A stretch of DNA of 64,000 nucleotides from Gammaproteobacteria bacterium. GTDB taxonomy: Bacteria > Pseudomonadota > Gammaproteobacteria > Steroidobacterales > Foliamicaceae. Under the pieces are notes generated by a model. It had not been told where the DNA came from and made no database searches. It was given only the letters and a program-made list of their open reading frames with translations. The stretch is taken from assembly GCA_009844425.1 (NCBI GenBank), contig VYBN01000033.1, forward strand, positions 1 through 64,000, given 5' to 3'. Below are positions 1 to 64,000 of this stretch, in pieces. The stretch's first letter is position 1. Each line of letters starts with the position of its first letter. The position numbers were made by a program, and so were the translations under genes.

Positions 1-124
1 GAATGGGTGGCAGCTTTCGAATGGAATCAGGGGCAGACTTCATCTGGAATACGCAATCGGCAAACTCTTTGTCCTGAGCCAGGATGAAAGCCGCCGTATT
101 TTACCGTTGTAGGTATTGCCGTCC

Positions 125-991
125 CTAATGCCTGTGGCTATGGCCGTGGCTGTGGTCGTGCAGCGCACCGGCCTCCACGAAATGCAGCGCGTAGGCGAGG
201 CCGATTCCCACCAGGAAGACGATGATCAGCTTGAAGCGGTCGTGGGTATGAAAGTGAATTTCGGGCAACACGTCGCTTAGCGCCACGCACAGGAAAACGC
301 CGGCGGCGAAACACAACGCGTAACCCGCCAGTTCGCCTCCCCCCGCTGGCGCCAATTGCGTGCCCAGCCAGAAAACGCCGAGAGCCACCAGCGGGCAGAG
401 CAGCGCAAAAGCGATGTTCACGATATTGCACGTACCGCGTTCGTAGCCGGCCGAGCGCATGACACTGAGAATCGAATAGGCGTCCAGGGGCTTGTGCAGC
501 AGTATCGCCAGGAAAACGCCGAGCCCGGGCATCGCTGCGATTGCCGTGGCGTGTACTCTCTCCTGCATGCTGGCTCCCAGGGCGATACCCTCGGTGATCG
601 TATGGACGGTCAAGCCAAAAGCGATTCCCGCCACGCTGCGGGCGCCGACCGCCGCATGGGATGGCCCCTGACTTTCCTGCAGGGCCTGTGCTTCGCTGCT
701 GAAATCGTGCTGGTGAAACCGGAAAATACGCTGCAGTGCGACCATGAAAATAATGCCCAGCGCGGTCCAGAGCATGCCGTGCTCGATCTTCTCGAGGCCG
801 GGCATCAGCTCCATGCCATGCGGGAGCAGGTGAAACAGGGCGATTCCCAGGATAAAGCCCGCAACAAGGCTCATAATGACCTGCGTGCGGGTGTGCGTCA
901 GTGCGCCGAGGACGGACAGGCGTCCGCCGAGAATCGCGGCGACGAAGATCGCGGGGCAGTAAACCGCAAGAAGCAGAACAGTCGGGTTCAT
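125..991 (-). CDS. ZIP family divalent metal transporter
   Basis: Inner-membrane permease of the ZIP family, which usually imports zinc or related divalent metals. About eight hydrophobic segments are visible. The family metal-site helix reads HTITEGIALG (the HxxxEG signature), followed by LLHKPLDAYSI in the next helix. The C terminus is a short His-rich tail, HDHSHGHSHRH, a plausible metal-binding segment. The ATG at 991 gives 288 residues; an upstream in-frame TTG at 1012 is less likely because the hydrophobic N terminus begins right after the ATG. It is divergent from a zinc-uptake operon, which supports a zinc role. The metal specificity is inferred. Confidence 0.88.
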   Translation of the reverse strand: MNPTVLLLAVYCPAIFVAAILGGRLSVLGALTHTRTQVIMSLVAGFILGIALFHLLPHGMELMPGLEKIEHGMLWTALGIIFMVALQRIFRFHQHDFSSEAQALQESQGPSHAAVGARSVAGIAFGLTVHTITEGIALGASMQERVHATAIAAMPGLGVFLAILLHKPLDAYSILSVMRSAGYERGTCNIVNIAFALLCPLVALGVFWLGTQLAPAGGGELAGYALCFAAGVFLCVALSDVLPEIHFHTHDRFKLIIVFLVGIGLAYALHFVEAGALHDHSHGHSHRH

Positions 992-1140
992 CTGTGCGGC
1001 TATTCTACGCAACGAGTCAATACATCAATGCATCTGTGTACCATTTATCGATACGTTATATTGTTTCGTTATCGCATAATATTCTAATCGTGCGGTGTCC
1101 GCTGATGACGCGCGTGCACAAAAGAATCAGGAGAAAGTAG
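992..1140. promoter_or_regulatory. Divergent control region between the ZIP gene and the zinc operon
   Basis: This 149 bp spacer has an AT-rich block at about 1040-1090 in otherwise GC-rich DNA, with repeated GTTAT-type words and an imperfect CGATA/TATCG inverted pair. Divergent zinc genes suggest Zur control, but I could not fit the classical Zur palindrome, so the operator is only a suggestion. A good Shine-Dalgarno sequence (GGAGAAAG) precedes the receptor ATG at 1141. Confidence 0.35.
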
Positions 1141-3324
1141 ATGAAATTCGGCAATGTTTTTCCTGCAGTGGCGCTGCTGTGCATCGCGCCCGCTGCGCTG
1201 GGGCAGGATGAGGCGGCAGCGAATCGGTCCGAGGCGATTGAAGAGATCGTGATCTTGGGACATCCGCTGTCTGCGGACGGTCTGGCCACGCCTGCCGACG
1301 TGCTGGCCGGCGAAGAGCTGGAACGCAAGCTGGCGGACACGCTGGGAGCAACGGTTGCCGGGGAACCGGGCATCCACAACGGTTCGTACGGCATCGCCGT
1401 GGGACGGCCGGTCATCCATGGCTTGGGCGGCCCGCGCGTCCGCATCATGGAGGACCGCATCGACGCGATGGACGTGTCGGTTACCAGCGGCGATCACGCG
1501 GTCACCGTGGACCCATTCATCGCCGAGCGGGTCGAGCTGTTCAAGGGGTCCGGCACGCTGCTGTACGGTTCGGGATCGATCGGCGGGGTGGTTGACACGC
1601 ACACGGGACGCATTCCCGAAGCCGTGCCGGACGAACTGAGCGGACGACTGGACCTTCGCTGGGCCGACAACGGCGATGCCGGCAGCGGTTCGTTCCGGCT
1701 GGACGGTGGCGCGGACAACTTTGCCTGGCATCTCGACGGTTTTCGGCGCGAGTCCGATGACTATGAGATACCCGGCTACGCCGAATCGGCGCTGTTCCGG
1801 GCCATGGAAGAGCACGAGCACGAGGAGCATGAAGACGAAATGGGGCATCATGACGATGACGAAGACCATCACGACGAAGAAGAGCACCACGATGAGGAAG
1901 AGGAAGCTTTTGGTGTTCTGCCGGGCAGCGCACTCGACATGATGGGCGGAGCCGCCGGCTTTTCGTTCATCGGCGAGCGCGGATTCATCGGCGTTTCCGT
2001 CAGCAACCTGAATGGCGAATACGGAATACCCGGACACGCCCACGACCACGGCCATGAGCACGAAGAAGACGAACACCACGACGAGGCGGCCCACCACGAC
2101 GACGAAGATCACGAGGAAGAAGAGCACCACGACGAGCACGAAGAGGAAGGCAATCCCTTTATCGACCTGAAGCAGACCCGCGTAGATCTGGAGGCGGGCC
2201 TGACGGATCCGCTGCCCGGCTTTTCGAACCTGAACCTGCGACTGGGCGTCAACGACTACGAGCACCTGGAGATCGAGCCCTCCGGAGAAGTGGGGACGGC
2301 ATTCGAAAACGAGGCCTGGGAGGCGCGCGTTGAACTGACGCACCTCCCGGTTGGCGGCTGGGGAGGCGCGGTGGGCCTGCAACTCTCCGACCGTTCGTTC
2401 TCGGTTGTGGGCGAAGAGGCCTTCACGGCGCCGGTCGATTCACGCGCGATGGGCGTTTTCTGGGTGGGCGAAAGATCGTTCGAAGGATTCGCCATCGAGG
2501 CCGGCGCGCGCCTGGAGAACGTGGAACATGAGCCCGCGAACAGCACCGGGACGGACTTCACGACACTGAGCGCCTCGCTGGGAGCGATCATGCCGCTGAA
2601 CGATGCCTGGACGGCTACCGTGCTGGCCGATTACTCGGCGCGGGCGCCGGTGGGCGAGGAATTGTTCTCCAACGGGCCGCACCTGGCCACCCGCAGCTTC
2701 GAGGTCGGCGATCCCGGACTCAAGGAAGAGCAAGCGCTGAATTTTTCGGCGACGCTGCGCGGAGCGGGTTCGCGCTGGTCCGTTGCCGGGACGCTGTACT
2801 ACACCCAGTTCAATGACTTCATCTACCAGGCCGCGACCGGCGAGGAGTTGGACGAGTTGATCGTGCGGGCGTTCGGGCAGGCCGACGCGACCTTTTCGGG
2901 GCTGGACCTGGAGGCGTCCCTGGTGCTGGCCGAATGGGGCGACGCGAGGCTGGAGGCCAGGGGTTTCTTCGACACCGTGTCCGCCGACCTGGACGTGTCC
3001 GGCAACGACAACCTGCCGCTGATCCCACCGGACCGCGCGGGTATCGGATTAGAGTACAGTGCGGGCGCGTTCAGTGCGAGCGTCGACTATTCCCGGGTTT
3101 CAGAGCAGAACAGTGTTGCCGATTTCGAACTCCCGACAGAAGGCTACGATGACCTTCGCGCCTATGTCCGGTACGGGATCGAGCGCGGGGACACCTGGAC
3201 CGAACTGTATCTGCGCGGCAGAAATCTTACCGGTGACGAACAGCGTCATCACACCTCCATCGTCAAGGACCTGGCCCCGGCGCCCGGCCGCACGATCGAG
3301 GCAGGATTACGAGTGAGGTTTTAG
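1141..3324 (+). CDS. znuD: TonB-dependent outer-membrane receptor, ZnuD-like, with two His/Asp/Glu-rich loops
   Basis: Outer-membrane receptor of 727 residues. A signal peptide occupies about residues 1-21, a plug domain about 40-165 (GSGTLLYGSGSIGGVVDTHTG is the plug end), then a beta-barrel ending in the aromatic residue of GLRVRF. Two long inserted loops, residues about 223-256 and 299-336, consist almost only of His, Glu and Asp, as expected for metal-capturing extracellular loops in ZnuD-type zinc receptors. It is first of five same-strand genes that include a His-rich periplasmic protein and an ABC transporter. Zinc as the substrate follows from the loops and neighbours and is not proven. 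Confidence 0.88.
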   Translation: MKFGNVFPAVALLCIAPAALGQDEAAANRSEAIEEIVILGHPLSADGLATPADVLAGEELERKLADTLGATVAGEPGIHNGSYGIAVGRPVIHGLGGPRVRIMEDRIDAMDVSVTSGDHAVTVDPFIAERVELFKGSGTLLYGSGSIGGVVDTHTGRIPEAVPDELSGRLDLRWADNGDAGSGSFRLDGGADNFAWHLDGFRRESDDYEIPGYAESALFRAMEEHEHEEHEDEMGHHDDDEDHHDEEEHHDEEEEAFGVLPGSALDMMGGAAGFSFIGERGFIGVSVSNLNGEYGIPGHAHDHGHEHEEDEHHDEAAHHDDEDHEEEEHHDEHEEEGNPFIDLKQTRVDLEAGLTDPLPGFSNLNLRLGVNDYEHLEIEPSGEVGTAFENEAWEARVELTHLPVGGWGGAVGLQLSDRSFSVVGEEAFTAPVDSRAMGVFWVGERSFEGFAIEAGARLENVEHEPANSTGTDFTTLSASLGAIMPLNDAWTATVLADYSARAPVGEELFSNGPHLATRSFEVGDPGLKEEQALNFSATLRGAGSRWSVAGTLYYTQFNDFIYQAATGEELDELIVRAFGQADATFSGLDLEASLVLAEWGDARLEARGFFDTVSADLDVSGNDNLPLIPPDRAGIGLEYSAGAFSASVDYSRVSEQNSVADFELPTEGYDDLRAYVRYGIERGDTWTELYLRGRNLTGDEQRHHTSIVKDLAPAPGRTIEAGLRVRF

Positions 3325-3328
3325 AACT

Positions 3329-4051
3329 ATGCACAAAGTCAGGAATTTTCGATTCGAGCGGCGGCGGTCGCTCCTGTACGCCACGGCGATCTGCGTCCTG
3401 GCCCCCGCCGGCGTACAGGCGCAGCACGTCCATGGCGTTGTCGAACTTGGCGTCGTGGTTGAGGGCGGCACGGTTGCCGTGTCGCTGGATGCGCCGCTGT
3501 CCGATGTCGTCGGCTTTGAACATGCGCCGGAGAACGACGAACAGCTCGAACTCGTTCGGCGGGCTGCCGCGACGTTGTCGAATCCGGACGCGATGTTCGG
3601 GCTGGCGGACTCGGCCAGTTGCACGATTTCGGACACTTCGATTGACGGGCCGGCGTACGTCCTGGAACATCTCGGGGACGACGCTGCCGGCACGGTGCTG
3701 AGCGACCACGACGCTACGCATGATTCGCACGACACGGATCACGACCACGACGAGCATGAGGAAGCAGGCGATCATGACCACGATGAGCACGACGAATCGG
3801 CCGCACACGACCACGATGAGCACGAGGAAGCCGACGAGCACGACCACGACGATGCCGAACAGCACGCTGAAGTCATCGCAAACTACGAATGGGAATGCGC
3901 CAACGCTTCCGATCTCGACTCCCTCGCCCTGCGTTTCACGGAGAACTTCGCAGGCGTCGAAACGATCGAGATTCAGATTCTGACCTCTGCCGGTGCGCAG
4001 GTTTTGACGCTGGAGGGGCGCGCAACCTCAGTTTCGCTGTCGCGGCCCTAG
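3329..4051 (+). CDS. Periplasmic His-rich zinc-uptake protein, DUF2796/ZrgA-like
   Basis: A 240-residue exported protein. A signal peptide ends near residue 32 (VQA-QHVHG), and the mature protein opens with the QHVHGVVEL motif typical of the DUF2796/ZrgA family. Residues about 127-179 are a His/Asp/Glu repeat (DHDHDEHEE-like), a probable zinc-buffering segment. Cys99 and Cys190 could form a disulfide. The gene starts 4 nt after the receptor stop, with a GAGTGAGG-like ribosome site inside the receptor's last codons. ZrgA-type proteins work with an ABC transporter in zinc uptake in Vibrio, and the matching ATPase and permease follow directly. Confidence 0.82.
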   Translation: MHKVRNFRFERRRSLLYATAICVLAPAGVQAQHVHGVVELGVVVEGGTVAVSLDAPLSDVVGFEHAPENDEQLELVRRAAATLSNPDAMFGLADSASCTISDTSIDGPAYVLEHLGDDAAGTVLSDHDATHDSHDTDHDHDEHEEAGDHDHDEHDESAAHDHDEHEEADEHDHDDAEQHAEVIANYEWECANASDLDSLALRFTENFAGVETIEIQILTSAGAQVLTLEGRATSVSLSRP

Positions 4052-4056
4052 GAGCC

Positions 4057-4785
4057 ATGCCGGGCACAGCCCTCGATCCCGAGATCGCGATAGCGATTTC
4101 GGGGCTGCGCTTCGGCTACGGTTCGGGTGATGACATCCTGGCCTTGTCCGAACTCAATGTCCGGGCGTCGCAACGGGCATTCGTATACGGTCCGAGTGGA
4201 TGCGGGAAGAGCACTCTCCTCGCCCTGGTCGGCGGCGTGCTGGTTGCGCGCGAGGGCGTCGTCGCCATTCTGGGCGAGAATCTCTCCGTCATGAAGAGTG
4301 CGGCCCGCGACCGGATTCGCGCCGATCACGTCGGCTTCATCTTTCAGCAATTCAATCTCGTTCCATACCTGTCGGTGGTCGAAAACGCATCCCTGCCGTG
4401 CCGCTATTCGCGGCGGCGCTTGCAGCGCGCCGTCGACGCGCACGGCTCCGTCGAAAAATCGGCGGCCCGGCTGCTTTCGGCGCTCGGCATCGGCGAGGAG
4501 CTTCGTTCGCGCAGAACGACGGATCTGAGCGTTGGACAGCAGCAGCGCGTCGCCGCCGCCCGCGCCCTGATCGGGCGGCCTGAACTGGTTATCGCCGACG
4601 AACCCACCTCGTCGCTTGACGCGGACCGTCGTCGCGAGTTCATCAGTCTGCTACTGTCCGAGGCCGGCCGGGCCGACAGCACCGTCATATTCGTCAGCCA
4701 CGATGCCTCGCTCGCGACGCACTTCGACGTTGCCATCGATCTCGGACTGAGCAATACCGCGCCGGAACCTTCCAATGCTGCATAA
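4057..4785 (+). CDS. ABC transporter ATP-binding protein (zinc operon)
   Basis: ATPase of 242 residues. Walker A is GPSGCGKST, the Q-loop region FIFQQFNLVPYLSV, the signature LSVGQQQR and Walker B LVIADEPTSSLD, with the switch His in FVSHD. All catalytic elements are intact. It resembles LolD/MacB-type ATPases that pair with FtsX-like permeases. The ATG at 4057 is preferred over upstream in-frame starts because an AGGAG site overlaps the previous stop codon and the longer forms would overlap the ZrgA-like gene. Its end overlaps the permease start by 11 nt, implying coupled translation. Confidence 0.88.
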   Translation: MPGTALDPEIAIAISGLRFGYGSGDDILALSELNVRASQRAFVYGPSGCGKSTLLALVGGVLVAREGVVAILGENLSVMKSAARDRIRADHVGFIFQQFNLVPYLSVVENASLPCRYSRRRLQRAVDAHGSVEKSAARLLSALGIGEELRSRRTTDLSVGQQQRVAAARALIGRPELVIADEPTSSLDADRRREFISLLLSEAGRADSTVIFVSHDASLATHFDVAIDLGLSNTAPEPSNAA

Positions 4786-6019
4786 CTTCGGCAACGCACT
4801 TTCGCTGGTTTTCAAGAGCCTGCTCAACCGGCGTGCGACGGCCATTCTGACCGTCGCATCGATTGCCGTGAGTGCCGGCCTGCTGTCCATTGTGGATCGG
4901 GTCAGGACGGACACGCAGACCAGCTTCGCCAACACGATCTCCGGCACCGACCTGATCGTAGGCGCGCGCAGCGGCGATCTGAACCTGCTCCTGTACTCGG
5001 TTTTTCGTATCGGCAACCCCACGAACAACGTCACGTGGAGCAGCTACGAGAACATCGGCGGCAGACCGGAGGTGGACTGGACCATTCCGTTCTCATTGGG
5101 CGATGCGCACCGGGGCTATCGGGTCCTCGGGACGGACCTCGGCTATTTCAGTCATTACCGGTATGCGGACCGCCGGCCGCTGGCTTTCGGTGAAGGCGGT
5201 CCGTTCACTTCGGCGACGGAGGCGGTGATCGGCGCGGAGGTTGCCGAGCGGCTCGGATACGACATCGGCCGGCAAATCGTCGTGTCCCACGGACTGGCGG
5301 ACACGAGTTTTCTTACCCACGACGAGGACCCGTTCACGATCAGCGGAATACTCGCGCGCACCGGCACGCCGGTCGATCGGACCGTGCATATCAGCCTGGG
5401 CGGGATGGACCTGATCCATACGGTCGGCGGCGCCGATCGCGTGGCGCCGCCAGTCGCCGGTTACGAGCCGGAGGAAATTACCGCGTTCCTGATCGGGCTC
5501 AAATCCAGGACGGCCATATTCGCGCTGCAGCGGTACGTCAACGAGTTCGAGGGCGAACCGATGTCCGCGGTCATTCCGGGCGTGGCCTTGCAGCAGCTCT
5601 GGGGCCTCGTCCGCGTCGCCGAGTACGCGTTGCTGGGCGTGTCGGCGATGGTCGTGCTGGCCAGCGTGCTCGGGCTGCTCGCGACGCTGCTGGTAAGCCT
5701 CAATGAGCGCCGCCGCGAAATGTCCGTGCTGCGTTCCGTCGGCGCCAGACCCGGTCACATATTTGCATTGCTTCTATCGGAAGCGGCGATGCTTGCCTTT
5801 CTCGGCGCACTGTCCGGCCTGCTGCTGGTCCAGCTTGGCATCCTGGCGATACGGCAGTTCGCGCTCTCCGAGTTCGGCATTCAACTCAGCGTTCAACTGC
5901 GCGCCTTTGATCTCTATGTGCTGGCGGGTATCCTTGGCATCGCGGTTATCGTCAGCATCGTTCCAGCCTGGCGGGCATACCGGAATTCGCTCGCCGACGG
6001 CCTGACGGTAAGGCTATAG
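4775..6019 (+). CDS. ABC transporter permease, FtsX/MacB-like (zinc operon)
   Basis: Inner-membrane permease of 414 residues. One N-terminal transmembrane segment (about 20-42) is followed by a large periplasmic domain, then three C-terminal transmembrane helices (about 288-312, 330-352 and 375-398), the FtsX-like layout. The cytoplasmic coupling region includes NERRREMSVLRSVGARPGHIF, typical of this family. It overlaps the ATPase gene by 11 nt and is followed 12 nt later by a DUF3299 gene. Such permeases more often move lipids or peptides or act mechanically, so direct zinc translocation is not established. Confidence 0.82.
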   Translation: MLHNFGNALSLVFKSLLNRRATAILTVASIAVSAGLLSIVDRVRTDTQTSFANTISGTDLIVGARSGDLNLLLYSVFRIGNPTNNVTWSSYENIGGRPEVDWTIPFSLGDAHRGYRVLGTDLGYFSHYRYADRRPLAFGEGGPFTSATEAVIGAEVAERLGYDIGRQIVVSHGLADTSFLTHDEDPFTISGILARTGTPVDRTVHISLGGMDLIHTVGGADRVAPPVAGYEPEEITAFLIGLKSRTAIFALQRYVNEFEGEPMSAVIPGVALQQLWGLVRVAEYALLGVSAMVVLASVLGLLATLLVSLNERRREMSVLRSVGARPGHIFALLLSEAAMLAFLGALSGLLLVQLGILAIRQFALSEFGIQLSVQLRAFDLYVLAGILGIAVIVSIVPAWRAYRNSLADGLTVRL

Positions 6020-6031
6020 AATGGAAAGGAC

Positions 6032-6520
6032 ATGAGCATTTCGAATCCAGTCATTCGCCGGGCGCTCGCAGTGACGCTGGTCCTCAGCGGAATCGCAATC
6101 GCCGACGATGCTCGCGAGCTGACCTGGGACGACCTGATTCCCGATACCGGAGCGACCGAGCAGCCGGGGGACAACGCGTTCGACGATCCTTTTGCGATGC
6201 CCGCCTTTCCCACGGGCGTGGTCGAAGAGCTCAACGGCGTCCTGGTGAAGATTCCGGGATTCGTCGTGCCGCTGGAAGTCTCCAATGAGGGCAAGGTGAG
6301 CGAATTCCTGCTGGTGCCTTATTTCGGGGCATGCATACACTATCCGCCACCCCCCGCCAACCAGATTGTCTACATTACGGCGGAAGAGCCCATGGATCTC
6401 GAATCGACCTGGGAGCCGATCTGGGCGACGGGGGAACTTAAGACCGAGTTTCGCGAATCCCTTCTCGCTTATTCGGGATACACGATGACGGCCCGGGCAA
6501 TAGAAATATACGAGTACTAG
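6032..6520 (+). CDS. Secreted DUF3299 protein (zinc operon)
   Basis: A 162-residue protein with a signal peptide ending near residue 24 (IAIA-DDAREL). The mature part contains VKIPGFVVPLE and LVPYFGACIHYPPPPANQIVY, the conserved core of the DUF3299 family, with one conserved Cys and His. DUF3299 proteins are common next to DUF2796/ZrgA and ABC genes, which supports a role in zinc acquisition, but the biochemical function is unknown. The stop codon shares its CTAG with the convergent FAD-oxidase gene (4 nt overlap), so the two genes have no intergenic terminator. Confidence 0.78.
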   Translation: MSISNPVIRRALAVTLVLSGIAIADDARELTWDDLIPDTGATEQPGDNAFDDPFAMPAFPTGVVEELNGVLVKIPGFVVPLEVSNEGKVSEFLLVPYFGACIHYPPPPANQIVYITAEEPMDLESTWEPIWATGELKTEFRESLLAYSGYTMTARAIEIYEY

Positions 6521-7908
6521 CCGGGAATTACCCGGCCGCGGTTGAGGATGTCCTTCGGGTCGAGCGCCTTTTTCAGGCGCCGCATCAGCGCCAGTTCCTC
6601 CGGACTGCGCGAATAGTGCAGATAGCCGCGCTTTAGAACGCCGATCCCGTGTTCGGCGGAGACCGAGCCGCGATGCGCGCCGGTCAGCCGGTAGCCGATG
6701 TCGAAAATCGTATCGAGGTCCCGGTGCCGGCGGGTGCTCACGAGCAGGTGCAGGTTGTTGTCGCCGATGTGCCCGAACACCAGGCTGATCGCGTCGGGCA
6801 GCGCCTTCTTCAGTTCGCGGTCGAATTCGTCCACAAAGCCCGCCATCTCGCCAATGTCCATGCTCACGTCCAGGCTGGCGTAGGGCGTGAGGCCGGCGGT
6901 GATTTCCGCCACGCCGTCGCGGATCGCCCAGAACGACTGCCGGTCGCTTACCGACCGGGCGATCGCCGCATCGGCGATCACGCCCGACTCCAGCGCCCGG
7001 CCCAGGGCCGCCTCGAAGCGTGCCTCGTCGGCCTGCCGGTCGGGGCCTTCCGCCTCGATCAGCGCATACATCGGATAGCCTTCCGCGAAAGGCGAACGCA
7101 GCGAGTCGCCGTGGTCGATCACGCGGTGAAAGTAGTCCGCCCACATCAGCTCGAAGGCGCTCACCGAGCCGCCCAGCCTGGACTGCAGTTCGCGTAGTAG
7201 CTTCGCCGCCTGCGGGAAGGAATCGACCGCGCAAAGCGCCGTGCAGGTGCTGGCCAGGCGCGGCAGCAGCCGCAGCACGCAGCGCGTGATCACGCCCAGC
7301 GTGCCCTCGGTGCCGATAAAGAGCTGTTTGAGATCGTAGCCCGCGTTGTTCTTGAGCATCTTGTTCATCGAACTGATGACCGTTCCGTCGGCGAGCACCG
7401 CCTCCAGGCCCAGAACCAGGTTGCGGGTCATGCCGAAGCGGATCACCTGGTTGCCGCCGGCATTGGTGGCGATCGCGCCGCCGATGTGACAGGACCCGCG
7501 CGCGCCGAAGTCCAGCGGCAGGAGGAAACCCGCCTGCTCGGCGGCTTCCTGAAGGACCTGTAGCGGCGTCCCGGCCTGGGCGGAAATGGTCATGGACGCC
7601 TCGTCCAGTTCCTCGATGCCGGTTAACCGCTCCAGCGACAGCGCCAGTTCCCCGGCCTGCGGCGTGGCGCCTCCGGCCAGCCCGGTCATTCCGCCCTGGA
7701 CCACGACCGGCTGCCCAAGACCGTTGCAGACCTTGAGGATTTCGGCCACTTCCCGGACCGAGCCGGGACGCAGTACCGCCTCGGGCCTGAGCGCGTTCTC
7801 GGCGGTGAAATCGACGCTGTGCCGCTCGCCCACGTCGTCGCCGGCAACCAGCGAATGCCCCTTTTTCCGCAGGGCGGCTATGGCCTGATTCAAGGCAACT
7901 GTGTCCAT
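6517..7908 (-). CDS. FAD-binding oxidoreductase, GlcD / D-2-hydroxyacid dehydrogenase family
   Basis: A 463-residue flavoenzyme. The N-terminal PCMH-type FAD domain shows VVQGGMTGLAGGATP and the pyrophosphate-binding stretch GARGSCHIGGAIATNAGGN. The C-terminal FAD-linked oxidase domain ends with SAEHGIGVLKRGYL, the family's conserved His-containing motif. These enzymes oxidise D-lactate, D-2-hydroxyglutarate or glycolate and pass electrons to quinone or cytochrome. Nothing here fixes the substrate. It is the last of a minus-strand run and lies 19 nt downstream of the amidohydrolase gene. Confidence 0.85.
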   Translation of the reverse strand: MDTVALNQAIAALRKKGHSLVAGDDVGERHSVDFTAENALRPEAVLRPGSVREVAEILKVCNGLGQPVVVQGGMTGLAGGATPQAGELALSLERLTGIEELDEASMTISAQAGTPLQVLQEAAEQAGFLLPLDFGARGSCHIGGAIATNAGGNQVIRFGMTRNLVLGLEAVLADGTVISSMNKMLKNNAGYDLKQLFIGTEGTLGVITRCVLRLLPRLASTCTALCAVDSFPQAAKLLRELQSRLGGSVSAFELMWADYFHRVIDHGDSLRSPFAEGYPMYALIEAEGPDRQADEARFEAALGRALESGVIADAAIARSVSDRQSFWAIRDGVAEITAGLTPYASLDVSMDIGEMAGFVDEFDRELKKALPDAISLVFGHIGDNNLHLLVSTRRHRDLDTIFDIGYRLTGAHRGSVSAEHGIGVLKRGYLHYSRSPEELALMRRLKKALDPKDILNRGRVIPG

Positions 7909-7927
7909 CCGCCTGCGTGTCGATGCG

Positions 7928-9148
7928 CTAACTTGCCGTGATTATGCGCTCTACCGCGCGCGCCAGCACCTTCAGCCCCAGCACAATGTCCTCTTCGCGC
8001 GTGTCCTCGGAGATGTCGTGGCTGCGGCCGCCGATGCTGGGCACGAACATCATCGCCGAGGGGATCAACGGCGCGAGCATCGTAGCGTCGTGGCCCGCGC
8101 CGCTGGGCATGCGAATGCTCGATGCGCCCAGGTCGGCGGCGGCCTTCTCCAGGTGGCGCAGGATGGTTTCGTCCATGGGGTTCGGGCGGATGCCCGCGCC
8201 TTCGACGACTTCCGCGGCAACGCGGTGCCTTTTCGCCACGCGAGCTGCGCTTTCGTCGATGTATTGCCTGATGCGGTCGAGCACGGTCTCCGACGGATCG
8301 CGATACTCCACGCCCAGGCGGGCCTGACGGGTCACCACGTTATAGGCGCCCGGGTCCATCGCCGCGATCCCCAGGTTCCAGACGGTCCGGTCGCTTCCCT
8401 CGTCGCTGCAGAATCGCGCAAAGTCGTCGGCAAAGGCATACAGGGCCGCACCCGCGTCCCGGCGCAGTCCCATCGGCGTTGTGCCCGCGTGATCCGCCTG
8501 GCCCGTGAACACGACTTCACAGCGGGACACGCCAACGATGTCGGTCACCAGTCCGATCCGCTTCCCGGCGGTCTCCAGTACCGGGCCCTGTTCGATGTGC
8601 GCCTCGAGGTAGGCCGCATGGCGCGCCGGCTCGCAGCGCAGCAGCTCGCGCCCCGCATAACCGGCCGTCTGCAACGCGCTTTCCAGCTTTTCGCCCCGTT
8701 CGTCCCTGAGGCTTCCGATATCCGACTCGTCCACTTTACCGGTGAACACGGCGCTTCCCAGCAAACTGCCGAACCGGCCCTCCTCGTCGATGAAGGAGAT
8801 CACCTCCACGCCCGGGTCGTCCGTTCGCCCGGCCTCAACATAGGCCCGCGCAATCTCCAGCCCGAAGATCACCCCCATCGAGCCGTCCAGCCACCCGCCC
8901 TTGGGCACCGAATCGGTGTGCGAGCCGATCAGGATGTGCCGCCGGCTGCCGGGGGTGCGTCCGGCCACGCTGCCGATTCCGTCGATCCGCGCATCGAGTC
9001 CCGCGGCCCGCATTCGCTCCAGCAGCCAGTCGCGCGCGGCCAGGTCCTCGGGCGTAAGCGAGCGCCGGTCGACGCCGGTACCCAGCCTGCCGAACTCCGC
9101 AAGCGCACGGAGGTCCGCGAGCATCCGCTGCGGATCGATCGGCAGCAT
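7928..9148 (-). CDS. M20-family zinc amidohydrolase (allantoate / N-carbamoyl-amino-acid hydrolase type)
   Basis: A 406-residue metal-dependent hydrolase. Metal-binding signatures are ILIGSHTDSVPKGGWLDG and ISFIDEEGRFGSLLGS, followed by HIEQGPVLE and the dimerisation-domain stretch GQADHAGTTPMGLRRDAG. GAGHDATML and GGRSHDISE complete the dinuclear zinc site. Family members hydrolyse N-carbamoyl-L-amino acids, allantoate or ureidoglycolate. No purine or hydantoin genes are nearby, so the substrate is open. A GGAGGG site about 8 nt upstream supports the ATG at 9148. Confidence 0.86.
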   Translation of the reverse strand: MLPIDPQRMLADLRALAEFGRLGTGVDRRSLTPEDLAARDWLLERMRAAGLDARIDGIGSVAGRTPGSRRHILIGSHTDSVPKGGWLDGSMGVIFGLEIARAYVEAGRTDDPGVEVISFIDEEGRFGSLLGSAVFTGKVDESDIGSLRDERGEKLESALQTAGYAGRELLRCEPARHAAYLEAHIEQGPVLETAGKRIGLVTDIVGVSRCEVVFTGQADHAGTTPMGLRRDAGAALYAFADDFARFCSDEGSDRTVWNLGIAAMDPGAYNVVTRQARLGVEYRDPSETVLDRIRQYIDESAARVAKRHRVAAEVVEGAGIRPNPMDETILRHLEKAAADLGASSIRMPSGAGHDATMLAPLIPSAMMFVPSIGGRSHDISEDTREEDIVLGLKVLARAVERIITAS

Positions 9149-9178
9149 CGGGCCACCCTCCGATTGGTGAGAATCAGA

Positions 9179-9700
9179 TTACTTCTTGCGCTTCAGTTCT
9201 ATAGTGACGTGGTTCTCTTCGCTGACCTTACCGTCCTGCATGCTCCACCAGCGGGTCGTCAAGCGATCGTCGCCGTGGAAAACATACTCGGCGCGGTGCA
9301 TGTGATTGGCGTCGGGCGAGGCCAGGTTGGTGACGCTCTCGAACTGCAATTCGACGCGGTTCTCGTCATCCGTGGCCTTCACTTCCATGCGGGGCTGGTT
9401 GCCGGCGGCGCAGTAGTGCGTCATCAGCACCCGGTCGCCGTCGGCGTGGTACATGTTGACCATTTCGACTCCGTCGGGACTGCCGGGCGCCATCACTTCC
9501 ACCAGGGCGGAACCGGCTGCCGTGAGCCGGAAGGTGGAGCCGATCATGTCGGTCTCCTCACCGTTCTCGTCCAGAAACATCCAGTCGCCTTCCAGCGCGG
9601 CGAGTTTCTCCATTACGCTCTTTTCGTCCGCCGCGGCGGCGCCACCCGTCAGCATCAACGCCAGCAGCGTCGTGCCCGAAATCGCAGTTCTGATAATCAT
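9179..9700 (-). CDS. Secreted protein of unknown function, DUF1579-like
   Basis: A 173-residue protein with a signal peptide cleaved near residue 23 (GGAAA-ADEKS). The mature protein begins KLAALEGDWMF, followed by alternating beta-strand-like segments and RLTTRWWSMQDGKV, reminiscent of DUF1579 or lipocalin-like small barrels seen in exported hypothetical proteins. No catalytic motif is recognisable. An AGAGGG site 6 nt before the ATG supports this start. It sits between an amidohydrolase and an SDR gene. The family assignment is tentative. Confidence 0.7.
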   Translation of the reverse strand: MIIRTAISGTTLLALMLTGGAAAADEKSVMEKLAALEGDWMFLDENGEETDMIGSTFRLTAAGSALVEVMAPGSPDGVEMVNMYHADGDRVLMTHYCAAGNQPRMEVKATDDENRVELQFESVTNLASPDANHMHRAEYVFHGDDRLTTRWWSMQDGKVSEENHVTIELKRKK

Positions 9701-9731
9701 GATTGCCCTCTCTTCGGATTTTTTAGGTCAG

Positions 9732-10433
9732 TCAGTCCAGCAGCAGGCCGCCGGATATGTTGGTAATTGTGCCCGTCACGTGCCCGGCCGCGTCGGAGCA
9801 AAGGAAATCCGTCATTGCCGCGCACTCGTCCGCGGTGCCGAGCCGGCCCAGCGGCGCCCGTTTGCCCAGCAAGGCGCGCCGCTCCGGCCCGAGGCGGTCG
9901 AGCATGGGCGTATCGATCGGGCCGGGTGCGATCGCGTTGACCCGAATGCCGTCGGCCGCCCACTCGCGGGCGAGATAGCGGACAATGCCGATGATTCCGG
10001 CCTTGGCCGCCGTATAGGCGGGGCCGGACAATTCGTTGCCGCCGTTGATCGCATTGGTGGACGAATACATCAGCATGGCGCCGCCGGTCTGCTTGAGATG
10101 CGGATGCACGGAGCGCGCCAGCAGGAACGTCGAAGTGAGATTGACGTCGACGACCCGGTTCCAGTCCTCCAGCGACACGTCCACGAACGGCCCCTCTCCG
10201 GTGATCCCCACGGTGTGCACCACCCAGCGGGGAGGACCCAGTTCGTCGGCGCACCGCGCGACGGCGTCCGCGACCTGGGCTTCGTCGGTTGCTTCCGCCG
10301 GCAGCGCCAGTCCGGCCGGCGCCTCCTGCCCCGGCAAAACCATCGCCCCCACCGCCAGCCCACGCTCAACGAACCGCTCAACGACGGCGGAACCGATGCC
10401 TCCCGCCGCACCCGTTACCAGCGCACACTCCAT
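9732..10433 (-). CDS. Short-chain dehydrogenase/reductase
   Basis: A 233-residue classical SDR. The cofactor motif is TGAAGGIG near the N terminus, catalytic Ser lies in MYSSTNA, and Tyr/Lys in AYTAAKAGI (YxxxK). RVNAIAPGPIDTPM is the usual post-catalytic segment. The NAG strand motif is replaced by TVGITGEGP, which is unusual. FabG-like enzymes reduce 3-oxoacyl or other carbonyl groups with NAD(P)H; the substrate cannot be inferred. Confidence 0.85.
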   Translation of the reverse strand: MECALVTGAAGGIGSAVVERFVERGLAVGAMVLPGQEAPAGLALPAEATDEAQVADAVARCADELGPPRWVVHTVGITGEGPFVDVSLEDWNRVVDVNLTSTFLLARSVHPHLKQTGGAMLMYSSTNAINGGNELSGPAYTAAKAGIIGIVRYLAREWAADGIRVNAIAPGPIDTPMLDRLGPERRALLGKRAPLGRLGTADECAAMTDFLCSDAAGHVTGTITNISGGLLLD

Positions 10434-10473
10434 GTTGCCCCTCAGTCCGCGCTCCCGGCGGATTCAATCAAGC

Positions 10474-11181
10474 TCAGGCGGCCTTGGGCACCACCAGCGC
10501 GGCCTGGATGCCGTCAAGCATGCTCCACCGTAGCGAAGCGGACGCCCGAACCGCGGCGATGGCGCGCTCCTGGAGGGCCTCGGTGGTGGCGTAGCGGTCG
10601 GTCAGTTCCAGGCCGATATGGGCGTGTTCCTCGTCGCCCTCGATATGAACGTGAAAGAACTCCATGTCGTCCTCGGTGAAACCCATCTTGCGCATCGCCT
10701 TGACGTAGGCGGGATACAGAGTGGGCAGTTGGCCTTCCAGCGCAACCATGATCCCGGCCGCCGACTCCGCCAGGTGGCGAATCGTGGACAATTCCCATAT
10801 CCAGGCGCGCATGGCCCGCGTGGTGGGGAGGATTTCGTCGCGCAGGGCCGCATTGACGACATCGTCGCGCGACAGGCCGCAAGCTTCGGCGAATTTGATC
10901 AGCAGGTCCGGATGCCGTTTTTCCGGCGTTTCCGGCATTTCCTCGCCCAGCAGGTTTTCAAGCAGGTGCTGGCGCGCGTCGAGGTCCGGCAGCCGGGCAT
11001 AGAGCGCGGCGAACTGCTGCGGGATCGGGGCGATGTAGTAATAGTGCTGCACCGCGTAACGCCCCAGTTGTTCGCGGGACAGGGCGCCCTGCGCCCACAT
11101 CCGGCTGAACGGGTGTCCGCCGCCGTGGCGCGGCTTGCGCGCGGCTTCCAGTGCGTCGAAAAATTCTTGTTTTTTCAGCAT
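10474..11181 (-). CDS. Haem-oxygenase-fold protein, PqqC/TenA-like (possible diiron oxidase)
   Basis: A 235-residue all-helical protein. Sequence features resemble PqqC-like and haem-oxygenase-like proteins: HPFSRMWAQGALSREQLGRYAVQHYYYI near the N terminus, ENLLGEEMPE, then EGQLPTLYPAY and FFHVHIEGDEEHAHIGLEL near the C terminus. The spaced Glu and His residues could form the diiron site of haem-oxygenase-like oxidases, but I cannot prove metal binding. The ATG at 11181 has an AGGAGA site about 10 nt upstream and is preferred over a start at 11229. No pqq genes are in view. It lies between two SDR genes. Confidence 0.72.
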   Translation of the reverse strand: MLKKQEFFDALEAARKPRHGGGHPFSRMWAQGALSREQLGRYAVQHYYYIAPIPQQFAALYARLPDLDARQHLLENLLGEEMPETPEKRHPDLLIKFAEACGLSRDDVVNAALRDEILPTTRAMRAWIWELSTIRHLAESAAGIMVALEGQLPTLYPAYVKAMRKMGFTEDDMEFFHVHIEGDEEHAHIGLELTDRYATTEALQERAIAAVRASASLRWSMLDGIQAALVVPKAA

Positions 11182-11245
11182 GTGATCGTTATCTCCTAGG
11201 GATGCGCCGCTCCCTTTTGACCGGCGCAATTGGTTCGGCCGGGCG

Positions 11246-12085
11246 CTAGTGCATTTCCTCGCCGCCGGTCACGTTCAGCGAGTCGCCGTTGATGTAGATG
11301 GCCTGATCGGAACACAGGAACGCCACGGCGTTGGCGGTGTCCGCGACCTTGCCCTCGCGGCGCATCGGATTCCGCATGCGGATATTGTCGATGTACTGCT
11401 CCAGCGTCAGGCCGAAGTGATTGGAAAAATAATCGTTCTGGACGGCGCCCAGTCCGGTCGTGACGTGGTTGGGACAGACGGCGTTTACGGTGATCCCGTG
11501 CGGACCCAGCTCCAGGGCGCAGGTTCGCGTCAGGCCCACAAGTCCGTGCTTGGACGCCGTGTAGGCGGCCATGTGCGGGAAGCTGGATTTCGCCGCCTGG
11601 CTGGCGATGTTAATGACCCGCCCGCCCTCGCCCTGACTGATCATCCGGCGGGCGGCGTGCTTGGTGCACAGGAAAGGGCCTTTCAGGTTGACGTCCAGGA
11701 CCGCGTCCCACTTGTCTTCCGAAAGTTCGGTGCAGGCGTCGATCAGGTATCCGATTCCGGCGTTGTTGACCAGGATGTCCAGCCGACCGAAGCGCTCGAC
11801 GGCGTGCGCCACCGCCGCCTCGACCTGGGACTCGTCGCGCACGTCGAGCGGGAAGGCATCGGCGACCCCGCCCCGGTCCCGGATACCCTGCACCACGGCC
11901 CGCATGGAATCGGTGGCGCCGATGTGCTGGTCGGGCATGTGTTCGTCCGGCGATTCGCCCAGGTCCGTGATCAGTACGCCGGCTCCGCACTCGGCCAGCT
12001 TCGAGGCGATACCTTCGCCCAGTCCGCGCGCGCGGCCTGCGCCGGTGACGAGCGCGACCTTGCCGCTCAGATCGTAGTTTTTCAT
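11246..12085 (-). CDS. Short-chain dehydrogenase/reductase
   Basis: A 279-residue classical SDR. The cofactor motif reads TGAGRARGLGEGIA, a glycine-rich variant with two extra residues. The LVNNAGIGY strand, the catalytic Ser in NIASQAAK and Tyr/Lys in AYTASKHGL are intact. The segment VTTGLGAVQNDYF is a long substrate-loop insertion. It probably acts on a hydroxyl or carbonyl substrate in the same minus-strand cluster as the other SDR. The specific reaction is unknown. Confidence 0.85.
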   Translation of the reverse strand: MKNYDLSGKVALVTGAGRARGLGEGIASKLAECGAGVLITDLGESPDEHMPDQHIGATDSMRAVVQGIRDRGGVADAFPLDVRDESQVEAAVAHAVERFGRLDILVNNAGIGYLIDACTELSEDKWDAVLDVNLKGPFLCTKHAARRMISQGEGGRVINIASQAAKSSFPHMAAYTASKHGLVGLTRTCALELGPHGITVNAVCPNHVTTGLGAVQNDYFSNHFGLTLEQYIDNIRMRNPMRREGKVADTANAVAFLCSDQAIYINGDSLNVTGGEEMH

Positions 12086-12132
12086 GCAGTGGATTTTATC
12101 CCCTGTTCGCCTTGCCGCTCCCGCCCGGGCGG

Positions 12133-13125
12133 TCAGGCATTGACATCGATTACGACTCTTCCGCTGATCCCGCCGTCCAGGATCAAGTTCGCCAGCGCGG
12201 GGACCTCCGACATCGGCGCCACGCGGTAGATTTCGGCGAGTTTCGCCGTATCGACGAGTTCGGCAAGCGCGTCCCAGGCCCGCCGGCGCCGCTCCTGCGA
12301 AGCCATGACGGAATCGATGCCGCGCAGGGTCACGCCGCGCAGGATGAACGGCATGACCGTGGTCGGAAGGCGGAACCCCCCGGCCAGTCCCACCGCCGCC
12401 ACCAGGCCGCCGCGGCGAGTCTGCGCCAGGGCCGTCGCCAGCGTGCTGCCGCCGACGGAATCCACGGCCGCCGCCCAGGTCTCGGACTCCAGCGGCCGCG
12501 AATCGCGCGCCAGTTCGTCACGCGCGATGGTTCCGGTGGCGCCCAGCGACTGCAGGAACTGCGCGCCGTCCGGCTTGCCCGTTACTCCGGTGACCTGATA
12601 GCCGAGCGCGGCGAGCAGCATGACCGACACGGCGCCCACGCCGCCCGTAGCCCCGGTAACCAGGGCCGGCCCGGCGTCGGGAGTGAGCCCCGCATCCTGA
12701 ATCGCAAGAACGCTCAGCATGGCGGTGTAGCCGGCCGTGCCCAGTGCCATCGTCTGTTCCGCGGTGAACGCCTCCGGGACCGGCACCAGCCAGTCGCCCT
12801 TCAGGCGCTGCCGTTGCGCGTAGCCGCCCCAGTATTTTTCGGAGAGCTCGTAGCCGTTGACCAGCACCCGGTCGCCGGCCTGGAAACGGCCGTCGCGCGA
12901 TTCGCGCACGATCCCGGCCAGGTCGATGCCGCACACCATGGGCAGGCGTCGGCAAATCTTGCCGCGTCCGCTGACCGCCAGGCCGTCCTTGTAATTGAGC
13001 GTGGAATGGCTGATCTCCACCAGCACGTTCTCGTCGGGAAGGTCGTCCGCGGCGAGCGCCTCCAGTCGGCCCTGAACCTTGCCGTCGCGATCCCGCGCCA
13101 CGATGGCGTTAAATGTGTCGCTCAA
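12133..13125 (-). CDS. acuI: AcuI/YhdH-type NADPH-dependent quinone oxidoreductase (acrylyl-CoA reductase family)
   Basis: A 330-residue medium-chain reductase without the structural-zinc Cys cluster. ISHSTLNYKDGLAVSGRGKI is the family N-terminal signature, GIDLAGIV follows, and GATGGVGAVSV is the NADPH-binding motif. AcuI/YhdH enzymes reduce acrylyl-CoA to propionyl-CoA. The likely start is TTG at 13125, with a GGGAGAG ribosome site just upstream; a longer frame to 13176 adds residues unlike the family. The first 55 bp recur, diverged, at 16631-16685, a sign of past rearrangement. Confidence 0.82.
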   Translation of the reverse strand: MSDTFNAIVARDRDGKVQGRLEALAADDLPDENVLVEISHSTLNYKDGLAVSGRGKICRRLPMVCGIDLAGIVRESRDGRFQAGDRVLVNGYELSEKYWGGYAQRQRLKGDWLVPVPEAFTAEQTMALGTAGYTAMLSVLAIQDAGLTPDAGPALVTGATGGVGAVSVMLLAALGYQVTGVTGKPDGAQFLQSLGATGTIARDELARDSRPLESETWAAAVDSVGGSTLATALAQTRRGGLVAAVGLAGGFRLPTTVMPFILRGVTLRGIDSVMASQERRRRAWDALAELVDTAKLAEIYRVAPMSEVPALANLILDGGISGRVVIDVNA

Positions 13126-13207
13126 CTGTTCTCTCCCCGGCACATGCAGGACGCTCCCGCCACCCTCGCAAACCAAGGCGCAGCGAAAGACACATAAGTA
13201 GGGTCGG

Positions 13208-14182
13208 TCATGAGCCCAATTCGAGCGACTGAATTAACTGTTGCACGAGGTGTTCATCATTTACCGCGTCCCAATTCGAAATCAGGAGATTGAAGGCCAT
13301 TCTCGAGACCGGAACTGCAACCGCCATGTCCTGATCTCGTATCTCGCTGGCTTTACTCTTTAGTTTGTTTTGCGACGCTGCCGCAACGGCGTCGCTGACA
13401 GCCTTCTTGGTAAGGGAACCAACGCGCCTGCTCAATTGATCCGCGGTTTGCGCGGCTACCCACAGATTTATCGTGTCTTCATCGTATTCTTCACTTTGAA
13501 CTCTGAAGAATGCGAGGTTTGGGTCGTCTGGGGCAGGTACATTGAAGTATGGCTGAATCTTTATTCCCGCACTTGTGGTAACGGAGTATTTTTTCGCCTT
13601 GGTATTTTTCTCGTATATCCAAAGGCTCTTGCTCGACTTTCTGGCGCCGCGAGCAGGTGTTTGATTCCAGATTGCGTAGTAGTCGTTAGGGTTGGGTTTG
13701 AGCATCCGTTCTTCAAAGTAGAGAAACTCTCTCAGATTTGTTTCCCACAGGACCCAACCTGTACGCATGTCGGCAGAATCGTCGCTACTCTGTTCCCTTA
13801 CCTGGACGGTGCGATCCTCCAAAAGGCTAGCGTATTGAGTAAGAACGTCAGACATTGCCTCATCGGGCGGCACATCGAGATCTTCAATTCTTATGGATCG
13901 AGTGGCAGATGGGTGCATTCGCGTTGTTCCGCATACGCTACGAATAGTTCTTCCATTCAGGCGTGCAACACGTAGCATCTTGAATTCAACTCCCAATCCC
14001 TCGTGATTGACATCAATGTTCAAGTTGCTCCAGCCTTGTTCAGGAATACCTTTTGCCTTGCAGTAAACGTCGCTCCAGTCTCCCTCTTCCAGCTTGCGCC
14101 CCATCATTGACGCAACTTTGGCCGCGAGAATTGTTTTCGCCCGACTGTATTCTTCGTCAGAAAAGACTGGAAGGGTAGTCAT
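13208..14182 (-). CDS. Putative restriction endonuclease partner of the adjacent DNA methyltransferase
   Basis: A 324-residue protein with no family I recognise. Residues 57-68 read DVNHEGLGVEFK, giving an Asp and an ExK-like pair (Asp57, Glu66, Lys68) as in PD-(D/E)XK nucleases. The start overlaps the methyltransferase stop as ATGA, so the two are translationally coupled. This is the usual arrangement for a restriction-modification pair. Base composition is clearly more AT-rich than the flanking genes, consistent with horizontal transfer. The nuclease role is inferred from context and one short motif; a different methylation-linked defence function is possible. Confidence 0.55.
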   Translation of the reverse strand: MTTLPVFSDEEYSRAKTILAAKVASMMGRKLEEGDWSDVYCKAKGIPEQGWSNLNIDVNHEGLGVEFKMLRVARLNGRTIRSVCGTTRMHPSATRSIRIEDLDVPPDEAMSDVLTQYASLLEDRTVQVREQSSDDSADMRTGWVLWETNLREFLYFEERMLKPNPNDYYAIWNQTPARGARKSSKSLWIYEKNTKAKKYSVTTSAGIKIQPYFNVPAPDDPNLAFFRVQSEEYDEDTINLWVAAQTADQLSRRVGSLTKKAVSDAVAAASQNKLKSKASEIRDQDMAVAVPVSRMAFNLLISNWDAVNDEHLVQQLIQSLELGS

Positions 14183-16338
14183 TTTTCTGCTTCCAGAAAC
14201 AATTGGGCTGCTTTGCGAAAATCGGCAAAGCCAACTAAACCGGCTCGACTTTGTATTGCGGAACTAACGTATCTGCTGTATAGAACGCGGTAATCCACTT
14301 CCGGCTCGCGCTTAACGTGAATATAGGGAATGACAGGCACTTCTTCTGCAGACCGCCTCATGAATGCCGAGACGCTCGCCGTCGGCTTGTGAGCCTTGCT
14401 TTCCCGCTTTGCTTCGCCGCTTGGTTTTTTGCAATGAATCATCAGATCTGCGCCGGCGGCATTCTCACTAACGAACTGTTTGAAGGTGCCGTGCTGCTTG
14501 TCGAACATATTTGTCTTCTGAATCTCAAACCCTGATTCTTCAATTGCGTCCCTGAGGGCGCTCCATACTCTCTTCGAGGAGTTCATAAAGACAAGAACCA
14601 TCCAGTGGTCCGGTCTCAATACCCTGTACGCTTCCCGCAGGCTCTGAGTCATCAGATCCCGATAGGAATCTATGTTTTTTCCTTGGCGCTTGTTCACAAT
14701 TGCTTCTTTGCGGGTATCCGTAAATTCGCCGAGCCAGGCCTCCCAAAGGAGGTTCATTTCGCTGTAGTTGATGTTTGATCCGAATGGAGGGTCTGTAAAA
14801 ATGAAATCAACAGAATTAGCGGGCAGGAAATCAAGGTTTGTGGCGCTGCCTGTCCTGATTACGGAATCACCCGTATACCTTGCGGCCGTAGTGGCAAAGT
14901 GATCTCCGATACTTGCGGCCTTGCGGCGAAAAGTAACAAATACATTTGCCTCGTTCGAAATATGTGGCACGTTTAACGCAGCCATATTTCCGCTTCCCCC
15001 CCAGAATCTGTATTCCGACAGTCGGGTGATCCTGCGATAGAGCGATGTGAATACAAAGGCAAGTGCCGCCGCGAGATCAGGATCCTCAATTCGCTGAATT
15101 TCTTTCCAGAGAGCCGCGCACGCAACAAGGTTGCGAGGCGTATATAGCTTTGCGATCGTGTCCAAACCGTGGCGCTTGGGCTGATTAAGGTTTACACCAT
15201 CAGGCAATCGAACTTGTGGAAACTGTCCTGAATACTCATTCAACATTGCGTCACATGATTTGATTCTGACGTAATCGCTGTCTTCCAATGGGTGTTCGAC
15301 GATTCTCTTTGAGCAACACCTGTAGCCCACAAAAACAGGCACAGTCTGCTTGCGTTTCAAATGGGACTTGTTAACTTCCTTGCGGCAGCTCGGACAAGGA
15401 AATTTCCTGAGTATCTTGTGTTCTCTTACAGTCTTGCCATACTGCCGACAGTGTTTCCAAACCACAAAATCCTTGTTGCAGTGGCTGCATTGCAAGATAT
15501 ACGACCAGACCGTGTAGAGCTGAATTACGTCAGCGTCGCACTCGCGGCAACGCGTTGTGTACAGATCCTGTTCGAGTCTCTTCAAATTACTCAGGATATG
15601 TGCGGTGGCGTCCTGAAATAGATTTAGGTCGATGGTGGAAAGAAAGTTATAGGAAATAAAGGATGCGGCAGGCGAGAGTTCATTCAGAATTACGTCGTTG
15701 CCAAGAAAACGGGCGGCAACTCCCGTCATGCCACTTCCGGAGAATGGATCGAGCACTAGGCCTCCATGTGGCAAGTACTTAGACATCACACTGGCGATCC
15801 CCTGAGGCGGCACTTTAGTGTGATAAGAGTGCGCGTCGTACGTATACGTGTTCTTTCCTGCGGAAACTTCTTCTTCTACCGGTTCGCTTCTCGTGATTGC
15901 TGGCTTGTGTCTGCGTTCCAGAATTTCGGCCAATGCCAATTCGCCGTCACCCCAGAGCGATCCCGCCCGGAAAATATCCTGCAGTACTGAACGCTTGGGA
16001 TTCTTGATAAACCGCAGAGTATCCTGAGCAAACAGCGAAGGATTTTCTGGAATTCTGGCCTTGCTCCCGTTTGAAGCGAATGCAGTTGGAGAGACAACGT
16101 CAATTTCGGCCACTCTGCCTGGACGCTCGGTCGGATCGAGTAGTGCGCTCAATTCCTCAAGAACTTCCGTGCCAGGCTTTAGGTCACCTCGTTCCCATCT
16201 GACCAAAGCGTAGAGAGAGGTGTGAAGCTTTCGTGCCAGTTCTTGCTCTGTCAGGCCAAGCCGTTTTCGAACTTCCCGGAACGGATTGCCCTGTCCGTAT
16301 TCAAGGCCTGCTACTGGTGTTTTTGCCTCGTCAGCCAT
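14179..16338 (-). CDS. DNA methyltransferase with N-terminal XRE-type HTH and inserted zinc ribbons
   Basis: A 719-residue protein from ATG 16338 (GTG 16359 is an alternative). Residues about 20-65 form an XRE-like helix-turn-helix (RLGLTEQELARKLHTSLYAL). The SAM motif LDPFSGSGMTG is near residue 200 and the catalytic motif TDPPFGSN near 515. Motif I therefore precedes motif IV, with two Cys clusters between them (CREC/CSHC near 264-287, CPSC/CC near 315-342), resembling Zn-ribbon-containing adenine-specific methylases. DPPF suggests N6-adenine or N4-cytosine methylation. The HTH may autoregulate expression through the inverted repeat upstream. The region is AT-richer than its neighbours. Confidence 0.82.
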   Translation of the reverse strand: MADEAKTPVAGLEYGQGNPFREVRKRLGLTEQELARKLHTSLYALVRWERGDLKPGTEVLEELSALLDPTERPGRVAEIDVVSPTAFASNGSKARIPENPSLFAQDTLRFIKNPKRSVLQDIFRAGSLWGDGELALAEILERRHKPAITRSEPVEEEVSAGKNTYTYDAHSYHTKVPPQGIASVMSKYLPHGGLVLDPFSGSGMTGVAARFLGNDVILNELSPAASFISYNFLSTIDLNLFQDATAHILSNLKRLEQDLYTTRCRECDADVIQLYTVWSYILQCSHCNKDFVVWKHCRQYGKTVREHKILRKFPCPSCRKEVNKSHLKRKQTVPVFVGYRCCSKRIVEHPLEDSDYVRIKSCDAMLNEYSGQFPQVRLPDGVNLNQPKRHGLDTIAKLYTPRNLVACAALWKEIQRIEDPDLAAALAFVFTSLYRRITRLSEYRFWGGSGNMAALNVPHISNEANVFVTFRRKAASIGDHFATTAARYTGDSVIRTGSATNLDFLPANSVDFIFTDPPFGSNINYSEMNLLWEAWLGEFTDTRKEAIVNKRQGKNIDSYRDLMTQSLREAYRVLRPDHWMVLVFMNSSKRVWSALRDAIEESGFEIQKTNMFDKQHGTFKQFVSENAAGADLMIHCKKPSGEAKRESKAHKPTASVSAFMRRSAEEVPVIPYIHVKREPEVDYRVLYSRYVSSAIQSRAGLVGFADFRKAAQLFLEAEK

Positions 16339-16404
16339 CTTGATTGGTTGCTTCCTCACTAATGGTGATTGGCTGTTCCACGGTACGCAATATGGTGACC
16401 AGCA

Positions 16405-16445
16405 CCAAGAACGTAATCATAGCGCTTTCTTGCGCGAGTTCTTGG
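16405..16445. promoter_or_regulatory. Inverted repeat upstream of the methyltransferase gene (candidate operator)
   Basis: Perfect 8 bp arms, CCAAGAAC (16405-16412) and GTTCTTGG (16438-16445), separated by 25 bp, lie 67 bp upstream of the methyltransferase ATG. Because the enzyme has an N-terminal HTH, this is a plausible self-regulatory site. The wide spacing is also compatible with a hairpin in the leader RNA. No other gene lies in 16339-16496. Confidence 0.4.
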
Positions 16446-16496
16446 AGATGCTTTTGCGGCGACTGTGGACAAGATTTTACGTTTAACCTAATTTGC

Positions 16497-16685
16497 TTAG
16501 CGGCGGGCGAAGTAATTGGTCTAAACGGCCCACGTGGTCAGGCCCAGCAGCACCCAGCCGGTAATCGAGAGCCCGAGCAGCGACCACTCCACTCGGGCGC
16601 ATTCGCCGGAGACCAGAGTATCCGGCTGTCCCTGAATCTTGCCGTTCCGCTCCCGCGCCACGATGGCGTTGATGGTGCCGCTCAA
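16497..16685 (-). pseudogene. Chimeric remnant: acuI 5' end fused in frame to dsbB 3' end
   Basis: From TTG 16685, with a GGGAGAT ribosome site upstream, the first ~20 codons match the AcuI start (SGTINAIVARERNGKIQGQ against SDTFNAIVARDRDGKVQGR). The frame then continues into the DsbB C terminus (SGECARVEWSLLGLS against SGECAEVDWSLLGLS). A TAG at 16521-16523 replaces a DsbB Trp codon, giving a 54-codon frame, yet homology runs on to TNYFARR and the original stop at 16497. A 9 bp deletion is also present. The fusion needs acuI upstream of dsbB, the reverse of the present order, so it records a tandem duplication followed by deletion, or import from a relative. Confidence 0.8.
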
Positions 16686-16772
16686 GTGATATCTCCCTTC
16701 TCTGTGTCGACCTCAGCCGCCGTCACGATGCCCCGAATAAGGACTTGGATCAAGCGCGCCTTGAAGTCAGGC

Positions 16773-17474
16773 TCAGCGCCCCGCGGAGGCGGTGACCATC
16801 GCGGCGGCGACCGCGGCCTGTGTGGCAATTATCGCTGCCTGTGCCGCGGCAATAGCGTCCTTTGTTGCCGCGGCGACCATTTCGCCCTTCGCCAGAGCCT
16901 TGATCCTCTGCTTTCTCGATTTGAGCATTTTGCCGTCGAATATTGGACGCAGAAGGCCTGTAATGTTCGCCAGCGAAACCAGGATGGCGGTGCGCGAGTC
17001 CACTTCTCCGTCGGAGAGTATGGCGGCGCGCAACCGATCAACAATTTCGCGTTCGGGAACCGGGTCTCTTTCCGGATAGAGCTTGCGCTTGAAGACCATG
17101 AGCAGCTTGCTTTCTTCGACTTGCAGGATCCCGCGTGCGCAGAGCGGGGTGGCAACGCGATGGTGCAGCTTGCTGATACCGGAAAAGCGCGATATCCAGG
17201 TTTGTGGAACTGCCCGCCGCTTGGCGGTGCGTATCTTTTCGACGCACTCGCGCAACAGGGGATCGTCTTCCCAGCGCGATCCCTGCGCTTCGATCATCTT
17301 GCGCCGGCGAGGCAATTCCACACGGACGTGCTCACGCAGGAGCAGTTCGGCCAACAGCGCCGCGGCGATTCCGATCCGGCTCATGGAAGATACGAGCGTG
17401 CCCTTCCGGTCGTGCAGACAGAGCAGCAGAAACTCCTCGTGCAACGGCAATTGTGCCGTTTTGGGGTTTGGCAT
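16773..17474 (-). CDS. GPP34 (Golgi phosphoprotein 3-like) domain protein
   Basis: A 233-residue protein. LHEEFLLLCLHDRKGTLV at the N terminus, AALLAELLLREHVRVE, then GILQVEESKLLMVFKRKLYPERDP and a following helical region fit the GPP34/VPS74 domain, known in eukaryotes to bind phosphatidylinositol-4-phosphate and common in bacteria with unknown function. The last ~30 residues are Ala-rich (AAAQAAIIATQAAVAAAM), possibly a membrane-associating helix. It begins 12 nt after the dsbB stop, with no clear ribosome site. It separates dsbB from the chimeric remnant. Confidence 0.75.
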   Translation of the reverse strand: MPNPKTAQLPLHEEFLLLCLHDRKGTLVSSMSRIGIAAALLAELLLREHVRVELPRRRKMIEAQGSRWEDDPLLRECVEKIRTAKRRAVPQTWISRFSGISKLHHRVATPLCARGILQVEESKLLMVFKRKLYPERDPVPEREIVDRLRAAILSDGEVDSRTAILVSLANITGLLRPIFDGKMLKSRKQRIKALAKGEMVAAATKDAIAAAQAAIIATQAAVAAAMVTASAGR

Positions 17475-17486
17475 ATGTCGCGATCG

Positions 17487-18002
17487 TTAACGGCGGGCGA
17501 AGGAGTTTGTCCAGACGGCCCAGGCGGTGAGGCTCAGCAGGGCCAGCAGCACCCAGCCGGGCATCGAGAGTCCCAGCAGCGACCAGTCGACTTCGGCGCA
17601 TTCGCCGGAGGCGGTGAGGGCTTCGCGGACGGCGGTGATGACGCCGAAGTTCTCGACGATGAAATCGAAGCTGGCGCCGCAGGGCGGCACGGCGCCCTCG
17701 GGCTGGTTCTGAATCCACAGGTGGCGTATCGCCACGCCACCGCCGGACAGTCCCACGGCGCTGCAGAGCACCGAGTAGGCATGGCGGAACCAGTTCGCCG
17801 GACGATGCAGGGCGGCGAGCAGGAAAGCCAGGCCCATTCCGACGACTGCAAAACGCTGCAGGATGCAAAGTGGGCAGGGCTCGTAGCCCTGGACGTGCTC
17901 GGCGAACAGCGCGTAGCCGAACAGGAGGAAGCAGGCGGCCGTGCCCAGCAGGTTCAGGGGGCGGGAGCCGGCGTTCAGCAGACTGGCGATTTGCGACTTC
18001 AT
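17487..18002 (-). CDS. dsbB: Disulfide bond formation protein B
   Basis: A 171-residue inner-membrane quinone-dependent oxidase that reoxidises DsbA. Four hydrophobic helices are visible. The first redox pair is CPLC (Cys43, Cys46) and the second is Cys108 (PPCGAS) and Cys135 (SGECAEV). The ATG at 18002 overlaps the upstream indolepyruvate oxidoreductase gene as ATGA, so this start is preferred to GTG 18023. No dsbA is in the window. Its last ~40 codons recur, degenerate, at 16497-16612. Confidence 0.92.
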   Translation of the reverse strand: MKSQIASLLNAGSRPLNLLGTAACFLLFGYALFAEHVQGYEPCPLCILQRFAVVGMGLAFLLAALHRPANWFRHAYSVLCSAVGLSGGGVAIRHLWIQNQPEGAVPPCGASFDFIVENFGVITAVREALTASGECAEVDWSLLGLSMPGWVLLALLSLTAWAVWTNSFARR

Positions 18003-19543
18003 GCGGCCGGCCGATTCTCGCACAATCGGTCCAGCGTGGCTTCGAATTTCCGGCCCTCTTCATCGGCCAGCGCCGCGTCGCGCAGCTCGCGCAGGGCACT
18101 TGCGGGATTGCTGCCGTTCCGCAGGGTCGGCAACGCCTCATCGATGGCGCGGTAGCGGCTCAAGCCACGCTCGAAGGTCTCGCCGTAGCCCTTCACCAGT
18201 TGCTGGCAGGCCGCCATCTCCACCGCAAGCTCGTAGTCCTGCGGGGCCAGCTCCACCAGCGTGGCCAGCCACTCGCGAATCCGCGCGTTCTCCTCGCGGT
18301 GCCGCAGGGAACTCAGCCGCCAGACTCGCGTGCGGGCCATCGCGCGCATCAGGAGGTATCCCCAGAAACGGTCGGTGGAGATTTTCCTGCCGCCCGTGAA
18401 GGCCTGCACGATCCGGCGGGTGAAGCCCCACCGCATCAGCGGCGCTCCCAGCCAGGCCGGCAGGCTGCCGCAGATTTCCTCCACCCGCGGACTCAGGTAG
18501 TCCACGATCCGCATGAGCCGGCCCCGGCCGGCGCCGACTTCCGCCTGCACGCGGGCAAAGCGGGCCGCGCGGGTCTTGAGGTCGGCAACCCGCGCCGTGT
18601 CCTCGTAGCTCATCCAAAGCGCCAGGCCGCGGGCTGTTTCAAGCAGCAGCGTGTATTGGCGGGCCGCGCTGTCGAGTTCCAGGATAGAGCGCAACCGGTC
18701 GAGGTAGAGGCCGGCGTAGCGGTGGTTCTGGTAGTCCACCAGGCGGTGCACGCCGATTCCCAGCAGGTCCGCGCAGGCGCCGGGAAACTCTTTCGAAACG
18801 CGTTCCATCAGCGCTTTCGCCTTCGGGTTACGGGGAACCGGCACCGGGTCGTACAGCGATGCGGAGTTCGGACTCGCCACGGGGGCATCGCCACCGGCTG
18901 CAGCCTCGGCGCGCGCCCTGCCGGCCTCGTAAGCGGCGAGGTTGCGTTCCAACGCTCTGCCGCTCGCCCGGATCGCCTGTTCGCAGGCTTCGGCGGCGAA
19001 GGGCAGGGCGCCAGCGCCCGCCAGCGCGCCCAGCACGACCGAGCTGATCACGCTGCGGTGTTCCCGGGCCAGTGCTTCCATGTCCAGCGCGACCAGGCGC
19101 TTCGCGGTGGCCCGCGCCACCTGGAGGACGGAATCGCTGTCGGCGAGTCCGTCGCCGAGAGCCGATTTCTCGCCGATGGTGAAGACGCGGTGGGTGGACG
19201 CGACAAGCGTTGTGCGGTCGCGCGTCACCAGTCCACGCTGCATGGCGCGGCCCGCTTCCATCAGTTCCGACGCGACCACCAGGTCCACGTCGCCCGGCTG
19301 CGGCATGAGCGCAAGCACCGGATCGCCGCCCGCTTCCTCCGCGGCCGCGCGCGGGAAGAATTCGAGGTAGTAGAGGGTGGCGCCGGTGCGCTGGGCAACG
19401 CCCGGCACGGAAGTCGCCTGCGCGATGAACTCGCTGGCCTCGGCCGCGTTCAGCAACCATTGGGTAAGCACGCCGCCGCCCTGGCCGCCGAGGGCGGCGA
19501 TGGCCAGCTTGAAGACTCGCGGGGACGGTTCCCCTGCTACCAC
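17999..19543 (-). CDS. Indolepyruvate oxidoreductase beta-type subunit with DUF6537 extension
   Basis: A 514-residue protein. The first ~190 residues carry the gamma-type domain of 2-oxoacid:ferredoxin oxidoreductases (KLAIAALGGQGGGVLTQWLL). The rest is a long helical extension matching the DUF6537-type region found in large IorB-like proteins. The GTG at 19543 overlaps the alpha-subunit stop, giving coupled translation. With the alpha subunit it would decarboxylate indolepyruvate or other arylpyruvates to acyl-CoA and reduce an electron carrier. The extension's role is unknown. Confidence 0.82.
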   Translation of the reverse strand: MVAGEPSPRVFKLAIAALGGQGGGVLTQWLLNAAEASEFIAQATSVPGVAQRTGATLYYLEFFPRAAAEEAGGDPVLALMPQPGDVDLVVASELMEAGRAMQRGLVTRDRTTLVASTHRVFTIGEKSALGDGLADSDSVLQVARATAKRLVALDMEALAREHRSVISSVVLGALAGAGALPFAAEACEQAIRASGRALERNLAAYEAGRARAEAAAGGDAPVASPNSASLYDPVPVPRNPKAKALMERVSKEFPGACADLLGIGVHRLVDYQNHRYAGLYLDRLRSILELDSAARQYTLLLETARGLALWMSYEDTARVADLKTRAARFARVQAEVGAGRGRLMRIVDYLSPRVEEICGSLPAWLGAPLMRWGFTRRIVQAFTGGRKISTDRFWGYLLMRAMARTRVWRLSSLRHREENARIREWLATLVELAPQDYELAVEMAACQQLVKGYGETFERGLSRYRAIDEALPTLRNGSNPASALRELRDAALADEEGRKFEATLDRLCENRPAA

Positions 19544-21663
19544 GCCAGGGCCCGCTTGCGCTGGGTACGTCTCTGCAAAAAGCCGATCAAGGCGCGCCGC
19601 AGCCCTTGCATGAATTGCTCGATTGCGCCGGGATTGTCCACCAGCTCCGCGTGGTAGAACGACGGGCAAAGGATGGCCGCGTGCGCGACCTCGCCGCATA
19701 CCCCGCAGCCTACGCAGTCATGGTCCACCGCCGCCACCGGCGCGCGCCGCAGCGGATCGGGGTTCGGTTTTACGGTCAGCGACGGGCAGCCGGAAAGGCG
19801 GATGCAGGAGTGATCGCCGGTGCAGGTTTCCGCGTCCACGCCGTAATGCTTGCGGGCAACCCGCTTGCCGGCCTTGCGCAGCCGGTCGAGCAGCGGCCGG
19901 ATGCGCCGCTGCCGATTGAGCTGGCACTCGCCCTGGGCCACTATCACCTTGGGCCCCTTCTCGCGCGTGCTCATCGCCTCGCGCAGGATCCTGAGCGTGC
20001 CCTTCATGTCGTAGGTATTGAGGCTTCGAACCCAGCGCACGCCCACGCCGCGCACGGCGTCGGCGATCGACAGGCGGGCGGTGCGGCGCGGAGCATCGGC
20101 CTCCGAGGAGGGAACCCACTGTCCGCCGGTGGCCGCGGCATAGCCGTTGTCCACGATGATGGTCACGCCGTCGTGTTCGTTGAACACCGCGTTGCCGATG
20201 CCGCTGGTCAGGCCGTTATGCCAGAATCCTCCGTCGCCCATGATCGAGACGGGACGCCGGTCTCCCCGCGAATGCAGTGCGGAGGCCGCGGCGCTGCCCA
20301 GCCCGTACCCGAGGATGCTGGCGCCCAAGTGGAAGGGCTCGAGGCTGGCGAAGGAATGGCAACCGATGTCGGCGCTCACGTGCACCGGGCCAATTTCCTT
20401 CTGCAACAGTTTGAGCGAAGAGAACAGTGGACGCTCGGGGCAGCCGGTACAGAGGCCCGACGGCCGTTCCGGCACCGCGGAAGCGAGTTGCGAGGCGGGA
20501 AGCAGCGGCTGCTCGGTGACCGGATTCAGCAGGCGGGGGCTGTGTTCTTCGACAAAGGCGCGGATTCCTTCCTTCAGCACCGCGCCGGTGTATTCGCCCG
20601 CCATGGGGAATGGGCCCTTGCCGAGCACCCGGGTTTGCAGGTCGGCGCGGCGCAGGAACTGGTGGGCGGCCTGCTCGATATGCTCGGGCTGGCCTTCCTC
20701 GACGATCAGCAGCGCGCGCTTGCCCGTCGCGAACCGCACGAATTCCTCCTCGACCAGCGGGTAGGTGGCATTGAGCACGTACAGGGGCAGCCGCGAGGCG
20801 CCGAAAGCGTCGGCCAGGCCCAGGTGTTCCAGCGCCCGGACAACACCGTTGTAAAGACCGCCCTGCAGCACGATTCCAAGATCGCTTTCCGGACCGTCGA
20901 TGAACTCGTTGAGTCTGTTTTCCCTGATGAAGCGCACCGCGGCCGGCCAGCGCTGTTCGGTCTTCTCGCGTTCCTGTTCGTAGGTGTAGGGCGGCAGGAT
21001 GATGCGCGACGGGTCGCGCTGCGGCGCCTTGAGAGCGTCCGCTGCGGTGAACGGCGGGCGGCGGTTGTCGCTGGCGACAAAGCTCCCGTGCAGGTGGCAG
21101 GCGCGGATGCGCAGCATCAGCATCACCGGCGTATTGCTGGCTTCGGACAGCTCGAAGCTCTGCTGCACCGCGGTCACGATGCTGTCCAGCCGGGGCTTGG
21201 GATCGAGCAGCCAGAGCTGCGATTTCATCGCGAAGGCGTGGGTGCGCTCCTGCATGATGCTGGAGCCCTCGCCGTAGTCCTCGCCGAGAATGATCAGCGC
21301 GCCGCCCTTGACCCCGGCTGACGCGAGATTGCCGAGCGCATCGCTGGCCACGTTGGTGCCCACGGTCGATTTCCAGGTCACCGCGCCGCGCAGGGGATAG
21401 TTGATGGAAGCCGCCAGCGTGGCGGCCGCAGTGGCCTCGCTGGCGCTGGACTCGAAGTGCACGCCAAGCTCCTTCAGGATTTCGCCGGCGTCGGCCAGCA
21501 CGTCCATCAGGTGCGAGACCGGCGCGCCCTGGTAGCCGGCCACGTAGGCCACGCCGGACTGCAGCAGCGCCTTGGTGACCGCGAGTATGCCCTCGCCGCG
21601 GAATTCTTCACCCGCGGTCAGGCGCAGCAGTTCAACTTCCTTCGCGAATGATCGTTCGGCCAC
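19537..21663 (-). CDS. iorA: Indolepyruvate ferredoxin oxidoreductase, alpha-type subunit
   Basis: A 708-residue thiamine-pyrophosphate enzyme. The N-terminal pyruvate-ferredoxin-oxidoreductase domain begins FRGEGILAVTKALLQSGVAY. CTGCPERPLF precedes the TPP domain, whose cofactor motif is GDGGFWHNGL with a downstream DNGYAAATGG. Two C-terminal Cys clusters, CTGDHSCIRLSGC and DCVGCGVCGEVAHAAILC, would hold iron-sulfur centres. It acts in oxidative degradation of aromatic amino acids via arylpyruvates. It forms an operon with the following beta-type subunit. Confidence 0.88.
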   Translation of the reverse strand: MAERSFAKEVELLRLTAGEEFRGEGILAVTKALLQSGVAYVAGYQGAPVSHLMDVLADAGEILKELGVHFESSASEATAAATLAASINYPLRGAVTWKSTVGTNVASDALGNLASAGVKGGALIILGEDYGEGSSIMQERTHAFAMKSQLWLLDPKPRLDSIVTAVQQSFELSEASNTPVMLMLRIRACHLHGSFVASDNRRPPFTAADALKAPQRDPSRIILPPYTYEQEREKTEQRWPAAVRFIRENRLNEFIDGPESDLGIVLQGGLYNGVVRALEHLGLADAFGASRLPLYVLNATYPLVEEEFVRFATGKRALLIVEEGQPEHIEQAAHQFLRRADLQTRVLGKGPFPMAGEYTGAVLKEGIRAFVEEHSPRLLNPVTEQPLLPASQLASAVPERPSGLCTGCPERPLFSSLKLLQKEIGPVHVSADIGCHSFASLEPFHLGASILGYGLGSAAASALHSRGDRRPVSIMGDGGFWHNGLTSGIGNAVFNEHDGVTIIVDNGYAAATGGQWVPSSEADAPRRTARLSIADAVRGVGVRWVRSLNTYDMKGTLRILREAMSTREKGPKVIVAQGECQLNRQRRIRPLLDRLRKAGKRVARKHYGVDAETCTGDHSCIRLSGCPSLTVKPNPDPLRRAPVAAVDHDCVGCGVCGEVAHAAILCPSFYHAELVDNPGAIEQFMQGLRRALIGFLQRRTQRKRALAW

Positions 21664-21725
21664 TTCCCACTCCCGCCCGGCGCGCGTAAGACCGCGTCAA
21701 GTGTACTATCCGGGCGCTCAGGGCC

Positions 21726-21835
21726 GGCCCGCGCTTTCCCCTTCTCTTGCGGGAGACGCATGAATCCATCCATGGAGCTTGGTTCCGCCATCCATGGCTC
21801 CAACACTCCCTCAAGAGAAGGGGAAAGCGCGGGCC
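21726..21835 (+). repeat. Dispersed hairpin element A (forward)
   Basis: Outer arms pair over 24 perfect bp starting GGCCCGCGCTTTCC, plus one mismatch and GGGAG/CTCCC. The core starts ACGCATGAA and contains hairpin 1 TCCA-TCCA-TGGA and hairpin 2 GCCA-TCCA-TGGC. It lies between valS and iorA, antisense to both. The stem could also act as a terminator after valS. Confidence 0.85.
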
Positions 21836-21855
21836 TTCGGCTGGTGCTACGGGCG

Positions 21856-24699
21856 CTACTCTTGCTGCATGGCGTCGAGCTGACGCATCTGCTCGCCCAA
21901 GCGTTCAAGGTCACGAACTAACGCGGCCCGGCGGTCATGCACGCCCTGGACGACGTCGGGCGGGGCCTTGTCCAGGAACTGCGGGTTGGCCAGCTTTTTC
22001 TCGGCCGCCTGCAGGCCCTTTTCGGCCTGGGCGAGGAGCTTGCCGAGGCGGGCGCTTTCGGCCGCCGGGTCGATCACGCCGGCCAGGGGCGTCAGAAGCC
22101 TCAGCTCGCCATGCAGTGCGGACGCGGCGGGCGGCGCCTCGGCGTCCGCTGCGAGCAGCGTGAGTTTGTCTATGCCGGCCATCGGGTAAAGGAGCTCCGA
22201 AAGCGATTCCATCCGCTCATGGTCTTTTCGGCCGCCGCCCTGGGCCAGCACTTCCAGCCGGCGGCTTGGCGGCAGGTCCAGTTCACCGCGGATCTGCCGC
22301 ATTCCCAGGACGAAACCCTGGAGCCACTCGATCTCGGCTTCGGCCTCGCGGTCCTCGGGAAAACCATCGGCTTGGGGCCAGGACGCGATCATCACGCTTT
22401 CGCCGCCGGTTCCCGCCAGAGGGGCGGCGCGCCGCCACAGCGCCTCGGTGATGAACGGCATGATCGGATGCAGCGCCCGCAGCACGGCCTCCAGCACGCG
22501 AACCAGCGTATGCCGGGCCGCGGCGGCGGCCTTGGCGTCGTCGCCGGTCAGAACGATCTTCGCCAGTTCCAGGTACCAGTCGCAATATTCGCGCCAGACG
22601 AAGTCGTACATGGCGCGGCTGGCCAGGTCGAGCCGGTAGCCGTCCAGCCCCTGGGCGGTGGCCTTGAGGGCCTTGCCCAGGCGGGAGACGATCCAGCGGT
22701 CGGCGGGCCCAGGGTGGGTGTATATCGAGGGCGGGACGCCCTCGCTCCCAGGTGTTGAGGGCGGGACGCCCTCTTTCCCGGGTGCGCCGCCCTCGCTCCC
22801 GGGCTGCTGCATGAATACGAAGCGGGCGGCGTTCCAAAGCTTGGTGCAGAAATTGCGGTAGCCGGCGGTGCGGTCGAGATCGTAGCGAATGTCCTGGCCG
22901 GTGCTGGCCATCGCGGCGAAACTGAACCGCACGGCGTCGGCGCCGAATGCCGGGATGCCTTCGGGGAACTGCTTGCGCGTCGCGCGCTCGATCTCCGGCG
23001 CCAGTTGCGGCTGCATCAGCCCGGCCGTTCGTTTCTCCACCAGGCCGTCCAGGCCCACGCCGTCGATCAGGTCCAGGGGGTCGATCACGTTGCCCTTCGA
23101 CTTGGACATCTTCTGGCCTTCGTGGTCGCGGATCAGTCCGTGCACGTAAACCTCCCTGAACGGCACGTCGCCCATGAACTTAAGGCCCATCATGATCATC
23201 CGCGCGACCCAGAAGAACAGGATGTCGAAGCCGGTCACCAGCACCGTGCCCGGATAGAAGCGCTTCAGTTCCGGCGTTTCCTCCGGCCAGCCCAGCGTCG
23301 AGAACGGCCACAGGGCCGACGAGAACCAGGTGTCGAGCACGTCCTCGTCCCTTCGCAGCGGATAGTCGTGCGGCAGCTTGTGCCGCTGGCGCGCCTCGGC
23401 TTCGTTCCGGCCGACGAAGACCTCGCCGTCCTCGCCGTACCAGGCGGGTATCCGGTGTCCCCACCAGAGCTGGCGGCTGATGCACCAGTCCTCGATATTG
23501 CGCATCCACTCGAAATAGGTGGCCGCCCAGTTTTCGGGAACGAAGCGCACCCGCCCGTCCTCGACCGCGGCGATGGCGGGTTCGGCCAGGGGCGCGGCGC
23601 GCACGTACCACTGGTCGGTCAGGAAGGGTTCCAGCACGGCCTGAGACCGGTCGCCCCGCGGAACGGCGTGGCGGTGCTCCTTGACGCCCGCCAGCGCGCC
23701 TTGCTCCTGTAGCGCCTCGACCACCGCCTTGCGGGCATCGAAGCGGTCCAGGCCGGCGAATGCCGGCGGCGCGCCGTCGTTGATACGGCCCCGGGGGGTG
23801 AGCACGTTGATCGCGGGCAGGTTGTTGCGCCGGCCGATTTCGTAGTCGGTGAAGTCGTGCGCGGGAGTGACCTTGACGCAACCGGTGCCGAACTCCGGGT
23901 CCACCGCCTCGTCCGCCACGATGGGAATTTCCCGCCCGGTGAGCGGCAGGCGCACCATCCGGCCCACGAGTTGCCGGTAACGCTCGTCTTCGGGATGCAC
24001 GGCCACGCCGGTGTCGCCCAGCATGGTCTCGGGGCGGGTCGTGTCCGCCTCCACCGCGCCATCGCCGTCCACCAGCGGGTAGCGCAGACGCCACAGATGC
24101 CCGTCCTCCTCGCTGGACACCACTTCCAGGTCGGAAAGCGCAGTCTGCAGCACGGGGTCCCAGTTCACCAGCCGCTGCCCGCGGTAGATCAGGCCCTCTT
24201 CGTGCAGGCGCACGAAAACTTCCCGGACCGCGCGGCTGCGCGCTTCGTCCAGCGTGAAGCAGTCGCGCGAGAAGTCCAGCGACGCGCCCAGCCTCCGCAG
24301 TTGGTCCCCTATACGCCCGCCGGACGACTCCTTCCAGGCCCAGACCCGCCGGACGAACTCCTCGCGCCCCAGCTCGCGGCGGTTCAGGCCCTCGGCTTCG
24401 AGCTGCCGCTCCACCACCATCTGGGTGGCGATGCCGGCGTGGTCCACGCCCGGCTGCCACAGCGCGCAGTCGCCGCGCATCCGGTGGTAGCGGGTGAGCG
24501 CGTCCATCACCGTGTCCTGGAAGGCGTGCCCCATGTGCAGGCTGCCGGTCACGTTGGGCGGCGGAATGACGATGCAGAACGGCGGACCGTCCCCGCGCGG
24601 CGCAAAGTAGCCCGCCCGCTCCCACCGCCGGTACGCCTCGCCCTCAATCTCCGTCGGCCGATACCTTTCCGCCAGCGCCCGCTCCCTCATGTCGCCCAT
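21856..24699 (-). CDS. valS: Valyl-tRNA synthetase
   Basis: A 947-residue class I synthetase that charges tRNA-Val. The HIGH motif is seen as [15 protein letters not shown], the KMSKS motif as [12 protein letters not shown], and the editing domain shows [14 protein letters not shown]-terminal coiled-coil arm ends the protein ([21 protein letters not shown]). Between the catalytic core ([12 protein letters not shown]) and the anticodon-binding domain (ADRWIVSRL) lies an unusual linker with two EGVPPS units encoded by an inserted repeat. ATG 24699 is assumed; an internal ATG three codons later is possible, and neither has a clear ribosome site. Confidence 0.95.
22727..22773. repeat. Two mini-hairpins inserted in frame within valS
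   Basis: Two identical 17 bp units (22727-22743 and 22757-22773), each a 7 bp stem with a TCC loop on the minus strand (GAGGGCG-TCC-CGCCCTC), lie 30 bp apart inside valS. A degenerate third unit follows to about 22800. The design matches the inner hairpin of element G, suggesting kinship with the dispersed family. They encode the linker peptide units EGVPPS. Confidence 0.7.
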
Positions 24700-24749
24700 A
24701 CCAGACTCAATGTGCGAGTGTGCGCCAGCCGATACCTTTCCGCCAGCGC
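24657..24749. repeat. 22 bp direct repeat at the 5' end of valS
   Basis: The same 22 bp occurs at 24657-24678, inside valS and encoding ALAERYR, and at 24728-24749, just upstream of valS and next to element B. The offset is 71 bp. It is a partial duplication of the valS start region, perhaps made when element B arrived or moved. The upstream copy is not part of valS. Confidence 0.7.
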
Positions 24750-24752
24750 AAG

Positions 24753-24855
24753 CCCCTCCATGCCCCCTTCTTCAGGGAGTATTGGAGGCAGGGATGCCGG
24801 AGCAAGCTCCATGGATGGATTCATGCGTCTCCCGGAAGAAGGGGGCATGGAGGGG
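24753..24855 (-). repeat. Dispersed hairpin element B (reverse)
   Basis: Outer arms start CCCCTCCATGCCCCC and pair over 21 bp, then one mismatch, then GGGAG/CTCCC. Read on the minus strand the core is ACGCATGAA, hairpin 1 TCCA-TCCA-TGGA, hairpin 2 GGCA-TCCC-TGCC. It lies between pepA and valS, in the sense orientation for both genes. Confidence 0.85.
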
Positions 24856-24876
24856 CGAGACCAAAGCGCCAGCCAG

Positions 24877-26361
24877 CTACTGACCCAGCAGGAACTCGGT
24901 AAGCAAAGGCACCGGACGCCCCGTACTGCCCTTGCTGCCTCCGGTCTTCCACGCCGTCCCGGCGATGTCCAGGTGCGCCCAGCGCGCATTCTTGACGAAT
25001 CGCGACAGGAAGCAGGCCGCGGTCGTGGCGCCGGCGAAGCGCGAACCGATGTTGGCCATGTCGGCGAAGTTGCTCTTCAGTTCGGGCATGTATTCCGGGC
25101 CCATGGGCAGCCGCCAGACCGGATCGCCGGCCTTGTCGCCTGCCGCTTGCAGCTCCTCGGCGAGGCCGTCGTTGTTCGCGAACAGGCCGCTGTAGTGGCG
25201 CCCCAGCGCCATCAGGCAGGCGCCCGTCAGCGTGGCGACGTCCACCACCCTGGACGGCTTGTAGCGCAGCGCATAGTAAAGCGCATCCGCCAGTATCAGC
25301 CGGCCTTCGGCGTCGGTATTGAGGATCTCGATGGTTTCGCCGGACATCGCCTTCACGATGTCGCCCGGCTTGGTGGCGCGGCTGCCGGGCATGTTCTCGA
25401 CTGCCGCCGCCAGGACCACCAGGTTGATCGGCAGCCTGAGTTCGATCGTGGCGTGCAGGGCGGCCATCACCGAGCCCGCCCCGCTCATGTCGAACTTCAT
25501 CTCGTCCATCGCCCGCCCGGGTTTCAGCGAAATCCCGCCGGTGTCGAAGGTCACGCCCTTGCCGACCAGCGCGACGGGGGGCGAGTCGTCCGACGCGCCC
25601 TTGTAATGGAGCACGATCAGCCGGGGCTTCAACTCGCTGCCTTCGCAAACCGACAGCAGCGAGTTCATCCCCAGTTCCTTCATTTCGTCTTCCTGGAGTA
25701 TCTCGGCGGTGACGCGGGTGCTGCGGCGCGCCAGCTTGCGCGCTTCCGATTCCAGGTAGGCCGGAGTGCATACGTTTGCCGGCAGGTTGCCCAGTTCCCG
25801 CGCATAGTTGCGTGCCCGTCCGATGGCGCGGCCCTGCCTCAAGCCCAATTTCGCCTGCGCCTCTTCCGCCTCACCATCGATCGCGACGGTGAGCCGGCGG
25901 TCCTTCGGCCGGGTGTCCTTCACCCTCTTGCGGGTCGTCGTGTAGCGATAGGAGGCATAAAGCCATTGCTCGGCGAAGCTTCGCGCCTTGCGCGCCGCAT
26001 CCATGCCCGGCACGTCTTCCAGTCCCATCAGGCTTACCGCCGTCGTTGCGTTTGACCGCTCGGCCCTCTTGACGGCGGCCCCCACGGCCTTGCGCCAGCC
26101 GGCGGCGTCCAGCTTGTCCTTGTTGCCGAGGCCGGCGAGCAGCAGATGGCTCACGCCCAGGCGGCCCGTATGGGTAAGCAGCAGCGTTTCTCCGGACTTC
26201 CCGCGAATGTCCCCCGAAGCCATGGCGCCGGCGATCAGATTGCGCAGACCCGCACTCAGACCGGCGGTGGCGTTGGCCGGCTTTCCGTCCTGATAGACCG
26301 GGGCGATCGCCAGGTCAGCTTGTAAACTGTTCAAATTCTGCGTGGTGATATCGAATTGCAT
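24877..26361 (-). CDS. pepA: Leucyl aminopeptidase (M17, PepA)
   Basis: A 494-residue dizinc aminopeptidase that removes N-terminal residues from peptides. The M17 signature NTDAEGRL is present, and metal-site segments include VGKGVTFDTGGISLKP and MKFDMSGAGSV. PepA can also bind DNA in some bacteria. The ATG at 26361 has an AAGAGGCG ribosome site about 7 nt upstream, so it is preferred over 26388. It is divergent from lptF, as in many gammaproteobacteria. Confidence 0.93.
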   Translation of the reverse strand: MQFDITTQNLNSLQADLAIAPVYQDGKPANATAGLSAGLRNLIAGAMASGDIRGKSGETLLLTHTGRLGVSHLLLAGLGNKDKLDAAGWRKAVGAAVKRAERSNATTAVSLMGLEDVPGMDAARKARSFAEQWLYASYRYTTTRKRVKDTRPKDRRLTVAIDGEAEEAQAKLGLRQGRAIGRARNYARELGNLPANVCTPAYLESEARKLARRSTRVTAEILQEDEMKELGMNSLLSVCEGSELKPRLIVLHYKGASDDSPPVALVGKGVTFDTGGISLKPGRAMDEMKFDMSGAGSVMAALHATIELRLPINLVVLAAAVENMPGSRATKPGDIVKAMSGETIEILNTDAEGRLILADALYYALRYKPSRVVDVATLTGACLMALGRHYSGLFANNDGLAEELQAAGDKAGDPVWRLPMGPEYMPELKSNFADMANIGSRFAGATTAACFLSRFVKNARWAHLDIAGTAWKTGGSKGSTGRPVPLLTEFLLGQ

Positions 26362-26451
26362 GTGGTCGCCTCTTGAAAAACCGCCCAACGGTGCTGCTTT
26401 AAGGGAATCGGCGCAGGCCGTAACGGTGGCTCATTCTATTGCCTTTGAGGA

Positions 26452-27555
26452 ATGATGCGGATACTGGACCGGTATCTCTTTCGCGAAGGCCTGACGGCGT
26501 TCAGCGGCGCGCTTGCGGTGCTTCTGGTGCTGCTGGGCACCAACCAGTGCGTGCGAATACTGTCGGCTGCGGCCTCGCAGGATCTGCCCCGCGACGCCGT
26601 GCTGCCGATGATCGGCTACACCTGCCTGCAGTACCTGCCTGTGATCATGCCGGCGGCGCTGTTCTTCGGCCTGCTTCTCGCCCTGGGGCGCATGTATCGC
26701 GACTGCGAGTTGCCGGTGATCCGCGCCTGCGGCTACGGCGCCCGTTCCCAGCTCAAGCCGGTGCTGGCGCTGGCCCTGCCGGTGGCGGCGCTGGCCTGCT
26801 GGATGACCCTGGACCTTGCGCCCGGCGCGCGCCGGGCAGTGGATGAACTGGAACGGGAAGCGGCGTCCATGGGCGATCTGCGCCGTCTGGAACCGGGCCA
26901 TTTCGTTTCCATGGGCGGCCAGGGCGTGGTCTATTCCGAGGAGGCGGATGAGCAGGGCCGGCTCTACCGCGTGTTCGCCCACCGGCGCGTGGACGGGCGC
27001 ATGCAGGTCATCGTGACCGACCGGATGGCGCTTCAGGAAACCGCGGACCCGCTGGTGCGCATGGTGACCTTCTACGACGGCGTGCTGTACGACGGATGGC
27101 CGGGCGAGTCGCAGATCCGCATCGTGCGCTTTGCCGAGCACGGCATACCGGCGATCCTGCCCGAAACGGTTTCCCCGGGGATGAACATGGACGCGGCGCC
27201 CAGCGCGGAACTCTGGTCGAAAGGCGATCCCGAATCGCTGCTGGAACTTCAGCGCCGCCTTTCGGCCCCTCTGGTCTTGCTGATCCTGGCAGTGATGGCG
27301 CTGCCCCTGAGCCGCCGCCTGCCGCGCCAGAGCCGCTTTGCATCGCTCCCCTGGGCATTGCTGGTGTACGTGATTTACACTAACCTGGTCACCGCGGCGC
27401 TTTCCTGGGCACAGCAGGGAATCACGCCGCTATGGCTTGGCGTGTGGTGGGTTCACCTGCTGCTCGCCTGCGCGGCCGCGGCGTATTTCGGGATGGGCGA
27501 TTCGCACCTGATCAGGCAATTCGACCGGCGCATCCGCGCCATGCAGACGGCATGA
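26452..27555 (+). CDS. lptF: LPS export ABC transporter permease LptF
   Basis: A 367-residue inner-membrane permease of the LptB2FG complex that extracts lipopolysaccharide from the membrane. The N terminus MRILDRYLFREGLTAF is typical. Helices lie at about 15-37, 55-80 and 100-120, then a periplasmic beta-jellyroll region, then three C-terminal helices from about 268. A GAGG site precedes two adjacent ATG codons (26452, 26455). It is coupled to lptG through an ATGA overlap. Confidence 0.9.
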   Translation: MMRILDRYLFREGLTAFSGALAVLLVLLGTNQCVRILSAAASQDLPRDAVLPMIGYTCLQYLPVIMPAALFFGLLLALGRMYRDCELPVIRACGYGARSQLKPVLALALPVAALACWMTLDLAPGARRAVDELEREAASMGDLRRLEPGHFVSMGGQGVVYSEEADEQGRLYRVFAHRRVDGRMQVIVTDRMALQETADPLVRMVTFYDGVLYDGWPGESQIRIVRFAEHGIPAILPETVSPGMNMDAAPSAELWSKGDPESLLELQRRLSAPLVLLILAVMALPLSRRLPRQSRFASLPWALLVYVIYTNLVTAALSWAQQGITPLWLGVWWVHLLLACAAAAYFGMGDSHLIRQFDRRIRAMQTA

Positions 27556-28643
27556 CGCTTCTTGACCGCTACCTGTTGCGCGGGGTCGTCCCGCTTGTGC
27601 TCATGTGCCTCTGCGCGCTGGTGTCGCTTTCGCTGTTCGTGGACTTCGCCCAGCAGTCCCGCATGGCGGGCCAGGGCGCCTACACGCTGCTGGACGGTCT
27701 CGCCTACTCCGCGTTGCGCATTCCGCAATTCGCGTTCGACGCGCTGCCCGCGGCCGCCATCATCGGAAGTTTCCTTGCGCTGGGCAATTTTTCCGCGCAC
27801 CACGAACTGACGGTGGCGAGGGCTTCCGGCGTGTCGGTGCTCCGGCTTTCGGTTCCGGTGTGGGCCGCGGGAGCGCTTTTCGTTGCGCTGGCGGCGTTCC
27901 TCGGCGAATCGCTGGCTCCGCCGATGCACGCCCTGGGCAAGCGCATGCGGGCGGCCGCCCTGAATCCGGCGCCGGCTTTGACCCAGGGAGAGAGCGTCTG
28001 GATGCGCGACGGCGACCTGATTCTGAACCTGCGCCCCGGGGGCGACGAAGAGGGCTACGCGAGCGCCTTTCTGTTCCGCCTGGCGCCGGAGGGTATCCGC
28101 AGTTTCGGCCGGGCGCGGGCGGCGAGGATCAACGAGGACGGAAAGCTCGAACTCGGCGGCTATGAAGAGACCGTGTTGGGCGAGGACGGCGCACAGGTGT
28201 CGTACAGCGATCTCAGGGTCACCGAGACCCGCCTGAGCCCGGATATCGTCGAACTGGTCGAACTGCGCCCCGAGCTGATGACGGTCGGCAGCCTGTTGCG
28301 CTACGCGCGCTACCTGGAAGCGAACCAGCTGAGCGGCCTGCGCTTCCGCCTGGAAATGCAATCCCGGCTTGCGACGATGGCGGCAGTGGCGCTGATGTGC
28401 GTGCTGGCGTTGCCGCTCGTGTTCACCAACCGCAGGACCCTCGGCGGCAGCGCCCGGGCCGCGCTGGGCCTGGGCATCGCGCTGATCTGGTTTCTGGCGA
28501 ACCGCGGGGTGGCCGAAGCCGGTCAGCTCTATGGCCTGGCGCCGTGGCTGGCGGGCTGGGCGCCCACCCTTGTGCTCGGCATGGCCGTGATCCTGCTTCT
28601 AGTGCGCGCCGACCGCTTGCGCTGGCGCCGGGCTCCCGATTGA
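27552..28643 (+). CDS. lptG: LPS export ABC transporter permease LptG
   Basis: A 363-residue partner of LptF. It starts MTLLDRYLLRGVVPLVL, with the same arrangement of three helices, a periplasmic domain and three helices (C-terminal set from about residue 270). The start at 27552 overlaps the lptF stop as ATGA. A longer in-frame start at 27432 would lie wholly inside lptF and is rejected. Confidence 0.9.
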   Translation: MTLLDRYLLRGVVPLVLMCLCALVSLSLFVDFAQQSRMAGQGAYTLLDGLAYSALRIPQFAFDALPAAAIIGSFLALGNFSAHHELTVARASGVSVLRLSVPVWAAGALFVALAAFLGESLAPPMHALGKRMRAAALNPAPALTQGESVWMRDGDLILNLRPGGDEEGYASAFLFRLAPEGIRSFGRARAARINEDGKLELGGYEETVLGEDGAQVSYSDLRVTETRLSPDIVELVELRPELMTVGSLLRYARYLEANQLSGLRFRLEMQSRLATMAAVALMCVLALPLVFTNRRTLGGSARAALGLGIALIWFLANRGVAEAGQLYGLAPWLAGWAPTLVLGMAVILLLVRADRLRWRRAPD

Positions 28644-28664
28644 GCGCATTTTTTTGCGGGCATA

Positions 28665-28739
28665 TGGCGCTCCCTAGGGGAATCGAACCCCTGTTTCCAG
28701 ATTGAGAGCCTGGCGTCCTGACCCCTAGACGAAGGGAGC
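28665..28739 (-). tRNA. tRNA-Glu (CTC anticodon)
   Basis: A 75 nt cloverleaf. The acceptor GCTCCCT pairs with AGGGAGC, followed by discriminator G and an encoded CCA. The D-arm is GTCTAGGGGTCAGGAC, the anticodon arm CCAGG-CTCTCAA-TCTGG with anticodon CTC, and the T-arm AGGGG-TTCGATT-CCCCT. It closely follows bacterial tRNA-Glu. It lies between lptG and pcnB on the opposite strand. Confidence 0.95.
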
Positions 28740-28768
28740 GTTTCGTGCCTGATAAGGCGCAGTGCGAT

Positions 28769-28774
28769 ATTATA
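28769..28774 (-). promoter_or_regulatory. Probable -10 box of the tRNA-Glu promoter
   Basis: A perfect TATAAT on the minus strand, 29 bp before the mature tRNA 5' end, followed by a GC-rich discriminator-like stretch (CGCACTGCGCC), as in stable-RNA promoters. The -35 box is not obvious. It overlaps possible pcnB leader sequence on the plus strand. Confidence 0.55.
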
Positions 28775-28809
28775 GGCAGCCGAATAAAGGCGTGCTTCAC
28801 ACGCGCGCC

Positions 28810-30129
28810 GTGCCATCCGTGGCTGGAGTTTCGACCTCGATCAAGACAACGGCGCTGAAAATCAATTCGGACCAACCGCGCATTCAGGCGCGGCAGCTTC
28901 CGTCCAATGTCGTCAGGGTGCTACGCGGCCTGCACCGGGCAGGCTATCGCGCCTGCGTGGTCGGCGGCGGCGTGCGCGACCTGCTGTTGAATCTGCAGCC
29001 CAAGGACTTCGACATCGTGACCGACGCCAGGCCGGAGCAGGTAAAGAAGCTGTTCCGCCGGGTGCTGCTGATCGGGCGCCGGTTCCGGCTCGCGCATGTG
29101 ATGTTCGGCCGCGAATACATCGAGGTCGCCACGTTTCGCGGTTCGAGTAACGAGGCCTCCGATCCGGAGGGCTCCGTTGTCCGGGGATCCAACGGGCGCA
29201 TCCTGCGCGACAACCGCTTCGGGAGCCTGGAAGAGGACGTGCTGAGGCGCGATTTCACGATCAACGCGCTGTACTGGGACTACGCCGACAAGCGCATTAT
29301 CGATCACGTCGGCGGCCTCAAGGACATCGTCAGGCGGCGGCTGCGCCTGATCGGGGAACCGCGATTGCGCTTCGAGGAGGACCCGGTACGGATGCTGCGA
29401 GCGGCGCGCTTTGCGGCGAAGCTCGGCTGCGAGCTCGACGTACGGTGCGCCGAGCCGATTCCGGAAATGGCCCGGCTGCTGCGGGCGGAGCCGCCCGCCC
29501 GCCTCCTCGAAGAGGTGCGCAAGCTGTTCCTTGGCGGTCACGCCGTTTCCAGTTTCGAAGAACTGCGCCGCTTCGGACTGCTCGACGAACTGTTCCCGTT
29601 CCTGGGCCCCTGGATGGATGCCCAGCCGCGGGCCGAAGGATTCGTTCGCGATGCGCTTGCGGCGACCGACAAGAGGCTGAGCGAGGGTTCACATGCCAGC
29701 CTGATGTTCCTGTTGTGCGTGTTCTACTGGGGGCCGATTTCCCGGGCCGTGGCGCCCGGCGGCAGCCGGATACCCCGCTATACGCAGATTACCGATGCCT
29801 TTCGCCGGATGGTTCGCGAAAGCCAGTACGGACTGCGCCCCACCAAGAAGATGATGGCGGACATGGAGCATGTGCTGGGGCGGCAGGCGCTGTTGCAGGC
29901 CAGGCCGCGCCGGCGCGTGAACCAGACGCTGAAGCACCCCCTGTTCCGCCCGGCCTATCGCCTGCTGTGCCTGCGCCGGCGCCTGGGCGAGATCGACGAA
30001 CAGTGTGTTCTCTACTGGCGCAAGAGGGCGGGTTCGGCGCCTTCACGCTCCTGGTCGAAGCGTCGCCGCCACGGACCGGGCCGCGCCGCGGGCCGGAGCG
30101 CCAACGGAAATGAAAAAAAGGTCCGGTAG
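28810..30129 (+). CDS. pcnB: Poly(A) polymerase I (PcnB)
   Basis: Nucleotidyltransferase that adds 3' poly(A) tails to RNA and promotes decay. GYRACVVGGGVRDLLLNLQPKDFDIVTDA holds the GG/DxD catalytic motif, and RRDFTINALYWD plus RFEEDPVRMLRAARFAAKL follow, as in PcnB rather than CCA-adding enzymes. The C terminus is basic (SKRRRHGPGRAAGRS). The start is uncertain: GTG 28810 is chosen because the frame's first GTG (28762) overlaps the tRNA promoter. The end overlaps the next gene by 20 nt. Confidence 0.88.
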   Translation: MPSVAGVSTSIKTTALKINSDQPRIQARQLPSNVVRVLRGLHRAGYRACVVGGGVRDLLLNLQPKDFDIVTDARPEQVKKLFRRVLLIGRRFRLAHVMFGREYIEVATFRGSSNEASDPEGSVVRGSNGRILRDNRFGSLEEDVLRRDFTINALYWDYADKRIIDHVGGLKDIVRRRLRLIGEPRLRFEEDPVRMLRAARFAAKLGCELDVRCAEPIPEMARLLRAEPPARLLEEVRKLFLGGHAVSSFEELRRFGLLDELFPFLGPWMDAQPRAEGFVRDALAATDKRLSEGSHASLMFLLCVFYWGPISRAVAPGGSRIPRYTQITDAFRRMVRESQYGLRPTKKMMADMEHVLGRQALLQARPRRRVNQTLKHPLFRPAYRLLCLRRRLGEIDEQCVLYWRKRAGSAPSRSWSKRRRHGPGRAAGRSANGNEKKVR

Positions 30130-30766
30130 CGGCCGATACATCGCCGTCGAAGGCTGCATCGGCGCCGGCAAGTCCACGGTGGCGTACTTGCTGGCGGACC
30201 GGATGAACGGAGAACTGATCGTGGAGGCGCCGCACGGCAACCCCTTCCTGGAGCGCTTCTACAACGGGGTCACCCAGGCTGCGCTGCCGTCGCAGCTCTA
30301 TTTCCTCCTGCACCGCACGCAGCTCGCCGAGCGCATCAAGAAGGACGACCTCTTTCCCACAACGCGCATCAGCGATTTTCTGCTGGAGCGCGACCGGGTC
30401 TATGCCGAGTGCACGCTGGCGTCGGACGAATTGCAGGTCTACGACATGGTGCGCGAGGCCGTCTCGATCGACCCGCCGGCGCCCGACCTGGTGCTGTTCC
30501 TGCAAACCTCGGTTCGTACCCTGCTGAAGCGGATCGCCAACCGGGGCATTCCGATGGAACGGCGCATAACGGCCGAGTATCTCGAACTGCTTAACGAGGC
30601 GATGGCGCGATTTATACTGGACTACGACGAGGCGCCGGTCCTGATAGTGAACACCGAAGCCATCGATCTGGTGAACAACGATGCGCACATCGAACTGCTG
30701 CTCAACGAAATGGAACAGGTCCGGTCCGGTCGCACCTACTTCGATCCCAGCGGCCTGGTCGTTTGA
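30110..30766 (+). CDS. Deoxynucleoside kinase (dCK/dGK family)
   Basis: A 218-residue P-loop kinase that phosphorylates deoxynucleosides for salvage. The P-loop is EGCIGAGKST, followed by the substrate and lid regions EAPHGNPFLERFYNG, ISDFLLERDRVYAE and RIANRGIPMERRITAEYL. The position between pcnB and panB is where folK sits in many gammaproteobacteria, but this is not a FolK sequence. The ATG at 30110 follows a GGAG-like site and overlaps pcnB by 20 nt. Confidence 0.83.
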   Translation: MKKRSGSGRYIAVEGCIGAGKSTVAYLLADRMNGELIVEAPHGNPFLERFYNGVTQAALPSQLYFLLHRTQLAERIKKDDLFPTTRISDFLLERDRVYAECTLASDELQVYDMVREAVSIDPPAPDLVLFLQTSVRTLLKRIANRGIPMERRITAEYLELLNEAMARFILDYDEAPVLIVNTEAIDLVNNDAHIELLLNEMEQVRSGRTYFDPSGLVV

Positions 30767-30788
30767 TCATCGCAGCGCGCCCCGCCGG

Positions 30789-30904
30789 CCTTCGGTTTCG
30801 CTGCCCGCCCTTTTCGGGAACGTCGGAGGCAGGATGCCGACGCCGAGCCCACAGGGATGTGCTTGCCGGCGTGTCCCGAAAAGGGCGGGCAGCGAAACCG
30901 AAGG
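30789..30904 (-). repeat. Dispersed hairpin element H (reverse, divergent core)
   Basis: Outer arms pair perfectly over 31 bp beginning CCTTCGGTTTCGC. Read on the minus strand the core holds hairpin 1 CACA-TCCC-TGTG and hairpin 2 GGCA-TCC-TGCC, flanked by GTCGG/CCGAC. It lacks the ACGCAT start of the other copies, so it is a diverged member. It lies between the kinase gene and panB, antisense to both. Confidence 0.75.
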
Positions 30905-30955
30905 GAACACAGCAGGCAAAAGGACAGACCGGATAGCACGCCGGGAGCTCTGATC

Positions 30956-31786
30956 ATGTACGTTCAGTTGAAGCAGCGCGACATGCGCAGACCGCCAGTG
31001 AACGTGAGCACGCTGGCGCGGATGAAAAAAGAGCGCGAGCCGATCGCCTGCCTGACCGCCTACGACGCCAGTTTTGCGCGGCTGGTGGACCGTTCCGGCG
31101 TGGACCTGGTGCTGGTAGGCGATTCCCTGGGCATGGTCATTCAGGGACATGACACGACCGTTCCGGTAACGGTCGAGGACATCATCTATCACAGCCGGCA
31201 CGTGGCGCGGGCGCTCACCCATGCCTTCCTCGTGGCCGACATGCCCTTCATGAGCTACAGCGAACCGGAACAGGCGCTGGACACCGCCGTGCGGCTGATG
31301 CAGGAAGGCGCCGCGATGATGGTCAAGCTGGAAGGCGGCGAGGGCCAGCGCAGGATCGTGGAGCACCTGGCCCGGCACGACATCCCCGTTTGTGCGCATA
31401 TCGGACTGCGGCCGCAGTCGGTCCACAAGATCGGCGGATTCAAGGTGCACGGACGCGATCCCTCGCAGGCGGAACAAATGGTGACCGGCGCGCGCCGGCT
31501 GGAGGAAGCGGGCGCCGACGTGGTCCTGCTCGAGTGCGTTCCCAACGAACTGGGCAGGGCGATCGCGCGGGAGTGCCGGGTGCCCGTTATCGGGATCGGA
31601 GCGGGACCCGATGTCGATGGGCAGATCCTGGTCCTGTACGACATGCTCGGCATCACGCAGGGTCCGGTGCCGAAGTTCGTACGCAACTTCATCACCGCAG
31701 CGGACGATCCGCAGGCCGCCTGCGAAGCCTACGTAGAGGCCGTAAAGTCCGGCGAATACCCCGCTCCCGAGCACTGCTTTTCCTGA
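30956..31786 (+). CDS. panB: 3-methyl-2-oxobutanoate hydroxymethyltransferase
   Basis: A 276-residue enzyme that makes ketopantoate from 2-oxoisovalerate in pantothenate synthesis. LTAYDASFARLVDRSGVDLVLVGDSLGMV carries the Mg-binding Asp, with further signatures KLEGGEG, HIGLRPQSV and PVIGIGAGPDVDGQILV. A GGGAG site 8 nt before ATG 30956 supports the start. panC follows, separated by hairpin element C. Confidence 0.94.
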   Translation: MYVQLKQRDMRRPPVNVSTLARMKKEREPIACLTAYDASFARLVDRSGVDLVLVGDSLGMVIQGHDTTVPVTVEDIIYHSRHVARALTHAFLVADMPFMSYSEPEQALDTAVRLMQEGAAMMVKLEGGEGQRRIVEHLARHDIPVCAHIGLRPQSVHKIGGFKVHGRDPSQAEQMVTGARRLEEAGADVVLLECVPNELGRAIARECRVPVIGIGAGPDVDGQILVLYDMLGITQGPVPKFVRNFITAADDPQAACEAYVEAVKSGEYPAPEHCFS

Positions 31787-31825
31787 TGCTGCGCCGCCCT
31801 TCTCCCGCGTGTGCTCGGCATGCCC

Positions 31826-31935
31826 GTTGCCCATGCGGCACCTCCGTTCCGGGAGACGCATAAATCCATCCATGGAGCTCGGTTCCGCCATCCATGGCTC
31901 CAACGCTCCCGGCACGGAGGTGTCGCATGGGCAAC
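31826..31935 (+). repeat. Dispersed hairpin element C (forward), overlapping the panC start
   Basis: Outer arms of about 30 bp with two mismatches, beginning GTTGCCCATGCG. The core is ACGCATAAA, hairpin 1 TCCA-TCCA-TGGA, hairpin 2 GCCA-TCCA-TGGC. The right arm contains the panC Shine-Dalgarno sequence and ATG, so folding of the transcript would bury them. It is in sense orientation between panB and panC. Confidence 0.85.
31916..31929 (+). promoter_or_regulatory. panC ribosome-binding site and start codon inside a hairpin arm
   Basis: GGAGG (31916-31920) lies 6 nt before the ATG at 31927. Both are in the right arm of element C and would pair with 31826-31854 when the stem forms. Confidence 0.65.
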
Positions 31936-32811
31936 TCCGTGGTCGATCAGTCCTTTTGGTTTGTGCGGATAGTTGAGACGAAGGCGCAGGTCAGGGCGCG
32001 GCTGCGCCGCTGGCAGGACGCGGGCGAGAAGGTCACGCTGGTGCCCACGATGGGCGCTCTGCACAAGGCGCATACGGACTTGGTGCGGCTGGCGAAACGC
32101 TCGGGACGCGCCGCTGTAAGCATTTTCGTGAATCCCACGCAATTCGCTCCGGGAGAGGACTTCGAACGCTATCCGCGCGATCTCGAAGCGGATGCGGGGC
32201 TGCTGCGGAAGGGCGGGGCGGACCTGCTGTTCGCTCCCGCGGCGGAAGAGGTCTATCCGAGGGGCCTGGAGGACCTCACCCGGGTGGAGGTTCCCGGCCT
32301 GTCCGGCGATCTTTGCGGAGCCTACCGGCCTACGCACTTTGCCGCAGTGACTTCGGTGGTCGCGCGGCTACTCCTGATCACTTTGCCCGACGCGGTGATT
32401 TTCGGTCGCAAGGATTATCAGCAACTTCTGATCCTGCGCCGCATGGTGGAGGACCTGCACATTCCTGTCGAGGTCATTGAGGGGCCGATCACGCGCGAGG
32501 GCGATGGCCTGGCCATGAGTTCGCGCAATCGTTATCTGAGCGCCGAGGAGCGGCATATTGCACCGACCCTGAACCAAGTCCTTCTGGAATGCGCGGAGCG
32601 TTTGCGAAACGGCGATCGCAACTTTGCCCGGCTGGAGCGGGACGCCATGACGTTTCTTGAGCGGAAGAGCTTTGTTCCCGATTACGTGGCGGTGCGTCGG
32701 GCAGGCGATCTCGGCCCACCGCCGTCATCGGGGCCCTGCGAATGGGTGATCCTGGCCGCCGCCTGGCTGGGCTCCGCCCGCCTTATCGACAACGTTACCT
32801 GCTCGCCGTGA
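31927..32811 (+). CDS. panC: Pantothenate synthetase
   Basis: A 294-residue ligase joining pantoate and beta-alanine. LVPTMGALHKAH is the adenylate-binding HIGH-like motif, followed by SIFVNPTQFAPGEDFERYPR, FGRKDYQQL and the KMSKS-like MSSRNRYLS. The start at ATG 31927 has a good GGAGG site but adds about 21 residues (GNSVVDQSFWF...) before the conserved RIVETKAQVRARL. A GTG at the usual N terminus has no ribosome site. Insertion of element C may have supplied the present start. Confidence 0.93.
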   Translation: MGNSVVDQSFWFVRIVETKAQVRARLRRWQDAGEKVTLVPTMGALHKAHTDLVRLAKRSGRAAVSIFVNPTQFAPGEDFERYPRDLEADAGLLRKGGADLLFAPAAEEVYPRGLEDLTRVEVPGLSGDLCGAYRPTHFAAVTSVVARLLLITLPDAVIFGRKDYQQLLILRRMVEDLHIPVEVIEGPITREGDGLAMSSRNRYLSAEERHIAPTLNQVLLECAERLRNGDRNFARLERDAMTFLERKSFVPDYVAVRRAGDLGPPPSSGPCEWVILAAAWLGSARLIDNVTCSP

Positions 32812-32813
32812 GG

Positions 32814-33062
32814 CTAATGTTCCCCAATCCATTCCCGAAGAGCCGCGTCAATGCGTGTTTGCCATCCGCGACCACCTGCCTTGAAGTGATCAATCACGTC
32901 TTGGGACAAACGAATTGTCGTTGACACTTTAGGCTTTGCGACGGGTGGCCGGCCCCGGCGCACGGCGACCTTGGCGAATTTCTCAGGCCAGCCGTCTTTC
33001 GACAGATCAGGCGCGGTGTTCCGATCAAAATCTTGATCCATAGAGTTTGCGTTCCCGTTCAT
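32814..33062 (-). CDS. brnA: BrnA family antitoxin
   Basis: An 82-residue protein with the ribbon-helix-helix-like C terminus STTIRLSQDVIDHFKAGGRGWQTRIDAALREWI, typical of BrnA (DUF4415). It binds the BrnT toxin and represses the operon. The ATG at 33062 has a GAGGAAAG site and lies 38 nt inside brnT. Its stop is 3 nt from the panC stop, convergent. Confidence 0.85.
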   Translation of the reverse strand: MNGNANSMDQDFDRNTAPDLSKDGWPEKFAKVAVRRGRPPVAKPKVSTTIRLSQDVIDHFKAGGRGWQTRIDAALREWIGEH

Positions 33063-33294
33063 TGGCTTTCCTCATGCTTATTATTCGGTATGCGTCGTCG
33101 CGAGGCGTCCAGACAAGAACCACCATCTCGCTGCGAAGGGACCCGATGGTGATGAAACGCTTTTCGCCGTAATTTCTCCGATCATCCTCGACCGTAAGTG
33201 TGGCTCCCGCGAACACTTCGCCAGCAAACTCCATGTCCAGTCCCCTGGTCTCCAGGGTGGCTGCGCGTTTTGCCGAGTCAAACCCGATTCGCAT
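33025..33294 (-). CDS. brnT: BrnT family ribonuclease toxin
   Basis: An 89-residue toxin of the BrnT/DUF497 family, RelE-fold ribonucleases that block translation. It shows the family pattern FDSAKRAATLETRGLDMEFA, DRRNYGEKRFITIG and RIISMRKANERERKLY. Gene order toxin then antitoxin with overlap matches known brnTA loci. No ribosome site precedes the ATG; the operator palindrome sits only 2 bp upstream, so the transcript may be nearly leaderless. Confidence 0.85.
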   Translation of the reverse strand: MRIGFDSAKRAATLETRGLDMEFAGEVFAGATLTVEDDRRNYGEKRFITIGSLRSEMVVLVWTPRDDAYRIISMRKANERERKLYGSRF

Positions 33295-33296
33295 AA

Positions 33297-33314
33297 TTTA
33301 TGTTACTACATAAA
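33297..33314. promoter_or_regulatory. Palindromic operator upstream of brnTA
   Basis: Perfect arms TTTATGT and ACATAAA with a 4 bp spacer lie directly before the brnT start in AT-rich DNA. They are well placed for autorepression by the BrnA ribbon-helix-helix protein. Confidence 0.6.
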
Positions 33315-33378
33315 ATGACTCAATCCAGTATTCACTCGCCTTGTCTTTTGCTGAAGACCATACGCAATGCGTGCCTAT

Positions 33379-34446
33379 TTATGGAGCCAGATCACAGTGG
33401 CGGTTCAGCGCCCAGTGAACGTGCTCGCGAACCAGCTCGCTTGGGTGCGATGAGCGATTGCGTAATGCCTTGATGACTGCGCGCGAGCGCGGGGCGTTGC
33501 CGAGCGCGACAGCCAGGTTACGCAGCCAGCCCGTGTAGCCGGCGCGGCGCAGGGCGCTTCCCCGGGTGCGTTCCCGCCATTGCTCCTCGCCCCACGCGAA
33601 CAGGCGCGTCAGGCGGGAGTTGTCCAGGCCGCCGCGCGGGGCGAACGCGGCTTCTTCGCTGGGCCGCGCGTGGCGGTTCCAGGGGCAGACCAGCTGGCAA
33701 TCGTCGCAGCCGAACACCCGGTTGCCGATCCGCGGCCGCAGTTCCAGTGGAATGGAACCTCGATGCTCGATGGTCAGGTACGAAATGCAGCGGCGGGCGT
33801 CGAGTTGATAAGGCGCCACGATGGCCTTGGTGGGACAGATGTCCATGCATGCCCGGCAACTGCCGCAGTGGTCCGTCACGGGGCGGTCGACCGGCAGCGG
33901 GAGGTCGGTGTAGATCTCGCCGAGAAAAAACCACGAGCCTTCGTGGCGGTCGATCAGGTTGGTGTGCTTGCCCATCCAGCCCAGTCCGGCCTGCGCGGCC
34001 AGCGGTTTCTCCATGACCGGGGCGCTGTCCACGAACACCCTGTAACCCATGGGTCCTGCCCTCGACGCGATACGTTCGGCCAGCTTCCGCAGACGCCTGC
34101 GCATCAGGCGGTGGTAGTCTCTGCCCAGCGCGTAACGCGAAATGTAGGCCCGGTCCGGGTCGGCCAGCACGGCCAGGGCCGGGGTGGCGTCCCGCGGCCA
34201 GTAGTGCATGCGGAAGCAGAGCACCCTCAGCGTTCCGGGAAGCAGGCGGTCCGGCCGGGTTCGCTTGCGTCCATGCCGCGCCATCCAGCCCATCGTTCCG
34301 TGCCGCCCCAGCTCCAGCCAGCGCTCCAGGCGCTCCTCGGCCCGGGCCAGGCCGATTCCGGTCACTCCGGCCTGTTCGAAGCCGAATTCCCGCGCCAGCG
34401 CAGGCAGTTCGGCGGCGATCCGTGCGTGTTCCGCGGCAGCTTGCAT
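33379..34446 (-). CDS. queG: Epoxyqueuosine reductase
   Basis: A 355-residue iron-sulfur and cobalamin enzyme that performs the last step of queuosine tRNA modification. Two 4Fe-4S clusters are visible: CGSCRACMDICP and CDDCQLVCPWN, with an upstream C in DARRCISYLTIEHRG. RVFVDSAPVMEKPLAAQAGLGWMGK is a family signature. HEAT-like helices close the C terminus. Divergent from nnr, as in many gammaproteobacteria. Confidence 0.93.
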   Translation of the reverse strand: MQAAAEHARIAAELPALAREFGFEQAGVTGIGLARAEERLERWLELGRHGTMGWMARHGRKRTRPDRLLPGTLRVLCFRMHYWPRDATPALAVLADPDRAYISRYALGRDYHRLMRRRLRKLAERIASRAGPMGYRVFVDSAPVMEKPLAAQAGLGWMGKHTNLIDRHEGSWFFLGEIYTDLPLPVDRPVTDHCGSCRACMDICPTKAIVAPYQLDARRCISYLTIEHRGSIPLELRPRIGNRVFGCDDCQLVCPWNRHARPSEEAAFAPRGGLDNSRLTRLFAWGEEQWRERTRGSALRRAGYTGWLRNLAVALGNAPRSRAVIKALRNRSSHPSELVREHVHWALNRHCDLAP

Positions 34447-34540
34447 GGGCCGAAAGAGTATAGGTCGGAAGGGAAGGCGTTGCGTCCTCGTGGAGTGCGG
34501 GACGCCCTTGCCCCGGAGATTTGGGGCAATATTCGTGCTG

Positions 34541-36040
34541 ATGAGTCATCGGACCGCATACTGCGCCGACGCCGTGCGCGCGCTGGAACGTGCGCTCATG
34601 GCAAGCGAAGGCATCGACAGCAACGCCCTGATGGAGCGCGCCGGCACGGCCGCCTACGCGCGCGCCCGTCGCGCCTTTCCCCGGGCGCGACGATGGATCG
34701 TCCTGGCCGGCGCAGGAAACAACGCGGGCGACGGCTTCGTGATGGCGCGTCTGGCGAAGCAGGAGGGCCTGGACGTCAAGGTCATGCTGCTGTCTCCCGA
34801 CAATCGGCCCCGGGGCGACGCGGCCACGCAGTTCGAGGCGGCGCGGCAATCCTCCGTGCCGTCCGGACCGCCGGCGCGCACGGAACTGGAAGGATGCGAC
34901 CTGATCGTTGACGCCATGCTCGGAATCGGGCTGGACCGCCCGCTGGGCGGGCTTTATCTCGAAACGGCACAGGCGGTCAATGAAGGCAGTGCGCCGGTCC
35001 TGGCCGTCGACATACCCACCGGCATACACGCCGACACCGGGGCCTTGATGACGGCGGCGGTCCGTGCGGCCCTGACGGTGACCTTCGTGGCCGACAAATG
35101 CGGGCTGTTCCTGGGTGACGCTCCGGATTTCGTGGGGCGGCGGGTGCTGGAGCCGCTCGGGCGGATTGCGCCGGACAGGGTAGCGGAAATCGGGACCGCA
35201 TTTGCGGAGAAGCCGATGTTGCGCGTGTTCACGGCAGAGATGCTGCGCGCGATGCTCCCGGCGCGGCAGCGCGCCGACCACAAGGGCCGCTTCGGGCATG
35301 TCCTGGTAGTGGCCGGCGGACCGGGAATGGGCGGCGCCGCAAGGCTGGCCGGCGAGGGCGCGTTGCGCGCGGGGGCGGGGCTCGTATCGGTGGCCACGCA
35401 CCCGGAACATTCGGCCGCGCTTCTGTCCGGACGGCCGGAACTCATGGTGCGCGGCGTCCGCAAAGCGGAAGAACTCGCGCCCCTGCTTGAACGGGCCACG
35501 GTGCTGGCGGCCGGCTGCGGTCTCGGCCAGGATGCCTGGTCCCGCGAAATGTTCGCAGCGGCCCGGGCCAGCAATCTGCCGATGGTGGTGGACGCGGACG
35601 GTCTCGGTCTCGTGCCCGAGTCTCCCGCGGGGGCCGCCCCGGCAATCCTGACACCGCACCCCGGCGAGGCCGCGCGGCTATTGGATAGCTCCAGCGCCCG
35701 GGTGCAGGACGACAGGCTGGACGCCGTTGCCGGACTCAGGAAGCGTCATGGCGGCGTGGCGCTGCTAAAGGGCGCGCACACGCTGGTTTCGGGAACCGAA
35801 AAACCGCCCTGGGTGATCGACGCCGGCAATCCCGGCATGGCGACGGCGGGGATGGGCGACGTGCTCACCGGACTGATGGCGGGCCTTTGGGCGCAGTTCC
35901 CCGAGGCCGAACCGGAAGACCTGGCCGCGCTGGCCGCTTTCGTGCATGCCCGGGCGGGCGATCGCGTTGCGGAGAATGGTCAGCGCGGGATGATCGCCGG
36001 GGACGTACTTGACGCCCTGCGTGCCGGATTGAATCCCTGA
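34541..36040 (+). CDS. nnr: Bifunctional NAD(P)H-hydrate epimerase / dehydratase
   Basis: A 499-residue repair enzyme for hydrated NAD(P)H. The N-terminal YjeF_N epimerase half shows AGAGNNAGDGFVMARL and AVDIPTGIHADTG. The C-terminal ADP/ATP-dependent dehydratase half shows GRFGHVLVVAGGPGMGGAARLAGEGALRAGAG, LTPHPGEAARLL, LLKGAHTLV and GNPGMATAGMGDVLTG. ATG 34541 fits the family N terminus; no strong ribosome site is visible. In many relatives tsaE follows directly; here an ATPase gene intervenes. Confidence 0.92.
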   Translation: MSHRTAYCADAVRALERALMASEGIDSNALMERAGTAAYARARRAFPRARRWIVLAGAGNNAGDGFVMARLAKQEGLDVKVMLLSPDNRPRGDAATQFEAARQSSVPSGPPARTELEGCDLIVDAMLGIGLDRPLGGLYLETAQAVNEGSAPVLAVDIPTGIHADTGALMTAAVRAALTVTFVADKCGLFLGDAPDFVGRRVLEPLGRIAPDRVAEIGTAFAEKPMLRVFTAEMLRAMLPARQRADHKGRFGHVLVVAGGPGMGGAARLAGEGALRAGAGLVSVATHPEHSAALLSGRPELMVRGVRKAEELAPLLERATVLAAGCGLGQDAWSREMFAAARASNLPMVVDADGLGLVPESPAGAAPAILTPHPGEAARLLDSSSARVQDDRLDAVAGLRKRHGGVALLKGAHTLVSGTEKPPWVIDAGNPGMATAGMGDVLTGLMAGLWAQFPEAEPEDLAALAAFVHARAGDRVAENGQRGMIAGDVLDALRAGLNP

Positions 36041-36168
36041 TTCGGCGCCGCGAGGATTATTTCGGCGCCGAGTAGAACTGGATAATGGCGCCTCCCCGAC
36101 TTGACGATATTCACATTTATATAAAAGTAAATTAGACTTACTCTTTCCAAATTTCTCGAATAAGAAGA

Positions 36169-37317
36169 ATGATTGAGCGTGACGGCCATGTCAGGGCATT
36201 GCGGCGGCTGTTCTCCAACAACTCCGTCATTGTCCTGCTGGGCCCCCGGGGAGCAGGCAAGACGACTCTGTCACACGAATTTGCGCAGCGCTCTCGCTCG
36301 AATGCCTATTTGTTCGACCTGGGCTCGGCGGCGGACCGTTCCAGGCTTGACGATCCGGACCTGGCGTTGTCCGGCCTGCAGGGTCTGATCGTGCTGGACG
36401 AAATCCACCGCGCCCCGCACATTATTGATGTCGTGCACCGGTTGTTGCTCAGGCCCCGAAACCCGGCGCGGTTCCTCTTACTCAGCAGCATCGTGCCGGA
36501 CAAACTGCGGCAACGGTTCGAAACGCTCTCCCAATTCAGCGCCTACTATGAACTCCCCGGGCTCCTGTCAGCCGAACTGCCCGTACCGCAGGCCAACGTG
36601 CTGTGGTTGAGGGGGGGGCTGCCGGCGTCGTACAGCGCCGGCAGCGACAGCGAGAGCTACGATTGGCGGGAGCGATACGTTCGCGACTTCCTGGAGCGCG
36701 ACCTCCATCGCCTGGCGACCAATGCTCCGGCGGACCGGATCGAACGGTTCCTGGTGATGCTGGCGCACAGCCATGCGCAGGTGTGGAACGGATCCGAACT
36801 GGCGCGATCGCTGGGCGTCTCGCATCACACCGCGCGCCGCTATCTGAACATTCTTCAATCCGCATTTGTCGTGCGCACGCTGAGCCCGTGGCGCGCGAAC
36901 CTGCCCAGGCGTCAGGTCAAGTCGCCCAAGGTTTATTTTCAGGACACGGGGCTGCTGCACTATTGCCTGGGCATTACGAGCCTGCGCGACCTGGAGCGGC
37001 ATCCCAGGTCGGGAGCTTCCTGGGAAGGCTTCGTGCTCGAGAACCTGATCCGTGTCCTTGGCCGAAAGGATTCGCAGTTCTATTTCTGGGCGGCGCACAC
37101 CGGGGCCAAGGTGGATCTCATCGTCCGGAGCGGCAGCCAGCTTCGCGGTTTCGAAATTCGTCGAACCTCCTCTCCCCGCATTACGCGCTCGGTCCGGTCC
37201 GCGCTGGAAAACCTTTCGCTGACGCGGATGGATGTGGTTCATGCGGGACCCTCAAGCATGGCTCTGGACAGGCGAACCCGCGCGATTTCGGCCGATCGCC
37301 TGCACGAGGAAGTATGA
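36169..37317 (+). CDS. AAA ATPase with DUF4143 domain
   Basis: A 382-residue ATPase. The P-loop is LLGPRGAGKTTL, Walker B-like LIVLDEIHRAP, then a winged-helix-like segment (NGSELARSLGVSHHTARRYLNIL) and the DUF4143 C terminus (KVYFQDTGLLHYCLGI, GASWEGFVLENLI, VDLIVRSGSQLRGFEIR). The C-terminal PD-(D/E)XK-like site reads Asp...GFEIR, with Arg where Lys is expected. Function is unknown; relatives are often single mobile genes. It interrupts nnr-tsaE, and the 128 bp upstream spacer is AT-rich. Confidence 0.82.
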   Translation: MIERDGHVRALRRLFSNNSVIVLLGPRGAGKTTLSHEFAQRSRSNAYLFDLGSAADRSRLDDPDLALSGLQGLIVLDEIHRAPHIIDVVHRLLLRPRNPARFLLLSSIVPDKLRQRFETLSQFSAYYELPGLLSAELPVPQANVLWLRGGLPASYSAGSDSESYDWRERYVRDFLERDLHRLATNAPADRIERFLVMLAHSHAQVWNGSELARSLGVSHHTARRYLNILQSAFVVRTLSPWRANLPRRQVKSPKVYFQDTGLLHYCLGITSLRDLERHPRSGASWEGFVLENLIRVLGRKDSQFYFWAAHTGAKVDLIVRSGSQLRGFEIRRTSSPRITRSVRSALENLSLTRMDVVHAGPSSMALDRRTRAISADRLHEEV

Positions 37318-37320
37318 GCC

Positions 37321-37884
37321 TTGACCCCCGGCCTGCAAGATCGGGCGGCTGTCTTTTGCGCCCGTAGCGTCGACGGCCTGACGGCGCTGGGACGAACACT
37401 TGGCGGGGCCCTGCAGGAAGCCGTCGCCGGAAGTCCTTTCCTGCTTCTTGCCCTGGACGGAGAACTGGGGGCCGGGAAGACGACCCTTGCCGCCGCAACG
37501 CTGGCGGCGCTGGGCGTCCGGTCACGGGTAACAAGCCCCACCTACGGGCTGGTGCATGCGCATAGTTTCGCCATTGGCGGGACGGGACGGAAGGTGGAAG
37601 CCCTGCATGTGGACCTGTACCGCCTGCGGCATCTGGCCGAACTGGATGAACTCGGTCTTGAGGACGGTATTCAGTCCACGCCGGCCGCGGCCTCCCAGGT
37701 ATTGCTGGTGGAGTGGTTCGAGAACGCCCGGGGACGCCTGGGTCCCCCCGATCTCGCATGCCGTCTCAAGCATGCGAAACGCGGCAGGCTCGTGAATCTG
37801 CGCGCCCACTCGACTCCGGGCGCCCGGATTCTGCGGTTGCTGCGCGGTACGGCTCACTCCGAGCTGCAATTGCTCTCTGAGTAG
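37321..37884 (+). CDS. tsaE: tRNA threonylcarbamoyladenosine biosynthesis ATPase TsaE
   Basis: A 187-residue ATPase needed with TsaB and TsaD for t6A modification. The P-loop is GELGAGKTT, followed by SPTYGLVHAH, HVDLYRLRHLAELDELGLED and LVEWFENA. The start is TTG 37321, 3 nt after the ATPase stop; an overlapping ATG in another frame soon hits a stop. The C terminus is about 30 residues longer than usual. Confidence 0.9.
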   Translation: MTPGLQDRAAVFCARSVDGLTALGRTLGGALQEAVAGSPFLLLALDGELGAGKTTLAAATLAALGVRSRVTSPTYGLVHAHSFAIGGTGRKVEALHVDLYRLRHLAELDELGLEDGIQSTPAAASQVLLVEWFENARGRLGPPDLACRLKHAKRGRLVNLRAHSTPGARILRLLRGTAHSELQLLSE

Positions 37885-37933
37885 GATATTTATTAAATAG
37901 TGGGGATAGCCTACTAATATTCTTGGAATTTCC

Positions 37934-37961
37934 TTGACAAGCGGCCCCTCGGAGCTATACT
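37934..37961 (+). promoter_or_regulatory. Sigma-70-type promoter of amiC
   Basis: TTGACA (37934-37939) and TATACT (37956-37961) with a 16 bp spacer lie about 33 bp before the amiC ATG. They are preceded by an AT-rich stretch. This is the clearest consensus promoter in the window. Confidence 0.75.
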
Positions 37962-37993
37962 CGCCAACGAGGAAACCCGAACAAGCAGCAGGC

Positions 37994-39304
37994 ATGACCG
38001 CCCACCGCCTCCTCGTTACTCTTGTTGCCGGGCTTATGGCCGGCGCCCTGAACGCCGCACCCGCGCGCATAGACGGCATCCGCGTGGCCGAGTACGACTC
38101 GAAGACGCGGGTGGTCCTTGAACTGGATCAGGCGCGCAGCCACACGATCGAGGTGCTGGACAACCAGCCGCGGGTTGTCGTGGATCTCTATTCCGCGAGG
38201 ATGAGCGCCACGCTTCCGCAGCGGGGCACGGGGATCGTCCGGCGGATGCGTCACGGCCGTCACCCGGGCGACATGCTGCGCGTGGTGTTCGACCTGCATG
38301 CCGCCGCGACCGCTACCAGCTTTGCCGTGGCCGCGGGCAAGGACGGCGGCAGTCATCGTATCGTGGTCGATATCTATCCCGGGGGCATCGGGCAGGAAGC
38401 CGTTGAGGAGGAAATCGCGGCGCCCGCGAACCGCGACGTGCTCATCGCCGTCGATGCCGGGCACGGCGGCAGGGACCCGGGCGCCATCGGCAGGGGAGGA
38501 TTGCAGGAAAAAAACGTGGTCCTTGCGGTGTCCCGGCGGCTGGCGCGAATAATCGGCCGGGAGCCGGGAATGTCCTCCATGCTGACGCGCGACGGCGATT
38601 ATTACATCCCGCTCCGCAAGCGCTATGCGCTTGCCCAGCAGCGCAACGCCGACCTGTTCGTGTCGGTGCACGCGGACGCCGTGAGGAACCGGAGCGTCCG
38701 CGGCTCAAGCGTCTACGCGCTGTCCGAAAAAGGGTCATCCGATGAGGCCCGCCGGCTCGCGCGGCGGGAAAACGCATCCGACATGATTGGCGGCATCGAG
38801 ATGGACGGAATGCCGCCCACCGTTGCGACCATGATCATCGATCTGTCGCAGAACGCTTCCATCGGCGCCAGCCTGGAAGTAGGCGGCGATATTCTCCAGT
38901 ACCTGCAGGGCGTTGACCGGGTGCGGAAGTCGAGAGTGCAGACGGCGCCGTTTGCAGTGCTCAAGGCTCACGACGTGCCTTCGATCCTGGTGGAGACCGC
39001 CTACATTTCAAACCCGCAGGACGAGCGGCTGCTCAATAGCGACAGCTACCAGGAAAAGCTGGCCCAGGCCATTCTGTCGGGGATTCGCGCGTATTTCTAC
39101 CGGAACCCGCCGCGCGGCACGCTGATCGCGCAGCGGGTCGCGGCCGGCGAAATGCCGGAGCAGCAATATGTGGCCCGCCGCGGCGACACGCTGAGCGGAA
39201 TCGCCCAGCGCTTCAATGTGCCCCTCGCGGTACTGATCCGCGCCAACAACCTCCCGAGCGACCGCCTCCGCGTCGGCCAGGTGTTAAGAATCCCCGCCAG
39301 CTGA
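37994..39304 (+). CDS. amiC: N-acetylmuramoyl-L-alanine amidase with AMIN and LysM domains
   Basis: A 436-residue periplasmic amidase that splits septal peptidoglycan. A signal peptide covers about residues 1-22. The AMIN domain spans about 25-130 (IDGIRVAEYDSKTRVVLEL), the Amidase_3 zinc domain about 150-375 (VAVDAGHGGRDPGAIG, VSVHADAVRN, LVETAYISNP), and a LysM motif ends the protein (YVARRGDTLSGIAQRFNV). This domain set matches AmiB/AmiC, which need activation by LytM factors such as EnvC or NlpD. Confidence 0.92.
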   Translation: MTAHRLLVTLVAGLMAGALNAAPARIDGIRVAEYDSKTRVVLELDQARSHTIEVLDNQPRVVVDLYSARMSATLPQRGTGIVRRMRHGRHPGDMLRVVFDLHAAATATSFAVAAGKDGGSHRIVVDIYPGGIGQEAVEEEIAAPANRDVLIAVDAGHGGRDPGAIGRGGLQEKNVVLAVSRRLARIIGREPGMSSMLTRDGDYYIPLRKRYALAQQRNADLFVSVHADAVRNRSVRGSSVYALSEKGSSDEARRLARRENASDMIGGIEMDGMPPTVATMIIDLSQNASIGASLEVGGDILQYLQGVDRVRKSRVQTAPFAVLKAHDVPSILVETAYISNPQDERLLNSDSYQEKLAQAILSGIRAYFYRNPPRGTLIAQRVAAGEMPEQQYVARRGDTLSGIAQRFNVPLAVLIRANNLPSDRLRVGQVLRIPAS

Positions 39305-39329
39305 CACGAACCCTATTTCTGCTCCCTTC

Positions 39330-39437
39330 GCCCGGCTATTGCGCCCCTTCTCGCTGGAGACGCATGAAGTCGTCCTGACGCTCGGCGAAGGCATCCTGCC
39401 TTCGACGCTCCCGCGAGAAGGGGCGCAATAGCCGGGC
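39330..39437 (+). repeat. Dispersed hairpin element F (forward)
   Basis: Outer arms pair over 25 bp starting GCCCGGCTATTGCGC, then one mismatch and GGAG/CTCC. The core starts ACGCATGAA, with hairpin 1 GTCG-TCC-TGAC and hairpin 2 AAGGCA-TCC-TGCCTT. It lies in the convergent amiC/ligB spacer, in sense orientation to amiC. Confidence 0.85.
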
Positions 39438-39471
39438 TTGAGCTGGCGCTGTACGGGTTGGCGGTATGCGA

Positions 39472-39579
39472 GCCTCGTTCGTTGCCCCCTCCCCGCAGGG
39501 GCGTCGGGGGCAGGACGCCCCCGACGAGCGTCAGGACGACTTCATGCGTCCCCTGCGGGGAGGGGGCAACGAACGAGGC
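39472..39579 (-). repeat. Dispersed hairpin element G (reverse)
   Basis: Outer arms pair perfectly over 30 bp starting GCCTCGTTCGTTGCC. On the minus strand the core has hairpin 1 GTCG-TCC-TGAC and hairpin 2 GGGGGCG-TCC-TGCCCCC. It forms an inverted pair with F, 34 bp apart, in sense orientation to ligB. Confidence 0.85.
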
Positions 39580-39593
39580 GGGACCAGCACGCC

Positions 39594-40412
39594 CTATAGC
39601 TGTACTACGCCGACGGTGCAGCCGACGGCGAAGATCGGTATCGGCTCGTAGAACAGCAGCTCGCGCGGGCTTCCGGCGGTGGCGCCGGCCACGCACACGA
39701 AGGTGCGTATCTCGAATCCTCCCTGGCCCGCGTCCCGGTACGTTTCCGCATCGCTGTAGCCGGTCATGCCGGAGTAGTCGCCGCGTACCCAGCGGTCGAG
39801 AAATTCCCGGTCCCAAGCCTCGTTGATCTTGCCGGAGTCGGGCGTGCAGGGCCAGTGGGAAAGCCCGCCGGTTCCGATCAACGCAATCCGTTCGGGCTGC
39901 TCTTCGCAGGCGCGGCGCAGGCTCTCGCCGAATTTCCAGGCGCGCTTGAGCGGCGTCAGCGGCGGACCCTGGCAGTTGATGTTGGCGGGGATGACGGGAA
40001 GGTCGTAACGGGGCGTCAGGAAGTTGAGCGGAACCATCACTCCGTGATCGAACTTCCATTCCTGGGCGTAACTCACGTCCACATCTTCCAGAACCACACC
40101 GATGAGGCGCTCCGCCAGATCGGCATTGCCGGGGATGCTAGCCTTGCCGATGCCCAGCCACTCCTCGTCCTCGACCGGGCCCTCGTAGCCGTCCGCCATC
40201 CCCAGGCAGTAGGCCGGCATGTTGTCCATGAAGAAGTTGGCGAAATGCTCCGCCGCAACCACGATCAGCGCGTCCGGGCGGGCCGCTTCCAGACGCCGGC
40301 GCATTTCGCGCATCCGGGTATAGAACCCCTCGCGCTGCGCCTTGCCGGCGCGCTCGTACCGTCCGGTGATTCCGGGGGCATGGCTGCAGACGCCGGCGAA
40401 TACGAGGCTCAT
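39594..40412 (-). CDS. Class III extradiol dioxygenase, LigB-like subunit
   Basis: A 272-residue protein of the LigB family, ring-cleaving non-haem iron dioxygenases acting on protocatechuate, gallate or related catechols. Candidate iron ligands are His in VCSHAPGITG, His in VAAEHFANFF and Glu in LFYEPIPIF; DHGVMVPLNF is the catalytic-His region. The start overlaps the small LigA-like gene as ATGA, so a longer frame to 40508 is rejected. The substrate is not determined and no other catabolic genes are adjacent. Confidence 0.83.
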   Translation of the reverse strand: MSLVFAGVCSHAPGITGRYERAGKAQREGFYTRMREMRRRLEAARPDALIVVAAEHFANFFMDNMPAYCLGMADGYEGPVEDEEWLGIGKASIPGNADLAERLIGVVLEDVDVSYAQEWKFDHGVMVPLNFLTPRYDLPVIPANINCQGPPLTPLKRAWKFGESLRRACEEQPERIALIGTGGLSHWPCTPDSGKINEAWDREFLDRWVRGDYSGMTGYSDAETYRDAGQGGFEIRTFVCVAGATAGSPRELLFYEPIPIFAVGCTVGVVQL

Positions 40413-40711
40413 GTTTCGGTCATCGCGTACAGGCCCGACCGCACGGGTCCGTACCGCTCGACGCCGTCGCGCATGGCCTGCAGATACTCGTCCCACTCGT
40501 ATCCGCACAGCGCGGCGTAGTGCATCAGCAGCTGGCCGTTGACGCCCATTACATAAAGCAACCCGATGTCCGGTTCGCGCAGGGCGGTCTTTTCACCGTC
40601 GTCCAGGGGATAGTCCGCGAGCAGATCCTCAAAATCCCTTTCGTAGCGTTGCCGGACATGCTCGTCCCTATTCAGCTGGTAGATCAGCTTCTGCAGGTAG
40701 TAAAGACTCAT
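40409..40711 (-). CDS. LigA-like small subunit of the extradiol dioxygenase
   Basis: A 100-residue helical protein. The pattern LQKLIYQLNRDEHVRQRYERDFEDLLADYPLDDGEKTALREPDIGLLYVMGVNGQLLMHYAAL matches the LigA/aromatic-ring-opening dioxygenase small-subunit family. It precedes and overlaps the LigB-like gene, consistent with an alpha-beta dioxygenase. No ribosome site is clear before the ATG. It is divergent from mraZ. Confidence 0.82.
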   Translation of the reverse strand: MSLYYLQKLIYQLNRDEHVRQRYERDFEDLLADYPLDDGEKTALREPDIGLLYVMGVNGQLLMHYAALCGYEWDEYLQAMRDGVERYGPVRSGLYAMTET

Positions 40712-40805
40712 GGGGTTTCGCGGGTGCGGGAGCGCCGATTCAGGTTCCCGGACCGATATTGCATCCGCGGTGTTTCTCCGTCAACGAAAGACCGCCCGCA
40801 GACGC

Positions 40806-40856
40806 TTGCGGTAGCACTATTTTGGGGTATAGTGGGAGTCTGTGGGAGATTGTGGG
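40806..40856 (+). promoter_or_regulatory. dcw-cluster promoter with three MraZ boxes
   Basis: TTGCGG (40806-40811) and TATAGT (40828-40833) are 16 bp apart. Three GTGGG words start at 40832, 40842 and 40852, an exact 10 bp period, matching MraZ operator repeats. The first overlaps the -10 box, so bound MraZ would block transcription. mraZ starts 16 bp further on. Confidence 0.82.
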
Positions 40857-40871
40857 TTAAGCGGATAGGGA

Positions 40872-41300
40872 ATGTTTCACGGCCCGGCCAATGTCACCCT
40901 GGATACCAAGGGCAGGTTCGGCGTCCCTGCGCGTTACCGGCAGGAAGTTGCCGAGGCCAGTGGCGGGCGCGTGGTCTGCACCGTTCATCCGGACCGGTGC
41001 GTGCTGATCTACCTGCCGGAGGATTTTGCCAAAGTCAGGGACGATGTGATACGGCAGAAGGGGGGCCGGGACGCGGAAAGGCTGATCGTGGGCTACGCGA
41101 CCGACGTCTCGCTGGACGCGGCCGGGCGCCTGCGCGTGCCTCCGGTCTTAAGGGAACACTGCGATCTTCAGCGCCAGGCCACGCTGCTGGCGCTGGGGCG
41201 CAGCTTTGAATTGTGGGATGCGGCGCGGTGGCGCGAGAGGGCGCTGGAAGTCGGCGCAAGCGAATCCGTGGACGCAGCCCTGAGCGCCGTGCAACTTTGA
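40872..41300 (+). CDS. mraZ: Transcriptional regulator MraZ
   Basis: A 142-residue AbrB-fold repressor of the dcw operon. Two repeats of the DNA-binding motif are seen: DTKGRFGVPARYR and DAAGRLRVPPVLR. It is the first gene of the cluster and its operator lies just upstream. Confidence 0.95.
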   Translation: MFHGPANVTLDTKGRFGVPARYRQEVAEASGGRVVCTVHPDRCVLIYLPEDFAKVRDDVIRQKGGRDAERLIVGYATDVSLDAAGRLRVPPVLREHCDLQRQATLLALGRSFELWDAARWRERALEVGASESVDAALSAVQL

Positions 41301-42232
41301 ATGCCCACGGAGCGTTCGAGCATGAACCCGCGCTGCTGGAGGAAACGCTTCACGGCCTGGCGCTTGATCCCCACGGCCTCTACGTTGACGCGACCTATGG
41401 GCGCGGCGGGCACAGCCGGGCGATTCTGGCGGGTCTTGGAAAGCGCGGACGCCTGCATGCGATGGACTGCGACCCGCAAGCGGCGCAGTCGGCCCGGGCG
41501 CTCGCGGAACGGGATCCGAGGTTTTCGATCGAACACGGCAATTTCCGCCACCTCGCCCGCTCGCTCGAACGCAAGGGCTGGCAGGGCAGTGTGCATGGTG
41601 TTCTCTTCGACCTTGGGGTTTCACTTCCGCAACTCACCGACCCGGACCGCGGCTTCAGCCTGCGCTCGGATGGGCCGCTGGACATGCGCATGAATCCCAC
41701 CGAGGGCCAAAGCGCCGCCGAATGGCTGAACCGCGCGCCGATGAATGAAATCGCCCGCGTGATACGAAATTGCGGAGAGGAGCCCCAGGCGCTCAGGATC
41801 GCCGATGCCATCTGCCGCAACCGGCCGGTATCCAGCTGCTCCGGCCTGGCGCGGCTGGTGGCGTCCGCCGCGCGGAACCCCAAGCCCGGAATTCATCCGG
41901 CCACCCGAACGTTCATGGCGCTGCGCATATTCATCAACGCCGAGCTCAAGGCGCTTGAGGACGCGTTGCCGCAGGCGGTACGGAGCCTGCGCCCGCACGG
42001 ACGCCTTTGCGTGATTGCCTTTCACTCCCTGGAGGACCGCATCGTGAAGCGCTACATGCGCAATGCTTCGCGCCTGCCTCCTCCGCTTGCCCGGCTGCCG
42101 TCCGTCCCCTCGGCAGCCGGGCCTTTACTCAAGATCGTGGGCAGGATGCAGCGTTGCGGCGCCGCCGAAAGCCGGCGAAATCCGCGAGCCCGCAGCGCCC
42201 GCCTGCGCGTTGCCGAACGACTGGCCGCCTGA
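41297..42232 (+). CDS. rsmH: 16S rRNA (cytosine-1402-N4)-methyltransferase RsmH
   Basis: A 311-residue SAM-dependent methyltransferase. YVDATYGRGGHSRAIL is motif I, with VLFDLGVSLPQLTDPDRGFS and CVIAFHSLEDRIVKRY as family signatures. The start is probably TTG 41297, overlapping the mraZ stop as TTGA; this places the conserved HEPALLEE near the N terminus as usual. Confidence 0.93.
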   Translation: MNAHGAFEHEPALLEETLHGLALDPHGLYVDATYGRGGHSRAILAGLGKRGRLHAMDCDPQAAQSARALAERDPRFSIEHGNFRHLARSLERKGWQGSVHGVLFDLGVSLPQLTDPDRGFSLRSDGPLDMRMNPTEGQSAAEWLNRAPMNEIARVIRNCGEEPQALRIADAICRNRPVSSCSGLARLVASAARNPKPGIHPATRTFMALRIFINAELKALEDALPQAVRSLRPHGRLCVIAFHSLEDRIVKRYMRNASRLPPPLARLPSVPSAAGPLLKIVGRMQRCGAAESRRNPRARSARLRVAERLAA

Positions 42233-42240
42233 AGCGAACG

Positions 42241-42564
42241 ATGAAATCCGGGCGCTTTTCGTCACTGCTGCTGCTCGGCCTTGCATTTGCAACGCTGGCA
42301 AGCGGCATTCTCCTCAGCTACGCGCGCCATGAACACAGGGTGCAGTTTCGGGCCATGCAGGACCTGATCGGCGAGCGCGATCAACTGGAAGTGGAATGGG
42401 GCGCGTTGCAACTGGAGCGCGCGACCTGGGCCGGATATCGCCGCATAGACCGCGAGGCGAGCGAACGCCTGGCGATGCGGCGGCCCGAGCAGCACGACAT
42501 CGTGTTCCTGCGGGTGGGGTCGGCGGATTCCTCTTCAACAGGCCCGCGCGCGGCGAGCAGGTAA
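42241..42564 (+). CDS. ftsL: Cell division protein FtsL
   Basis: A 107-residue bitopic protein. One transmembrane helix (about 8-27) is followed by a leucine-zipper-like coiled coil (LIGERDQLEVEWGALQLERATW). It forms the FtsQLB complex at the septum. The position between rsmH and ftsI is diagnostic. Confidence 0.88.
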   Translation: MKSGRFSSLLLLGLAFATLASGILLSYARHEHRVQFRAMQDLIGERDQLEVEWGALQLERATWAGYRRIDREASERLAMRRPEQHDIVFLRVGSADSSSTGPRAASR

Positions 42565-42567
42565 ACC

Positions 42568-44277
42568 GTGGGCAGGCGCGTACAGGTCATGCCGCACGGG
42601 TTTCGGATCCGCATCGCCGTTTGCACCGTTGCCCTGACGGCCGGCGCCCTGATTCTGGCGGGCCGCGCCGTTCAACTGCACCTGCTGGAGAACGAATTCC
42701 TGGAATCGCGGGCCGACGCGCAACAGGTTCGCGAGGCAAAAATCGTCGCCCGGCGCGGCCGCATCCTGGATCGCAACGGTCAACCACTGGCGGTCAGCGC
42801 CCCAGTGGACAGCTTCTGGGTTCATCCCGGCAGCCTGGAGACGCTGCGGCCCTACCTGCCGCGGCTGGCGCAAACCTTCGGCGCCAGCGCCGAGCAACTT
42901 GAGCAAAGAATCGAGCGCGCCCGGGGCCGCGAATTCGTCTGGCTCAAGCGAGGTCTGCCTCCCGACCGCTCCCGGGCCGTCGTCGATCTCAAGGCGCCGG
43001 GACTGCAGATGCGCCGGGAGTACCGCCGTTACTATCCTGCCGGAGAAATCGCCGGCCACCTGGTGGGATTTGCCGGCATCGACGAGAACGGTCAGGAAGG
43101 CCTTGAACTGGCGTTCGATTCCTGGCTGAAGGGACGGGACGGGCGCAAGCAGGTCGTGCGCGACCGGCTCGGCCGCCATGTGCGCGACATAGCCGGCATA
43201 AGCCCGCTGGAGCGGGGACGCGACCTTCGCCTGGGGCTGGACTTGAGGCTCCAGTATCTCGCCCATGCCGAACTCCGGGACGCGGTCGAGCGCCATGGCG
43301 CACGCTCGGGATCGGTGGTGATGCTGGACACGCTCAGCGGCGAGGTGCTGGCCATGGTCAGCCAGCCTTCCTTCAATCCCAATGACCGGCGCGGGTTTCA
43401 GCCCGCCAACTACCGTAACCGTGCGGCCCTGGACCTTTTCGAGCCCGGGTCCACCATCAAGCCCCTGGTCGTGGCGGCCGCCCTGGAAAGCGGCGCCTGG
43501 GCGCTTGACGAGCAAATCGACACGGGGCCCGGCTACGTCAAGGTGGGGCCCAAGGTGATCAAGGACCGGAATCCCCTCGGAGTGATCGACCTGGCCACCC
43601 TGCTGCGCCGTTCCAGCCAGGTAGGCGCAACGACCGTGGCGATGAAGCTTGCGCCGCATCGATTCTGGGAAACGCTGACCGGAGTCGGCTTCGGCCGCGC
43701 CACGGAAAGCGGTTTCCCCGGAGAAGCCGACGGGTCGCTGTACGACTACAAGCACTGGAAGCCGGTGGACCAGGCGGTAATGGCCTACGGCTACGGGCTT
43801 GCCGTTACGGCCCTGCAACTGGCACGCGCTTACGCGGTTTTCGCAACCGGTGGAAGGACCATTCCGGTGAGCCTGATATGGACCGACGAGCGTCCGGGCG
43901 GCGTGCGCGTGCTGTCGGCGCACACCGCGGCGATCATGTCGGAACTGCTGGAACAGCCGCTCGGCCCGGGTGGCACCGCAACCGCAGCGCGGGTGCCGGG
44001 CTACCGGGTGGCGGGCAAGACGGGAACGGTCGAAAAGCTTGGCCCGGAAGGTTACGACTCCGAGCGGCACACGGCCCTGTTTGTGGGATTTGCGCCGGCA
44101 TCCCGGCCGCGGGTGGTGGCGGTCGTCGTGATCGACGACCCGGCGGTTAACGGTTATTTCGGTGGACAGGTGGCCGCCCCCGTTTTTTCGCGCGTGGCGG
44201 CGGGCGCGTTAAGGCTGATCGGAGCGCCGATGGATGGCGTTCCGGACGCGTCCGGAACCATGGTGGCGTCCCGATGA
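42568..44277 (+). CDS. ftsI: Peptidoglycan transpeptidase FtsI (PBP3)
   Basis: A 569-residue septal transpeptidase from GTG 42568 (an ATG seven codons on is possible). One transmembrane helix (about 15-37), a dimerisation region, then the penicillin-binding domain: catalytic STIK at 295-298 and KTG at 484-486. The SxN motif reads SSQ at 349-351, with Gln replacing the usual Asn. It is joined to murE by an ATGA overlap. Confidence 0.93.
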   Translation: MGRRVQVMPHGFRIRIAVCTVALTAGALILAGRAVQLHLLENEFLESRADAQQVREAKIVARRGRILDRNGQPLAVSAPVDSFWVHPGSLETLRPYLPRLAQTFGASAEQLEQRIERARGREFVWLKRGLPPDRSRAVVDLKAPGLQMRREYRRYYPAGEIAGHLVGFAGIDENGQEGLELAFDSWLKGRDGRKQVVRDRLGRHVRDIAGISPLERGRDLRLGLDLRLQYLAHAELRDAVERHGARSGSVVMLDTLSGEVLAMVSQPSFNPNDRRGFQPANYRNRAALDLFEPGSTIKPLVVAAALESGAWALDEQIDTGPGYVKVGPKVIKDRNPLGVIDLATLLRRSSQVGATTVAMKLAPHRFWETLTGVGFGRATESGFPGEADGSLYDYKHWKPVDQAVMAYGYGLAVTALQLARAYAVFATGGRTIPVSLIWTDERPGGVRVLSAHTAAIMSELLEQPLGPGGTATAARVPGYRVAGKTGTVEKLGPEGYDSERHTALFVGFAPASRPRVVAVVVIDDPAVNGYFGGQVAAPVFSRVAAGALRLIGAPMDGVPDASGTMVASR

Positions 44278-45767
44278 GCGACTGTGGCGCCCATGGCGGC
44301 TCGGCGGATTTGAGCCGGCTGTTCGCCGCCGTCGCCGCCGAGGCGCCGGCGATGCGCGTTCGCGGTCTGGCCATGCACAGCGACCGGGTCGTTCCCCGGG
44401 GGCTGTTCCTGGCCTGCTCCGGCGCGCGCCACGGCCTTGAGTTTCTGCCCCAGGCGCTGAAACGCGGCGCGGCTGCCGTCGCCTGGGAACCCGCCGACGG
44501 CGTGTCCGAGCCCACGCTGCCGGACGATGTCGCCGGATTTTCCGTGCCGTCCCTGCGCCGCAAGGTGGGACTGATTGCCGACGCCTTCTACGGTCAACCT
44601 TCCGCGAGCCTTGCCGTGACCTGCATTACCGGCACCAACGGCAAGACGACCGTGGCCTGGCTGGCCGCGCACGCAATGAATTTTTTAGGCCGACCCGCGG
44701 CCGCCATGGGCACTCTGGGTTGGGGGCCTCCTCCCAAGCTGTGGCCTTCCGCGATGACCACACCCGACCCGGATGAATTGCACCGGCGGCTGCGGGTCCT
44801 GGCCGACAACGGCGTAGAGCACGTGTTTCTGGAAGTGTCGTCCCAGGCCCTGGACCAGGACCGCATCAGCGGCTTGCGCATCGAGCTTGCGGCCTTTACC
44901 CAACTGGGACGGGACCATCTCGACTACCACGGCGATTCGGTCGCCTACGGCGGCGCCAAGAGGCGGCTGTTCGTCGAGCATCGCCCGAAAGCGGCGGTGA
45001 TCAACGTCGACGATCCCTTCGGGTCCGATCTTGCGGATAATTTTTCCGGCGCAGTCCTGCGCGTTGCCTGCGATGGCGTCAATCCGGCCGAGCTGTCGCT
45101 GCGGCGGGTACGCCCCGGCGCCGACGGCCTGCGCCTTGAACTTGCCGAGGGCGCGTCCCGGTTCAGGGTCGCCAGCCGGCTTTACGGCTGCTTCAATGGC
45201 GCAAACCTGGCCCTTGCCTGCGGACTTCTGCGGGCCCTGGGCATTGACAGGGACGATGCCGTGCGGGCCCTGTCGAACTGTCCCGCGCCGCCGGGACGCA
45301 TGGAGCATTTCGGCGGCGGCGCGCTGCCGGACGCTTTCGTGGATTACGCCCACACGCCGGACGCGCTGGGAGCGGTCCTCGGCGAGCTGCGGGCCCGCAA
45401 GCCCCACCGCCTCTGGTGCGTCATGGGATGCGGCGGCGAGCGCGATGCGGGCAAACGGGCGGAAATGGGGCGCGTGGCCGGCGCCCTGGCCAACGAGTTG
45501 TTCATCACCTCCGACAATCCGCGGAGCGAAAACCCGCGTGAGATCGCCGAGCAGATACTGGCCGGCGCCTCCGGGCGGGCGGTGTTGGAGCTGGATCGGA
45601 GCAGGGCGATACGCGCGGCACTCCACGCGGCCCGGCCGGGCGACATCGTGCTGGTTGCCGGCAAGGGACACGAAGCCTTTCAGATCAGCGGCGGGAGAGT
45701 ACTGCCGTTTTCGGATGCCTCGGTAGTCCGCGAGGCCTTGGCGAGTTATCCGGGGGCGGCCCGATGA
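44274..45767 (+). CDS. murE: UDP-MurNAc-L-Ala-D-Glu:meso-diaminopimelate ligase
   Basis: A 497-residue Mur ligase adding the third stem-peptide residue. The ATP motif is TGTNGKTTVAW, and DNPRSENPR is the signature of meso-diaminopimelate specificity. DYAHTPDAL follows the usual hinge. Both ends overlap neighbours as ATGA. Confidence 0.95.
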   Translation: MSDCGAHGGSADLSRLFAAVAAEAPAMRVRGLAMHSDRVVPRGLFLACSGARHGLEFLPQALKRGAAAVAWEPADGVSEPTLPDDVAGFSVPSLRRKVGLIADAFYGQPSASLAVTCITGTNGKTTVAWLAAHAMNFLGRPAAAMGTLGWGPPPKLWPSAMTTPDPDELHRRLRVLADNGVEHVFLEVSSQALDQDRISGLRIELAAFTQLGRDHLDYHGDSVAYGGAKRRLFVEHRPKAAVINVDDPFGSDLADNFSGAVLRVACDGVNPAELSLRRVRPGADGLRLELAEGASRFRVASRLYGCFNGANLALACGLLRALGIDRDDAVRALSNCPAPPGRMEHFGGGALPDAFVDYAHTPDALGAVLGELRARKPHRLWCVMGCGGERDAGKRAEMGRVAGALANELFITSDNPRSENPREIAEQILAGASGRAVLELDRSRAIRAALHAARPGDIVLVAGKGHEAFQISGGRVLPFSDASVVREALASYPGAAR

Positions 45768-47146
45768 TCAGCGGCAGCCTGTCGGAATGGGCAACCGCCA
45801 TGGACGGCGAATTGCTGGGCCCCGACGGCCACTTTGCGGGCGTGAGCACCGACAGCCGCTCGCAGGCGCGCGGCGCGCTCTTCTTCGCATTGCGGGGCGA
45901 GCATTTCGACGGCGCGGACTTTCTTTCCGCGGCGATTTCCGGCGGCGCTACCGGCGTGGTCCTGAGCCGGCCGCTTCCCGAGGACGTACCGCAGATCATC
46001 GTCAAGGACACTCGCGGCGCCCTGGCCGACTGCGCCCGAACCTGGCGCGGGCGCTTCGACATACCCGTAATCGGAGTGACCGGGAGCAACGGCAAGACCA
46101 CGGTCAAGGAACTGACCGCCTCGATTCTGCGCGCCGAGTGGGGCGCGGAGTCCGTGCTTGCCTCGCGCCGCAGTTTCAACAACGAAATCGGCCTGCCGCT
46201 GACGCTGCTTGATCTTTCCGGCACGCACAACGCCGCCGTGCTTGAATTCGGCGCCAGCCGGCCCGGCGATATCGCAAGCCTGTCGGAAATCGCGCTGCCG
46301 ACCATCGGCGCGGTGCTGAACGCATCGCCCGCGCACCTTCAGGAGCTGCGCGACGTGGAAAACGTCGCCCGCGAGAAGGGCGTCCTGATGTCCTCGCTGG
46401 TGTCCGGCGGAGTGGGCGTGATTCCCGCGGGCACGCCGTTTTCCGATTACTGGCAGGACCTGCTGGGCGAGCGGACCGTCCTGCGGTTCGGCGGCGACGG
46501 CGACTTTCGCGCCCGGAACGCAAAGGGCATCAACAGCGGGCTCGGCTTCGAACTTCATTGCCCGGCCGGCGTGGCCCCCGTCGAGACCGGACTGATCGGG
46601 GCCCACAATCTGCGCAACGCGCTGGCGGCCTGCGCGCTGGCCGCGGCGGCCGGCGCCGGCCTGAACGCGATGGCCGCCGGCCTGCGGGGGCGCGAAGGAG
46701 TTTCGGGCCGCCTGCGGGTGCATGAGCCGGGCGCCGGAGTGCGCCTGATCGACGACTCCTACAACGCCAATCCGGCTTCCATGTCGGCGGCCATCGGCGT
46801 GCTTGCGGGGCAGGAGGGCGAACGCTGGCTGGTGGTGGGCGACATGGCCGAACTGGGACAGGATTCGGCGCAATGGCATCGCCGCGTCGGCGAAGAGGCG
46901 GCGCGGGCCGGAATCGAGCGGCTGTACTGCGCGGGCGAACAAAGCCGGCAAGCCGCCGAGGCCTTCGGCGCCGGTGCGCGCTGGAGATCGGGCGTCGGCG
47001 ATCTGTGCCGTCTTCTGACGGACGACCTCAAGGCCGATGTAACGATACTGGTGAAGGGATCGCGTTTCATGGGCATGGAGCGCGCCGTGGCCGCGCTCTT
47101 GGACGCGGCCGGAGTTTTGAACGGGGAGAACGCGGAACATGGTTGA
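45764..47146 (+). CDS. murF: UDP-MurNAc-tripeptide:D-Ala-D-Ala ligase
   Basis: A 460-residue Mur ligase completing the pentapeptide. Signatures are [29 protein letters not shown], and [11 protein letters not shown]. The ATGA overlap with murE and 8 nt overlap with mraY indicate one coupled transcript. Confidence 0.95.
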
Positions 47147-48215
47147 GTACCTGGCACAGCAACTGACGGGCTGGTATTCCGGACTGAGCGTGTTCGGCTA
47201 CATCACATTGCGCTCGGTCCTGGCGGCGCTTACCGGACTGGTGCTGTCACTGGTGCTGGGGCCCCTGGTGATACGCCGTCTCAGGCTCAGCAGCGTGGCG
47301 CAGCCGGTGCGGAACGATGGTCCGCGCTCGCATTTTTCAAAAATCGGAACCCCGACCCTGGGCGGAGTTCCGATCCTTCTTGCGCTGCTGGTCTCGACGC
47401 TCCTGTGGGCCGACCTTGCCAACGCTTACATATGGGTCGTCATGGGGACCACGATCTGCTTCGGTCTGATCGGCTTCGCCGACGACTATCGCAAGCTCGC
47501 CAAGCGCACCTCCGCGGGCCTTCCTTCCTGGCTCAAATTCGTGCTGCAGTCGGTTGCGGCGGTGCTGGTCCTGGCGGTGTTGAGCCAGGTCGGCGAGCCG
47601 CGCGATTCGGTCCTCATCCCCTATTTCAAGGACCTGTACCTGCCGCTGGGCATTCTGTTTCCGGCATTCGCCTACATCGTGATCGTAGGCAGCAGCAACG
47701 CGGTCAATCTCACCGACGGGCTGGACGGACTGGCGATCATGCCGATCGCGATCGCGGCCGCGGCCCTGGGGCTGTTTTCCTGGATAGCGGGCAATGCGAT
47801 CTTTTCCGACTATCTCGGCGTTCCCTATGTGGCCGGGGCCGGAGAACTGATGGTCGTGTGCGCCGCCATGGGGGGCGCGGGACTGGGCTTTCTGTGGTTC
47901 AACAGTTACCCGGCCCAGGTCTTCATGGGCGACGTCGGCGCACTGGCCCTCGGCGCAGCGCTCGGCACGGTCGCGGTAATCGTCCGCCAGGAACTGGCCT
48001 GGGCCATCGTGGGCGGAATATTCGTCATGGAAGCCGTATCGGTGATGGTCCAGGTGGGCTCGTTCCGGCTGACCGGCAAGCGGGTCTTCCGCATGGCGCC
48101 CATGCATCATCATTTCGAACTCAAGGGCTGGCCGGAACCGAAGATCATCGTTCGGTTCTGGATCATTTCGGTCATTCTCGCGCTGGTGGCCGTCGCCAGC
48201 CTCAAGATCCGATAG
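47139..48215 (+). CDS. mraY: Phospho-MurNAc-pentapeptide transferase MraY
   Basis: A 358-residue integral membrane enzyme making lipid I. About ten helices are apparent. Conserved segments include [29 protein letters not shown] and the HHHFELKGW loop with the catalytic-site histidines. Confidence 0.96.
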
Positions 48216-48226
48216 TGCGCTGAATC

Positions 48227-49549
48227 ATGGGCGATACGCTTGTATTCGGCATGGGCGCCACGGGCGCTTCCTGCGCCCGTTACTTCGCGCGCACCGGCCG
48301 CCCGGCGGTTTTCTGCGATACGCGTGCCCGGCCGCCGGCGGAATCCGAGATAAGCGCGGCCATGCCGAAGGCGGCCCGCCATGCAAACGACGGTTTGCGC
48401 GAGTTGCCCGGGAAGGTGGACCGGCTGCTGCTCTCGCCCGGGGCGCCCCTCGACCATCGCCTGGTCCGCCAGGCGCGCGCGCGGGGAATGCCGGTCGTCA
48501 GCGATCTGGACGTATTCGCCGGCGTCAATCGCGCCCGCCTCGCCGGAATCACAGGCTCCAACGGCAAGAGCACCGTCGCCACCCTGCTGCTGAGCATGCT
48601 GCGTGAAGCGGGACTGAAGGCGGGCGCCGGCGCCAATCTGGGTACGCCGGCCCTGGACCTGCTCACGGAGCGCCATGAAGTCTGCGTGCTCGAGTTGTCA
48701 AGCTTCCAGCTTGAACGCTCGGCGCCGATCGCGTTGGAAGCAGCGGTGATCCTGAATATTACGCCCGACCATCTGGACGCGCACGCCAGCCTTGAAGATT
48801 ACGCCGCGGCCAAGGCGCGCATCTATCTGTCCTGCAAGCACGCGGTAGCGCCCGCGGACGAACCATCGGTGCAGGCGCTGGCGCCGCCGCCGCACACCTG
48901 TCCAAGGCTGGATTACGGCCTGGGCAGGCCCGCCGCGGCGCGGGTCGGGATCATTGGCCGCGGCCCGCAGGCTGAAATATGCCACGCGAAAACGCTCCTG
49001 ATGCGGGTCGGCGAAAGCGCCTTGCAGCGCGGCTTCCAGTTGAGCAACCTGCTGGCCGCCCTGGCCATGGGCAGGGTGCTGGGCGTGGATCCGGCGGCCA
49101 TGCGTCGCGCCGCGGCCAGCTATCAGGGCCTGCCGCACCGGATGCAGCCTCTGGGAGAGTGGGCGGGGCTGCGCTGGATCAACGATTCCAAGGCCACCAA
49201 CGCGGCCGCCGCCGCCGCAGCCGTGCGCACCGTTCCGGATCCCCTGGTGCTGATCGCGGGAGGCGCCGGCAAGGGATTGTCGTACGGAGCGTTGCGCGAT
49301 GCGCTCAAGGGACGCGACGCCCGGGTGATCGCATTCGGCCAGGAGGCCGGCCGCATTGTCCGGTCGCTCGGCGCGGATTGCGCGGTATCACGCAGCGATA
49401 CGCTGGACGAGGCGGTGACGGCCGCGCGCGAACTTGCGCGCCCGGGCTCGACCATATTGCTGGCTCCTGCCTGCGCGAGCTTCGACATGTTCAGCAACTA
49501 CCGGGAGCGGGGGCGCGCATTCGAACGCGCGGTCCGGTCGATTCAATAG
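48227..49549 (+). CDS. murD: UDP-MurNAc-L-alanine:D-glutamate ligase
   Basis: A 440-residue Mur ligase. GMGATGASCARYFA is the UDP-binding N terminus, ITGSNGKSTVATL the ATP motif, and NDSKATNAAAAAAAV and LLAPACASFDMFSNY are family signatures. It begins 11 nt after mraY and ends 4 nt before ftsW. Confidence 0.95.
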   Translation: MGDTLVFGMGATGASCARYFARTGRPAVFCDTRARPPAESEISAAMPKAARHANDGLRELPGKVDRLLLSPGAPLDHRLVRQARARGMPVVSDLDVFAGVNRARLAGITGSNGKSTVATLLLSMLREAGLKAGAGANLGTPALDLLTERHEVCVLELSSFQLERSAPIALEAAVILNITPDHLDAHASLEDYAAAKARIYLSCKHAVAPADEPSVQALAPPPHTCPRLDYGLGRPAAARVGIIGRGPQAEICHAKTLLMRVGESALQRGFQLSNLLAALAMGRVLGVDPAAMRRAAASYQGLPHRMQPLGEWAGLRWINDSKATNAAAAAAAVRTVPDPLVLIAGGAGKGLSYGALRDALKGRDARVIAFGQEAGRIVRSLGADCAVSRSDTLDEAVTAARELARPGSTILLAPACASFDMFSNYRERGRAFERAVRSIQ

Positions 49550-49553
49550 CGCC

Positions 49554-50723
49554 ATGGGCAATACGGGTTCCCGATCGCCGGACGCCGTCAACTTTCGGAT
49601 GGACGGATGGCTGTTGCTCTCCGCCGGAACATTGCTGACGGCCGGTTTCATCGCCCTGGCCAGCGCCTCGCTGGAACTGGGCGAGCGCGATTACGGTAAT
49701 TCGTTCTTCTTCCTGACGCGGCAGGCGGTGGCCGCGCTGATCGGCCTGTCCGGCGCTGTGCTTGCCTATCAGATTCCTTCCCGGTTCTGGGCGCGCCTGG
49801 GGCTTCTACCGATGCTCCTTGCGATTGCGCTGCTGGTCCTGGTGCTGGCGCCCGGCATGGGCCGCGAAGTCAACGGCAGTACCCGCTGGCTGACCCTGGG
49901 GTCCCCGATTTCGGTGCAGGTCAGCGAGCCGGTCCGCCTGATGGTGCTGATGTTCGTGGCCGGTTACGCCCAGCGACACGCAGCGGCGCTGCAACAGGGC
50001 GTTGGAGCCCTGTTGAAGCCGGTCATCCTGGTTGCGATCGTGGCGGCGCTGCTGCTGGGGCAACCCGACTTCGGCTATGCGGCTCTGATCATGGCCATGT
50101 CCGTAGGCGTTCTGTTTGTCGCCGGAGCGCGCTTCCGCGACGTGAGCGCGCTGGCGCTTGCATGCGGGGCCGCGTTCGCCGTGCTCGCCTGGACTGCGCC
50201 GTACCGGCTTGCCCGCGTGAACACCTTCCTGGATCCGTGGTCCGATCCGCTGCGCAGCGGCTGGCAACTGACCCAGTCGCTGATGGCCATCGGCAGCGGA
50301 CACCTGTCCGGGGCGGGACTGGGAGCGGGCGTGCAAAAACTGTTCTACCTTCCGGAGGCCCACACAGATTTCATCTTTGCCGTGATCGCCGAGGAGGCCG
50401 GGCTGCTGGGAAGCCTGGCGCTGCTTGCGGTTTTCGCCCTGCTGGTGGCCCGGGTGCTCGCCGTGGCGCGGGCCTCCGCCCGGCGCAAGCGCATGTTTCA
50501 GGCCTATTTCGCACTCGGCCTGGCCCTGTGCATCGGACTGCAGGTGCTGGTCAACCTGGGCGTGAACATGGGCGTGCTGCCCACCAAGGGCCTTGCGCTG
50601 CCCCTGGTTAGCTACGGCCGGTCCAATCTTGTGGTCACCCTCGTATCGCTGGGGATCCTCTTGCGCATCGACCGGGAGAACGCCGCCCTCGAGCCGGGCA
50701 GGCCGTCGAGGAGCCGTCGATGA
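49554..50723 (+). CDS. ftsW: Septal peptidoglycan polymerase FtsW
   Basis: A 389-residue SEDS glycosyltransferase with about ten helices. NGSTRWLTLG, QPDFGYAALI, SGAGLGAGVQKLFYLPEAHTDFIFAVIAEE and TKGLALPLVSYG mark the family. ATG 49554 is preferred because the longer frame to 49434 overlaps murD heavily. Confidence 0.94.
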   Translation: MGNTGSRSPDAVNFRMDGWLLLSAGTLLTAGFIALASASLELGERDYGNSFFFLTRQAVAALIGLSGAVLAYQIPSRFWARLGLLPMLLAIALLVLVLAPGMGREVNGSTRWLTLGSPISVQVSEPVRLMVLMFVAGYAQRHAAALQQGVGALLKPVILVAIVAALLLGQPDFGYAALIMAMSVGVLFVAGARFRDVSALALACGAAFAVLAWTAPYRLARVNTFLDPWSDPLRSGWQLTQSLMAIGSGHLSGAGLGAGVQKLFYLPEAHTDFIFAVIAEEAGLLGSLALLAVFALLVARVLAVARASARRKRMFQAYFALGLALCIGLQVLVNLGVNMGVLPTKGLALPLVSYGRSNLVVTLVSLGILLRIDRENAALEPGRPSRSRR

Positions 50724-51958
50724 ACAGCAGCCCGTGGCGGAACCCCGCGTCGCGCCGAGACCGGGCAGGCGCGCGGCTGGCAAGGCGCGAGGAGAGCGCA
50801 TATCGGGCATATGCAAGCGACGAGCAACGCAGTCCAGCCGCGATGCATGGCCGGTCGAACGCAGCGGGGCTTCCGCCACGGGCTGCTAGCCCGGTGATGA
50901 TCATGGCCGGCGGCACCGGCGGGCACGTTTTCCCGGCGCTGGCGGTTGCCAGGGCCCTTTGCGACCGCGGGGTGGACGTGGTATGGCTGGGCAGCCGGCG
51001 CGGACTCGAGTCGCGCATCAAACCGCCGGCCGGCGTCGCGATGGAGTGGTTGACGATCTCCGGCCTTCGCGGGCGCGGATTCCTGGTGTGGTTGCTGGCG
51101 CCCCTCACCGTGGGCCGCGCGGTTCTTCAGGCCTTGCTGATCTTCCGGCGCGTCAGGCCCGGGGTGGCGCTGGGCATGGGCGGTTTCGTTTCGGCGCCCG
51201 GGGGCCTGGCGGCCTGGCTTGCCCGCGTGCCGTTGCTGATTCATGAACAGAACACGGTGGCCGGTTACGCCAACCGCCTGCTGGCGCGTTTCGCCCGCTG
51301 CGTCCTGCTGGCCTTTCCCGGAGCATTGCCTGTCCGCAGGCCCTGCATCGAAACCGGTAATCCGGTTCGCCGGGAATTGCTCAGTCTCGATCCACCCAGG
51401 ATCCGGTTCAGTGAACGCACCGGACCGCTGCGCATCCTGGTCCTCGGCGGAAGCCAGGGGGCCAGGATCCTGAATCGAAAAGTCCCCGAGGGTCTGGCGA
51501 AGCTGGACGCCGAGTGCACGGTGCTGCACCAGGCCGGCCGTTCGAACACCCGCGAGGTCGAATCCGCCTACCGGCGCCTGGGAGTGAAGTCGAACGTGCG
51601 CGACTTCATCGTCGACATGGCGCAGGTATACGCCTGGGCGGATATCGCGGTATGCCGCGCCGGCGCTCTGACGCTGGCGGAACTCAGCGTGGTGGGACTG
51701 GGCGCCATCCTGGTGCCGTTCGCGCTGGCCGCCGACGATCACCAGACCCGGAATGCCCAGTACCTGGTGGGCCGCGGAGCCGCTGCGCTGATCGCGGAGC
51801 GGGACCTGTCCGCCGATGCGCTGGCGCACGCCGTGGAAGAATTCGCCGCCAATCGCGCCAGCGCCCTGGCGCGCGCCCTGCGCGCCCACGCAATGGCTCG
51901 CCCGGAGGCGACCGACGACGTCGTTAAAGCCTGTCTCAAGGCGAGGGCCGGGGCATGA
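50720..51958 (+). CDS. murG: Lipid II synthase MurG, with N-terminal extension
   Basis: A 412-residue GT28 glycosyltransferase adding GlcNAc to lipid I. The catalytic core begins at residue 59: MIMAGGTGGHVFPALAVA; further signatures are GMGGFVSAPGGLAAW, HEQNTVAGYAN, GGSQGARILN and CRAGALTLAEL. The ATGA-coupled start at 50720 predicts 58 extra residues rich in Arg, Ser and Ala. A start at ATG 50897 would give a normal length but has no ribosome site. Which one is used is unresolved. Confidence 0.93.
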   Translation: MNSSPWRNPASRRDRAGARLARREESAYRAYASDEQRSPAAMHGRSNAAGLPPRAASPVMIMAGGTGGHVFPALAVARALCDRGVDVVWLGSRRGLESRIKPPAGVAMEWLTISGLRGRGFLVWLLAPLTVGRAVLQALLIFRRVRPGVALGMGGFVSAPGGLAAWLARVPLLIHEQNTVAGYANRLLARFARCVLLAFPGALPVRRPCIETGNPVRRELLSLDPPRIRFSERTGPLRILVLGGSQGARILNRKVPEGLAKLDAECTVLHQAGRSNTREVESAYRRLGVKSNVRDFIVDMAQVYAWADIAVCRAGALTLAELSVVGLGAILVPFALAADDHQTRNAQYLVGRGAAALIAERDLSADALAHAVEEFAANRASALARALRAHAMARPEATDDVVKACLKARAGA

Positions 51959-53394
51959 GGAAACTGCTGACCGAGCGGGTGCGTTGCATTCATTTCGTCG
52001 GGATAGGCGGCGCCGGCATGAGCGGACTGGCCGAGGTGGTGGCCAGCCTGGGATACGAGGTGCAGGGCTCGGACCGGTTTTCGGGCCGGGCCACTCGGCG
52101 TCTGGAGAGCCTGGGTGTGAAGGTGTTTTACGGTCACCGCGCGTCCCAGGTGGGCAACGCGGACCTGGTGGTGCGTTCTTCCGCCATCCCGCCCGGCAAT
52201 GTCGAAATCAAGGCGGCCGCCGCAGCCCGATTGCCGGTCGTGGCGCGGGCCGATGTCCTGGCGGAGCTGATGCGCCGGCGCGACGGCATCGCGGTGTCCG
52301 GGACGCACGGCAAGACGACCACGGCCCACCTGATCGTGGAAATGCTGGATTGCGCGGGCGAGGATCCCACGTACGTGGTGGGCGGACAGGTGCGCAACGC
52401 CATGCGCAGCAAGCTTGGCGCGGGCTCCTGCCTGGTTGCCGAGGCCGATGAGAGCGATGCGTCCTTCCTGCACCTGCAGCCGGTCGTGGCGGTCGTCACC
52501 AACATCGATAACGACCACCTGGCCGCCTACGGCGGGAGCCTGGAACGCCTCAGGCAGGCCTTCGTGGAATTCGCCCACAATCTGCCGTTCTATGGCCTGT
52601 TCCTGGCCTGCGCCGACGACCCCGGCGTGGCCGGGATCCTGCCGAGGGTGCAGCGCCGGATCCGCACCTACGGCTTTTCGCCGGAAGCGGATTGCCGGGG
52701 CGTGAAGCTGCGCGGGGAGGGCCTCTGGTCAAGCATGGAGGTCGCGCTGCCCGGCGGGGAGCGCACGGTGGTGACCGTCAATCTCCCGGGCCGGCACAAC
52801 GCTCTGAATGCGCTGGCGGCCGTGGCCCTTGGCGACGAACTCGGCATCGACATGAAGTTCGTCCGTCAGGCGCTGGCGGAATGCCGTCCGCTGCGGCGCC
52901 GTTTTGAATTGCTGGGCGATGTCCCGATGAGCGGTGGCCAGGTGACGCTGGTGGACGATTACGCTCATCACCCCCGCGAGGTCGCGGCCACGCTGCAGGC
53001 GGCCAGGGAGGCCTGGCCCGGACGCCGCCTGGTGGCGGCCTTTCAACCGCATCGCTATACCCGCACGCGCGATTTGCTGGACGACATCGCCGCGGTACTG
53101 TCCGGCGCCGACCGGGTCCTGGTGACGGAAGTGTATGCAGCCGGAGAATCGCCCATTTCCGGCGCCGACGGCCGGGCGATCTGCCGCGCGATGCGCGCAC
53201 GGGGAAACGCCGAGCCGGTATTCGTGCCGGACGTACGGGGCCTGGCGGCAGCCCTGCGCAATATCGTGGCCGATGGAGACGTGGTGCTTACCATGGGCGC
53301 CGGCGACATCGGCGCCGAGGCCGCGAGGCTGCCTGCGCGGCTGCGCGGGCCCACGATCGCCGTGCGGAAGGGCCGCCGGGAGGGAGCCCGATGA
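51955..53394 (+). CDS. murC: UDP-MurNAc:L-alanine ligase
   Basis: A 479-residue Mur ligase. HFVGIGGAGMSGLAEV is the N-terminal Rossmann motif, VSGTHGKTTTAHL the ATP loop, and VDDYAHHPREVAATL the catalytic C-terminal segment. ATGA overlaps join it to murG and murB. Confidence 0.95.
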   Translation: MRKLLTERVRCIHFVGIGGAGMSGLAEVVASLGYEVQGSDRFSGRATRRLESLGVKVFYGHRASQVGNADLVVRSSAIPPGNVEIKAAAAARLPVVARADVLAELMRRRDGIAVSGTHGKTTTAHLIVEMLDCAGEDPTYVVGGQVRNAMRSKLGAGSCLVAEADESDASFLHLQPVVAVVTNIDNDHLAAYGGSLERLRQAFVEFAHNLPFYGLFLACADDPGVAGILPRVQRRIRTYGFSPEADCRGVKLRGEGLWSSMEVALPGGERTVVTVNLPGRHNALNALAAVALGDELGIDMKFVRQALAECRPLRRRFELLGDVPMSGGQVTLVDDYAHHPREVAATLQAAREAWPGRRLVAAFQPHRYTRTRDLLDDIAAVLSGADRVLVTEVYAAGESPISGADGRAICRAMRARGNAEPVFVPDVRGLAAALRNIVADGDVVLTMGAGDIGAEAARLPARLRGPTIAVRKGRREGAR

Positions 53395-54308
53395 GCGCCG
53401 CTACCGCCCGTTCTCAAAGCCCGGACTTTCAAGCCCTGCGTGGGCGCCTGTCTCATGACGAACCCATGGCCAGGCACACCCACTGGCGGGTGGGCGGTCC
53501 CGCCCGGCTGTTTTTCGTGCCCGCGGACCGGTCCGACCTGGCGGAATTCCTGCGCGCCCTGGATCCGGCGCTGCCGGTCCATTTTGTCGGCATGGGCAGC
53601 AATCTCCTGGTTCGCGATGACGGAATCCAGGGGGCCGTAGTGTCCCTGGGGCGGGCATTTCGGGAACTGAAACGATCGGAATCGAGCGTCGGGGCGGGCG
53701 CGGGGCTGCCGTGCACGGCGCTGGCGAAGGCGTGTTCGTCATGGGGCCTGGGGCCGGCCGATTTCTTTGCCGGAATACCGGGCACGGTGGGCGGCGCCCT
53801 GGCGATGAATGCCGGCGCCTTCGGCGGAGAAACCTGGGACAGCGTGCGGTCGGTGGAAACGCTGGATCGCGGCGGCAATGAACACAGCCGTCCGCGCGGC
53901 CAGTACCGTCCCGGATACCGGCAGCTTGACGGTCCGGCCGGCGAGTGTTTCCTGATGGCGCGCTTCGAGTTCGAGGCCGCCCCGCAGACGGGCAGGATTC
54001 GTTCCTTGATGGCCGAGCGCCGCCGGCGTCAGCCGCTTAACCTGCCCAGTTGCGGCTCGGTCTTCCGCAATCCTCCCGGCGGTTTTGCCGGCGAGCTGAT
54101 CGAACGGGCCGGATTGAAGGGAATGCGCCAGGGCGCGGCCGAAGTCTCGACCAAGCACGCCAATTTCATCGTCAATCATGGCGGCGCCACAGCCGCCGAC
54201 ATTGAGCGCCTGATTCTCAGGATTCAGGCCACTGTCCGGGAATCCTCGGGAGTCGCGCTGGAACCGGAGGTCCGGATACTGGGCGCCGGACCGGAGGCCG
54301 CGGCATGA
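53391..54308 (+). CDS. murB: UDP-N-acetylenolpyruvoylglucosamine reductase
   Basis: A 305-residue FAD enzyme. NTHWRVGG-like MARHTHWRVGGPA, FVGMGSNLLVRD and GIPGTVGGALAMNAGAFGGE form the FAD domain. The catalytic Ser lies in SCGSVFRNPPGG and Glu in ALEPEVRILG; this is the type I form lacking a tyrosine loop at usual size. ATGA overlaps on both sides. Confidence 0.95.
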   Translation: MSAATARSQSPDFQALRGRLSHDEPMARHTHWRVGGPARLFFVPADRSDLAEFLRALDPALPVHFVGMGSNLLVRDDGIQGAVVSLGRAFRELKRSESSVGAGAGLPCTALAKACSSWGLGPADFFAGIPGTVGGALAMNAGAFGGETWDSVRSVETLDRGGNEHSRPRGQYRPGYRQLDGPAGECFLMARFEFEAAPQTGRIRSLMAERRRRQPLNLPSCGSVFRNPPGGFAGELIERAGLKGMRQGAAEVSTKHANFIVNHGGATAADIERLILRIQATVRESSGVALEPEVRILGAGPEAAA

Positions 54309-55276
54309 GCGGGCCGCTGCGCCATGAAATAGCCGGCGCGGCCGAATTCGGCCGGGTCGCCTTGCTGTTGGGCGGCGATTCCGCCGAACGCGAGATTTCG
54401 ATCCTCACCGGAGAGGCGGTGCTCGGAGCGCTGCGCGCCCGCGGAGTGGATGCCGAACCGGTGGACGCTTCCGGCGCCGCGCTGGTGGCGGCGCTGCAGG
54501 GCGGCGGCTACGACCGCGTGTTCAACGCCCTGCATGGACCCGGAGGCGAAGACGGCGTGGTGGCCGGACTGCTCGAACTGCTCGGATTGCCCTACACCGG
54601 CAGCGGCCAATCGGCGCTTGCGGTCTCCATGGACAAGCACGTGAGCAAACGGGTGTTCGCCCACGCCGGACTGCCCACGCCCGAATGGCGCATGGTCCGC
54701 GACCTGCCCGATGCCGAAAGGTCGGCGAACGAGCTGGGCTATCCGGTCGGCTTCAAGCCGAACAATCAGGGATCCAGCTTTGGTATTTCCCGGGTGGACG
54801 AGGCCTCGGGAGTGGCCGCCGCGTTTGCCTTCGCGGCCCGTTACGGCGAGGACGTGATGGTCGAAGCCTGGATCGAAGGCGCCGAGTACACGGCCAGCAT
54901 GCTGCAGGGGGAGATGCTGCCGGTGATCCGCATCGTCCCGCCCGACACGAAGTTCTACGACTTCTACACCAAGTACGAGAGCGAGGAAACGCGCTACGTT
55001 TGCCCCAGCGGACTGGATCGGAAACAGGAAGCGGAGGTCAACCGAATGGCTGAACGGGCCATCCGGGAATTGAACGTCAGCGGATGGGCCCGCGTGGACC
55101 TGATGCGCGGCCGCAGCCAGGCCTTCTCGGTGCTGGAAGTGAACGCCGTTCCGGGCATGACTACGCATAGCCTGGTGCCGATGGCCGCGGCGCAGGCGGA
55201 CATTTCCTTCGACGAGTTGTGCTGGCGGATTCTCGAGACCAGCTTCGACCGGGGCGGCGCCGGCGTTGGGAACTGA
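54305..55276 (+). CDS. ddl: D-alanine:D-alanine ligase
   Basis: A 323-residue ATP-grasp ligase. LLLGGDSAEREISILTG is the N terminus, NALHGPGGEDGVVAGLLELLGLPYTGSG follows, and VLEVNAVPGMTTHSLVP holds the Mg-binding Glu/Asn. It overlaps murB as ATGA, and ftsQ starts just after its stop. Confidence 0.95.
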   Translation: MSGPLRHEIAGAAEFGRVALLLGGDSAEREISILTGEAVLGALRARGVDAEPVDASGAALVAALQGGGYDRVFNALHGPGGEDGVVAGLLELLGLPYTGSGQSALAVSMDKHVSKRVFAHAGLPTPEWRMVRDLPDAERSANELGYPVGFKPNNQGSSFGISRVDEASGVAAAFAFAARYGEDVMVEAWIEGAEYTASMLQGEMLPVIRIVPPDTKFYDFYTKYESEETRYVCPSGLDRKQEAEVNRMAERAIRELNVSGWARVDLMRGRSQAFSVLEVNAVPGMTTHSLVPMAAAQADISFDELCWRILETSFDRGGAGVGN

Positions 55277-55277
55277 A

Positions 55278-56015
55278 ATGAGAAGGACCCGAAAGCGCCG
55301 CAGGAGGATCGCATCCCCGATCCTGGCCGGGCTGGCTCTCTGCGCGGTGGCCGCCTTCAGCCTGCCCGGACTGAACCGGGTGCCGATACACACGGTGCAG
55401 ATTCACGGCGAACTCCATCGGGTGACCCGAGAGGAACTGCAGACGCTGATCGTGCCTTTCACGTCCTGGGGATGGCTGCGTTTGCCGGTGGAACGGCTGG
55501 GCCGGCGGCTGGAGGAGCTAACCTGGGTCGCTTCTGCGCGGGTGCGCCGTGAATGGCCGCTGGCAGTGAGCATCGCGATTACCGAGCGCCGGCCCGTCGC
55601 CCGCTGGGGGCGGGACGCGCTGCTCGACGAGTCCGGCGAAGCCTTCGATCCAGGAGGTCCGGTCAACCGGACCCTGCCGCTGCTGCATGGTCCCGAAGGG
55701 ACCGAAAAGGAAGTGCTGGACCGCTACCGGGCATTCTCCGCGCGGCTCGGCGCCCGCTCGCTGGCGGTGGACGAACTGCGCCTGGATCCGCGTGGCGCCT
55801 GGCGCCTTGAATTGCGGGACGGACCGCAACTCCGGCTCGGCGCCGATTCCGTCGATCTCAGGCTTGAGCGGGCTCTCGTGGGCCTGGACGAACTGGCCGG
55901 GAAACGGGGAGCGGAGATCGCCTATCTGGACTTGCGCTACCCGAACGGATTCGCCGTGGCCTGGCGCAACCCCCGCGCCGCCGCCGTGCGTAAACAGGCA
56001 GGAAGATCGCCATGA
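55278..56015 (+). CDS. ftsQ: Cell division protein FtsQ
   Basis: A 245-residue bitopic division protein. A basic N terminus (RRTRKRRRR) precedes one helix (about 13-33), then a POTRA domain (VHTVQIHGELHRVTREELQ) and the FtsQ beta domain ending DLRYPNGFAVAW. The ATG at 55278 follows the ddl stop by one base; an upstream TTG is less likely. Confidence 0.92.
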   Translation: MRRTRKRRRRIASPILAGLALCAVAAFSLPGLNRVPIHTVQIHGELHRVTREELQTLIVPFTSWGWLRLPVERLGRRLEELTWVASARVRREWPLAVSIAITERRPVARWGRDALLDESGEAFDPGGPVNRTLPLLHGPEGTEKEVLDRYRAFSARLGARSLAVDELRLDPRGAWRLELRDGPQLRLGADSVDLRLERALVGLDELAGKRGAEIAYLDLRYPNGFAVAWRNPRAAAVRKQAGRSP

Positions 56016-57244
56016 CACGAAGACGCGACCAGGAAATCGTGACCGCGCTCGATATCGGCACCTCCAAGGTGGCCGCCATCGTGGCAGCGGTCGATGAGGA
56101 GTCCAGGGAACTGGAGATTCTGGGTTTCGGCTCAAGCCCGTCGCAGGGCATGAAGCGCGGCTCGGTCGTGAACATCGAGGCAACGGTGCGCTCGATTGAC
56201 CAGGCCATCGGCGAAGCGGAGCTGATGTCCGGTGTGCAGATCGGCGAGGTGATCGTGGGCATTTCCGGGGACCACGTTCAAAGCCTTACGTCCCACGGAA
56301 TTGTCGCGGTGCGCGGCGACGAAGTCTCGGAATCGGACGTCGCGCGCGTGATCGAGGCGGCCCGCGCGGTGGTCGTGCCCTCGGACAAACGCGTGCTTCA
56401 CGTGCTGCCCAGGGATTACGTCGTGGACGATCAGGACGGGATTCTTGATCCCACCGCCATGTCGGGCGTGCGCCTGGAGGCGCATGTCCACATCATCACC
56501 GTGGGGGAGAGCGCCGCGCAGAACATCGAGAAATGCGTTCGCCGCTGCGATCTGCGCTCCCGGCGCATTGTGCTCGAGCATCTCGCCTCGGGCACCGCCA
56601 TTCTTACCGAAGACGAGATGCAGCTCGGCTGCTGCGTGCTCGACATCGGCGCCGGCACGACCGACATCGCCGTGTTCGAAGGCGGCTCGATCCGCTTCAC
56701 CCACGTCATTCCGATCGCCGGCGACCAGGTGACCTACGACATCGCTCAATCCCTCAGAACGCCGACCCCGGCAGCGGAGCAGCTGAAGATCCGCTATGCC
56801 TGCGCACTGGCCCAGATGGTGGAGGAAGACGAGGAAATCGAGGTGGTCAGCGTCGGTGACCGGCCGCCCCGCAAGCTGTCCCGGCAGGCCCTGGCGCGGG
56901 TCGTGGAACCCCGCTACGAGGAGCTCTTCCAGTTGGTGCACAACGTGCTGCATCGCGGCGGCTATCTCGAAAGCGCGGCGGCCGGCGTGGTGCTCACGGG
57001 GGGCACATCGGCCATGCCGGGCGCCGTGGAACTGGCTGAGGAAGTTTTGAACGTGCCGGTCCGCCTGGGTTACGCGCAGCGGGCCGGGGGGATGAAGGAA
57101 GTCGTAAGCAATCCGGCCCACGCCACCGGCGTCGGCCTGTTGCTGTACACGCTCGAGTCGCGCGACGAAGGCGCGGCCGCGGGGGGCAGGTCTCGAAAGG
57201 GCGGCCTGCGCTCGGCGTTCAAGTGGATCAAGGGTCAATTCTGA
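56012..57244 (+). CDS. ftsA: Cell division protein FtsA
   Basis: A 410-residue actin-like protein that tethers FtsZ to the membrane. TALDIGTSKVAAIVA is the phosphate-1 loop, VLDIGAGTTDIAVFEGG phosphate-2, and VLTGGTSAMPGAVELAEEVL the adenosine motif. The C-terminal amphipathic tail is GLRSAFKWIKGQF. ATGA overlap with ftsQ. Confidence 0.95.
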   Translation: MTRRRDQEIVTALDIGTSKVAAIVAAVDEESRELEILGFGSSPSQGMKRGSVVNIEATVRSIDQAIGEAELMSGVQIGEVIVGISGDHVQSLTSHGIVAVRGDEVSESDVARVIEAARAVVVPSDKRVLHVLPRDYVVDDQDGILDPTAMSGVRLEAHVHIITVGESAAQNIEKCVRRCDLRSRRIVLEHLASGTAILTEDEMQLGCCVLDIGAGTTDIAVFEGGSIRFTHVIPIAGDQVTYDIAQSLRTPTPAAEQLKIRYACALAQMVEEDEEIEVVSVGDRPPRKLSRQALARVVEPRYEELFQLVHNVLHRGGYLESAAAGVVLTGGTSAMPGAVELAEEVLNVPVRLGYAQRAGGMKEVVSNPAHATGVGLLLYTLESRDEGAAAGGRSRKGGLRSAFKWIKGQF

Positions 57245-57282
57245 CCATCTGTCATCGCTAGAAGATGCGAAGGAGCAACGTA

Positions 57283-58530
57283 ATGGAGGCAAAAGACATG
57301 AATATCAGGCTGGTGAGGTCCGAACCGGGAGCGACGCCGCGGCTGAAGGTCGTGGGCGTGGGCGGGGCCGGCGGCAATGCGGTCAATGAGATGGTCAAGT
57401 CCCATGTCCGCAACGTGCAGTTTGTCGCGATCAATACCGACGAACAGGCCATGTCCAACTCGGGGGCCGACATCAGGCTCACGATAGGGCGCGCCGTGAC
57501 CCAGGGGATGGGCGCGGGCTCCGATCCCGGCAAGGGCCGCGAGGCCGCCCTGGAGGACGAAGACCGGCTGAAGGCGGTCATGGATGGCGCCGACATGATT
57601 TTCGTGGCCGCGGGAATGGGCGGCGGGACCGGGACCGGCGCCGCCCCGGAGGTCGCGCGCGTAGGCCGGGAGTGCAATCTGCTGGTCGTCGGGGTGGTGA
57701 CGACGCCGTTCGATTTCGAGGGGCCCGCCAGGGCGCAGATTGCCGGCGAAGGGATCGGCGCGCTGCAGGAGCACGCCCATTCCCTGATCACCGTCCCGAA
57801 CGAAAAGCTGTTCGAATATTTCTGCGATCAGGGCGAAGGCGACGTGACCATGGAAGAGGCCTTCAGCGAGTCCAACAAGGTATTGCGCAACGCTGTGCGC
57901 GGCATCGCCGAGTTACTGACCTGCCCGGGCCGGATCAACGTGGATCTCGCCGACGTTCGCAAAGTGATGCGGGAGCCGGGCCGGGTAGTGATCGGAGCCG
58001 GCGAGGCGACCGGGCAGGACCGGGCGCGCGAGGCGCTCGAACACGCGATGCAGAGCCCATTGCTTCAGGGCGTGGATGTGCGTGACGCGCGCGGGCTGCT
58101 GGTCAACATCACCCACGGCAACGACCTGGGCATGCGCGAGTTCAAGTCCCTGGGCGACTCGCTGCAGAACATGCTGGCCCGCGAGGGCATGGTCAAGTTC
58201 GGCGAGGTGGTCAACGAGTCGATGAAGGGCGCCGTTCGGATCACTCTGGTCGCCACCGGCCTGAGCATTCCCGGACAGGAAGGAGAGGCGCCCGCAAGGC
58301 CCGCGCGCAGCAGCGTCAGGGCGGAGCCGCGCGCGACCGGCACTTACGGGGCCCAGCCGGAAAATTTGCGTTCCGGCGAGCCGCGCCGCAGCATACTCGG
58401 ACTGTCGCAGCAGCCCAGTTACGAGGGCCTGGAGCGTCCGGCTGTAATGCGCGCGGCGTCCGGCGGCGGATCGCGCCGCAACGACCTCTTCAATCCGGTG
58501 CCCACCCATCTGCGCAAGCAAGTGGACTGA
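57283..58530 (+). CDS. ftsZ: Cell division GTPase FtsZ
   Basis: A 415-residue tubulin-like GTPase forming the Z ring. The GTP-binding signature is GMGGGTGTGAAP, with GVGGAGGNAVNEM at the N terminus. A variable linker rich in Arg and Ser ends in the conserved C-terminal peptide form NPVPTHLRKQVD, which binds FtsA and ZipA. ATG 57283 has an AAGGAG site 8 nt upstream and is preferred over ATG 57265. Confidence 0.96.
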   Translation: MEAKDMNIRLVRSEPGATPRLKVVGVGGAGGNAVNEMVKSHVRNVQFVAINTDEQAMSNSGADIRLTIGRAVTQGMGAGSDPGKGREAALEDEDRLKAVMDGADMIFVAAGMGGGTGTGAAPEVARVGRECNLLVVGVVTTPFDFEGPARAQIAGEGIGALQEHAHSLITVPNEKLFEYFCDQGEGDVTMEEAFSESNKVLRNAVRGIAELLTCPGRINVDLADVRKVMREPGRVVIGAGEATGQDRAREALEHAMQSPLLQGVDVRDARGLLVNITHGNDLGMREFKSLGDSLQNMLAREGMVKFGEVVNESMKGAVRITLVATGLSIPGQEGEAPARPARSSVRAEPRATGTYGAQPENLRSGEPRRSILGLSQQPSYEGLERPAVMRAASGGGSRRNDLFNPVPTHLRKQVD

Positions 58531-58699
58531 GCGAACTGTTGGGTGTCCCGGCGCTGCGCGCTGAAACGGGCTGCGCCTGTCGAATGGATTGCTCCTTTTG
58601 TGCAGCCGGACTGATCCGTCGCCTGCGTCCAGCCGGTGTAAGATAGCCTGAAAGCACCGATTCGCATTTCGCCATGCAAATGGCCGAAAAGGGGGGATT

Positions 58700-61531
58700 A
58701 TGCGCGCCTATTGCTTACTCTTTTCTCTGTTGATTTCGGCCCCTGCCGCGGCGCAGCAGCAAGAAGTTCAAACGGAGGGCGCCTACGGGCCGGTTCTTGA
58801 GGAGATCATCGTGACGGCCACGCGCCGGGAACGCTCCGTCATGGAGGTCCCGCTGGCTGTTTCCGCCTACGGCGCCGAGCAACTCGAGTTGAGCGGGGTG
58901 ACGGACATCGGGCATCTGATGCGCATCGCGCCGAGCCTGCATCTGGGCACAGGGCAGGCGGAAACGGTCGGCGCCACCGCGCGAATCCGCGGCATCGGCA
59001 CCAACAGCGACAACCCTGGTTTCGAGCCGGCGGTAGGCCTCTACGTGGACGGCGTCTACCGCAACCGGGCCGGCGTTGGATATAACGAGCTGGGCGCCAT
59101 AGAACGGGTCGAGATCCTGCGCGGACCGCAGGGCACGCTGTTCGGACGAAACGCATCGGCCGGCGTGGTGAGCATCATCACGGCCGGCCCCGATCCCGAA
59201 GGTTCGGGATACGGCGACATCAGCTTCGGATCCTATGACTCGACCCGGATCGAAGCCGGCGCCAGCGGGAGCGATTCCGCCAGCGGTATTTCGGCGCGGC
59301 TTGACACCGTGTGGCACAAGCGCGACGGATTCCTGGAAGACCCCAATTACGACCGGAGCTACAACGATCGCGACCGCCTGTTCGTGCGCGGGCAGTTGAT
59401 CTACGAGCCCAACGCGGGCACGTCCATAAGGCTGATTGCGGATCACACTACCCGCGACGAGCAGTGCTGCGCCGCGGTAGGCCTGGTTCGGGGCCCCACT
59501 GCGGCCATTATTCAGGGCATCTCGGCGGCGCAGACCCGCAATCCCGCTATCGTCGGCATCGCATTCGATCCGTATGAGCGGAAGGCCACGGTCAGCGCGG
59601 GTTCCGGCTATCACCAGGGCATGGATGAAACCGGAGTTTCGGTGGAGATCAACGCCAGCACCGGCCTGGGCCGCGTGACGAGCATCACGGCGATCCGGGA
59701 CTGGCGGACGGAGCGCGGCATGGACATCGATTTCTCCGTCGTCGATGTGGGCGAGCGTCCCCAGGGTGAATCCACCACGGGTTTCGAGACCTTCACGCAG
59801 GAGATTCGCATCAACGGCGAAGCCGGCCCGGTGGACTGGCTGGTGGGCGCCTTCTATGCCGACGAGAAGCTGGACTATACCGATGTGCTGGAGTTCGGCG
59901 CCGGCTATTCGCCCTACGCCAATGCGATCGGGGGCGCGACGGCGGCCGCAGTGGGCGCGGGCTTCGCGCAGCTGGGCGCAGCGGCGCCGGCGCTGGAAGC
60001 CGGCGCCGCCCAGGCCGCAGCGGGCGCGGCGGGCTTCGCCGCTGGCCTTGCGCCCTTCCTTCCGCCGGGTTTTGCGGTTCCGCAGTTGACCGCCAACCTG
60101 CCGCCGTTCCCGGCCTTTCCGTTTCATCCCTGGGCCAGCTACGAGGAATACTCCGGGCGCGCTTTTTTCGGCAACGGCTCGCGCGACAATTTCGAGCAGA
60201 ACTCCGAAAGCTGGGCGCTGTTTACGCACAACAGCGTTGCCCTGGCCAACGACTTTGAACTGACCGTGGGCCTGCGCTACACCTCGGAGAGCAAGTCGAT
60301 CGACGCCGGCCTGAAATCGAGCGACCAGGTTTGCCAGCCCTTCTCCGGGCGCGTGCTCGGATATCTTCAGTCCATGCAGGCTTATCTGGGCGGCGTGCAG
60401 GCCTACGCCGGCGGCGTAAACCAGTATCTGCAGGAGCTCGACGGCTTTGTTCAGCAGGCAACGCAGGCGATTACGAACCCGGCGCTGCAGGCGCAGATCA
60501 CCCAGGGGGCGGAACAGGTGAAGGCCGGCGCCCAGCAGCTTTTGCCGGGCGCCGCGCAGCTGGCGCAGGGTGGCCAGGCGCTGCTGACCAACCCGGATGT
60601 GGCCGCGGGCATCGGAACGATGACGGCTTTCGCCTGTCTCCCGTTCGTGGATCCCACCCTTGACGGCATCTATTCCGGTTCCCGGGACGAGAGCGAAATC
60701 TCGGGCACGGTGCGGCTGTCCCGCCAGGTGGGCGACTACCTGATATACGGCGGCTACGCCCGCGGCTACAAGGCCGGCGGCTTCAATATGGACCGCACCG
60801 GCCTGATCAGTCCGATTCTCACTTTGCTGGCCACCGGAACCGCCAATGTGCCGGGGGTGCACGAATGGGCTTTCGATCCCGAAACCGTCGACGCCTTCGA
60901 CCTGGGCGCCAGGTTCGAGCTGGAGAACCGGCGCGCCATGATGGATATCAACCTCTTCTATGAGAAATTCGACGATTTCCAGTTGACGGCTTTTACCGGT
61001 CTGGCCTTCGAGGCGCTGAACATTCCGGAAGTGATCAGCCAGGGTATCGAGATCGAGGCGCGCGGCGCCGTGTTTGAAGGAGTTGAAGTGTTCGGCGGCG
61101 TTACCTACGCCGACGTCAAGTATGGCGAGGGGCTCGAATACGGGGTGCGTTCCGGACAGCAGATGACGCATGCGCCCGAGTGGACCGGCGTGGCCGGCGC
61201 CACCTTGCGCTTCCCCATCGGCGCGCTGGAGGGCGCCTTTCACGTGGATGCGCGCTATACCAGTGAACACAACACGGGCTCCGATCTGGACATCGAAAAG
61301 CAGCAGGATGCGTTCACGGTGGTCAACGCCAGATTGATGCTGAGCCGCCCGGGTTCGCCGCGCTGGACCGTCGATCTGTGGGCGCGGAATCTTCTGGACG
61401 AGGAGTATTTCGTTACCGCCTTCGACGCTCCGCTGCAGGGCAGCGGCACCGGTCCGGGATCGACCCAGACGTTCAACGCGTTTCTCGGCAATCCGCGCGA
61501 ATACGGAGTAAGCGTCCGCTACGAGTTCTGA
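58700..61531 (+). CDS. TonB-dependent receptor with low-complexity extracellular insertions
   Basis: A 943-residue outer-membrane receptor. Signal peptide 1-18, a TonB-box-like segment EEIIVTATRRE (34-44), plug 45-165 (VEILRGPQGTLFGRNASAG), and a barrel ending in SVRYEF. Two atypical insertions: an Ala/Gly/Pro-rich stretch at about 408-478, and a Gln/Ala/Gly-rich helical stretch at about 551-640 flanked by Cys545 and Cys646, which could form a disulfide. A strong AGGGGGGA site precedes the ATG. It interrupts the usual ftsZ-lpxC adjacency. The substrate is unknown; the 169 bp before it holds no other gene. Confidence 0.88.
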   Translation: MRAYCLLFSLLISAPAAAQQQEVQTEGAYGPVLEEIIVTATRRERSVMEVPLAVSAYGAEQLELSGVTDIGHLMRIAPSLHLGTGQAETVGATARIRGIGTNSDNPGFEPAVGLYVDGVYRNRAGVGYNELGAIERVEILRGPQGTLFGRNASAGVVSIITAGPDPEGSGYGDISFGSYDSTRIEAGASGSDSASGISARLDTVWHKRDGFLEDPNYDRSYNDRDRLFVRGQLIYEPNAGTSIRLIADHTTRDEQCCAAVGLVRGPTAAIIQGISAAQTRNPAIVGIAFDPYERKATVSAGSGYHQGMDETGVSVEINASTGLGRVTSITAIRDWRTERGMDIDFSVVDVGERPQGESTTGFETFTQEIRINGEAGPVDWLVGAFYADEKLDYTDVLEFGAGYSPYANAIGGATAAAVGAGFAQLGAAAPALEAGAAQAAAGAAGFAAGLAPFLPPGFAVPQLTANLPPFPAFPFHPWASYEEYSGRAFFGNGSRDNFEQNSESWALFTHNSVALANDFELTVGLRYTSESKSIDAGLKSSDQVCQPFSGRVLGYLQSMQAYLGGVQAYAGGVNQYLQELDGFVQQATQAITNPALQAQITQGAEQVKAGAQQLLPGAAQLAQGGQALLTNPDVAAGIGTMTAFACLPFVDPTLDGIYSGSRDESEISGTVRLSRQVGDYLIYGGYARGYKAGGFNMDRTGLISPILTLLATGTANVPGVHEWAFDPETVDAFDLGARFELENRRAMMDINLFYEKFDDFQLTAFTGLAFEALNIPEVISQGIEIEARGAVFEGVEVFGGVTYADVKYGEGLEYGVRSGQQMTHAPEWTGVAGATLRFPIGALEGAFHVDARYTSEHNTGSDLDIEKQQDAFTVVNARLMLSRPGSPRWTVDLWARNLLDEEYFVTAFDAPLQGSGTGPGSTQTFNAFLGNPREYGVSVRYEF

Positions 61532-61547
61532 ATCAGCGCCTCCCGGA

Positions 61548-61655
61548 GCTTTCTCATCGCCTCCTTCTTCCGGGAGTTTGTGAGCCAGGGATGGCGGAAC
61601 AAAGCCCCATGGATGGGTTCATGCGTCTCCCGGAAGAAGGAGGCGATGAGAAAGC
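61548..61655 (-). repeat. Dispersed hairpin element D (reverse)
   Basis: Outer arms pair perfectly over 29 bp starting GCTTTCTCATCGCC. On the minus strand the core is ACGCATGAA, hairpin 1 CCCA-TCCA-TGGG, hairpin 2 GCCA-TCCC-TGGC. It lies between the TonB receptor gene and lpxC, antisense to both. Confidence 0.85.
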
Positions 61656-61709
61656 GGAATCGAAGCGCAGCTTGCTTTATTCCGAAAAATGCCGATAATT
61701 CGGCAGCTT

Positions 61710-62666
61710 ATGGGTGATTCCATCCGGCAAGAGTTTGTCCGGCAACGAACCCTGCGCGGCACTGTCACGGTTTGCGGCATAGGCCTGCACAGCGGTCGAA
61801 AGGCTCAAATGACACTACGTCCCGCCGCTCCCAACAATGGAGTGGTGTTCCGGCGCGCGGACCTTGCGGGCGCGCCGGACATTCCGGCGCGCCATGACTT
61901 CATCGTCGACACCCGGCTCGGCACGACGCTGGGGAGCGGCAATGCGCGGGTGGCCACAGTGGAGCACCTGCTGTCCGCCCTGGCCGGAACCGGCATCGAC
62001 AACGCCTGGATCGATCTGGATGGCCCGGAGGTGCCGGCGCTGGACGGCAGCGCTTCGGCTTTCGTCCTGCTCGTGGAAGAGGCGGGCGTGGAGCAGCAGG
62101 AGACGCCCCGGCGCTATATCCGGGTTCTTGAGGAGGTCCGGGCGGAACAGGGCCGGCATTGGGCGGCGCTTTCGCCAGGCGAGGGCTACACGCTTTCCTA
62201 CCGGGGCGATTTCGCCCATCCCGCTTTCGCTCGGGGCGGCCAGACTCACGATTTTGAGTTTTCGGCCGGCGGCTATATCGAACAGATAAGCCGCGCGCGC
62301 ACCTTCGGTTTCCTCCACGAAGTGTCGGCCATGCGCCGGCATGGCCTGGCGCTGGGCGGCGGTCTGCACAATGCCGTGGTGTTCGACGATTACCGGGTCA
62401 TGAACGAGGGTGGCCTGCGCTACGCCAACGAGCCGATACGGCACAAGCTGCTGGATGCGGTGGGCGATCTGTCGCTGCTCGGCCGGCCCCTGATCGGCCA
62501 GTACCGGTGCTTCGGGTCGGGACACACCCTCAACGCGCGCCTGATGACGGAACTGATGCAGCGTTCTTCCGCCTGGGAGGAGGTAAAGGGGGTCTCCCGC
62601 GCCGCGGACGGGTCGCGCAGTCCCGATGCCGCCGGCCGGTTCGACAGCCTTACAGGGCTAACCTGA
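61710..62666 (+). CDS. lpxC: UDP-3-O-acyl-N-acetylglucosamine deacetylase
   Basis: A 318-residue zinc deacetylase, the committed step of lipid A synthesis. RQRTLRGTVTVCGIGLHSGRKAQM starts the fold, with zinc-site and signature segments TVEHLLSALAG, ISRARTFGFLHE and HKLLDAVGDLSLLG, and the catalytic His in FGSGHTLNARL. The start at 61710 or 61689 is uncertain because no ribosome site is visible. Confidence 0.93.
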   Translation: MGDSIRQEFVRQRTLRGTVTVCGIGLHSGRKAQMTLRPAAPNNGVVFRRADLAGAPDIPARHDFIVDTRLGTTLGSGNARVATVEHLLSALAGTGIDNAWIDLDGPEVPALDGSASAFVLLVEEAGVEQQETPRRYIRVLEEVRAEQGRHWAALSPGEGYTLSYRGDFAHPAFARGGQTHDFEFSAGGYIEQISRARTFGFLHEVSAMRRHGLALGGGLHNAVVFDDYRVMNEGGLRYANEPIRHKLLDAVGDLSLLGRPLIGQYRCFGSGHTLNARLMTELMQRSSAWEEVKGVSRAADGSRSPDAAGRFDSLTGLT

Positions 62667-62952
62667 TGCGTACGCGTCTGACCGGCCAGCCGCCGTTGCC
62701 TGCGGCCCGTTCCATATTGCCGGCCTCGAATCTCAGGCGGGCGGCCCATTCTGGAGCGGCGGCGAATATCGTCAGCGTGCCGCCCGGATCGAGATCGCTG
62801 CCGGCAAAGCCTTCACGCAGGCCGGGTTGCAGCGATTCGCGCAGCAGGTCGGCCAGCGCCACCTGGGCGCGGGCCTGCTTCGCCAGATCGCCGAGCGCGG
62901 ACTCCGGATTTTCCGGCCGGCTCTTTCGCGGCGACTTTCGAATCGTGCGCAT
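62650..62952 (-). CDS. DciA-like (DUF721) protein
   Basis: A 100-residue basic protein. The stretch LADLLRESLQPGLREGFAGSDLDPGGTLTIFAAAPEWAARLRFEAGNM matches the DUF721/DciA pattern; DciA loads the replicative helicase DnaB in bacteria lacking DnaC. The location between lpxC and the M23 gene also fits. The stop overlaps the lpxC end by 17 bp on the opposite strand. A GGAAAGGA site precedes the ATG. Confidence 0.8.
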   Translation of the reverse strand: MRTIRKSPRKSRPENPESALGDLAKQARAQVALADLLRESLQPGLREGFAGSDLDPGGTLTIFAAAPEWAARLRFEAGNMERAAGNGGWPVRRVRIRLAL

Positions 62953-62982
62953 GTCGTAGAATCCTTTCCTTGCGATATTGCC

Positions 62983-63867
62983 ATGAACCCGAATACCCGA
63001 AACCTGCTGCTGAACCGTAACCTGATCTGGGCCTTCGCCCTGGTTGCCTGTTCGGCCGGAAGCTATCTCGCCGGTAACCTGTTGCAGGATCGGGCAATGC
63101 CGTCCGTGGTCGCCCGCCTGGACAAGCTGCAGACCATGGTGGTGGCGCAGAACGCGGAATTTGCAGAAGCCCGTGCGAACGCGGAGCGCCGGATCGCCGT
63201 CATGGCGGCCCGGGTCGAGGAAATGAAAGCGGCGTTGGTGCAAATGGAAACCTGGCAGACCTCGCTTGAGGAAATGGGCGGCGAAGCCCCATTCAAGCCG
63301 GTGAGCGCCGGCATCTCCAGCCCCGCGCTGGGCTATGAGGGCGAGGTCGCCGGCGAACGGGTGGATCTGATCGCCGAACTCAACCTCCTGACGGCCCGGA
63401 TGAACCAGCGGTTCAAGGAGTTGCAGGGCGTGGCCGACGCGCTTACCCGGGAAGGCGCTGAATCCATGTATGCGCCTACGGGCTGGCCGGTGGATTCGCG
63501 CCGCATCACCTCGTATCGCGGTTTCCGCAAGGATCCGTTCTCCGGCAGGCGGCAATGGCATGACGGCGTGGATATCGACGGCGCCATGGGCGACCCGATA
63601 TACGCCGTGGCGCCGGGCGTCGTCACCTGGTCAGGCCGCAGAAGCACGTTCGGGGAGTTGGTGGAAATCAGTCACGCCGGCGGCTACGTCACCCGCTATG
63701 CGCACAACTCCCTCAATCTCGTGGCGGTGGGCGATTATGTGCAGCGAGGCCAGGAGATCGCCCGTATGGGCCGCAGCGGGCGGGTAACCGGCAGCAGCCT
63801 GCACTTCGAAGTCTTGCGCAACGGCGTTTCCGTGAACCCGGTTGATTTTCTCCGCAGAACTCCCTGA
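62983..63867 (+). CDS. M23 (LytM) family peptidase-like protein, possibly non-catalytic
   Basis: A 294-residue membrane-anchored periplasmic protein. One helix (about 14-33), a coiled coil (about 40-95 and 125-155), then a LytM domain. Zinc ligands H193 and D197 (WHDGVDID) and H274 are present, as is H241 (RYAHNSL). The usual HxH is SLH, so Ser272 replaces one catalytic His. It may be an activator of amidases such as AmiC rather than a peptidase. Divergent from the dciA-like gene. Confidence 0.88.
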   Translation: MNPNTRNLLLNRNLIWAFALVACSAGSYLAGNLLQDRAMPSVVARLDKLQTMVVAQNAEFAEARANAERRIAVMAARVEEMKAALVQMETWQTSLEEMGGEAPFKPVSAGISSPALGYEGEVAGERVDLIAELNLLTARMNQRFKELQGVADALTREGAESMYAPTGWPVDSRRITSYRGFRKDPFSGRRQWHDGVDIDGAMGDPIYAVAPGVVTWSGRRSTFGELVEISHAGGYVTRYAHNSLNLVAVGDYVQRGQEIARMGRSGRVTGSSLHFEVLRNGVSVNPVDFLRRTP

Positions 63868-63874
63868 ATCCGCA

Positions 63875-63983
63875 TAGCGCTTCCATGCCCACTTCTTCCG
63901 GGAGACGCATAAATACATCCCTGTAGCTTGCTCCGGCATCCCTGCCTCCAATACTCCCGGAAGAAGTGGGCATGGAAGCGCTA
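63875..63983 (+). repeat. Dispersed hairpin element E (forward)
   Basis: Outer arms pair perfectly over 30 bp starting TAGCGCTTCCATGCC. The core is ACGCATAAA, hairpin 1 TACA-TCCC-TGTA, hairpin 2 GGCA-TCCC-TGCC. It follows the M23 gene in sense orientation, 17 nt before the window end. Confidence 0.88.
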
Positions 63984-64000
63984 CGCTAACTGCGCGTATT

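Follow-up and report, generated by a model that had tools for sequence, protein, structure and literature searches.

Interspersed palindromes of Gammaproteobacteria with a conserved core and arms that mostly change in pairs

Introduction

Covariation between paired bases is usually read as strong evidence for selection on RNA structure. In the window, the 64,000-nucleotide stretch of gammaproteobacterial DNA analyzed here, eight dispersed palindromes have stems that differ in sequence from copy to copy and yet are paired. The original prediction, made from the sequence alone, took this as pointing to a structure that is either selected or mechanistically copied. We asked which of these upholds the complementarity, how far the elements spread and what they resemble.

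Results

All eight predicted elements are present. An independent palindrome finder returned exactly these 8 as the long-armed palindromes of the 64-kb window, and a looser setting also gave 8, compared with a mean of 0.67 in three mononucleotide shuffles run at that setting. The predicted lengths of 102-116 bp, with arms of 25-31 bp, were broadly right, the exact extents being 105-116 bp and 28-31 bp; seven starts were exact and one was off by one (24753 given, 24752 exact).

Element 1, 21726..21835, + strand: 30-bp arms, core at 21756-21805
Element 2, 24752..24856, - strand: 28-bp arms, core at 24780-24828
Element 3, 30789..30904, - strand: 31-bp perfect arms, divergent core subtype without ACGCATRAA
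Element 4, 31826..31935, + strand: 30-bp arms
Element 5, 39330..39437, + strand: 30-bp arms, hairpin 2 longer
Element 6, 39472..39579, - strand: 30-bp perfect arms, core orientation opposite to element 5
Element 7, 61548..61655, - strand: 29-bp perfect arms, stop codon 16 bp before
Element 8, 63875..63983, + strand: 30-bp perfect arms

The elements share a conserved core of ~50 nt with two small hairpins, enclosed by arms of ~30 bp. The core reads as a single strand ACGC(N)RTRAA, hairpin 1 (loop TCCN), GCT and hairpin 2 (TCC loop); the inner ends of the arms pair as GGGAG/CTCCC, and GACG within GAGACGCAT lies partly inside the stem. ACGCATRAA, predicted as single-stranded in seven copies, is indeed present in 7 of the 8 window elements, the exception being element 3 (30789), which has CACGCCGGCAAG in its place. 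The predicted trident design is paired in the host alignment, but it is the minimum-energy fold of some copies only, the core folding otherwise in others; for element 8, the + strand minimum-energy fold contains both small hairpins.

Arm length is 28-31 bp in 93 of 98 main-subfamily copies and 29 bp in 70 of 83 copies of genus g18. The variable part of the arms has a mean pairwise identity of 0.45 (75 host copies, mixed subfamilies). Arm sequence is little constrained except at the inner end, yet Watson-Crick complementarity is near perfect; the palindrome finder is biased to well-paired arms, a bias limited, for the host, by a motif-based check in which 29 of 30 copies were long-armed. The arms had been described as locus-specific yet complementary; they do vary and pair, but they are not unrelated everywhere, since many copies share a diverged arm consensus.

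A covariance-model search, as the original prediction had proposed, recovered a repeat family both in the host and in its relatives, with at least 149 matches among 150 candidates scored in the host genome and at least 28 in each of 8 congeners (69 scored per genome). A core-plus-inner-stem model matched 43 of the 229 genomes sampled across the class, in 37 of 196 genera (21 scored per genome); all these copy numbers are lower bounds. Two genomes of genus g18, G040 and G027, had at least 43 and 60 model matches with 150 candidates scored per genome, and 38 regions of the first and 42 of the second were sampled, with 38 and 45 elements used. Covariation had been reported within a single genome, where it is seen, but the family is not limited to one genome and extends over Gammaproteobacteria.

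No Rfam family reached its gathering score on an element in the window or at 20 related loci, so that a known Rfam RNA was rejected; the original prediction had not recognized the family either. The sole match over cut-off in the window was a tRNA, with miRNA hairpins below cut-off. At the related loci, a 6S RNA gene ending ~40 bp before an element was alone in passing its cut-off, and Ysr224 appeared six times below its own, at 26-32 bits where 70 is required. In viral contigs, neither the class-wide core string nor the host string had an exact match (0 each). Among element core strings sought in open-access papers one was matched, in an unrelated context only, and the literature searched held nothing directly on these elements.

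Copies are mostly intergenic, soon after stop codons and often in convergent junctions. According to gene calls by a simple codon-model script, 51 elements were flanked by a gene on each side, 32 in tandem, 14 in convergent and 5 in divergent arrangement (29, 11 and 4 junctions), and elements occupied 11 of 34 convergent against 4 of 33 divergent junctions. The proportion lying within 30 bp of a stop codon was 65%, modestly above the 51% under random placement in the same spacers (40 elements). Nine of the 51 overlapped predicted genes, eight by 1-63 bp and one wholly inside. Within the window, element 1 follows the stop codon of the right-hand predicted - strand gene by 20 bp, element 4 and a predicted gene start share 9 bp, and elements 5 and 6 share one spacer between convergent genes. 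The core is independent of gene direction: among 54 host elements 13 were sense, 12 antisense, 20 had other cores and 9 were undecided. This placement, together with either core orientation, suggests to us that the elements act, or are tolerated, at mRNA 3' ends irrespective of strand.

The position past stop codons, and the enrichment of convergent over divergent junctions, would also suit 3'-UTR RNAs, terminator-like or stabilizing, whose stems ordinary compensatory mutations would preserve. The same can be said of the high fold stability (z of -9.6 to -13.8 on both strands of two elements) and of canonical terminator-like sites being at chance level in 20 kb (17 against 14.0, sd 3.5). We nevertheless consider this explanation unlikely: the core occurs in either orientation, and the changes in the stems, described below, argue the other way.

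The predicted stem covariation was borne out. In an alignment of 32 host copies, 98.3% of the cells of the proposed structure were paired, dropping to 42-51% when the structure was slid, and both sides had changed in 272 cells against 59.5 in shuffles. In the outer stem, the 832 cells included 229 with both-side changes, 2 GU and 15 unpaired. Across genera, covariation was found in hairpin 2 and at one pair at the base of the hairpin 1 stem, as selection on RNA would have it.

Copies at the same site in sister genomes, compared at an arm identity of at least 0.8 and partly non-independent because some sites recur in several genome pairs, showed 49 concerted and 25 half changes, with 2 both-changed non-pairs, over 26 pairs and 758 positions; the expectation under independence is 1.8 concerted and 116 half. 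Eleven such pairs in genus g18 (294 positions) had 22 concerted changes, 5 of them transversions, and 10 half, against 0.8 and 49 expected. The ortholog counts cover ~343 kb of the 3.03-Mb host genome and 30 motif loci, the relatives' stretches and 29 contig stretches, some stretches having been chosen for element richness. At the site of element 3, G001 differs by 5 concerted and 0 half changes across 26 arm positions; at that of element 2 its arms are identical except for one half-change. Replacement may account for some same-site pairs, which weighs against the copying reading: at one site G001 and G003 match at 100% over the 400-bp left flank, yet their arms are only 0.61 identical.

The 49 concerted changes in the host genus were 24 transitions and 25 transversions, and since a transversion is unbridgeable by a GU intermediate, this half of the changes favors copying over compensatory mutation. 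GU is also unfavored on the gene-sense strand (3 GU against 7 AC among 1320 pairs in 45 elements). It can further be argued that a single mismatch in a 30-bp stem hardly matters, so that selection on every pair in ~150 copies would be hard to sustain. Between the two options offered at the outset, the data therefore favor copying, with selection on the structure a less likely possibility.

Mismatches were not evenly placed. In 73 elements, 24 of 44 arm mismatches fell at positions 5-6 from the inner end, which is where a fold-back primer would anneal; their persistence there could instead be a selected feature, which would speak against copying. In genus g18, 60 of 82 mismatches among 2359 arm positions were at positions 20-23 from the inner end, a placement not predicted by the primer-polarity idea.

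The core was inverted in 5 of the 26 same-site pairs, two of the five sharing one G006 element. The clear inversions relative to G006 were L075:9694 (arm identity 0.97) and L075:5431 (0.90), both clear because their arms are unusual. Genus g18 had 0 inversions in 13 pairs, and its changes were mostly transitions, both of which weigh against copying. One study describes arm homogenization together with spacer inversion as the outcome of template switching (PMC8604942), the published signature of that mechanism at replication.

Sites also turn over. In G006, 20 of 37 mappable host copies were scored absent, at least 2 of them wrongly: L090:10290 and L100:9745 were scored empty but are occupied, one being edge-clipped and the other carrying an arm indel. 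The site of element 1 is empty in G006, G007, G003, G001 and G005, that of element 3 in G006, G002, G007, G003 and G005, and that of element 4 in G001, G002, G003, G006 and G007. The element 2 site is empty in G007, is occupied in G003 by different arms and a different core subtype, and in G006 has an inverted-core element at or adjoining it. The spacer of elements 5 and 6 is missing in G007 and G005 and holds other palindromes in G006, G001, G002 and G003. The palindromes that G006 has opposite 39330 and 39472 represent another element. Element 7 had no mapping onto the G006 stretches compared.

Such rapid turnover, like the narrow range of arm length, would be expected if an enzyme inserted the core with one arm and templated the second arm from the first at birth, perfect arms then marking young copies. 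We hold this to be distinctly unlikely, because orthologous copies whose flanks match have undergone concerted changes at the site itself (L088:18089 against G006, 3 concerted and 0 half arm changes), and no candidate mobilizing enzyme emerged from searches for Y1 transposase (PF01797) and reverse transcriptase (PF00078).

Y1 was found in none of 8 genus genomes, a set that included the host and left out G002, and Y1/RAYT mobilization was rejected for the genus. Of 16 further genomes that bear elements, 12 had Y1; both genus g18 genomes examined lacked it. Model R2, run on 22 loci that surround Y1 matches (40 such matches were listed), gave 2 hits, neither flanking the gene on both sides, which leaves core-flanked Y1 genes unsupported; one lay ~1.6 kb from the Y1 gene, in a genome carrying 251 copies of the motif, and the other, weak and degenerate (23 bits), in G207, where a 137-aa TnpA-like gene ends ~80 bp before it. 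Reverse transcriptase was present in only 4 of 8 genomes and was rejected as a universal partner.

Alternatively, the arms might be pre-existing host hairpins such as terminators, into whose loops the core alone inserts, or an inverted target flank. Nested extra hairpins lie inside the loops of L010, L034, L042, L043 and L054, some empty sites in relatives carry short simple hairpins, and dimers of the REP sequences GTAG-15 and H. neapolitanus CGTC-1 are reported to occur inside longer palindromes (PMC3733652). This origin seems highly improbable to us, since arm length is too uniform, many arms share their diverged consensus, and empty sites in close relatives had, by eye, no arm copy bar a weak partial likeness at element 1, on which ground derivation of the arms from the target site was rejected. 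In empty/filled comparisons, spacers were rearranged around the elements, and no clean target-site duplication was seen.

Discussion

We favor, as the likely interpretation, REP/MITE-like interspersed palindromes of Gammaproteobacteria whose arms drift yet are re-copied from each other. That arm changes are mostly paired is probably due to one arm serving as the pattern for rewriting the other at replication: the nascent arm would fold back or switch template and be resynthesized from its partner, a quasi-palindrome correction by which mutations would be copied across or erased. Switching within the first arm would invert the core. Copies would be lost by deletion and gained through some mobilizing process. 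More tentatively, and with considerable doubt on our part, these could be a hitherto undescribed, class-wide family of structured mobile DNA, its two-hairpin core bound, probably as a folded single strand, by a conserved putative enzyme, with self-repairing palindromic arms that drift and a core that sometimes flips.

The elements offer a natural high-copy system in which pairing is apparently upheld largely by DNA copying, and their dozens of orthologous copies could be used to measure bacterial template switching. They are also a repeat family in many gammaproteobacterial genera that is absent from Rfam.

The comparison with REP/BIME and MITE families suggested initially holds for placement and palindromy and fails for tag, stem length, Y1 and conserved ends. 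Mobile hairpins with variable paired stems are known from mitochondria as double-hairpin elements and other palindromes; these are organellar, and we liken them to the present elements by description, not sequence. REP-type repeats are high-copy intergenic palindromes, mostly past stop codons in convergent or tandem spacers and often in inverted pairs, and tagged REPs have stems of 6-13 bp (PMC3733652). Like REP/BIME/REPIN, the present elements are intergenic and near 3' ends, with few in divergent spacers. In contrast, they are ~100 bp long with three helices and arms of ~30 bp, appear from their sequence to have no unpaired GTAG/CGTC end tag, and have no Y1 in 8 genus genomes, Y1 in other carriers mostly not adjoining a core. 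The H. neapolitanus REP consensus contains attcacg, which, reverse-complemented, matches CGTGAAT of the class-wide core and may indicate a relative. MITEs such as ERIC, NEMIS and RUP have conserved transposase sites as their ends (PMC3733652). They resemble the present elements in being 70-300 bp, non-coding and gene-adjacent with long terminal inverted repeats; here, however, the outer arms are copy-specific and the core is conserved instead of the ends.

Quasi-palindrome correction is a mechanism of mutation and not a family of elements. Spacers that switch are short, 2-5 nt in the inversion table of PMC8604942, whereas the present spacer is ~50 nt, which counts against copying although it is foldable. 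Template switching is described in PMC8794818 as able to create and maintain perfect stems, and quasi-palindrome correction shares with the present elements arm homogenization, spacer inversion and perfect stems.

The window elements and their family in the host genome

Scanned blind for palindromes, the 64-kb window yielded exactly eight long-armed inverted repeats, the same eight elements that the original prediction had described; a looser threshold still gave eight, against a mean of 0.67 in three shuffles. The arms are 28 to 31 bp long and enclose cores of 48 to 54 nt. The predicted ACGCATRAA is present in seven of the eight, the exception being the third element, at 30789, which has a divergent core subtype. 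The sole Rfam match above cut-off in the window is a tRNA gene (28668-28739, - strand).

The 3.03-Mb host genome contains 66 exact matches to GGGAGACGCATRAA (reversed control, 0). Long paired arms are found in 29 of the 30 copies fetched by this motif (exception, stretch L015), and the well-paired arms are therefore no artefact of palindrome-based searching. The covariance-model search suggested with the original prediction (model R1, E up to 0.01) gave 149 matches in the host, a minimum, because 150 candidates were scored and the true copy number may be higher; each of the eight other genomes of the genus gave at least 28.

Within 343 kb of host sequence examined there are 55 long-armed palindromes, including further core subfamilies and side-by-side pairs; two (L075:13516 and L076:287) are not of the family design. 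The latter (L076:287-395) has 34-bp arms, does not resemble the family core and is possibly an insertion-sequence remnant. The side-by-side pairs at L074:4557-4823, L088:3166-3397 and L090:1003-1233 join two different palindrome subfamilies with similar arms, like composite units. Hairpin 2 encloses a third hairpin, about 25 nt long and of the GCGCCGGG..CGGCGC type, in L010, L034, L042, L043, L054, L075:9694-9825 and L076:12281-12413; at L093:6882 and L055:86 the extra hairpin is placed in the single-stranded segment instead. The element loops thus seem to accept further hairpins. In many of the copies at L001-L059, the arms are flanked by GCTTCGATYCC on one side and by TACGG on the other; copies of a second group have CGCTGG...CCAGCG arms, and AAAATCGCAAG-like sequence often comes next. 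The unit that moves may extend beyond the palindrome.

Concerted change of the arms at shared sites

The predicted stem covariation is evident in the outer stem of 32 host copies, where 229 of 832 cells are changed on both sides, 2 are GU and 15 are unpaired. Elements occupying the same site in sister genomes were then compared (139 elements, 64 site pairs). In the 26 pairs with arm identity of at least 0.8, the 758 positions hold 49 concerted changes (both arms changed, pairing kept; 24 transitions and 25 transversions), 25 half changes (one arm changed) and 2 double non-pairs, whereas 1.8 concerted and 116 half changes would be expected if the arms were substituted independently at that rate. 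Flank identity averages 93.4%, and the core is inverted in five of these 26 pairs. Across all 64 site pairs, replaced elements among them, there are 497 concerted changes, 62 half changes and 20 non-pairs. In an independent second genus, g18, 11 pairs gave 22 concerted and 10 half changes, and no core inversions were found among the compared pairs.

Compensatory drift at the RNA level could also preserve pairing. Read in gene sense, 1320 pairs include only 3 GU and 7 AC, and the core lies in sense orientation to the gene in 13 cases and antisense in 12. Together with the concerted excess and the core inversions, these counts speak against such drift as the main force. They match the template-switch signature described in PMC8604942, homogenised arms and inverted spacers, with stems that, according to PMC8794818, template switching can maintain. 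Of the two possibilities originally raised, a selected or a mechanistically copied structure, the copied one is favoured by the 49 concerted against 25 half changes and by the core inversions.

Three observations fit template switching less well: several same-site pairs have arms only 0.3-0.6 identical, which look like wholesale replacement; the mismatches in g18 are concentrated at positions 20-23, counted from the inner end; and core subtypes are swapped at some sites. At L062:4213 and L064:16197, the relatives G001 and G003 have a 100% common left 400-bp flank and the same junctions, with clearly different arms and core subtype, representing a replacement or a burst of change.

Distribution across the order and class

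Of the 58 genomes searched, the host among them, 17 have at least one model match. The same architecture recurs with other arms in more distant genera of the order, for example 29-bp arms around ACGCGGTGAATACATCCCTGTACGCTCCGCGCGCGCATCCCTGCGCGCGAGG. In the class, 21 of 369 genomes, from 21 of 272 genera, contain the core motif TGAATACRTCCNTGTANGCTC (reversed control, 0), and a single 5.1-Mb genome has 251 copies. In elements outside the order, some outer arms are very short and others reach 39 bp. Model R2, built from the core and inner stem, matches 43 of 229 genomes of the class (37 of 196 genera, host included; E up to 1e-6). When 15 sequences of other genera are compared, pairing holds in 96.7% of cells and 88 are changed on both sides, compared with 22.7 in shuffles; these changes extend to hairpin 2 and to a single pair at the hairpin 1 base (CG 10, GC 2, AU 1, other 2). 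The carriers named by contig scan (29 stretches) are uncultured Gammaproteobacteria MAGs, presumably from sponges, judging by their sample codes. In L145:1229-1589, a 6S RNA gene (RF00013) is followed about 40 bp on by a copy with 39-bp arms.

Genomic context, turnover and mobilisation

For the 51 host elements flanked on both sides by gene calls, the neighbouring genes are tandem in 32 cases, convergent in 14 and divergent in 5; the distinct occupied junctions number 29, 11 and 4, versus 214, 34 and 33 in all. Overlap with a predicted gene is seen for nine of the 51, and is complete for one of them. For 40 elements, the median distance to a stop codon is 21 bp; placed at random within their own spacers, they would lie at a median of 30 bp. 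This context makes a role at 3' ends plausible but unproven. Ordinary terminator-like sites were no more frequent than chance in a 20-kb stretch.

When 54 host palindromes (arms of at least 22 bp) were compared with the relative G006, 17 were unmapped to the G006 sequence examined, 20 were scored absent (in at least two cases wrongly), and at the sites of the other 17 G006 has a palindrome, though in some cases that of a different element. At L102:6853, G006 retains just the final bases of a single arm, the remnant expected from a deletion between short repeats. Site comparisons with sister genomes resolved no target duplication and did not cleanly catch an insertion. The 2.9-kb segment L074:8628-11509, single in the host, matches two adjacent places in both G006 and G001; either it was duplicated in tandem in the relatives or the host has lost a copy.

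Y1 transposase was found in none of eight genus genomes, host included, and in 12 of 16 other element carriers; reverse transcriptase was found in four of eight genomes. Around Y1 matches, 2 of 22 loci have a core match, one about 1.6 kb from the gene and one in carrier genome G207 (L156:1465-2030), where a 137-aa TnpA-like gene ends about 80 bp before a weak, degenerate core copy. No Y1 gene with a core on both sides was found at these 22 loci. The G207 arrangement is a possible, if thin, link to IS200/IS605-type mobilisation.

Relation to known repeat families

No Rfam family was matched at its cut-off: the elements gave only sub-threshold hairpin matches, such as Ysr224, found six times in 20 related loci with scores of 26-32 bits where the cut-off is 70. 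Searches of the open-access literature (six core strings in full text, and related topics) found no description of the family among the matches listed. In the comparison with REP/BIME repeats that had been proposed, the host genus showed neither the REP/BIME tag nor the stem length nor the RAYT features. These repeats are the closest known kind: PMC3733652 describes dimers of REPs enclosed in long palindromes and places REPs near 3' ends, so that the general kind is already known.
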